Shown piece after piece: positions 1 through 33,101 of a stretch of DNA of 33,101 nt. The notes beneath the pieces are model-generated. The model searched no databases. It was not told the origin of the DNA and worked only from the letters and a program-made list of their open reading frames with translations. The position numbers and the translations under genes are program-made. Each line of letters starts with the position of its first letter. Positions within the stretch are counted from its first letter, which is position 1. The DNA is from Melioribacteraceae bacterium (lineage in GTDB: Bacteria; Bacteroidota; Ignavibacteria; Ignavibacteriales; Melioribacteraceae), in assembly GCA_021647785.1 (NCBI GenBank), contig JAKIUC010000052.1, positions 1 through 33,101 of the forward strand, in the 5' to 3' direction.

Positions 1-1693
1 TACCAGTAAAAGTAGTTGGAGAAGCTCCTATGTTTGATCTTACTACAAAATGGCTGCTTTCTATCCCATCTTCATCTACGGCAGTTACATAATAATAATA
101 GGTAAAATTACGTACTGCACTTGAATCGTGATAGAGTGTTTCTGTAACGTTTACAGTAGCTATACTATCATATAGTAATCTGTCTAAACTTCCTTCTCCC
201 CTATAAATATTGTATGATACTGCTCCAACAACAGATGCCCATTCTATACTCACATAACCAGGTCCAGAGTTTATATCTATCCAAGTCGGTGGTACAAGAT
301 TCATTTTTGGTATTTTCATACCATTTGCAAATATCTCTCTTGCTTTTTGATAATTACCAACCATATCGTTTACACCAGCTGTACGGATTATATCATTTTT
401 CCATGCTATATCTTCATCAGACCAGCCTGCTGGATATGTATTTGGATCATATTTTTCTCCCCATATTTTTCCTAAAGTATCTGCTTCTTGTGGTTCAATA
501 CCGCCAGCGAGATGTGCAAACCATAAATTTATTGTATCGCCAACTTCACTTTCAAATGGACCAAAGTAATACTCCATTTTTGCATCATAGTAGCCATTGG
601 CGAGAAATGTTTTTTCAGTATCGCCATCAGGATTACGATAATGCGGATTACCATAACCACCCTGCGGTATAAATAGTCCGGGTTCTACTCCATATTTATA
701 TCTTGCTTGAAGAAATGCCTTGAATGATATCATATCGGAATGTCTTAATGCATGTGGAAATGTTTCAATACCCCACCAATGTAAGGGCGATGTTATCTTT
801 TCGTGTTCCATCAAGCGTCCATCGGCATGAAGAAATCCATTTCCAAAATAATAGGGATAATAAAAACTTTGATTACCCTCGTGCCACTCACCTTCATCCT
901 CCAATGTTGATTTTTTATTATCAGGGTTCCACTGATACATTAGTAATGCTGTGGTATCTGTAATACCATCTGTTACTCCATTACCCCAAAAGTTCCAATT
1001 AACTTCACTAACTCCACCCGGAAATTTTTCAGATTGAAATCCCGGAGAGTAACGCCTTCCAAATTTAAGCCATATTGCATTATAATGATTTGGCGTAAGT
1101 GTATCTTCCAGTATTGGATCTGTCCACCACTGATACCAATACCCTTCATTTATTATTTGCTGATGGTTAATTACAATATCTTGGTAATCCGGGTGACTCC
1201 AGGTATAGGTTGTTGTATATGCCGTTAATCCATAAATTGATCTTGCTCTATTTTCACCTTTCATTTCACAATCTAAATCTGGGTCAATTATAAAGGATGG
1301 GTCTTGATAGCGCCCTGCATTTACACCATCTACAGTAATTACCGGATAAGCATAACGCATATATTTTACCTGTGCATCATCTTCTGTTCCACCGAAAATT
1401 CCGTTTGATACCCCGCTAACAAAAGAAGACCATGGATGTTCTGCATCATCATCGGTTATAAACATTAGGTGATAACCACCTATGTTATTTAAATAACCTT
1501 GGTCTTCCCTGTAGTCTCCTGGATAAATAGCATTGTTTCTTAGTATATACGCAGATGTATTATTTTTAGGTTCAATTTTCCACATGAACCTTCCGCCATC
1601 CATAGTAATACCATATTTTTGTGCCATAATATCATTCATCAATTGAAGTGATAAAAAAAGGATAAAGCCTATAAGAAGTTTCAAGTTTTTCAT
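1..1693 (-). CDS. Secreted protein with fibronectin type III-like domain, 3' end cut by the window edge
   Basis: Reading the minus strand from the ATG at 1693 gives an open frame of 564 codons with no stop before the window edge, so the C-terminus is missing. The start is supported by GGAG about 10 bases upstream. The N-terminus (MKNLKLLIGFILFLSLQ) is a signal peptide. The central 400 residues are rich in Trp, Tyr and Asp and match no family I can name. The last visible stretch, about residues 460-555, has the beta-sandwich pattern of a fibronectin type III domain (YVSIEWASVVGAVSYNIYRG, later FTYYYYVTAVDEDG). A C-terminal sorting domain like those at 27857 and 32659 would be expected beyond the edge, but this is inference. 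The gene lies 85 bases downstream of the TonB receptor gene on the same strand, so it may be its outer-surface partner. Confidence 0.8.
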   Translation of the reverse strand, partial: MKNLKLLIGFILFLSLQLMNDIMAQKYGITMDGGRFMWKIEPKNNTSAYILRNNAIYPGDYREDQGYLNNIGGYHLMFITDDDAEHPWSSFVSGVSNGIFGGTEDDAQVKYMRYAYPVITVDGVNAGRYQDPSFIIDPDLDCEMKGENRARSIYGLTAYTTTYTWSHPDYQDIVINHQQIINEGYWYQWWTDPILEDTLTPNHYNAIWLKFGRRYSPGFQSEKFPGGVSEVNWNFWGNGVTDGITDTTALLMYQWNPDNKKSTLEDEGEWHEGNQSFYYPYYFGNGFLHADGRLMEHEKITSPLHWWGIETFPHALRHSDMISFKAFLQARYKYGVEPGLFIPQGGYGNPHYRNPDGDTEKTFLANGYYDAKMEYYFGPFESEVGDTINLWFAHLAGGIEPQEADTLGKIWGEKYDPNTYPAGWSDEDIAWKNDIIRTAGVNDMVGNYQKAREIFANGMKIPKMNLVPPTWIDINSGPGYVSIEWASVVGAVSYNIYRGEGSLDRLLYDSIATVNVTETLYHDSSAVRNFTYYYYVTAVDEDGIESSHFVVRSNIGASPTTFTG

Positions 1694-1723
1694 ATTTATT
1701 TAACTCCATTAAATAACAATTAA

Positions 1724-1742
1724 CACTTCGACAAGTTCAGTG
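1724..1742. repeat. Short REP-like palindrome between two minus-strand genes
   Basis: The sequence CACTTCGACAAGTTCAGTG has CACT/AGTG ends that extend to ACAC/GTGT, with an inner ACTT/AAGT pair. It resembles a short dispersed element of the form CTTCGACAAGCTCAG that I recall from many bacterial intergenic regions. It has no T-run on either side, so I do not call it a terminator. Confidence 0.35.
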
Positions 1743-1778
1743 TGTCATAAACCAAAGAACCGACGAATAGGTTATAAA

Positions 1779-4700
1779 TTAAAATGTCCATTCTACACCA
1801 AACCACATTTGTAAAGGTTCACCATAAAATATCCAATAAGGACCTTGTTCAAGCATATTTGTAATTTCAGGATGTTCAACATCACCAGGTGTTAAACCTA
1901 ACCTTTCAATCTCCAAAAAGTAATCCCTATCAATAAAGCGTGTATAACTTTTTGCAGAACTAAGATATTTTCTCAAACCGGGATTAAAATATCTTGTATT
2001 TAGTACATTACGGATATCAAAAGAAAAAGTTAACTCTGCTGATCCGAAATCGATAGTCTTCATTACCCTCATATCTAGTCTGCTAAAATCTTTCCACTGA
2101 AGATTAAATGGATTAGTTTTATCAAGTTCCGAATTTTCGTTCCATGTTATCCACTCGCCTGCTTTCCATTGATACAAAAACGATAATGTTAATTCCGAGA
2201 AAATTGCATCTAATACATTATTATTAAACTCCGGTGAATAAATCATTAAATTTGCTCGTAATGCTGGTCTGGCTCTAGTAACTACAGGTAATGCTTCTCG
2301 CTCTACACGATCAATTATTGATGGAATTTCGCTATATCTTAAATATCCATAATCGCCCTCTGTTTTAGAACGATAGTCATAATTTATCCAACCACTTATT
2401 AGCCAATGTCTTGGTATCCTAATATCTACCTCAAATCCGCGAACACTTGCATAGCCGTTTGTAAAAGCTCTACTGTAAGAATAAGTGCTTCTATCAACCA
2501 ATGTAGTATATTTTATTTCATTAGTAATGTCCCTATAATATCCGGAAATTGTAATTCTGAACCAGTCTTCAACCATTTGCTCAAATCCTAATTCGTATTG
2601 AATTACTTTTCTAAATTCTAAATTTGAATTAGAAATTCTCTTTAAAGATGCTGTTTGGTAACCGGGGCGATAATTATCATAAAAGAGTTGCTGTATAGTT
2701 GGACGTTGGTAAAAATAGCCGTAATTAAAAAATAATTTGCTGTTATCACTAATTGGATGAGCAACGCCAATTCTAGGAGAGATGTAAATTTTCCAGTTAT
2801 CTCTTGATGATATTGAATCTGGCATTGAATATAATGTATCCTCTACATTCCCTTTACTATATGCATCATTCCATATGGGTAAATCAGGCTCTTCATTGAA
2901 TGAACCATCCATTCTTATACCTGCATTAAGCACTAAGCCTTCAAATTCTATTTTATCCTGAAAGTAAGCGGCAAATTCATAATAAGGAATATCTCTTTTG
3001 AACCATGATTTTACTTGCTCTCGAACAAATTTTCCTTCATACGAATGAATATTATTTTTTCCGCCATAATCTAGTTTCATTCTGTTGTGTAAAACCCAAA
3101 TTCCGGTCTTTATCAAATGTACTTTATCTAACTGGTTGGTATAATCTGCTTTGAAGGTAAAACTTTCACTTGATGAATAATCATAATTTCGGTTAGCTTG
3201 ACCACCCAGAGAATGCTTTCCGAGTATATCGCTTCCTCCAAAAAAAACAAAATTAACAGAATCACCTACTGCTATAACTGGGAAAAATGGTGCTTGATCC
3301 AAACTATCACCACCTATTACTTTTACAATATTGCTCAAATCCCTATATGGCAGTGTAATATCTGCATTTTCTTCAGTTTTATTATAAGAGAAAACTACTT
3401 CAAAGAAGGAATTATCAGTTATTACATTATTATATTTTATTGCGTGGTTTATTACTTGTAAACTATTCAACTTTGTCAGACTTTCGGCATTATACATACC
3501 TGTAGAAATATCTCCCCCCGAAGCAAATACTTGCCCTGCTACTACCGCACTGCTCACCCAGTGACGAGGGTCTGCAATACCAGCAGAACCTGGTTCAAAA
3601 GCAGCCCCTTCTTGACGGCTAAAAATTCCATGATAAGAGAGTCTGTTACTTTTATTTATATTATAATTTAATTTCCAATTTCCAGAATACTCTGAATATT
3701 CTTTTTGAAAAAACTTAAATGGGTAAATACTTCGGTTATAATGCGTAGCTACGAAAAAATTTAATTTATTACTTGTAAATGGAACGGGTCCGGCAAGTGT
3801 TGCATCTATATTTAAATCAGGTTCATCGGAATACTCTTGTGAACGATGTCGCCACTTCCAAATCTCTAAAGCTTCTTCTGCATTAGTGCCATAGGGTACA
3901 TTTTCCCTTAGCTTATTATAGGTATCATACTTATCAATTGTTGAATCTGCCCACCAATTATCCCAGCCTTGGAACAATAATGATTTTTCCTCTCCAGTCC
4001 AAGGCATGCTCTTGTAAACTGAATCCATACTTAAGAAACGACCCACATGATAATAGTTCTCGGCACTAAACATATTTGGTCCAAAATGTTTTTGCTGTAT
4101 TGCACCTACATTTATATTGATTGAACCTGTGTAATTAGTTAAACTCTGTTTGGTTACTATATTGATAATACCTGATTGAGCTTGCCCATACTCGGCATTA
4201 AAGCCTCCTCGTATTACTTGAATCTCCTGAATTGCTCCCTTAGGCATATTGAGGACACTTACACCTGTTCGTGCATTCTGCATAGAAATATCATCAACAT
4301 AAACTCCCACTTCGTCCATCTGTCCACCACGCATTTCAATTTGTCCTTTATCGTTTCGATAAACACCAGGTGCAAAAGCTATTACTTCACGTACATCTGA
4401 AGTAACCGGTAAGCTATTAATTTCATCTGGTGTTATTGAGGTTTGGGCATACGAAACATCAGTTTTTATCTTTTCTCTATCGGCTACTACAACTACCTCC
4501 CCCTCTAGTTCTAAAGAGATATCTGATAACAATACGTTTAATTTTGTTGTACGGTCAATACTTATTATTACTTTCTCTACATATTCAGTTCTAAAACCTA
4601 TCGAGGAAATTTTTACTTTATACTCACCGGGGGGTATATTCAATATAGTATAGAAACCTTCAAAATCCGATGCTGCACCTATAGTTGTTCCGTCTAACAT

Positions 4701-4856
4701 AATGTTGGCTCCTGGAATGGCTTCGCCTGTTTTAGAGTCGGTTATAGTTCCGGATAATTTACCTGTAATGCCAGCAAAAGTTGTTGAAAATAGAGATAGG
4801 AAAAAAAAGATAAGGATAAGAAAAATTCTAAAAAACGTAGTAAATTTTTTACTCAT
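1779..4856 (-). CDS. TonB-dependent outer-membrane receptor with carboxypeptidase-like N-terminal domain
   Basis: This 1025-residue protein starts with a signal peptide (about residues 1-29). A carboxypeptidase-regulatory-like beta-sandwich follows (about 32-115; GTITDSKTGEAIPGANIMLD). Next comes a TonB plug domain (about 130-240; SLPVTSDVREVIAFAPGVY, then IQEIQVIRGGFNAEYGQAQS and GIINIVTKQ). The remaining 780 residues alternate as an outer-membrane beta-barrel should, and the chain ends in WTF, an aromatic end typical of barrel proteins. It would import a bulky ligand such as an oligosaccharide, siderophore or corrinoid through the outer membrane with TonB energy. No SusD partner is visible in the window. 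The start is supported by GAGGAT just upstream. Neighbours are a secreted FN3 protein downstream and, divergently, a membrane-bound winged-helix regulator. The ligand is unknown. Glycan is the likely guess from context, and a cobamide is an alternative because of the corrinoid enzymes nearby. Confidence 0.93.
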   Translation of the reverse strand: MSKKFTTFFRIFLILIFFFLSLFSTTFAGITGKLSGTITDSKTGEAIPGANIMLDGTTIGAASDFEGFYTILNIPPGEYKVKISSIGFRTEYVEKVIISIDRTTKLNVLLSDISLELEGEVVVVADREKIKTDVSYAQTSITPDEINSLPVTSDVREVIAFAPGVYRNDKGQIEMRGGQMDEVGVYVDDISMQNARTGVSVLNMPKGAIQEIQVIRGGFNAEYGQAQSGIINIVTKQSLTNYTGSININVGAIQQKHFGPNMFSAENYYHVGRFLSMDSVYKSMPWTGEEKSLLFQGWDNWWADSTIDKYDTYNKLRENVPYGTNAEEALEIWKWRHRSQEYSDEPDLNIDATLAGPVPFTSNKLNFFVATHYNRSIYPFKFFQKEYSEYSGNWKLNYNINKSNRLSYHGIFSRQEGAAFEPGSAGIADPRHWVSSAVVAGQVFASGGDISTGMYNAESLTKLNSLQVINHAIKYNNVITDNSFFEVVFSYNKTEENADITLPYRDLSNIVKVIGGDSLDQAPFFPVIAVGDSVNFVFFGGSDILGKHSLGGQANRNYDYSSSESFTFKADYTNQLDKVHLIKTGIWVLHNRMKLDYGGKNNIHSYEGKFVREQVKSWFKRDIPYYEFAAYFQDKIEFEGLVLNAGIRMDGSFNEEPDLPIWNDAYSKGNVEDTLYSMPDSISSRDNWKIYISPRIGVAHPISDNSKLFFNYGYFYQRPTIQQLFYDNYRPGYQTASLKRISNSNLEFRKVIQYELGFEQMVEDWFRITISGYYRDITNEIKYTTLVDRSTYSYSRAFTNGYASVRGFEVDIRIPRHWLISGWINYDYRSKTEGDYGYLRYSEIPSIIDRVEREALPVVTRARPALRANLMIYSPEFNNNVLDAIFSELTLSFLYQWKAGEWITWNENSELDKTNPFNLQWKDFSRLDMRVMKTIDFGSAELTFSFDIRNVLNTRYFNPGLRKYLSSAKSYTRFIDRDYFLEIERLGLTPGDVEHPEITNMLEQGPYWIFYGEPLQMWFGVEWTF

Positions 4857-4904
4857 AATTTTGTATCCTCAATAAGTTGAGAGTATTTTGTAATAACTGT
4901 CTTA

Positions 4905-4932
4905 ATTAAATAGATTTGCTTCCAAAGGTCAA
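4905..4932 (-). promoter_or_regulatory. Candidate promoter of the TonB receptor gene
   Basis: On the minus strand TTGACC (4932-4927) and TTTAAT (4910-4905) are separated by 16 bases. Each differs by one base from the classical -35 and -10 hexamers. Transcription would start about 40 bases before the ATG at 4856. Bacteroidota sigma factors often use other motifs, so this is only a candidate. Confidence 0.35.
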
Positions 4933-5014
4933 GTTATAAACTGTAAAACAACGGTAAGAAAACAGTTGTATAACAATTTTCAGCGATTCGGGGGCAAATT
5001 AATTTCAATTAATA

Positions 5015-5030
5015 AACCGGTGAACCGGTT
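5015..5030. promoter_or_regulatory. Operator-like palindrome 1
   Basis: AACCGGT-GA-ACCGGTT is a perfect 7-2-7 inverted repeat. A second palindrome of the same design lies 38 bases away (centre to centre). The form AACCRGT-NN-ACYGGTT suits a dimeric regulator of the GntR or LacI kind. It lies about 115 bases upstream of the proposed transcription start of the TonB receptor gene. Confidence 0.5.
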
Positions 5031-5052
5031 GAAATATGTGTAACTCCTTATT

Positions 5053-5068
5053 AACCAGTTTACTGGTT
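5053..5068. promoter_or_regulatory. Operator-like palindrome 2
   Basis: AACCAGT-TT-ACTGGTT is a perfect 7-2-7 inverted repeat. It differs from palindrome 1 by one symmetric change in each half-site (CGG to CAG). Such a compensated difference is expected if both are bound by the same dimeric protein. No other copy was noticed upstream of the other genes in the window. Confidence 0.5.
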
Positions 5069-5334
5069 TTATAAGCACTTTTAGCCGGAAAAATGATTTT
5101 TCGTATATCCTATAACTTGTTACACGCAGTGCGGTACATGTATTTTTGTGCATCTTAATTTTGCTCCCGAATCGCTGACAATTTTGCTTATACTTTGTTT
5201 CTTAATTCACTAATACTTCTTTTCATTCTTCAGAACTTTCTTCTTAGTCAAAATTATAGAGTATAAAATTTTATTGCTGCTAACAGTTATAGAAGCCTTT
5301 ACAAAACCTATTTTGAAAAATCATTTTTAGTAGA

Positions 5335-5409
5335 ATGGCTTGGTATTTATTATACTTGGAGAAGGTAACGGAAAGAGTCCTTTGGACAAAGCATTCTTAT
5401 ACACACTGA
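5335..5409 (+). other. Possible very short open frame of 24 codons, probably not a gene
   Basis: An ATG at 5335 opens a 24-residue frame (MAWYLLYLEKVTERV...) that stops at 5409. It sits in the intergenic region between the TonB receptor and the winged-helix regulator. The composition is protein-like (Trp, Leu, charged residues), but nothing supports translation and no family is recognised. The rest of the 4857-5556 gap, apart from the features listed, shows only AT-rich sequence. Confidence 0.12.
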
Positions 5410-5453
5410 ATTAAGATGGTTAAAAAGAGAAATATTTTTCACTTTTAAGTATT

Positions 5454-5480
5454 GTAATATTACAAATATTTGTATATTAC
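5454..5480. promoter_or_regulatory. Imperfect AT-rich palindrome upstream of the winged-helix regulator
   Basis: GTAATAT(T)ACAAAT is followed by ATTTGTATATTAC, an inverted repeat of about 13 bases per arm with one extra base in the left arm. It lies about 75 bases before the ATG at 5557, so it could be an autoregulatory site. AT-rich sequence makes chance palindromes common. Confidence 0.25.
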
Positions 5481-5556
5481 TAATCTTCTATCAAGAAAAG
5501 GATTTATTATAGAGATTACTCATTATTTTGCAAAACAATTGGATAATATATCAACT

Positions 5557-6831
5557 ATGCTGGATAAAAAACAAAAACTTGAAATACTGAAAAATATTTG
5601 TGCAGGCAAAGAATTTAGTAAATCGAAGTTAAAATGTGATTTACTTGCATATCTAGTTAAATGTTCTATTACTGGTAATATTCCAAAAGAAACTACAATT
5701 GCAATAGATGTTTATGGTCGCGATAAAAACTTTAACCCTTCGGAAGATTCAATAGTTCGCTACAATGTACACAACCTTAGAAACAAACTGCATTATTATT
5801 ATCAGAACGAAGGGAAATCTGAAAAAATAAGACTCACTATACCGAAAGGACACTATAAAGTTGAGTTCAAAGAGAAAAATTTTGTTAAGAAACAATTGAA
5901 ACAGTTACTGTTATTAAAAGATAAAATTTTTTTCCATCATTACATCTATTTAACTATTATACTGTTACTGATAATTGCTCTATTTGTTTTTAGAAATAGT
6001 GGGAGCAATGTAAAGAACATTGATTCCCTTATCTGGAATGATATATTAGCTAATAATTTTCCCATTAAATTAGTTTTTGGTGACTATTTTACTTTTTTAG
6101 AACCTATATCAGATTCTAATTCAAGCCGGAGAGAAATTAGAGATTATCGAATAAATTCTCCGGCAGATTTAGAACCATTTAAAATTGCTGCTAAAAATAA
6201 AAATATAAGTCCCACGGATTTATCAATGCTGCCTCATCACACTCACGATAATTTAATCGACATACTTCCTATTTTATATAGTGTTTATGAAAAAGTAGGA
6301 ACCACACGATCATCTCTCCTAACGTGGGAAGATATTAAATCAAGTAATATAATCTATTTTGGCAAATTTATTAATCTTAGGATATTAAAATATTACACTT
6401 CAAAATTAAATATTAAATTTGCCCAAAGTCCTCCGTTACTTTATGTTTTTAATAGTGATGGGGATACAATAAAAACTTTTCTTCGAACTCGTCCAATAGA
6501 AAAAAACAAGGAAACTGAATCGAATGATTTTTACAATAGAGATTATGCTCTTATCTCTAAATTACCTGGTCCTAATGGAAATTATATTTTTATATTTGCA
6601 GGGGTTGGACATATATCTCTAATAGAAACTGTAGATATGTTTACTTCACAATCTGGACTACGTTATATCGAAGAAAAAATGTTAAATAAATTTGATTCTA
6701 TACCTCCTTATTTTGAAATGTTAGTTGAAATCAGCGGATTTAAGCGGACGGGTGTAAACCGTAAAATTGTTTATTTCGATGCAATTGATCCAAACTTAAT
6801 GCTGAATTTTAAGGAGGTTGGGAAAGAATAG
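5557..6831 (+). CDS. Membrane-anchored winged-helix regulator with a large extracytoplasmic domain
   Basis: I take the ATG at 5557 (424 residues). The frame stays open upstream to a TTG at 5470, but those 29 extra residues look less like the domain start. Neither start has a good ribosome binding site. Residues about 7-105 carry a winged-helix domain seen in many Acidobacteria and relatives, with the signature VYGRDKNFNPSEDSIVRYNV, then LRNKLHYYYQNEG and LTIPKGHYKVEF. One transmembrane helix follows (about 127-146; YIYLTIILLLIIALFVF). The C-terminal 275 residues would lie in the periplasm and match no sensor family I can name. The layout is that of ToxR/CadC-type one-component regulators: DNA-binding inside, sensing outside. 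It is the only clear plus-strand gene, divergent from the TonB receptor and facing the sugar-porter gene, so it may sense a glycan and control either side. Its target is unknown. Confidence 0.75.
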   Translation: MLDKKQKLEILKNICAGKEFSKSKLKCDLLAYLVKCSITGNIPKETTIAIDVYGRDKNFNPSEDSIVRYNVHNLRNKLHYYYQNEGKSEKIRLTIPKGHYKVEFKEKNFVKKQLKQLLLLKDKIFFHHYIYLTIILLLIIALFVFRNSGSNVKNIDSLIWNDILANNFPIKLVFGDYFTFLEPISDSNSSRREIRDYRINSPADLEPFKIAAKNKNISPTDLSMLPHHTHDNLIDILPILYSVYEKVGTTRSSLLTWEDIKSSNIIYFGKFINLRILKYYTSKLNIKFAQSPPLLYVFNSDGDTIKTFLRTRPIEKNKETESNDFYNRDYALISKLPGPNGNYIFIFAGVGHISLIETVDMFTSQSGLRYIEEKMLNKFDSIPPYFEMLVEISGFKRTGVNRKIVYFDAIDPNLMLNFKEVGKE

Positions 6832-6877
6832 ATTTTGACTTTCCCCTCTAAGTCTCAGTACATCATAAAAACATCAC

Positions 6878-8230
6878 CTATTCTATACCAAATTTTTTCT
6901 GCATTTGTTCTAATGAAATACCTTTGGTTTCCGGCATTACAAAAATTACCCAAAATAATTGCCCTACCATACAAATTGCATAAAAAGTAAATGCGTGTCC
7001 GCCAGATACTTCAGCAATTATTGGGAAAGTCCAAGCTATGAGAGCAGCCATGAACCAATGTGTAAAACTGCCTAACGCCTGTCCACGAGCACGAATACGA
7101 TTTGGAAATACTTCAGAGAGAAAAACCCAAATTACTGCACCCTGACCAAATGCATGTGACGCAACGAATAAGAGTAAACTAATAAGAACTATTGTACCAC
7201 TTGCTTCCGTAAAATCGGTTCCATACATATAAAATGTTCCACCTATTATTGCAAGACTAATTATATAACCGACTGTCCCAATCAACATCAGGAACTTACG
7301 ACCAAAATGATCAATAACTCCTAAAGCTGCAATTGTAAATATTAGGAACGTACCACCAATAGCAACCGATTGAAGAAGAGCAGATTCACCGCCAGCCCCA
7401 GCCATTTCAAATATTTTTGGTGCATAGTATAATACTGCATTTATTCCAGATAGTTGATTGAAAATTGCAATAGCAATTGCTAAAGATAAAGGTGTAAAAT
7501 ATTTCTTCGCAAAAAGTGGTTCTTTAGTAGTATGGTGTTCAACGTCCAAAGAACTTTGGATTGCTTCAATTTCTTCTTCAATATTGCCTTCATCTGTTCC
7601 ACATTTGGCAAGTACTTCTTTTGCCTCATCAACACGTTTCTTAGCCATAAGCCATCTCGGACTGCACGGTGTAAAGAAAAGAAGAAAGAAAAACATAAGT
7701 GCCGGAAATGCTTCTACTCCAAACATCCAGCGCCACTCGAATGCACCAAGGTTAAAAGTGGAAATAAAATAATTTGAGAAATAAGCCATCAACATTCCGA
7801 GAACTATGTTAAGTTGGGTAATAGCAACGAGACGACCACGAAACTTTGCCGGCGATATTTCGGCAATATACATTGGGGATACAACCGAAGCACCACCAAC
7901 TCCTATTCCTCCAATTAAACGAAAAAATAGGAATGAATACCAATCCCACGCAAAAGCACTTCCTACTGCAGAGACAAAATAGAGTATTGCAACTACAAAT
8001 AGAATTTTTTTACGACCATATTTATCTGTTGGTTTTCCAATACCTATTGCACCAATAATTGTTCCAATTAGAGCACTTGCAACTGTAAAACCAAGCTCTG
8101 CTGAAGATAGTGAAAAGACATCTTGCAGCCACCCTGTAGTACCAGATATTACAGCAGTATCAAAACCAAAAAGAAGCCCGCCAAGTGCTGCTATGATAGT
8201 TGACCTTAATAAAACTATATTAATTTTCAT
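6878..8230 (-). CDS. Sugar-porter family MFS transporter (GLUT/XylE type)
   Basis: This 450-residue inner-membrane protein has the usual length and twelve-helix pattern of the sugar porter family. Helix 1 carries GGLLFGFDTAVISG. The loop between helices 2 and 3 has DKYGRKK. Helices 4-5 carry GGIGVGGASVVSPMYIAEIS followed by FRGR. The PESPRWL signature after helix 6 appears as PCSPRWL, and helix 7 has QLSGINAVLYYAPKIF, a sugar-contacting region in XylE and GLUT proteins. It would bring a monosaccharide such as xylose, glucose or fucose into the cytoplasm with protons. It is the last gene of the long minus-strand set, 105 bases after the lyxose-isomerase-like gene, with which it probably shares a substrate. 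The exact sugar cannot be told from sequence. Confidence 0.92.
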   Translation of the reverse strand: MKINIVLLRSTIIAALGGLLFGFDTAVISGTTGWLQDVFSLSSAELGFTVASALIGTIIGAIGIGKPTDKYGRKKILFVVAILYFVSAVGSAFAWDWYSFLFFRLIGGIGVGGASVVSPMYIAEISPAKFRGRLVAITQLNIVLGMLMAYFSNYFISTFNLGAFEWRWMFGVEAFPALMFFFLLFFTPCSPRWLMAKKRVDEAKEVLAKCGTDEGNIEEEIEAIQSSLDVEHHTTKEPLFAKKYFTPLSLAIAIAIFNQLSGINAVLYYAPKIFEMAGAGGESALLQSVAIGGTFLIFTIAALGVIDHFGRKFLMLIGTVGYIISLAIIGGTFYMYGTDFTEASGTIVLISLLLFVASHAFGQGAVIWVFLSEVFPNRIRARGQALGSFTHWFMAALIAWTFPIIAEVSGGHAFTFYAICMVGQLFWVIFVMPETKGISLEQMQKKFGIE

Positions 8231-8335
8231 ATTCTAATCCTATTTTACTTAATTATTAATTATATAATTTTCTATTATAAATTTTTATTTAATCAATATT
8301 AATGAAACATTGCTTTTCAAAGTGGACTCATATTT

Positions 8336-10046
<1,711 letters not shown>

Positions 10047-10154
10047 GTTGTCACCTATTTGTTAAAATGTTTGATTTGTTCTTTTTTATTCCTGATTAAG
10101 TATAAACTAACCACTGCTTTATACTTTCATTTAAGATGAAAAAATGTCGTTAAT

Positions 10155-11720
10155 TTATTCATCAGCAATATCATTTGAAATGTAATTATTGAAAAACATT
10201 TTATTGACAAAAATATCTTGAAAATTCTCATCAGAATCTAATGAGATATGTTCAATCTTTGATATACTATTTTCGAGTGAGTAGTCATCCGTAAAGAGAA
10301 GCATTTTTGCCCCGATTAATGCACTGTTACCAAGTTTAGTAATTTTACTTTGATCTACCTCAATCATTCCAAGTCGTGTTACATTACTTAAATTGATAAA
10401 ATTTCCAAATCCGCCAGCAATAAAGATGTGTGTAATGTCATCAAGAGATTTACAAAGTTTATCAACAAGAATTTGCAGCCCGGCAGCTAATGCTCCTTTT
10501 GCCAATTGGAATTCGCGCACATCCTTTTGTGTTAGAAAAACTCTATCACCAATTCTCAACTTTTCTTTTTCATCAACTATGGTTCCACCTGCATCAACTG
10601 AACCATTTTGTAAAAATACCGATACTGCATCTATCAATCCGCTTCCACAAATTCCAAGAGCATCCTGATTTCCTATAACGTGATAATCAATTCTTGTATC
10701 ATTATTGTTTACAGAAGAAATGGCTCCCGACATTGCCGACATACCCATGTGAATAGTTGCACCTTCAAAAGCAGGCCCAGCAGCGGTTGATGCACAAACC
10801 ATCCTATCGCTGCTACCAACTACTATCTCACCATTTGTTCCTAAATCTATTAGTGCAGTTAATTGAGTATGTTTATCCATACCCGAAGCAATTATGCCTG
10901 CATAAATATCACTGCCGATGAAACTACTAATTGGACGAACAAAAATTATCTTCACTTCGGAAGATAATTCCCAATCTAACTCAACCGGAGAATACTCTAT
11001 TGATTCATTATTAGTTGTTGCAAATGGGAACATTGAAAGGGGCTGAACATCTAAGCCACAAAAAAGATGGTGCATTACTGAATTGCCAACTAAAACAATT
11101 TTTTTAAGATTTATATCTTTACTATTTAACAATAATTTTATTAAAGAATAAGTTTCCTCTCTAATAAGTTTTTTTAGCTCATCACTCCCGGCAGTTGTTA
11201 GTCCGTGCAAAATTCTGGACATTATATCTGAGCCAAATCTACTTTGAGGATTACGTGATGTTTGAACACCCAACACTTGGCTTGATGATAAATCGACTAA
11301 TTGAGCAACAATTGTAGTTGTGCCAATATCAATTGCAATTCCGAAACCAACCAGCGGTGTAAAAGTAAATGCGGTATTATCTGCAAGTATTAATGATTCC
11401 AGTTGAGGTATTTCAATTGTAGTATCTTCAATCAATTCGCTATTACATGCTAATCTAAAATCTGAATCTAAACCAAGTTTGCAGTTTAACTCTTTGTACT
11501 GTTCATGATTTTTTACATCACCCGATAAAAGTTTCACCTTGCATCCACCACATAAACCTTTGCCACCACAAGGAAATTCAATACCATATTCAAATAACTT
11601 ATCTATAAGAGGTGTACCTTTAATTACATCAAGGTCTTTACCGATTGGTTCAATTCTTAATTTTATTTTTTCTTTATAATTCTTATTCAAAGTTATCATC
11701 AATTCTGTTTTTCTTTTCAT
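10155..11720 (-). CDS. Corrinoid-protein reductive activator, RACo type (2Fe-2S plus ASKHA domains)
   Basis: The 521-residue protein has an N-terminal ferredoxin-like domain with cysteines at 51, 57, 60 and 92 (FPCGGKGLCGGC and RLACN), the pattern for a plant-type 2Fe-2S cluster. The rest is the DUF4445/ASKHA ATPase-like domain, with FGIAIDIGTTTIVAQLVDL near residue 127, LIDLGTNGEIVVG and FIAGGFGNF. Proteins of this type use ATP to drive electron transfer to an inactive Co(II) corrinoid, restoring the Co(I) state needed for methyl transfer. Its first 38 bases overlap the end of the MetH-activation-like gene. A later ATG at 11699 would cut the overlap to 17 bases. Its place next to MtaB and MtaC homologues fits a role in re-activating that MtaC. 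Confidence 0.93.
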   Translation of the reverse strand: MKRKTELMITLNKNYKEKIKLRIEPIGKDLDVIKGTPLIDKLFEYGIEFPCGGKGLCGGCKVKLLSGDVKNHEQYKELNCKLGLDSDFRLACNSELIEDTTIEIPQLESLILADNTAFTFTPLVGFGIAIDIGTTTIVAQLVDLSSSQVLGVQTSRNPQSRFGSDIMSRILHGLTTAGSDELKKLIREETYSLIKLLLNSKDINLKKIVLVGNSVMHHLFCGLDVQPLSMFPFATTNNESIEYSPVELDWELSSEVKIIFVRPISSFIGSDIYAGIIASGMDKHTQLTALIDLGTNGEIVVGSSDRMVCASTAAGPAFEGATIHMGMSAMSGAISSVNNNDTRIDYHVIGNQDALGICGSGLIDAVSVFLQNGSVDAGGTIVDEKEKLRIGDRVFLTQKDVREFQLAKGALAAGLQILVDKLCKSLDDITHIFIAGGFGNFINLSNVTRLGMIEVDQSKITKLGNSALIGAKMLLFTDDYSLENSISKIEHISLDSDENFQDIFVNKMFFNNYISNDIADE

Positions 11721-12402
11721 TTATATTTTTATGGCAGTTGAAATCAACACACAGATTACAAGGGAGTTCTAACTTGGCAACATCTTTTCCGTAACCAATA
11801 ATTCCACTTAAAGATTTTTTTGGTTGCATCATTGAATAACTGGATAGCTTAATTCCGCAAAAATGTTTTGGCAAAAAAGTGAATAATTTCACTTGCTCTG
11901 AAATATCCCAGTTGCAATAACCTGGTGAATATATATTGCTAAATTCAAATTCTTTGCCAACAATATTTTCAATCTCTTTTTCCAGCCAGTCTGAAAATAT
12001 TTCCACATAAGCCGAACCTATTAAATCACCTGCATAAGTAGCGAACGGATCATTACCATAAAACTTTCCGACCCATTCCTCAAACTTGCATCCTAATGTT
12101 AGTGCAAAAACAACACTTCCTTCAATGTTTTTTAGTCTTGAAGCAATTTTACTGCCAGTATAAAATTCAACATCGGCAAGTTTAATACCATTTGTAATAG
12201 TTGAAACTTCACCAACTGGTAGAACCTTAAAGCCGCAAACAGGGTTAATCACATCTAAAGATTGGAAGTATAGATTTTGTACTAATTCATAATAACCCGA
12301 TGGGATATTGTTTTCAGAATATCCCATCGATAATAAAATATGGTCTAAATTTAATTTTAGTTTGTTTGAAGAAAGATTGTATTGAAATAGATTATTCAAC
12401 AT
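11683..12402 (-). CDS. Methionine-synthase activation-domain-like protein of a corrinoid system
   Basis: The 239-residue protein resembles the AdoMet-binding activation domain of cobalamin-dependent methionine synthase. It has the SPGYCNWDISEQVKLF motif near residue 159 (compare R-x-x-PGY in MetH) and SSYSMMQPKKSLSGIIGYG near 187. Stand-alone copies occur in bacterial corrinoid methyltransferase clusters, often next to RACo-type genes. The C-terminus has Cys215, Cys218 and Cys223 (PCNLCVDFNC), which may bind a metal or cluster; this is not part of MetH. It lies 17 bases after mtaB and overlaps the RACo gene, so the translation of the two is probably linked. It may bind the corrinoid protein during reactivation, or provide AdoMet-based reductive methylation. 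Confidence 0.82.
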   Translation of the reverse strand: MLNNLFQYNLSSNKLKLNLDHILLSMGYSENNIPSGYYELVQNLYFQSLDVINPVCGFKVLPVGEVSTITNGIKLADVEFYTGSKIASRLKNIEGSVVFALTLGCKFEEWVGKFYGNDPFATYAGDLIGSAYVEIFSDWLEKEIENIVGKEFEFSNIYSPGYCNWDISEQVKLFTFLPKHFCGIKLSSYSMMQPKKSLSGIIGYGKDVAKLELPCNLCVDFNCHKNINEKKNRIDDNFE

Positions 12403-12419
12403 TTAGAGTAAGGGCTGTT

Positions 12420-13790
12420 TTACAATCCATAAGCTTCAAGTTTAAAGACATCACCATACATCATCTGCAAATGTTCAACAGCTTCGCTTTCGGTTTCTCC
12501 GAAAGAACTTATAGCGGTTTCCATTTTTGTCATCCATTCTTTTTCTGTATCTGATATACTTAGAACATTATTATCTAAAGCTTTTTGTATTGCACTAAAT
12601 GCTATGGCAACAGCAGCTTTTGTTTGGGCGTAACCACCGGTGTTGGTTACTATTGATTTTGAAATATCAATTACAACTTCTGGGTCAAGCATCAATGCTT
12701 CAACAGAATGTGGCACATCACTTTTCACTAACATATCTCTCATCATTAATCCGTTACCACTATCAAGTGCAGTGTTGTAAAGTCTGCAATCATAGCTAAG
12801 CAATTCCATAAATGCTTCTGGCGCATTTCCACTTAAAAGCCGAACATTCTGTACCGATTCATTACTCCACAAATCTGCTGAAGCAGCTGCAATATTTCCA
12901 AGCGGGCTAAAATGTGCACAGCAAGCAGATTTACCTTCCATGCTTATCGGGTAACCAGTAATCGCTTTTATAATTGGACCCTCATAAGCACAATCTTTTG
13001 ATGGACCAACAGCGCCTTGTTCAAATGCTGCCAAACTTCTTGGGGCACTTGCTGCTCTATCTATTGCAGCGAGAACACTTGGAAGCATTCCCTGCCCAGC
13101 TAACTGCATTGCAGTATTGGCAAACCCGCAAGCACTATCTCCACCCGAAATTATTCCATACCTATTTGCTATTTCAGTAATTTGCTTCCACAACCAACTC
13201 ATATCCCTATGTGCTAATATTCCAAGACTTGCAACTATGCCGTACAAATCGCCATACATAAGTGCTTGGTCGTGAACTTCTTTACCGCCAACGGATTCTA
13301 TCGATAATATATCTGCACCAGCTTGTGCACAAAGTTCAAATCCTTTTAATGTTTTTTCGGTTGGCAAACCTGTTCGTAAAAGTGGAGGATGATCAGCATC
13401 CCGTAAATCTAAAACCGTTACTCGCAAAGCGTTTGGAATACCAGTTTCAATATGAAATTTATTTAATTCATTTTTAATTAGTTCGGTTATTTCCGCTCCC
13501 CATTCAGGTGTATCGGTCATTGGTGGTAATTGTTCAAACTCTACAACGAAACCAGGCACGTTTAACGCTTTTGCACGTGCTAAAATATTAGTCATCATTT
13601 CAGAATAATGTCTTCGTACCTCGCCCATTGTTTCTTGCGTTATCAACATAGTTGGCAATGTAAAATTTATTTCGGGATAAACTTTGCCATCACCAATGGT
13701 AAGTAGGTTGCCGCATTTTACAGGATGCGGACTTATTCCCATTAATAATTCTTCATGTTTGTCGATAGTTAATTTATCGAAAATTTTCAT
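12420..13790 (-). CDS. mtaB: Methanol:corrinoid methyltransferase family protein (MtaB-like)
   Basis: The 456-residue protein is the size of archaeal MtaB (about 460). The three zinc ligands known from Methanosarcina barkeri MtaB (Glu164, Cys220, Cys269) have counterparts at nearly the same positions: Glu165 (SIESVGGKE), Cys221 (SGGDSACGF) and Cys267 (SKDCAYEG). MtaB activates methanol on zinc and passes the methyl group to the Co(I) corrinoid of MtaC. A good ribosome binding site (GGAGC) precedes the ATG, and the mtaC-like gene is 35 bases upstream, as in known mtaCB pairs. What is odd is the setting: sugar transport and glycosidase genes on both sides. The substrate could be methanol from methyl-esterified glycans, or a methoxyl group on a sugar. 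The family assignment is strong; the substrate is open. Confidence 0.9.
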   Translation of the reverse strand: MKIFDKLTIDKHEELLMGISPHPVKCGNLLTIGDGKVYPEINFTLPTMLITQETMGEVRRHYSEMMTNILARAKALNVPGFVVEFEQLPPMTDTPEWGAEITELIKNELNKFHIETGIPNALRVTVLDLRDADHPPLLRTGLPTEKTLKGFELCAQAGADILSIESVGGKEVHDQALMYGDLYGIVASLGILAHRDMSWLWKQITEIANRYGIISGGDSACGFANTAMQLAGQGMLPSVLAAIDRAASAPRSLAAFEQGAVGPSKDCAYEGPIIKAITGYPISMEGKSACCAHFSPLGNIAAASADLWSNESVQNVRLLSGNAPEAFMELLSYDCRLYNTALDSGNGLMMRDMLVKSDVPHSVEALMLDPEVVIDISKSIVTNTGGYAQTKAAVAIAFSAIQKALDNNVLSISDTEKEWMTKMETAISSFGETESEAVEHLQMMYGDVFKLEAYGL

Positions 13791-13825
13791 CTTTGCTCCA
13801 AAGGGTATAATTACTCAATTTTTAA

Positions 13826-14491
13826 TTATACAACAGATGCCAAATGTTTAGCAAATTTATTAGGATCAGGGAAGTAGCCATCAGCACCAATTTTATCGCT
13901 AAATTCTTGCGAGATTGGTGCTCCGCCGATATATATTTTTGTATCCGGGGAAACCTCTTTGATTGCCGTTGTGGTTGTTTCCATCTGCATCATTGTTGTA
14001 GTTAGTAGGGCACTCATGCCAATAACTGCATTAGGATATTCTTTTAGAGTTTCAATAAATTGTTCTGGTTTAACATCGGTTCCTAAATCGATAACATTCC
14101 AGCCGTTTCCAGTTAACACCATACGAACAATATTTTTACCAATATCGTGCAAATCGCCTGCAACTGTTCCAAGTATAAAATCACCTTTCAACTCAACTTC
14201 GCCAGAGTCAAAAAATGGTTTTAAGTGTACCATTGCTACATTCATTGCCTTTGCTGCAATCAGCATATCTGGGATAAATGCTTTACCGCTTTCAAACTTA
14301 TCACCAACCGTTTTCATTCCAATCATCAGCCCATCATTTAAAATAGCAGCAGGTGCAACTGATTCTTCCAAAGCCTGTTTTGTTAGCTCGTCAGCTCCAA
14401 ATTCACCTTTCATATCTGGCGGGAATGGTGATTTTTGGTTTACTTTTCCTCGTGCTATTGCAACAGCCAATTTGTTTAATAATTCATTCAT
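13826..14491 (-). CDS. mtaC: Corrinoid-binding methyl carrier protein (MtaC-like)
   Basis: This 221-residue protein has an N-terminal four-helix bundle (about residues 1-95) and a C-terminal Rossmann-like B12 domain. The lower-axial cobalt ligand motif D-x-H-x-x-G is Asp113-Leu-His115-Asp-Ile-Gly118 (GDLHDIGKNIV). It is followed by the usual SALLTTTM (from Ser160) and GGAP (from Gly189) motifs that line the nucleotide tail. It carries a methyl group on cobalt between a substrate-specific methyltransferase and an acceptor-specific one. AAGGAA precedes the ATG. It is 35 bases before mtaB and 132 bases after the UroD-family gene. Confidence 0.93.
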   Translation of the reverse strand: MNELLNKLAVAIARGKVNQKSPFPPDMKGEFGADELTKQALEESVAPAAILNDGLMIGMKTVGDKFESGKAFIPDMLIAAKAMNVAMVHLKPFFDSGEVELKGDFILGTVAGDLHDIGKNIVRMVLTGNGWNVIDLGTDVKPEQFIETLKEYPNAVIGMSALLTTTMMQMETTTTAIKEVSPDTKIYIGGAPISQEFSDKIGADGYFPDPNKFAKHLASVV

Positions 14492-14623
14492 GAACAGTTC
14501 CTTTATAAAATAAACAAAAAAATGTATAACTTAATTGTAACAAATATTTGATGTTTTTTGTTCTGAAGTAGAAGTATAAATAATATTGCTGAACAGACGC
14601 AAGTTATTTGCAGTTTTTACATG

Positions 14624-15874
14624 TTAGTTAATACTTTTAACTGCATCAAAAAGAGCAACTACATTTTCGATGGGTGTGTTACCTTGAATGTTATGAACAG
14701 TATTAAAAATATATCCGCCATTTTTGTTAAATATCCTGCAATGCTTTAATACTTCTTCCCGAACATCTTTTGGGGTTTTAAATGCAAGTGTGTCTTGAGT
14801 ATCAACACCGCCACCCCAAAAAGTTAATTGCTCACCAAATTCTTCTTTTAATATTTTTGCATCCATATTGAACGCAGAAACTTGTACCGGATTAAGAATA
14901 TCGAATCCACTCTCTATTAGTGCCGGAACAAGAGACTTTACCGCACCGCAAGTATGCTTAAATGTTTTCCATTCTGTATTAGAATGAATCCAGCCATTTA
15001 TTTGTTTGTAGTATGGTTTGTACAATTCGTTATAAGTTTCTTCCGAACAAAATGTTGAATTTTGAGTTCCAAAATCAGTGCCGCAAATAAATACAGCATC
15101 TACATTATCTTTAACTGCATCTTTTATTTTAGCTAAATTTTCCAATGCAATTTCAGTTTGTTTTTCAAAAACTTTATGGATATAGTCTGGTCTAATCATT
15201 GTGGACATGTACCATTCTTCAATATCTCTTATCCCTTTCGGGTGTTTTATAAATGGAGCTGGAACTAATGCGATATCACCTAATGCAGTACCCGGAATTG
15301 ACAAAACAACGGCTCTATTTTTTGCAGATGCACGTTTAGTTTTCTTTGAAAAATAATCCAATTCTTCATCAGATATCAATCCATATTCCTCTAAATTATC
15401 TTCCGGATTTAATTTTTCTTCATCAATCGGTTCCTGACGAACAATGCAATCAAAAAAATATCCATTCTTTGGCATGCGTCCGCTCGGAGGTACGGCTGTA
15501 TCCCCTTCCGGATAAATAAGTGTATCACCTTTATCATCTTTTGTAGTATTAAAATGTTCTGATACAAGAACTTCTAACCCACTATCTAATTTCCACTCTT
15601 TCCAATTCTCATTAGGAAATCCGAATATTGTATTTAGAGGAAAAATCCCTTCTACATCAACTCCAAGTATTTCTTTTAAGTCATCATCTATATATCCAAG
15701 CATCTGATAAGGTTCATGTACTTTCACTAACCGTTTCTCTAATCCATAATATTCCCTAAGTGAAGCAACAATATTTACATGCATTCCAGTTACAGCAGTT
15801 GCTCCAAAATCTATTGCAATTTTATCAGGTTGTTTATGATTTAAACTTGATAATACTCTTTCTCTTGATGCCAT
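14624..15874 (-). CDS. UroD/MtaA superfamily protein, probable methyltransferase
   Basis: The 416-residue protein belongs to the uroporphyrinogen decarboxylase superfamily, which includes the MtaA/CmuA methyltransferases. It opens with MASRERVLSSLNHKQPDKIA and has the late barrel strands with His307-Thr-Cys309 (FKHTCGAV), followed by ILNPVQVSAFNMD and LTFWGGGVDTQ. MtaA-type enzymes use H-x-C plus a distant Cys as zinc ligands; here the matching late position seems to be His394 (FNTVHNIQGNTP). It is not a heme-pathway enzyme: it is longer than HemE and sits directly before mtaC and mtaB. It lies 58 bases after a Tat-type Gfo/Idh/MocA gene, an arrangement repeated at 23014-25468. It could demethylate a substrate onto MtaC or move the methyl group onward. 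AAGGAAAG marks the start. Confidence 0.82.
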   Translation of the reverse strand: MASRERVLSSLNHKQPDKIAIDFGATAVTGMHVNIVASLREYYGLEKRLVKVHEPYQMLGYIDDDLKEILGVDVEGIFPLNTIFGFPNENWKEWKLDSGLEVLVSEHFNTTKDDKGDTLIYPEGDTAVPPSGRMPKNGYFFDCIVRQEPIDEEKLNPEDNLEEYGLISDEELDYFSKKTKRASAKNRAVVLSIPGTALGDIALVPAPFIKHPKGIRDIEEWYMSTMIRPDYIHKVFEKQTEIALENLAKIKDAVKDNVDAVFICGTDFGTQNSTFCSEETYNELYKPYYKQINGWIHSNTEWKTFKHTCGAVKSLVPALIESGFDILNPVQVSAFNMDAKILKEEFGEQLTFWGGGVDTQDTLAFKTPKDVREEVLKHCRIFNKNGGYIFNTVHNIQGNTPIENVVALFDAVKSIN

Positions 15875-15932
15875 TTATTCTTTCCTTATTAATCCGTTTC
15901 CATGATCTAAATATTTTTAAATTTAACCAATG

Positions 15933-17321
15933 TTAAATATCTAAGGTCTTTCCAATAGTTCTACTCTCCTCAGCTTTAAAACCAATTTCATGACTCGCAA
16001 CAGATACACTAATAGGCGTAACTATAAGAGTCTCATCTTGTTGATAAACCGCTTGCAGAAAATCTTGCATTAAACCTAAATCACTTCCTCCATGCCCACC
16101 CTTTAGTCTTGGAATTTTCTTTACATCAATCACTGTTTTTTTATCGTTTTTAAATTCAGCAATTCCAATAAAAGCTGGTCTGTAGTTATAAAGATCACCT
16201 AATGTTCCTTGTATTTTAAAAAACCGCCCACCATTTTCGGCTATCCCAAGGGTAAATGAAGATGTAACTTTATCTTCAAATTCCATATTAACTACTTGAT
16301 GATCTATTACATCGTTATCGCAACGCCAAACACATCGTCCGAAATCACCGGTTTCAAATGCATGTAGTAATGATTCTTGCGTAAAATTGGGAATATCAAG
16401 ATGCTGCATAAAATCGTAATCTTGCTCAGCAAATTTACCCTGATACATTTTGAATGCGGAATAAGGGCATTCTTTTTCTATGGTGCAATTCGTACATCTC
16501 TCGCCGCTGTTTGCCGGTGCGTTCTCTTCTCTAAAATAAGTTAACGACCCAAAAGATGAGACTCGTTTAGATTTTTTACCCAACCACCAATAGATAATAT
16601 CAAGATCATGACAAGATTTTGAAAGCAGCATCGGATTCGATTCCTTACTATTTCTCCACCTGCCTCGCACATAAGAATGCTGGTAGTGCATACGCCCAAT
16701 AAGTTCGGAATGTTGAATATTTGTAATTTCACCCAATACCCCAGAATCAATTATTTCCTTTACTTTTTTATACATTCGATGGTATCTTAAAACATGGCAT
16801 ACAGCTACAATACAATTCTTCTCTGCAGCAAGATTGGCAATATCTTCTACTTCTTTAATATTTTGAGCAACTGGTTTCTCCAATAAAATATCATAACCTA
16901 AGTTTATTGCAGCCATTGTTGGTTCGTAATGCATGTTATCCATAGTGGTAATTATCATTATATCTGCAAATTTGGCTTTCTGCATTGCATGTTCCCAAGT
17001 GGTCCAAACATTCTCTTTGGGAATATTATATTTTTTGACAAATCGTTCTCTCTTGAAATCAATTGGTTCAGCAATACCAATTATTTTTAATTCTTTAGGA
17101 AACAAATCACAATACATTGCATAGGCAGTACCTCTATTGCCACCGCCAATAATTACAGCAGTTAAAGGTTTTTTAATTTCTACGTGGCGAGGGTCTTTAG
17201 GAATTCCAGTTTCTGTTTGCTGGCTATCAAACAATGTTAAACCTTTGTTAATAAATGGTGTTCCTAAAGCAACTAGCCCACCCAATTTTAGTGCGTTACG
17301 TCTTGATATTCTGTTTTTCAA
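15933..17321 (-). CDS. Gfo/Idh/MocA family oxidoreductase with Tat-type signal, copy 1
   Basis: The start is probably the TTG at 17321, with AAGGAGAG just upstream, although the frame is open to a TTG at 17357. This gives 462 residues, the same length as copy 2 at 24080, which begins with ATG at the equivalent place. The N-terminus has a twin-arginine signal (SRRNALKLGG). A Rossmann NAD(P) site follows (IGGGNRGTAY near residue 58), then the EKP motif near 148 and CHDLDI near 237. A cysteine group (CTNCTIEKECPYSA and RCVWRC) is typical of one subfamily. Family members oxidise or reduce sugars, or act as NAD-dependent glycosidases such as GH109. The Tat signal suggests the periplasm. It lies between the LamG-DUF1961-like gene and the UroD-family gene. 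Confidence 0.9.
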   Translation of the reverse strand: MKNRISRRNALKLGGLVALGTPFINKGLTLFDSQQTETGIPKDPRHVEIKKPLTAVIIGGGNRGTAYAMYCDLFPKELKIIGIAEPIDFKRERFVKKYNIPKENVWTTWEHAMQKAKFADIMIITTMDNMHYEPTMAAINLGYDILLEKPVAQNIKEVEDIANLAAEKNCIVAVCHVLRYHRMYKKVKEIIDSGVLGEITNIQHSELIGRMHYQHSYVRGRWRNSKESNPMLLSKSCHDLDIIYWWLGKKSKRVSSFGSLTYFREENAPANSGERCTNCTIEKECPYSAFKMYQGKFAEQDYDFMQHLDIPNFTQESLLHAFETGDFGRCVWRCDNDVIDHQVVNMEFEDKVTSSFTLGIAENGGRFFKIQGTLGDLYNYRPAFIGIAEFKNDKKTVIDVKKIPRLKGGHGGSDLGLMQDFLQAVYQQDETLIVTPISVSVASHEIGFKAEESRTIGKTLDI

Positions 17322-17404
17322 TTTTCTCTCCTTAAAATAATTTAACTTAATTTTCAAATAAAATTTTTGTAAAATATTTTTTTATAAAAAACCCACTTTA
17401 TAGA

Positions 17405-17424
17405 CTTATGCACGGTGGAGCATA
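17405..17424. repeat. Small hairpin between the LamG-DUF1961-like gene and Gfo/Idh copy 1
   Basis: TTATGC-ACGGTGGA-GCATAA is a 6-bp stem with an 8-base loop, ending one base before the LamG-DUF1961-like stop codon. It shares the piece TGCAC-GGT-GGAG with the stem-loop at 19055-19075 when that is read on the other strand, so both may be remnants of one dispersed palindromic repeat. Confidence 0.25.
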
Positions 17425-17425
17425 A

Positions 17426-18991
17426 TTATTTCTTGATATTTCTTTCATACACAATAAAATTTCGATAACGCACTGTTGTATTATACATGTGTCGGAAACC
17501 AATACGACCAAAATCCAATACAGGACCATTGTTAATATCAAATTTGTCTTCCACATCAAATACGGTCTTTCCATCAATTGAACCGTGTAAACGATTTCCT
17601 ATTAGTACAAATCGTAATTTATGCCACTTACCCACTTCTATTCGGTCAGCGGCTCCGTAATGCATCATCTTTCCCCATGGATTTTTGGCAAAGAACTGTG
17701 TTTCCACATTTTTTCGTAAATCGGGATATTTGCGCATCAACTCCCAATGATAATTTCTGTTCTGCCCAATTAGAAAACCCATCTTGCCCGATTTCGATAT
17801 TTGGTTGTCGTCAATAAAATCATTACGCTGCGGACCACTGGATGCAACAAGAAGCAGCATAAGTCCATCATCTTCTTCCGGCATAAATTCAAATTCAATC
17901 CATTGGTCTCCTTCAAAAGTTACGGGGCTCCACAAATACATACGTGTTTCATGATCCGAAAAATCGGGCGTATCAATCAACAAACCTTCATCGGTAATTT
18001 TCACTACATGCAAATCTTTATATTTATCCCCTGTCTGAAAAACCCAGCCATCCAAATCGTCTTTTTCAAGAAAGCTGCATTCATAAGATTTTTGCCATGT
18101 ATCATCCAGTTTAATATCTAACGAGGGTCTATCAACAACAGTAAACTTATCTCTCAATATTTCATCTGCCGGATCATTGGTTACCGGACGGCTCTCAGAA
18201 TATATTTTACCGGCTTCCTCCTTAGAAATAACACCTCCTTCAATTTGCAAATTACGCATTACAAACATGGGGTTGCCAATGTAAAGTCTGTCGCCCCAGT
18301 CAGTGAAGAACTCAGTTTTTTCAATATGTGCTACGTGAAAGCCATTAACATACATATTTATTTCTTTTTTCTTTTTATCCCAAGTGATAACAACATGATA
18401 CCACATCCCTTTAAGAATCGTCATATCTTCTGCCCACAAAGATAATGGAGATGTAGTATTTCCATACGAAACTTTACTAGCTATATTTTCGTTAGTTGGT
18501 TCTGTATTATAATTGAAAAGTAAAGGCTTGTAACCTGTTTCCCAAAATAGACCAAAGCCCTTTTTTTCTCCGTTGCGTGCTGGGAAAAAATTTGAGAAAA
18601 AAGGATAGACAAAAGCATTTTCTACTCTATTGAAAACCCAATCTTTTGTTTTCCAATTTGCCAAGTCTTCCAAGGGGGAAAACCATAAGGAAATTGTTCC
18701 TTTGTTACTATGATGAGCTTCCGTTTCGATAAACGCTTTGGTCTGCATACTTGTTGGTCGAAAACCTTTAAGTCCTGAAATAGTAGGAAAACGATGGGGA
18801 CCGTCTATAGTGAAATTAGTCGTATCGGTTAGAGCTGCAGAATATTGTTTGTTCCCACCAAATAAATCCGATGAATTAGCAGCCCCAGACAAAACGACTA
18901 AAGCAATGATAATGTTAATCACGGTTTTTTGAAATAGGCGTTGCAGAATTGAAGTTCCAGATTCCTGAGATTCTCTCTTTATTTTTACCAT
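17426..18991 (-). CDS. Exported LamG-like plus DUF1961-like protein
   Basis: The 521-residue protein has a membrane-spanning signal (about residues 23-40; VINIIIALVVLSGAA). A LamG/concanavalin-type beta-sandwich follows (about 85-270; KGTISLWFSPLEDL, WYHVVITWDKKKKEINMYVN and RLYIGNP). The second half (about 300-518) resembles DUF1961, the family of B. subtilis YesU from the rhamnogalacturonan operon, ending YNTTVRYRNFIVYER. Both parts are jelly-roll folds that bind or cleave polysaccharide. No catalytic residues can be assigned. A relation to 3-keto-glycoside hydrolases is another reading, attractive because Gfo/Idh oxidoreductases flank it. AAGGAA precedes the ATG. It follows a 361-base gap, so it may have its own promoter. 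Confidence 0.75.
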   Translation of the reverse strand: MVKIKRESQESGTSILQRLFQKTVINIIIALVVLSGAANSSDLFGGNKQYSAALTDTTNFTIDGPHRFPTISGLKGFRPTSMQTKAFIETEAHHSNKGTISLWFSPLEDLANWKTKDWVFNRVENAFVYPFFSNFFPARNGEKKGFGLFWETGYKPLLFNYNTEPTNENIASKVSYGNTTSPLSLWAEDMTILKGMWYHVVITWDKKKKEINMYVNGFHVAHIEKTEFFTDWGDRLYIGNPMFVMRNLQIEGGVISKEEAGKIYSESRPVTNDPADEILRDKFTVVDRPSLDIKLDDTWQKSYECSFLEKDDLDGWVFQTGDKYKDLHVVKITDEGLLIDTPDFSDHETRMYLWSPVTFEGDQWIEFEFMPEEDDGLMLLLVASSGPQRNDFIDDNQISKSGKMGFLIGQNRNYHWELMRKYPDLRKNVETQFFAKNPWGKMMHYGAADRIEVGKWHKLRFVLIGNRLHGSIDGKTVFDVEDKFDINNGPVLDFGRIGFRHMYNTTVRYRNFIVYERNIKK

Positions 18992-19078
18992 TTTTTTATT
19001 TCCTTTATTTAAAATCGTATTTTAAAAGATATGTTAATTTAACTCAAAAAAAGCATAGCACTCCTACGGTGCAAATTC

Positions 19079-19199
19079 CAAAACACAATTCTTAAAAAAC
19101 AAATAAATTCCAAATTACAATACTTAAATTCAAAACTTATTGTTTGTTATTTTGTATTTGAGTATTGAGATTTATTTGTTGTTTGGTCATTGTTTTTGG
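19079..19199. repeat. Long imperfect AT-rich inverted repeat
   Basis: The arms (about 58 bases each) face each other across a 5-base centre. Their best-matched core is AACAAATAAAT against ATTTATTTGTT, and the outer ends are CCAAAA and TTTTGG. The match is patchy elsewhere. The sequence style, rich in AAATTCC and CAAAT, is that of widespread low-complexity intergenic repeats. Its function is unknown. Confidence 0.4.
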
Positions 19200-19226
19200 T
19201 ATTTTATTTCTTTACAAAAAAAACAA

Positions 19227-19275
19227 CCTGTCCCGCCATGTTCCGTTCTTTTTGCGGAATCTTTTTTCGGGAAGG
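19227..19275. repeat. Nested hairpin
   Basis: CCTGTCCCG pairs with CGGGAAGG (one mismatch) around an inner TTCCG/CGGAA stem. It lies about 80 bases downstream of the GPH transporter stop codon on the minus strand. There is no clean T-run after it on that strand, so a terminator role is doubtful. Confidence 0.3.
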
Positions 19276-19352
19276 ATTTAGTTGTTAATACTATAACACG
19301 CTCTGTGCAGCAATTTTTTCACCGTCAACAACTCGGTTCATGTAAAAAAACA

Positions 19353-20762
19353 TCAAACTTTCCCCCGTCTTTCTTCAAGAATATGTCTTGTCTCTAATGC
19401 TCTCTCTGGTGAAATAGGATAAAATTTAAGAACTATTAAAGCAATTAGAGCTGTTACAACTACACCACCGGCAAGTATTGCACGCATTCCGAATATAGCT
19501 TCCGGTGTTTGTGCTCCTCCAAGTTGTTCATCAAACCCAACATAGTTAAGTGCGAGTCCAGCTCCGAGAAATGCGATAGAAAATCCAAACTTTTGAAACC
19601 AAGTATAGAGTGCTCCAAACATACCTTCGCGTCTATTGTGGTGTCTTCGTTCATCTTCATCACACACATCAGCCATCATTGCCGGCATTATCATTGCAAT
19701 TCCTATCCAAATTGGTGCTCCAAGTATTGGGTCTAACAAAATTTTAATTGGGTTATCCGGTGTAAAGACAAACCATTTAACAACTCCACTCATAAGAAAC
19801 ATAACATAAACAATTGCTAAAGCTGTCTTCTTACTAAACCGTGATGAAATAAAGGTTAGTACTGGTATTGAAATAAAACCCATTACCGCGTAGGCTAATG
19901 TAAGATGTCCTTTCCAAATTGCACCTGTGGCAATATCACCATCAAACATGTGATAGACTATTAAATAATAATCCAAACTTGATGCGTAAATTCCACAAAC
20001 TGTTTGTAAAATTGTTAATGTAATTAAAATCACGAAAGCATTATTTTTAAATGCTTCCTTTATGCTTACCCAAATTTTAACTTTATTTTGAGATGATGCC
20101 GCTTTATAATATCGTTCCTTTACTAACAAGCCGGGTAAAGAACCGCCAATAATAAATATGAAGATTCCGACTCCCCAACCCACGTATTGTACACCAACCA
20201 TTGCAGCTCCAAAAACTGCCAACTGTGCGAGCGGAAAAAGGTATTGATTAACTGCTTCACCTATTTTAAAAAAGAAGGAAAAAAACCCCATTACTTTTGT
20301 TCGCTCGTTATAGTCGGGAGTCATCTCGTAGGTGAGACTTGTTAAAGGGACTGAAAAAATAGTGAAGCAAGTGTAGAAAAGAATAGAGGTAACAACAAAC
20401 CACGCTAATATTGCGTCCTCGCTCCAGCCTGTGGGAACCATCCAAACTATACCAAACATTATACCTGTTAGAATAGCACCTCCAACTATATATGGTCTGC
20501 GCCTGCCATATTTGGAATGGGTGTTATCAGATATTTTTCCCATGAGCGGATCTGTAAAAGCATCCCAAAATCTAGGTATTGCCATAGCGATACCGAGAAG
20601 TGCAGGATTAACGCCTAAGGTCATCTGAAAAACTGGCCAAGCAAAATTATTGAAAAAGAAATTTCCGAAAAACAATGCCAGTCCGCCAAAGCCAATAGCC
20701 ATTTTAGATTTGAGAGGTACTCGATCTTCCGGTGCAATAATAGGTTTTGAGTCTTTGTTCAT
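19353..20762 (-). CDS. GPH family sugar:cation symporter (MelB-like MFS)
   Basis: The 469-residue protein has the twelve-helix pattern and motifs of glycoside-pentoside-hexuronide symporters. The cation-site motif D-x-x-x-D is Asp67 and Asp71 (RFWDAFTDPLMGKISDNTHS), followed by KYGRRRPYI. The cytoplasmic loop region has YEMTPDYNERTKV. It would take up an oligosaccharide, glycoside or uronide with Na+ or H+ across the inner membrane. This is the second permease of the locus, next to enzymes for chain breakdown, while the sugar porter at 6878 sits with the monosaccharide enzymes. It is 76 bases after the zinc-ribbon gene. The substrate is not predictable. Confidence 0.92.
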   Translation of the reverse strand: MNKDSKPIIAPEDRVPLKSKMAIGFGGLALFFGNFFFNNFAWPVFQMTLGVNPALLGIAMAIPRFWDAFTDPLMGKISDNTHSKYGRRRPYIVGGAILTGIMFGIVWMVPTGWSEDAILAWFVVTSILFYTCFTIFSVPLTSLTYEMTPDYNERTKVMGFFSFFFKIGEAVNQYLFPLAQLAVFGAAMVGVQYVGWGVGIFIFIIGGSLPGLLVKERYYKAASSQNKVKIWVSIKEAFKNNAFVILITLTILQTVCGIYASSLDYYLIVYHMFDGDIATGAIWKGHLTLAYAVMGFISIPVLTFISSRFSKKTALAIVYVMFLMSGVVKWFVFTPDNPIKILLDPILGAPIWIGIAMIMPAMMADVCDEDERRHHNRREGMFGALYTWFQKFGFSIAFLGAGLALNYVGFDEQLGGAQTPEAIFGMRAILAGGVVVTALIALIVLKFYPISPERALETRHILEERRGKV

Positions 20763-20838
20763 GCAGTCTCAGCTAATAATATTTTTTTTAGTTTGTTTAA
20801 TGTGTCTCTCTATTGATAAATACTAAAACCCTGATTAA

Positions 20839-21078
20839 CTACTTCCCATCAAAATCATCTTTCAAAATATCTTCAACTGTAAATCGTTTAAGCATTGCTT
20901 TATATTTTTGTTTATAGATAGAATATAAATGAAGAATTTCCTGTTCCTCTCCTTCCCAATTACACCGTCTGCAATAGAACTGTTCTACCTCTTTTTCAAA
21001 AAGTAAGTCGTAATCAATTTCGCGTAAAAGACATATTGGGCATCTATAATTTATTTTGCCTGTTCTACCTTGAGACAT
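20839..21078 (-). CDS. Small zinc-ribbon protein
   Basis: This 79-residue protein has two Cys pairs, CPIC at residues 13-16 and CRRC at 36-39, spaced as in zinc ribbons, followed by a charged helical tail. It overlaps the preceding gene by 28 bases, and a strong ribosome binding site (GAGGAG) lies inside that gene's end, so the start is convincing. I do not recognise the family. The overlap suggests it serves the NodB-like protein, perhaps as a metal-binding partner, but it could as well be an unrelated small regulator. Confidence 0.7.
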   Translation of the reverse strand: MSQGRTGKINYRCPICLLREIDYDLLFEKEVEQFYCRRCNWEGEEQEILHLYSIYKQKYKAMLKRFTVEDILKDDFDGK

Positions 21079-22886
21079 GTATTTAACTCCTCGTTCAATT
21101 TTACTGTTTTATAAATTCCAATTTTTAAATTTGGTGCAAATGAATATCCTTCTTCAAAATATCCGGTACATTCAGCTTGTGTGGTTTGCAAACTTGCCTT
21201 GGTTTGAACATGAGGAATAATTGCAGTTGCAGCCTTTACATTTTGAATTGATTCTTCACGGCAGCGGTAATCGTAACTTACTTCTTTGCTCGTCCCGGAA
21301 TTATCTTCAATAGAAAGCAAACAACCTGTGAGATCTTCAGGATATTCTGTAGTACCCCAACACGATGTTAGAAATTCATCAATTTCAACTTCAGCATTTG
21401 TGTCTGATGATTCAATAAGTTTACGTCTTATTTCAATTACGCCTGCATTTTCTATGAAGCGATATGTAGTTGCAATTTTAATAGTTAAACCTTTGAACTC
21501 TATTTCAACAGGTAAAACATCTAAGATTCTCACTCCATCTTCTTCACGATATTTACCTTGAGTACGGCAGGAGCTTAAATCGACCTCTTCCCCTTTGTAT
21601 CTAACCTTACAGCTTTTAATTGCTCCTTCACCGGCGTAATGTGTAAAGGCTCCGGCTCTGTAACGCGATTGAACAATGTACGGGTAAGATGCGTCCTGAT
21701 TAGCCTTAGTACCAGCACCACAAGGTCGTTCTAATTTGGAAGCATAGGGACGGAGGTCAGTAATAGCACCGCCCTGTTTAAGATCAACCGTTACGCGGAA
21801 TTTAGAATCGGCATACCAGAAGGCTTGATTTTTTGTACCGTAAACTATGTCTTTCCAAAGTCCGCAAATTGGTCCGCTACGTGGCTGATTTTTTCTGAAC
21901 CAATCTGCAAAGTCAGACATAGTCATGTCAACTAATTTATTCTCTTTTTTTAGTTTGCCATAGTAACCCAGAAAATCTTCATAACTTTTTTTGAGTATTC
22001 GGTAATCTGCTTCCCATCTTCCATTCTTGCCCATCCAACCGGGGCCCACGTAAGCAAGGTTGTAAGTAAAACCTTTATTAAATTTTTTCATTACCTGATA
22101 TTGATCTATCAAGTTATACATGTATGGCAGACGATCACCTTCATAAATCAATCCGCGTATAATGTTTTGCGGATGCGTTCCAAACATATCGCCGGAGTTA
22201 TCCATTATTGCCAGAAGGTCGCGCGATAGATGCGGTATTGCTACAATGCCAATATCGTCCTCTTCAGATTCAGCAATGGCATGTGTATTATGTTTTGACG
22301 GAACCCAAGCTGTCCACGGACTTCCATCCATTAACGTGTACCAAGAATAATTTGCATGTCTAAAAACTTTAGGACCTTCCTCGAAGCAAGTGGCAATAGC
22401 TGTTTTAACCATTGGGTATTTTTCTTTAATGAAGTTGATTAATTCTGCGTCCATAAAATAAGATCCGGTGGAAGTTGGATAGAATCCAAAGACTTCTTTA
22501 AACCGCTCAAAAGAATCTACGACAATTTTTTTCTTCATATCCATTGGAAAGAGCCACATTGCTAACTCCTTAGAGTTATATTTTTCACGGAACTCTTTGC
22601 AGTTAACACCAAGAAAAGTATGCCCAATTTCATCGCCATATTTTTCGTGATGTTCCTTTACCAAAGCAATCACTTCATCATTATACAAACTTGCGTATGT
22701 CATTTGAATTGTAGTTTTAAGATTATTGCGGTGAGCTATTTCTTGCTGCAGCTTAAAAATATCAATAGATTCGCCAACAACTTCTTTTTTACTTACCTCT
22801 TCCGATTTACCCTCTTGTGCGTCTGTATCTATATACTCAGGCACCAATTCCGGACGGTGCACTAGATTTAAAACAAATGTGTCCAT
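21051..22886 (-). CDS. Uncharacterised NodB/GH57-like barrel protein with C-terminal beta-sandwich
   Basis: The 611-residue protein has no signal peptide and is probably cytoplasmic. The first 350 residues look like a seven-stranded barrel of the polysaccharide deacetylase/GH57/GH38 type. They contain VIALVKEHHEKYGDEIGHTF, then FGFYPTSTGSYFMDAELINF and KYPMVKTAIATCFEEG, then FGTHPQNIIRGLIYEGDRLP. The rest (about 360-611) is beta-rich, with FRVTVDLKQGGAITDLRPY, and resembles the sugar-binding sandwich that follows such barrels. I cannot name the family or assign catalytic residues. It could be a glycosidase or deacetylase acting on imported oligosaccharides. It lies 127 bases after the MtaA-like gene and overlaps the zinc-ribbon gene. 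Confidence 0.6.
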   Translation of the reverse strand: MDTFVLNLVHRPELVPEYIDTDAQEGKSEEVSKKEVVGESIDIFKLQQEIAHRNNLKTTIQMTYASLYNDEVIALVKEHHEKYGDEIGHTFLGVNCKEFREKYNSKELAMWLFPMDMKKKIVVDSFERFKEVFGFYPTSTGSYFMDAELINFIKEKYPMVKTAIATCFEEGPKVFRHANYSWYTLMDGSPWTAWVPSKHNTHAIAESEEDDIGIVAIPHLSRDLLAIMDNSGDMFGTHPQNIIRGLIYEGDRLPYMYNLIDQYQVMKKFNKGFTYNLAYVGPGWMGKNGRWEADYRILKKSYEDFLGYYGKLKKENKLVDMTMSDFADWFRKNQPRSGPICGLWKDIVYGTKNQAFWYADSKFRVTVDLKQGGAITDLRPYASKLERPCGAGTKANQDASYPYIVQSRYRAGAFTHYAGEGAIKSCKVRYKGEEVDLSSCRTQGKYREEDGVRILDVLPVEIEFKGLTIKIATTYRFIENAGVIEIRRKLIESSDTNAEVEIDEFLTSCWGTTEYPEDLTGCLLSIEDNSGTSKEVSYDYRCREESIQNVKAATAIIPHVQTKASLQTTQAECTGYFEEGYSFAPNLKIGIYKTVKLNEELNTCLKVEQAK

Positions 22887-22951
22887 TAAAAATTTTTCCT
22901 TTTATTTTTTAGTTTACCCAATTGTTGGATAATAGGAGTCTCACAGACTGT

Positions 22952-22988
22952 CAAGTTTCATCCCGCTTGCGGGATTAACAAAAACTTG
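22952..22988. repeat. Two-part hairpin downstream of the MtaA-like gene
   Basis: An inner ATCCCGC-TT-GCGGGAT stem is enclosed by CAAGTTT/AAACTTG arms, so the whole forms a stem of 14 pairs with one small asymmetric loop. It lies 26 bases past the MtaA-like stop codon. It may attenuate transcription into the next gene, but no T-run follows it on either strand. A REP-type repeat is equally possible. A second short palindrome, AGTCT-CAC-AGACT, lies just beside it (22937-22949). Confidence 0.45.
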
Positions 22989-23013
22989 TGTAATATTATT
23001 GTTCTACGTTTAC

Positions 23014-24039
23014 TTATTTATAAAATTCTCTCGCTGTTTTTATCATCACTTTAATGTTCTCCGAAGGAGTAATAGCCGGTAATGCACAACCCGAATTCAA
23101 AACAAAACGATTTGATCCGGAATAAATTTCAAGTAATTCTATTGTTTTCTGCCTTACTAATTCCGGTGTACCCAAAGCTAAAACCCCACTTGGATCAATA
23201 TTACCAAATAGAGTAACTTTGTCGTGATATATTTCATAAATTTTCTTCACATCAGCTTTGTAATCCAGTTCAATCATATCAGCTCCTGTTTTCAACATAG
23301 AAGAAAGAATAGATTCTGTATCACCGCAGATGTGTAGTCCGTAAGGGAGTCCAAATTCATGAGCAGTATCAGCCATCTTCTTTTCATACGGAAGAGCAAA
23401 TTTTTCATACATCTCAGGGGAAATCATTTCGGGACCAGCGGGGCTATCACCATTAGAAACCATATCAACACCAGTTTGAGCCATCAATTTTATAAACTGA
23501 CTACTTGTATCAGCTGCGTATTCAAGTAATTCGAAAATTTGATTCTCTTCTGCCATCATTAAATCAAGCATCCAATTTTGAGCGTTCCGCATCATGCTTG
23601 CAAGTGAAAAGGGTGCCTGATCACAATTGCCGCGTACATAAATCTCATCTTTAAAATACTCTTTTAATAATCTTACAGCTTCGAGCCAGATTTGAATATA
23701 CTTGTAATCCTCAACTTTTACTAATTTCAGATTTTTTACATCATCCATACTTTGAATAGAGCCCTTATTTGACCGAGCTGGTTCATCAACCGGAAAATCT
23801 ATTGGTACGGTTACAGCACCGGCTAAAGTTACTGTATCAATATCAATAAGTACCCCATCAAACTTGTATCTCTCCACAGAATCAATAAAACAATTGGCAA
23901 TAATTTTAGGATCGTTTCTATATTGTTCCATTGTAACACCAAACTCTTTAGCAGCCATCATAAAATTATGCAGCATAATAGGTGTTTTGTCCGGCTTCTC
24001 GCCATTTAATGCTGCCTTTATTCTTTCATATCCATTCAT
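23014..24039 (-). CDS. MtaA/MtbA-class cobamide methyltransferase (UroD superfamily)
   Basis: The ATG at 24039 (341 residues) is preferred to the TTG one codon earlier. Length and motifs fit methylcobamide methyltransferases of the MtaA kind. The zinc triad H-x-C...C is His236, Cys238 (GLHICGDTESIL) and Cys318 (LNSGCALP), close to the positions in archaeal MtaA. Other family motifs are LFGNIDPSGVLALGTPE and the start NGYERIKAALNGEKPDKTPI. Such enzymes move a methyl group from MtaC to a thiol or other acceptor: coenzyme M in methanogens, probably tetrahydrofolate in a bacterium. It follows Gfo/Idh copy 2 by 40 bases and lies 7 kb from mtaC-mtaB, so the system appears split into two blocks. Confidence 0.85.
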   Translation of the reverse strand: MNGYERIKAALNGEKPDKTPIMLHNFMMAAKEFGVTMEQYRNDPKIIANCFIDSVERYKFDGVLIDIDTVTLAGAVTVPIDFPVDEPARSNKGSIQSMDDVKNLKLVKVEDYKYIQIWLEAVRLLKEYFKDEIYVRGNCDQAPFSLASMMRNAQNWMLDLMMAEENQIFELLEYAADTSSQFIKLMAQTGVDMVSNGDSPAGPEMISPEMYEKFALPYEKKMADTAHEFGLPYGLHICGDTESILSSMLKTGADMIELDYKADVKKIYEIYHDKVTLFGNIDPSGVLALGTPELVRQKTIELLEIYSGSNRFVLNSGCALPAITPSENIKVMIKTAREFYK

Positions 24040-24079
24040 CAATATTCCATTGGGTTATTCGTTTTTGATAAAGAATTAA

Positions 24080-25468
24080 TTAAACATCCATTGTTTTTCC
24101 TGTATCTCTACTCTCTTCAGCTTTAAAACCAATTTTATGACTCTCCACAGATTCACTAATAGTTGAAGCGAGAAGGGAATCGTCATGCTGATAAACCGCC
24201 TGCAAAAAATCCTGCATTATACCAAAATCTCCACCACCATGACCCCCTTTGTGTCTTGGAAGTTTTTTTACATCAATCACTGTTTTTTTGTCGCCCTTAA
24301 ATTCTGCAACACTAATAAAGGCAGGTTTGTAATTGTAAAGGTCTCCTAATGTTCCTTGAATTCGGAAAAACCTGCCATAATTTTCTGAAACGCCTAATGT
24401 AAATGAGGAAGTAACTTCATCTTCATATTCCATGTTAACTACTTGGTGATCAATTACATCATTATCACAACGCCAAACGCATCGTCCAAAATTACCTTTT
24501 TTGAGTGCGTTTAATATTGTCTGCTTTTCGTAATCGGGTATATCCAAATGCTGCATAAAATCATAATCTCTATCGAGATAAATTCCCAGATAAAGTTTTA
24601 TTGCCGAGTATGGACAATCTTTTTCAATAGCACAATCTGTACATCTTTTTCCACTATTTTTTGGGGCATTGGCTTCCTTAAAAAAAGTTAGTGACCCGAA
24701 AGATGAAACTCGTTCGCATTTTTTATCTAACCAGTAATAGAGAATATCAAGATCATGACAAGACTTTGATAGCAGCATTGGAGTAGTTTCGTCAGCTTTT
24801 CTCCATCTGCCTCTTACATAAGAATGCTGCATATGAGTACGCGGAATAAGTTCGGAATGCTGAATATTCGTAATATCACCCATCACACCGGAATCAATTA
24901 TTCTTTTTACTTCTTTATACATTCTATTGTATCTTAAAACATGGCATACACCAACAATGCATTTCTTTTCCGCTGCAAGATTTGCTATGTCCTGCACTTG
25001 TTTAATATTCTGAGCAATTGGTTTTTCCAGAAGAATATCATAACCTAAATTTATTGCCGCCATTGCTGGTTCGTAGTGCATGTTATCCATTGTTGTAATT
25101 ATCATTATGTCTGCAAATTTTGCTTTCTGCATTGCATGTTTCCAAGTGGTATATATATTTCCCTTTGGAATATTATATTTTTCAGCAAACCGTTCTCTTT
25201 TGAAACCTATAGGTTCAGCAACGCCAACTATTTTCAATTGTTCAGGATATTCCTTACTGTACAATGGATAGGCATTTCCTCTATTTCCAGCACCAATAAC
25301 TATTGCGGTTAAAGGTTTTTTAATTTTTACATGGCGGGGATCTGTTGGAATTCCAACCTCTGTTTGAGGATTATCAAACAATGTTAAACCTTTGCTTATA
25401 AAAGGTGTGCCTATTGCAACAATGCCGCCTAATTTTAGTGCGTTGCGTCTTGATATTGTGTTCTTCAT
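24080..25468 (-). CDS. Gfo/Idh/MocA family oxidoreductase with Tat-type signal, copy 2
   Basis: The 462-residue protein is a close paralogue of copy 1, with long identical stretches such as ADIMIITTMDNMHYEP and CDNDVIDHQVVNMEYED. The twin-arginine signal SRRNALKLGG lies at residues 6-15. The NAD(P) site is GAGNRG (59-64), EKP is at 148-150 and CHDLDI starts at 237. Five cysteines (276, 279, 285, 330, 334) form a possible metal site shared by both copies. AAGGAG precedes the ATG. Upstream is the alpha-L-fucosidase and downstream the MtaA-like gene. Periplasmic oxidation of a sugar, or NAD-dependent glycoside cleavage, is the likely role; the substrate is unknown. Confidence 0.92.
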   Translation of the reverse strand: MKNTISRRNALKLGGIVAIGTPFISKGLTLFDNPQTEVGIPTDPRHVKIKKPLTAIVIGAGNRGNAYPLYSKEYPEQLKIVGVAEPIGFKRERFAEKYNIPKGNIYTTWKHAMQKAKFADIMIITTMDNMHYEPAMAAINLGYDILLEKPIAQNIKQVQDIANLAAEKKCIVGVCHVLRYNRMYKEVKRIIDSGVMGDITNIQHSELIPRTHMQHSYVRGRWRKADETTPMLLSKSCHDLDILYYWLDKKCERVSSFGSLTFFKEANAPKNSGKRCTDCAIEKDCPYSAIKLYLGIYLDRDYDFMQHLDIPDYEKQTILNALKKGNFGRCVWRCDNDVIDHQVVNMEYEDEVTSSFTLGVSENYGRFFRIQGTLGDLYNYKPAFISVAEFKGDKKTVIDVKKLPRHKGGHGGGDFGIMQDFLQAVYQHDDSLLASTISESVESHKIGFKAEESRDTGKTMDV

Positions 25469-25550
25469 TTTGTTCTCCTTAAAAAATTTCTTTTCTTTTT
25501 ATCCCTTTGCGTCTCTGCGTCTTTTACCAAAGGTATTCTCACAGAAGCGG

Positions 25551-27416
25551 TTATTCTTTCTCTTTTTTCATCTCTAACCATAACCACTGGAATTTAATTG
25601 GTGCCTCTTTTTCCGCTTCTATTTCCAAGTAAATTTCATAGATTCCTTTATCGGGAAAGTTGATGTTACCGACTCTGATTGACGTAAAATTATCAATGTG
25701 ATAGTTCTTGTTTGGTTCGGCAACCGTGAGACCAGTTGGATGAACATCATGTTTCCGGTTAGAATTAGCAGCGTTAACTAAAATAGTTCCTTTCGGTTTT
25801 TCTCCCTGAAAACTGTATGAAACATCGATGGTCATTGTTCCTGGTTTATCTACAAAAATTTTCCATTTGCATTGATACTTTTCATTTACCAAAGTATGGG
25901 CGGGTACCGTTCCTAATCTATCTATTTTTTTAACTATTCTATTTCCAACTTCAGAAATAAGGTTTTTATGAGTTAGTGAATATCCACCTTCCACAGTTTT
26001 GGCAACCAAGCCATCAATGATCTCCGGCTTATGATCATATTCCAATACTACCACAGAGATCAATGGATCCGGCTGTTCATAAGGTAAACTGATCTCTGTA
26101 AATACGTCATTGTGCTCAACGTATAAAGGGAGTTGTGATTTATCTTTTAGTATATATGATTTTACAGGTTTATCAGTAATTCCCGTAACAGGAAGTTTAT
26201 GATTATAGGGCCAATTATAGAGATATAGATACAAATTATGTTTTCCATCTGTTAATGGTTTCCAGGTAATTTTTCCCCAACCATGTAGGTCTTCATCCAA
26301 ATCAAAAGCTCCTGCACCATAAATCGATTCGCCATTTATATCTAACCATTCGCCCATTTTCAGCAAGCGTTGAGTTATTTCATAGGGAACGTCGCCATTT
26401 CCGCGAGGGCCAATGTTAAGCATTAAATTTCCATTAAGGCTCACATTGCCGATTAGTGACTTTAGCAAAGTGCTTGTCGATTTCCATCTTGTATCCGTAG
26501 CATGATATCCCCATGAATGGGCTACTGTTGCGGGTGATTGCCAGGGATAAGCAAACTTTTCGCTACCCAAGTGATTGTCCCCCATTGTTCTGTAATCCAC
26601 ATCGCTATCTTCTTCAATAGAGAGACCAAGCCGAGAATTTACCAGACAATCGGGCTGCAATTCACGGATCAGCCCTTTCAATTGCAGCAATTGTTCTTTG
26701 GTTACGAGTGTCTTTGAATGATGCATCCACATATCAAACCACATGAGGTCAATCGGTCCATAATTGGTGAGTAATTCTCTCATTTGCGGCATCACCTTTT
26801 CCTGCCAGTACTGATTGTATTGCTCCGCAGTTATCGGATAAATTTCTTTGGTGTGATCCCATCCATATTCATGTTCCCAATCCACCCAATGTGAATAATA
26901 GAGACCCAATTTCAATCCATGTTTCTTACATGCTTCCGCCACTTCCTTTACTATATCTCTTTTGGGGTTGGTATGAGCTGCCACATCATAATCCGAAACT
27001 TTGCTATCCCACAGTGCAAACCCGTCATGATGTTTGGCGGTAAAGGTTACATATTTCATCCCTGCTTTTTTTGCCAATATCACCCATTTTTCAGGGTCGA
27101 TGGAATCCCAGTCAAACCGGTCGAGCAAAGTTAGATATTCCTCTTTTTCAATCCGATTTCGGTAATAAATCCATTCGGCATAATTGTTGTTGTTGCGAAG
27201 TTTCTCACCTTTCCAATAGCCTTCCGCCCCGCTATAGACGCCCCAATGGATAAACATGCCAAACCTGGCATCTACAAACCATTGTGCACGTTCGTTGGTT
27301 TGGGATTGACCTAGTAGGTTAGAAACTAAAATAATAAATCCGATAAAAAAGAACTGTAATTTGATTATATAAGATTGTTTCATTGAGTTTTGACTCTGTG
27401 ATTGTTGTGTGGGCAT
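25551..27416 (-). CDS. Alpha-L-fucosidase, GH29 family
   Basis: The frame opens at 27455, but the ATG at 27416 has a good ribosome binding site (GGAGAAAG), giving 621 residues. A signal peptide of the form KLQFFFIGFIILVSNLLG follows. The GH29 barrel is clear: WFVDARFGMFIHWGVYSG, KYVTFTAKHHDGFALWDSKV, then GPIDLMWFDMWMHH with the catalytic nucleophile Asp228 (numbered from this start), and LMLNIGPRGNGDVP near the barrel end. A beta-sandwich of about 230 residues completes it. It removes alpha-L-fucose from glycans by a retaining mechanism, in the periplasm or outside. It precedes Gfo/Idh copy 2 by 82 bases. Acceptance of methylated fucose is possible but not visible in the sequence. Confidence 0.93.
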   Translation of the reverse strand: MPTQQSQSQNSMKQSYIIKLQFFFIGFIILVSNLLGQSQTNERAQWFVDARFGMFIHWGVYSGAEGYWKGEKLRNNNNYAEWIYYRNRIEKEEYLTLLDRFDWDSIDPEKWVILAKKAGMKYVTFTAKHHDGFALWDSKVSDYDVAAHTNPKRDIVKEVAEACKKHGLKLGLYYSHWVDWEHEYGWDHTKEIYPITAEQYNQYWQEKVMPQMRELLTNYGPIDLMWFDMWMHHSKTLVTKEQLLQLKGLIRELQPDCLVNSRLGLSIEEDSDVDYRTMGDNHLGSEKFAYPWQSPATVAHSWGYHATDTRWKSTSTLLKSLIGNVSLNGNLMLNIGPRGNGDVPYEITQRLLKMGEWLDINGESIYGAGAFDLDEDLHGWGKITWKPLTDGKHNLYLYLYNWPYNHKLPVTGITDKPVKSYILKDKSQLPLYVEHNDVFTEISLPYEQPDPLISVVVLEYDHKPEIIDGLVAKTVEGGYSLTHKNLISEVGNRIVKKIDRLGTVPAHTLVNEKYQCKWKIFVDKPGTMTIDVSYSFQGEKPKGTILVNAANSNRKHDVHPTGLTVAEPNKNYHIDNFTSIRVGNINFPDKGIYEIYLEIEAEKEAPIKFQWLWLEMKKEKE

Positions 27417-27856
27417 ATAACTTTCTCCATATATAGTGTTTGGTCGGTTATTCATAATACAATAGAAACAAAAGACTTACCGCTATTAGAAGGAATGAAT
27501 GTTCTATATTGTTCTATTGCTCCATTGCTAAATTGTTGATAATAACTTGTAATAACAATAGAACAATGAAACAATAGAACAATTTTGTCTATTATTCGTT
27601 ATATGAAAATAGTATAAATCCTTTGAATTAAATATGTTACACCTGTACCGCAAAGCGTGTAAGTATGCAACCTAACACTATATAGTTTTCATATTTATTC
27701 GTATTCCGTGCTAGAGTCGTGTCAAGTATTAAACCACGTAAATATCAAAGATCTTTGCACAGCATCCATTCTGGAAATCTTAATCCTACTCTTAATTCTT
27801 AATCTATTTTTTACTTTTCAACCTTCACTTTACGGTTTACCGCACTACAAAAATTC
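27417..27856. other. Gene-free gap with inverted repeats
   Basis: Between the fucosidase and the TIM-barrel glycosidase there is no gene. The gap contains an imperfect inverted repeat built of TTGTTCTATTG-type units (27509-27537 against 27554-27582). It also contains a segment with ATATGAAAA/TTTTCATAT ends around TTACAC/GTGTAA (about 27600-27695). The GC-rich motif inside that segment recurs at 5120-5138. The rest is AT-rich and plain. Confidence 0.5.
27509..27582. repeat. Imperfect inverted repeat of TTGTTCTATTG units
   Basis: The two 29-base arms match at about 24 positions and are separated by 16 bases. Within each arm the unit TTGTTCTATTG is partly repeated, so this may be a slippage-grown hairpin or a decayed miniature element. 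Confidence 0.45.
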
Positions 27857-30388
27857 TTATCGTAAATAAATCATCTTACTCGTTTTTATTTGTTGGTTGT
27901 ATCTAATTTGATAAAGATAAACACCTGACGTTACCGACTGACCGCTTGAGCTTTGGGCATTCCACTTAATATTATGGGAGCCAGCATTTATTTCTCCATT
28001 TACAAGCTCAACTACATTTTGACCTGCAATGTCGTAAACTATCAAGGTTACAAATCCTTTTTCCGGCAATTCATAGGTAATTGTGGTACTTGGGTTAAAT
28101 GGATTTGGATAATTACCAATTGCAAATGTATGTGGAATTATTTCAGATTGCATATCATTAACTGATGTTACAGTTCCTGAAATTTCCATATAGTCAATAT
28201 CTAAAATCCACTGGGCAATATTTGTTATCCGAATAGTATTGTTGCCAGCTTTAAAATCTGCATCGATGCTCACGTTTGCTCTCCAAGTTCCACGACCACC
28301 ACTCTCAAATTTTTCAGAACTTGGTATAACATTCTCATTCACTTTAATTTCAGGAAACATAGTGCCATCACAGCCATAGCGAAACGTTAAGGCACCATTA
28401 CCTGCACTCATTGAAACATTCCATTCAACATATTCATTTGCATTTAAATACTCATAACCCGTACCATTGTAGCCTGCATAATCATCAGCAAAACTTGATG
28501 TGCCAGTACCATCCTCGGCTTCAAGCATAATTGAACCATCTGTAACTGCTTCTGTTGAAAAACTCCACTCCGTTCCTGTTGTCGTTCCAATGGAATTGAC
28601 TTCATCTATGCGCCAATAATAGGTTGTATTAATATCTAAAGCAGCAAGGTTATAACTTGCTGCAGACTGGCTGCCAATAAATGGGGGAGGGCTGTTAGTT
28701 CCAAAATAAATATCGTGGCTTGCAGCAACACTGCCGGGAAGCCAGCTTAAATTTAAAAATGTACTTATTGACTTAGCACTATCCGCAGGAGAAGGATTGC
28801 TTGATTGTGAAGGAGACTGAGACGTTGTTTCCACAATGGTACCTACCCAATGACCTGGAGCAGGTCTGTTAATGGGAACTATTGAACCTCCAATTATTGT
28901 TGTAGTCTTATTTGTATCAAAAATTCCTAAACTTATATTAACCCAATTAACTTCAAAATAAGTATCGGAATAGTTTGATAAATCAAGCGTTACCATTCCC
29001 TGTCCATTTTCAGTATAATATAGTATATACTTTTTACCAGGATCAGCTGCGAGATAAGCTTCGTCGCTCTCTCTATCCCCCAATAATTCTTGGTGAGGTT
29101 CAACGTCCCAAAACTTAATTTTCTCTTCAATTAATCTTACAGATTTTATATTGTTTTTTGCAATGTTGCTTATGCCAATGCCAGTGGTTGGTCTATGAAA
29201 TCTTATACCAGCAACACCAGCTATTAAGCTGCGCCACCATTCTTCAATTGCATTATCTGTATCGCCAGGTCTCCAGGTACCCCATGGTTTGCCGTTAAGT
29301 GCAATATCATTACCATATACTTTAGTCATGTGAAGAAGAATATTTTTGTTCTTCGCATCATCGGCTATTCCCTTAATAAGATTCCAACTATTTTCATCCC
29401 GATTACGGTTGGTTGCTTGGGATACATCTATATAATCGTACATGTCTAAATTGGTAGATGCGTACTGCCAATCGGAACCTGTTACTCCTTCATAGATATA
29501 CTCAGACATATCGGTTACTAAAACAGTTTTACCTGCTGATGATGCTTTGTTCCTAATGTAGTCTATCCAATATTCACCCCACTTTGGATCTTCGTGAGTT
29601 TCGTTATTCATGCAATAGAGTATATTATTATACTTAAATGTAACGGATAACATTTTATCAACAAATTTTTCCTGAAACCCGCGTACAAGATCATACTGAG
29701 CCTTGCGAGCTGAAGAAGCTGCAATATAATCGGGATGCCCCGGAACGCCTTTAAGAAAGGGATGGGTTCCATAGCTTGAATAGGAAGTTGCTAATCCTGA
29801 TTGCCCTGTTGTATAGTTAATATTGTTATTCGGATTGAACGGGCTAACCGGCCATGATTTCCACGCACCATCTATTAAATCAAATCTGTCCCATATTTCT
29901 ATTTGTATGATTATCCCTTTTGCTTCTGCTTCTGCAATAAACATTTCAAGACGTGTCCAAAAAGGTCCCGTCATAGTGTTAAAATCATATTTGTTCTCTG
30001 AGGTAGCACAAAAGTTAAAACCCTGGATACCCGCTGCCATTCCCGGATTCAAAACACAACGAAGTAAATTTCCGCCAACATCTGCTAATTCGTTAATAGC
30101 ATTTTTTATTTCTGCTTCTGTACTTACCCCTTGGCTGCCATTGTTATCTTGAGTATCGTGATCTATAAAGGGGTTGTGTCCATGATTCCACCCGCCAATA
30201 AGTAAGGTCTTTTGATTTTTATATTCCCAATAGCGTCCATCAATACTTATTTGACCCAATACTGGTATGCTAAAAGTAAATGTTATCATAACAATCGATA
30301 ATATTACAATAACACTATTCAATATATTAAATTTGCTTATAAACTTTTTCACTCTTTTATTATTTTTCATCTTTTTATAATTTTTCAT
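27857..30388 (-). CDS. Secreted multidomain TIM-barrel glycosidase with FN3, CBM-like and type IX sorting domains
   Basis: The 843-residue protein (843 from the ATG at 30388, or 837 from the ATG at 30370) begins with a signal peptide up to about residue 46 (IPVLGQ). Residues 48-430 look like a clan-A TIM barrel, with Glu263 in YCMNNETHED as the likely acid/base; the nucleophile is not assigned. A beta-sandwich of the type often behind such barrels follows (about 440-520; KKYILYYTENGQGMVTLDL). Next come a fibronectin type III domain (about 530-613; TTYYWRIDEVNSIGTTTGTEW) and a CBM6/35-like module (about 619-738; IMLEAEDGTG, then YVEWNV). The C-terminal sorting domain (about 755-843) has NYPNPFNPSTTITYELPEKG and ends KMIYLR. 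It is exported through a type IX-like system and attacks an insoluble glycan. Its start overlaps the end of the preceding gene by 14 bases. Confidence 0.82.
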   Translation of the reverse strand: MKNYKKMKNNKRVKKFISKFNILNSVIVILSIVMITFTFSIPVLGQISIDGRYWEYKNQKTLLIGGWNHGHNPFIDHDTQDNNGSQGVSTEAEIKNAINELADVGGNLLRCVLNPGMAAGIQGFNFCATSENKYDFNTMTGPFWTRLEMFIAEAEAKGIIIQIEIWDRFDLIDGAWKSWPVSPFNPNNNINYTTGQSGLATSYSSYGTHPFLKGVPGHPDYIAASSARKAQYDLVRGFQEKFVDKMLSVTFKYNNILYCMNNETHEDPKWGEYWIDYIRNKASSAGKTVLVTDMSEYIYEGVTGSDWQYASTNLDMYDYIDVSQATNRNRDENSWNLIKGIADDAKNKNILLHMTKVYGNDIALNGKPWGTWRPGDTDNAIEEWWRSLIAGVAGIRFHRPTTGIGISNIAKNNIKSVRLIEEKIKFWDVEPHQELLGDRESDEAYLAADPGKKYILYYTENGQGMVTLDLSNYSDTYFEVNWVNISLGIFDTNKTTTIIGGSIVPINRPAPGHWVGTIVETTSQSPSQSSNPSPADSAKSISTFLNLSWLPGSVAASHDIYFGTNSPPPFIGSQSAASYNLAALDINTTYYWRIDEVNSIGTTTGTEWSFSTEAVTDGSIMLEAEDGTGTSSFADDYAGYNGTGYEYLNANEYVEWNVSMSAGNGALTFRYGCDGTMFPEIKVNENVIPSSEKFESGGRGTWRANVSIDADFKAGNNTIRITNIAQWILDIDYMEISGTVTSVNDMQSEIIPHTFAIGNYPNPFNPSTTITYELPEKGFVTLIVYDIAGQNVVELVNGEINAGSHNIKWNAQSSSGQSVTSGVYLYQIRYNQQIKTSKMIYLR

Positions 30389-32279
30389 TAACGGTAATTC
30401 TATTTTCTATTTTTGAATTATTTATCAGCCACCATTTTACATTATGTGAAATGGGACTATCGATATCATAAGCGCCAATATCATGACCAGGAATAATAGC
30501 CGGACTTCCTGATTGATATCGAAAATCCAAATTCTCCGGATTGTTAAACAATGGATTACCAATTATAATATTTGTGCCTATACCTTCACTCTCGTTTTGA
30601 TAAAACAAGTTTCGATCAACAATAACCTCACTTCCAGGTGTGTAATTAAATATATCATCATCAATCAGTTTCTCATTATTCACAAAAATATTATCTCTTA
30701 TATAAATTGAACTTGGTAAAAAAGGTTTTTTCATTGTACCATCTCCGTCTCTAACCTCAATCGGTTTTGCCAGGTTGTAAAAGATATTATTTACAATATT
30801 TAAATTTTGGTGAGGAGATGTTATTAGAATAGTAGGGTCGTTTTGACTATTAAAAAAAACATTGTTTCTGATAGTTATATTTCTCATCCTAGTATTACCT
30901 TTGCCCAGGAACATGACTGGTCCACTAGTAATATCAGCAAAAATATTATGCTCGTAAAGCAGCCCGCTATAAATATAATCACCATTTTTATCAACATGCT
31001 GATCCCCATTTACCTCTATCATAAAAACTGATCCGGGATTCCATAGTGTATTACCTTGCCCATGAATATAATTATAACGAATTTTCATGTTTCTTGAATT
31101 TCTTACATTTACTGCCGATACACATGCAGCAGGTCCTGCCCATGGTCCATTATGATCTATAATTTCATTATACTCAAAAATATGGTTATCCCCATGCACC
31201 TGAAACACTTCACGCGATGGTCTATAGAATTCATTATTTCTTGCCTCCCAGTGTGAACGATCTTCAAAACGAGGTTTGATAAAATTGGGTTCATCTTCAT
31301 CATAAATAGTGTTGGCATCAAGCAAGATATTAATCCAACCATAACGGGTTAAATTATCTTCGAACCTCACATAATTTTGTCTTACTCGTTCAGATTCCTT
31401 TTTATACCCACGGCGGTGCAGTTCAAATAAACGTGTGAACATACGGAATTCAAATCCGCGAATGGTTACATATTCTAAATCTCCATCAAAAAGTGCACGC
31501 CCTTCACCATCAAGAAGTAATGTGCCTTTTTCATTCTCTTCAGGTCCGCCGTACCATGTTTCAATTTTAGAGTCATTCGGATCCTTCTCCCCAAAAGGTC
31601 TTAAAAATAATGTACCTGTATTATGATTATAAGTACGCATACCGGGGTTCACCATTTCCGTAATTTTTTCTGCCCATATTGTCGGTTCATCATCCTGAAG
31701 CAGCATATATGGAGCCACTGTAAATAAAGCTGTTTCTGAACTATCATCAAAAGTTTTTACCATATTGTTTTTGGTTTTCCAGGGCCACAGATTTTGGCTT
31801 GTCCATTCCTGTAAAGTATATCCGGGATTCGTTTTCCAAATTAGCGGGTTTTCATCTAATTGTGTCCATTCAGATTTAATCAAATAACCATCATCAAAAA
31901 CTACTTTTTCGTACCATTGCCCGCTTTTACGCTTCACGCCGTTTTCTGAATTTGGAGGGCATGGCATTGCAGAAATTATGGTATAATTATCTGGCGTTCC
32001 TTTTAGATTCAGATTATAAATGGTACTTGTTTTTGTACTTTTATAAACCCCGCCTCTTAAAATTATCTTATCGGAGAGAGCACCACTTTTAACGCGGTCA
32101 TTAACAACTGCAAGTGCCTTGTGTAATGATTTGAATGGTGCAGCAACTGAACCAGTATTTAAATCATTTCCTTTAATCGGGTTAACATAATAAGTATGTT
32201 CTCTGTCACTGCTCGTACATTGTATAAAGAATAACGAGCTAATTAAAGTAAGTAGGAGTGTAACATTTTTTAAGTTCAT
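30375..32279 (-). CDS. Parallel beta-helix lipoprotein, probable polysaccharide lyase or hydrolase
   Basis: The 634-residue protein has a lipoprotein-like signal ending FFIQC, with Cys21 as the lipidated residue; the Gln before it is unusual. The mature part starts with the motif YYVNPIKGNDLNTGSVAAPF, common at the head of right-handed beta-helix enzymes. Later stretches rich in Asn and Ile repeats (about residues 350-600; IRYNYIHGQGNTL, MRNITIRNNVFFNS and IVNNIFYNL) are the coils of the helix. Such proteins are often pectate-lyase-like, GH28-like or alginate-lyase-like. No catalytic residues can be assigned. It heads the long minus-strand set, with a 379-base gene-free region upstream, so a promoter of the locus is likely there. 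Confidence 0.82.
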   Translation of the reverse strand: MNLKNVTLLLTLISSLFFIQCTSSDREHTYYVNPIKGNDLNTGSVAAPFKSLHKALAVVNDRVKSGALSDKIILRGGVYKSTKTSTIYNLNLKGTPDNYTIISAMPCPPNSENGVKRKSGQWYEKVVFDDGYLIKSEWTQLDENPLIWKTNPGYTLQEWTSQNLWPWKTKNNMVKTFDDSSETALFTVAPYMLLQDDEPTIWAEKITEMVNPGMRTYNHNTGTLFLRPFGEKDPNDSKIETWYGGPEENEKGTLLLDGEGRALFDGDLEYVTIRGFEFRMFTRLFELHRRGYKKESERVRQNYVRFEDNLTRYGWINILLDANTIYDEDEPNFIKPRFEDRSHWEARNNEFYRPSREVFQVHGDNHIFEYNEIIDHNGPWAGPAACVSAVNVRNSRNMKIRYNYIHGQGNTLWNPGSVFMIEVNGDQHVDKNGDYIYSGLLYEHNIFADITSGPVMFLGKGNTRMRNITIRNNVFFNSQNDPTILITSPHQNLNIVNNIFYNLAKPIEVRDGDGTMKKPFLPSSIYIRDNIFVNNEKLIDDDIFNYTPGSEVIVDRNLFYQNESEGIGTNIIIGNPLFNNPENLDFRYQSGSPAIIPGHDIGAYDIDSPISHNVKWWLINNSKIENRITVNEKL

Positions 32280-32522
32280 TTTTCCATGATAATTTAGATT
32301 ATTAAATTGGTGTAGAAGAAGATAGATGTTTCCTTCATCTTCAATTAATGTTTTGTTAGTATTTGATTCAAATTAGTTAATTGAGCTAAGTAAGCTTTGT
32401 AACATAATATGGCTAATAAGTCACTAAATAATTTTCAAGATTTTGATAATTAAATCACTTTCGCGGGGAATTTTGAAATTGATAATGAGTAAAATATAAA
32501 AGGACTTTAGGTTCAGAAAAAC

Positions 32523-32552
32523 GTAGATTGCTCGCTGCACTATGCAATCTAC
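32523..32552. repeat. 9-bp hairpin after the terminator
   Basis: GTAGATTGC and GCAATCTAC form a perfect 9-bp stem with a 12-base loop. On the minus strand it is followed by GTTTTT, so it could act as a back-up terminator. The text also resembles short REP-like repeats. Confidence 0.4.
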
Positions 32553-32601
32553 AATACAAGAAATTCCCTAATAATTTGTTTGGGTTTGTTTATAATATTT
32601 T

Positions 32602-32633
32602 TAAAAAACCCGATAGTTGTGAAACTATCGGGT
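32602..32633 (-). terminator. Intrinsic terminator of the right-edge gene
   Basis: On the minus strand ACCCGATAGTT and AACTATCGGGT form a perfect 11-bp stem with a four-base loop, directly followed by a run of T. It lies 25 bases after the stop codon of the truncated gene at the right edge. It separates that gene from the glycan locus. Confidence 0.9.
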
Positions 32634-32658
32634 GTGATAAAGAAAATTGATACACAAA

Positions 32659-33101
32659 TTATTTCATGAGAATCATTTTCATGTTACTTACCTTATCGCC
32701 ATATTTTACGCTGTAGAAATAAATTCCACTACTTACTCTGCCACTGGCGGAGCCAGCATTCCATGTTACATTTTTTACACCAGCAGATTGATGTGCTTTT
32801 ACTAATGTTGTAATTTTTTCTCCAATTATACTATAAACACTTACCTCAACATCGCCTGCCTCTGGTAATGCATAAGTAATCGTAGTACTTGGATTGAATG
32901 GATTAGGATAATTTTGCGATACTATAAATGATTTAGGTAATAATTCATTTGTACCACCTTCAACATTAGTTACAACAGGATTATAGTTGATATTATTAGT
33001 CAGTAGTATTTTATCAATTTTAGTTCCTTCTTCCTGCTGCTTAATGCGTAAAACCTCACCATTATGCCAGGCACCTGGAGTGAAAGAAAAAACTTTAGCA
33101 G
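32659..33101 (-). CDS. C-terminus of a secreted protein with type IX-style sorting domain, 5' end beyond the window
   Basis: The minus strand is open from the window edge to the stop at 32659, giving 146 complete codons of C-terminal sequence. The first part, WHNGEVLRIKQQEEGTKIDK followed by ILLTN, looks like the last strands of a carbohydrate-binding or discoidin-like module. The rest is a sorting domain with QNYPNPFNPSTTITYALPEAG, SAGVKNVTWNAGSASG and the end KMILMK. It matches the C-terminus of the glycosidase at 27857 in plan, so both are exported by the same system. The enzyme part is outside the window. Confidence 0.85.
   Translation of the reverse strand, partial: AKVFSFTPGAWHNGEVLRIKQQEEGTKIDKILLTNNINYNPVVTNVEGGTNELLPKSFIVSQNYPNPFNPSTTITYALPEAGDVEVSVYSIIGEKITTLVKAHQSAGVKNVTWNAGSASGRVSSGIYFYSVKYGDKVSNMKMILMK

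Follow-up and report, generated by a model that had tools for sequence, protein, structure and literature searches.

The analysis confirmed that genes for corrinoid methyl transfer are located within a sugar locus in the window, by which we mean the whole stretch of 33,101 nucleotides that was analyzed (Melioribacteraceae bacterium, GCA_021647785.1, contig JAKIUC010000052.1, positions 1-33,101). Fifteen genes on the minus strand form one run from position 27455 down to 6878, with gaps ranging from overlap up to 361 bases (Table 1), and three more upstream genes join the run if a gap of 500 is allowed. The corrinoid module, which consists of an MtaB-like protein, a corrinoid protein, two UroD-family proteins, RACo and a weak MetH-activation-like protein, is flanked by sugar genes on both sides. 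Such corrinoid genes are otherwise mostly associated with microbes that live on methanol. Judged by family, the four components of a methyl-transfer set (substrate methyltransferase, corrinoid protein, activating enzyme and second methyltransferase) are encoded together, with the second methyltransferase being a putative assignment. Every gene named in a preliminary description of this DNA was recovered, all on the minus strand, but the fucosidase, the epimerase, the isomerase and one of the two permeases fall outside the bounds given there, 10155-25468, which do enclose the remainder.

Table 1. Genes of the minus-strand run in the window, from the first to the last.
Feature	Position	Strand	Evidence
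GH29 alpha-L-fucosidase-family protein (the run starts with this gene)	25551..27455	-	PF01120 E 2.5e-86
Gfo/Idh/MocA oxidoreductase	24080..25468	-	PF01408 E 5.3e-17
UroD family, MtaA/CmuA class	23014..24042	-	PF01208 E 4.4e-67
611-aa protein, family unassigned	21051..22886	-	no Pfam or NCBIfam match
GPH-type sugar:cation symporter	19353..20762	-	PF13347 E 6.8e-64
LamG-like + DUF1961 / 3-keto-disaccharide-hydrolase-like protein	17426..18991	-	PF09224 E 1.2e-15, PF13385, PF06439
Gfo/Idh/MocA oxidoreductase, second copy	15933..17357	-	PF01408 E 4.6e-17
Divergent UroD-family protein, 416 aa	14624..15874	-	PF01208 E 3.3e-19
Corrinoid protein, DxHxxG present	13826..14491	-	PF02310, PF02607
MtaB-like zinc methyltransferase, probable substrate methyltransferase	12420..13790	-	PF12176 E 1.5e-149
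MetH-activation-domain-like protein (weak)	11683..12402	-	PF02965 (Met_synt_B12) 22.9 bits, below cut-off 25
RACo-type ATP-dependent corrinoid reductive activator	10155..11720	-	PF14574 E 1.5e-63, PF17651 E 2.2e-42, Fer2
Aldose 1-epimerase (GalM family)	8895..10046	-	PF01263 E 1.2e-93
D-lyxose/D-mannose isomerase (cupin type)	8336..8881	-	PDB 7nzo E 6.1e-68
MFS sugar porter	6878..8230	-	TIGR00879 372.1 bits, cut-off 237.8

The MtaB-like protein, which from its sequence is probably the substrate methyltransferase of the locus, scored 499 bits against PF12176 (cut-off 25) and thus belongs to this fold family. Its PDB match 2i2x_A (E 7.6e-86, 38% identity), a protein of known function, is the MtaB of Methanosarcina barkeri. 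With the NCBIfam equivalog model for methanol MtaB it reached 394.7 bits, below the cut-off of 720. The zinc ligands of MtaB are Glu, Cys and Cys, and the corresponding residues E165, C221 and C267 are invariant in all 35 MtaB proteins that were compared. With 2i2x as the reference, and bacterial methanol MtaBs not among the references, the copy from genome G004 is 45% identical and the other 34 MtaBs are 34-41% identical. The G004 copy also has a very long branch and an unsure placement in the MtaB tree, in which 34 of the 35 rows were kept (L067, a short protein, was left out) and which likewise contains no bacterial methanol MtaBs. The window MtaB appears to belong with a group of 34 loci in one class, apart from this single methanol-like copy.

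The DxHxxG motif is present in all 23 members of the corrinoid-protein cluster, including the one in the window, which scored 170 bits with the NCBIfam model MtgC_2, 166 with a pyl-type corrinoid model and 108-109 with MtaC, all below cut-off. By Pfam it is a corrinoid protein, and with this ranking the label "MtaC-like" of the preliminary description is loose. The UroD protein of the MtaA/CmuA class obtained 170.8 bits with TIGR01463 (cut-off 235.4) and matched PDB 4ay7 (E 2.7e-20), to which it aligns at HxC and C; it is probably the second methyltransferase, on the methyl acceptor side. For the divergent UroD protein, a PDB sequence search at 0.001 was without match, and its nearest relative among those fetched is the UroD protein of a rhamnose locus in G112 (E 1.7e-29). 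This protein is a candidate for either substrate methyltransferase or second methyltransferase, and the role of each UroD protein in the locus is what we infer. Of the two corrinoid reactivation proteins described previously, RACo is solid and the second is weak; relatives of the latter are located on the MtaB contig in three other loci. The module resembles the MtaABC methanol:corrinoid system in the MtaB fold family, the three zinc ligands, the corrinoid partner and the MtaA-class UroD protein, but differs from it in the divergence of its MtaB, in a corrinoid protein that scores higher on MtgC than on MtaC models, and in its sugar neighborhood within a host that is neither a methanogen nor an acetogen.

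Among the other members of the run, the two Gfo/Idh/MocA oxidoreductases are paralogues (E about 1e-257), and an N-terminal SRR motif, read by eye as a Tat-like signal, was seen in the first copy. The 611-aa protein had a best PDB sequence match of E 0.2, and its fold model (pLDDT 33) was useless. In a check for SusC/SusD, a TonB receptor at 1779-4856 scored 78.7 with TIGR04056 (cut-off 368.25), and SusD gave no Pfam match among the 20 window proteins scanned, 3 of which had no Pfam match at all, in a window that ends with the contig. No riboswitch was identified in the window and 17 loci at Rfam gathering scores, two tRNAs being the only matches, and the counts from promoter and terminator scans were at shuffle level.

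MtaB is rare and patchy, being present in 6 of the 164 genomes of the order. We compared 35 MtaB loci, excluding fragmentary MtaB hits of G637 and G693, second hits of G733 and G561, and the stretches L105-L111. Each cluster of neighbors took its label from the one or few members that were annotated; GH38-like and AraB/AraD-like labels, which we assumed from the look of the sequences, were kept out of the counts. A carbohydrate gene was identified in at least one same-strand MtaB run in 15 of the 20 genera, including that of the window, or in 13 without two weak cases, g91 (a DeoC/LacD-family aldolase only) and g303 (a 111-aa GH10-cluster piece only). The preliminary description had named a cluster unlinked to sugar genes in relatives as evidence against its reading; the linkage found here instead speaks for a capture of methyl groups that goes along with the use of glycans. 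In the other five genera, where some contigs are cut off or neighbors unannotated, no annotated sugar gene was found in the MtaB run. The MtaB of G382 stands alone, adjoining an acyl-CoA-dehydrogenase relative, MtaB and its sugar genes are not in one run in G146, and linkage in the run is uneven within genera (1 of 3 loci in g70, 1 of 2 in g210). Two large neighbors were searched against PDB profiles: a conserved 777-aa protein gave no match, and a 747-aa protein only a heparinase III-like match (E 0.006). A tblastn search of plasmids with one neighbor each of the G561 and G004 MtaBs gave no match.

We also compared Pfam matches of 96 proteins around 19 MtaB loci to those of 101 proteins from 19 control stretches elsewhere in the genomes of these loci. 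Of the 35 loci, the 19 comprise G004 and a single locus from each of 18 of the 20 genera; L087 was dropped as the second of its genus, and L100, a very short stretch, gave no protein. On the MtaB side, FGGY, PfkB, glycerate kinase, GH2 and GH9 matched two proteins each and SSF four, as compared to no sugar-kinase family matching at least two proteins on the control side. The control also has sugar-related families, namely glucosamine-6-phosphate isomerase (2), Gfo/Idh (2), GH94 (1) and GH18 (1). Sugar genes abound in Bacteroidetes, and the control table lists only 25 of 165 families, such sugar-related ones among them, so that the contrast is qualitative.

The patchy distribution of MtaB fits horizontal transfer, and a general methyl-supply module might have been inserted in sugar loci with no functional tie. 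We regard such an accidental neighborhood as improbable, given that sugar genes lie on both sides within the same-strand run, that linkage recurs with different sugars across the genera, and that in G040 a rhamnulokinase (TIGR02627 541.6, cut-off 527.95) is encoded in one open frame with RACo. Linkage by chance is likewise disfavored because MtaB is so rare in the order while its sugar linkage recurs in relatives. The G040 contig was also the only match in a pattern scan of genome contigs, for which the patterns were poor.

The sugar genes differ between loci. RhaA, a class II aldolase, RhaM and RhaT surround the module on the G112 contig, and O-methyl-rhamnose fits best as the substrate in G112 and G040. 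GH10 and a xylulokinase were found in G671, with cluster-mates in G135; a GH2 and a GH29 relative in G703; and GH97 in G720. The locus of G547 is pectin-like (GH28, GH88, oligogalacturonate lyase, KduI), and that of G737 encodes a CE15 glucuronoyl esterase beside MtaB, together with GH3 and a GH9 cluster-mate. The latter two loci bear on the main rival of a sugar-ether substrate, namely that a methanol MtaB scavenges methanol from polysaccharide methyl esters (pectin, methyl-glucuronate), with co-regulation accounting for the sugar linkage. Methanol is indeed the substrate of the MtaB of known function, 2i2x. We nevertheless consider methanol capture unlikely: the window MtaB falls below the methanol cut-off, no carbohydrate esterase was identified among the 20 window proteins scanned (3 without Pfam match), and the rhamnose loci have no ester source among their annotated neighbors. 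Moreover, the methanol-like G004 copy has no annotated sugar cluster nearby, as far as its neighbors are annotated, but is located by an iron-alcohol-dehydrogenase relative and a PAS-domain protein.

The CE15 enzyme in G737 also points to lignin-carbohydrate esters, and 25 of the 35 loci contain a gene of the UroD family. The UroD proteins could then be the true substrate methyltransferases, as are MtvB, VdmB and OdmB, acting on lignin or phenolic methoxyls of xylan or pectin; characterized O-demethylases belong to the UroD superfamily (PMC13222342). This, too, seems to us to have little probability, as no feruloyl esterase or aromatic gene was found by Pfam among the 20 window proteins scanned and the rhamnose operons contain no obvious aromatic source. 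In addition, the loci were collected by MtaB, and the recurrence of UroD with sugar genes is thus seen only alongside MtaB.

Glycans of plants, algae and bacteria contain methylated sugars. We consider it fairly likely that the locus encodes an anaerobic, corrinoid-dependent O-demethylation module for imported methyl sugars, with a sugar that differs between loci. O-methyl sugars or glycosides would be freed by glycosidases (GH29 and others) and imported via the GPH symporter or the sugar porter. In the cytoplasm, demethylation would begin with activation of the methyl ether oxygen at the zinc of the MtaB-like protein; the Co(I) corrinoid protein would accept the methyl group, leaving a free sugar for the epimerase, the isomerase and the oxidoreductases. 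As a leaving group, a sugar alkoxide is at least as good as hydroxide, the group expelled when MtaB acts on methanol. Oxidized corrinoid would be re-reduced by RACo, and perhaps also by the MetH-activation-like protein. A UroD-family protein would then transfer the methyl group, most likely onto homocysteine or by way of methyl-THF and MetH, so that methionine is formed. Substrate, acceptor and cell compartment are the putative parts of this scheme. The preliminary interpretation is supported with regard to methyl capture in connection with glycans, but not for 2-O-methyl-fucose or a feed into C1 oxidation. That 2-O-methyl-fucose, by way of the GH29, is the specific substrate is a weak proposal, which we discarded: FucI and RhaA were not found in the window's genome, no further fucosidase family was detected by Pfam among the 20 window proteins scanned, and GH29 is reported to act on fucose and not on methyl-fucose (PMC12282258).

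The corrinoid O-demethylases MtvB, VdmB, OdmB and MtoB, which are of UroD type, and CdmB share with the module a substrate methyltransferase, a corrinoid protein, an activator and a second methyltransferase, as well as UroD proteins. They are reported to act on methoxylated aromatics or haloalkanes (PMC13222342), whereas the window has an MtaB-like protein in a carbohydrate context. In marine Flavobacteriia, a P450 system encoded in a polysaccharide locus likewise demethylates a methyl sugar, 6-O-methyl-D-galactose, but this monooxygenase route yields formaldehyde (PMC10033563), while the proposed module would be oxygen-free with a protein-bound methyl product. The P450 monooxygenase is the demethylation route in the literature examined, and no corrinoid route to methyl sugars was described among the matches listed from open-licence PMC papers; such a route would explain how anaerobes handle methylated sugars and would broaden the chemistry of MtaB beyond methanol to include alkyl ethers. 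Counts of PF12176, which has been used as a marker of methanol methyltransferases in metagenomes (PMC6302309), might in that case partly reflect sugar degraders.

The methyl group probably ends on homocysteine, since homocysteine methyltransferases are encoded nearby in some relatives and the window's genome has MetH with neither MTHFR nor FTHFS detected. The absence of MTHFR is only suggestive, because MTHFR is present in 6 of the 8 MtaB genomes searched and is likewise missing from 3 of 50 further good relatives. FTHFS was not found in any of these 8 genomes, that of the window included, and a feed into C1 oxidation is thus unsupported; we discarded the idea that the methyl groups go by default into oxidative C1 metabolism and consider methionine the likelier sink. 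More tentatively, and as a possibility that we would not yet call probable, anaerobes of the Bacteroidetes may have a distinct MtaB-like zinc/corrinoid family of O-methyl-sugar demethylases in many operons (rhamnose, xylose/xylan, uronate/pectin, fucose), which would pass methyl groups from alkyl ethers to homocysteine, here replacing MTHFR for methionine. Glycan breakdown would then be linked to methionine supply. A comparable transfer, from corrinoid protein to homocysteine, has been predicted for the folate-independent core methionine synthases MesA-C, with MtrA or the Wood-Ljungdahl corrinoid protein as main donors and further corrinoid proteins proposed in the case of some paralogues (PMC7857596); the term MtaB is absent from its main text. 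Homocysteine methyltransferases were identified in only 6 of the 35 loci in all: a homocysteine S-methyltransferase at most two genes from MtaB or the corrinoid protein in three, and a core-MetE gene, resembling MesA-C, two genes after MtaB in three loci of one genus (one checked by sequence). A strict either/or of UroD and homocysteine S-methyltransferase was discarded, as both co-occur in two loci.

The MtaB gene of the window, itself one whole contig of a 4.25-Mb genome (99 contigs; completeness 99.16, contamination 3.51), lies in a single-direction run of 15 genes with intergenic gaps ranging from overlap to 361 bases. The run opens with genes for GH29, a Gfo/Idh protein, an MtaA-class UroD protein, an unknown 611-aa protein, a GPH symporter, a LamG/DUF1961 protein and another Gfo/Idh protein, and continues with a UroD-like protein, a corrinoid protein, MtaB, a MetH-activation-like protein, RACo, an aldose epimerase, a lyxose/mannose isomerase and a sugar porter. 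The corrinoid core is thus flanked by sugar genes on both sides. Family matches bear out the gene list of the preliminary description, whose interval of 10155-25468 falls inside the run and covers only part of it. Its MtaC-like gene does encode a corrinoid protein, for which MtaC is a loose name, and of its two corrinoid reactivation proteins RACo stands, while the other is a weak match. Further genes of the window encode T9SS-associated and TonB receptor proteins.

Coordinates of features in the window and in loci of related genomes
Feature	Sequence	Coordinates	Strand
Run of 15 genes	Window	27455-6878	minus
MtaB	Window	12420-13790	minus
Corrinoid protein	Window	13826-14491	minus
RACo	Window	10155-11720	minus
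T9SS-sorted protein, beta-helix protein and second, T9SS-tail-like open end, upstream of the run	Window	27857-33099	minus
TonB receptor with carboxypeptidase-regulatory domain	Window	1779-4856	
Rhamnulokinase/RACo open frame	L006 (genome G040)	13263-16283	
Membrane-type protein, 182 aa	L045 (genome G112)	10029-10577	
Cluster c2 protein, ~777 aa	L061	10909-13242	
Core MetE	L051	5818-6840	

For 34 further MtaB genes, the surroundings were fetched, ORFs were called and clustered, and cluster representatives were annotated. The linkage of MtaB to sugar genes, which the preliminary description had proposed to look for in relatives, recurs: of the 20 genera in the non-methanol group, counting that of the window, 15 have a carbohydrate gene in one or more of the same-strand runs surrounding MtaB, two of these genera on weak evidence (g91, a DeoC/LacD-family aldolase only; g303, only a 111-aa fragment from the GH10 cluster). 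As judged from the annotated representatives, the type of sugar varies. In genome G112, RhaT, RhaM, a class II aldolase and RhaA share contig and strand with a module of MtaB, corrinoid protein, two UroD proteins and a MetH-activation-like protein, the strict same-strand run taking in only RhaM and RhaT of these four sugar genes. In G040, the order is rhamnulokinase/RACo, corrinoid protein, MtaB, MetH-activation-like protein, homocysteine S-methyltransferase and SSF, with rhamnulokinase and RACo in a single 1006-aa open frame that is either a true fusion or the product of a stop lost in assembly. Other MtaB loci contain GH10-like genes and xylulokinase (G671; GH10-cluster members also in G135 and G755, a xylulokinase-cluster member in G135), GH28, GH88, oligogalacturonate lyase and KduI (G547), a CE15 glucuronoyl esterase, GH3 and a GH9-cluster member (G737), GH2 and a relative of the window GH29 (G703; phmmer 6e-45), or GH97 (G720). 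Across a large related set within families f4, f5 and f10, UroD, corrinoid protein and MtaB genes are found amid varying combinations of genes for ROK and PfkB kinases, aldolase, glycerate kinase, GHMP kinase and nucleotidyltransferase. Taken together, the ORF clusters and same-strand runs provide good support for a recurrent sugar linkage of this MtaB group. We also observed a conserved protein (cluster c2, 14 loci), mostly encoded directly after MtaB, whose searched members gave no sequence match in Pfam, NCBIfam or PDB. Overlapping the MtaB start in G112 is a gene for a membrane-type protein, which from its appearance we presume could be an ECF-type substrate component, perhaps for cobamide.

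Since Bacteroidetes are rich in sugar genes, we set 96 proteins encoded no more than 5 kb from MtaB (19 loci) against a control of 101 proteins encoded on stretches elsewhere in these 19 genomes. Among the best 25 of 113 families near MtaB, those with at least two proteins included UroD (11), SSF (4) and RACo (4), and FGGY, PfkB, glycerate kinase, S-methyltransferase, GH2 and GH9 with two each. The best 25 of 165 control families included glucosamine-6-phosphate isomerase (2), Gfo/Idh (2), MFS (2), GH94 (1) and GH18 (1) and no sugar kinase family with at least two proteins, a contrast that is qualitative and carries no claim of significance. Five of the 20 genera have no annotated sugar gene inside the MtaB run: g2, with sugar genes including AraA elsewhere on the contig; g69; g73, with large unannotated neighbors, one of them matchless (tblastn in plasmids); g97 (G382), with a solitary MtaB adjoining an acyl-CoA-dehydrogenase relative; and g271, on a short contig. 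A sugar gene was present in the run at one of three loci in g70 and one of two in g210. We regard it as improbable that the corrinoid module is a chance neighbor with no tie to the sugar genes.

The window MtaB, the only copy in its genome, is a clear member of the MtaB fold family and retains the three zinc ligands, and its score of 394.7 is below the cut-off of 720 of the methanol MtaB model. MtaB was found in 6 of 164 genomes of the order, 34 of 391 in the class sample (some only fragments) and 5 of 395 in the phylum sample, all five from the same class. Identity to the methanol MtaB of Methanosarcina barkeri (2i2x) is 45% for the methanol-like copy in G004, which belongs to the window's genus, and 34-41% for the other 34. 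Seventeen alignment columns, one adjoining a zinc cysteine, mostly separate 2i2x and G004, the only two methanol-type sequences compared, from the rest. In the tree, the window MtaB pairs with that of G040 (support 100/100), the closest relative with this type of MtaB; the G004 copy is set off from the others by a very long branch, marked as unsure by the program. None of the annotated sugar clusters lies near the G004 MtaB (locus L007), where part of the neighbors were annotated; a corrinoid protein and RACo are encoded there, as are a PAS-domain protein and a relative of iron alcohol dehydrogenases. The pectin and CE15 contexts suit both methanol and methyl ethers, and we consider methanol an unlikely, though not negligible, substrate of the window MtaB.

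Our leading reading, of moderate confidence, is that the window locus would serve to demethylate methyl-sugar ethers. Against this reading, GH29 was reported to be unable to cleave methyl-fucose (excerpt of PMC12282258), and searches of the window genome found no FucI and no RhaA. In its working parts, the module is similar to the four-component corrinoid O-demethylases, which combine a substrate methyltransferase and a corrinoid protein with an activating enzyme and a second methyltransferase. Its probable first enzyme differs by family from the UroD O-demethylases, being MtaB-like; those characterized act on methoxylated aromatics, according to the available part of PMC13222342, and methoxy-aromatics are an improbable methyl source here. 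A known route of sugar demethylation uses a P450 in 6-O-methyl-galactose users (PMC10033563, in extract), and no description of corrinoid demethylation of sugars was found among the matches listed from the open-licence PMC literature.

As to the methyl sink, the window genome encodes a full-length MetH (1226 aa), and no MTHFR was found in it despite 99% completeness. Of the 58 genomes searched, 53 have MTHFR (47 of the 51 that are good), and among eight MtaB genomes six have it; three other good relatives also lack it, so its absence here is only a hint. FTHFS was found in none of 8 MtaB genomes searched and FolD in all 9 genomes searched. A homocysteine S-methyltransferase lies near MtaB or the corrinoid protein at 3 of 35 loci. 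At three of 35 loci, all from one genus (L051, L052, L062), a 340-aa core MetE without the folate domain is encoded two genes after MtaB, the sequence search covering the L051 protein. Core methionine synthases are predicted to draw methyl groups from corrinoid proteins (PMC7857596, in the portion available), and the core MetE proteins of these three loci are candidate folate-independent methionine synthases that would be fed by MtaB and the corrinoid protein. Transfer of the methyl group to methionine would be the simplest joint reading of the MetH, MTHFR, FTHFS and methyltransferase findings.
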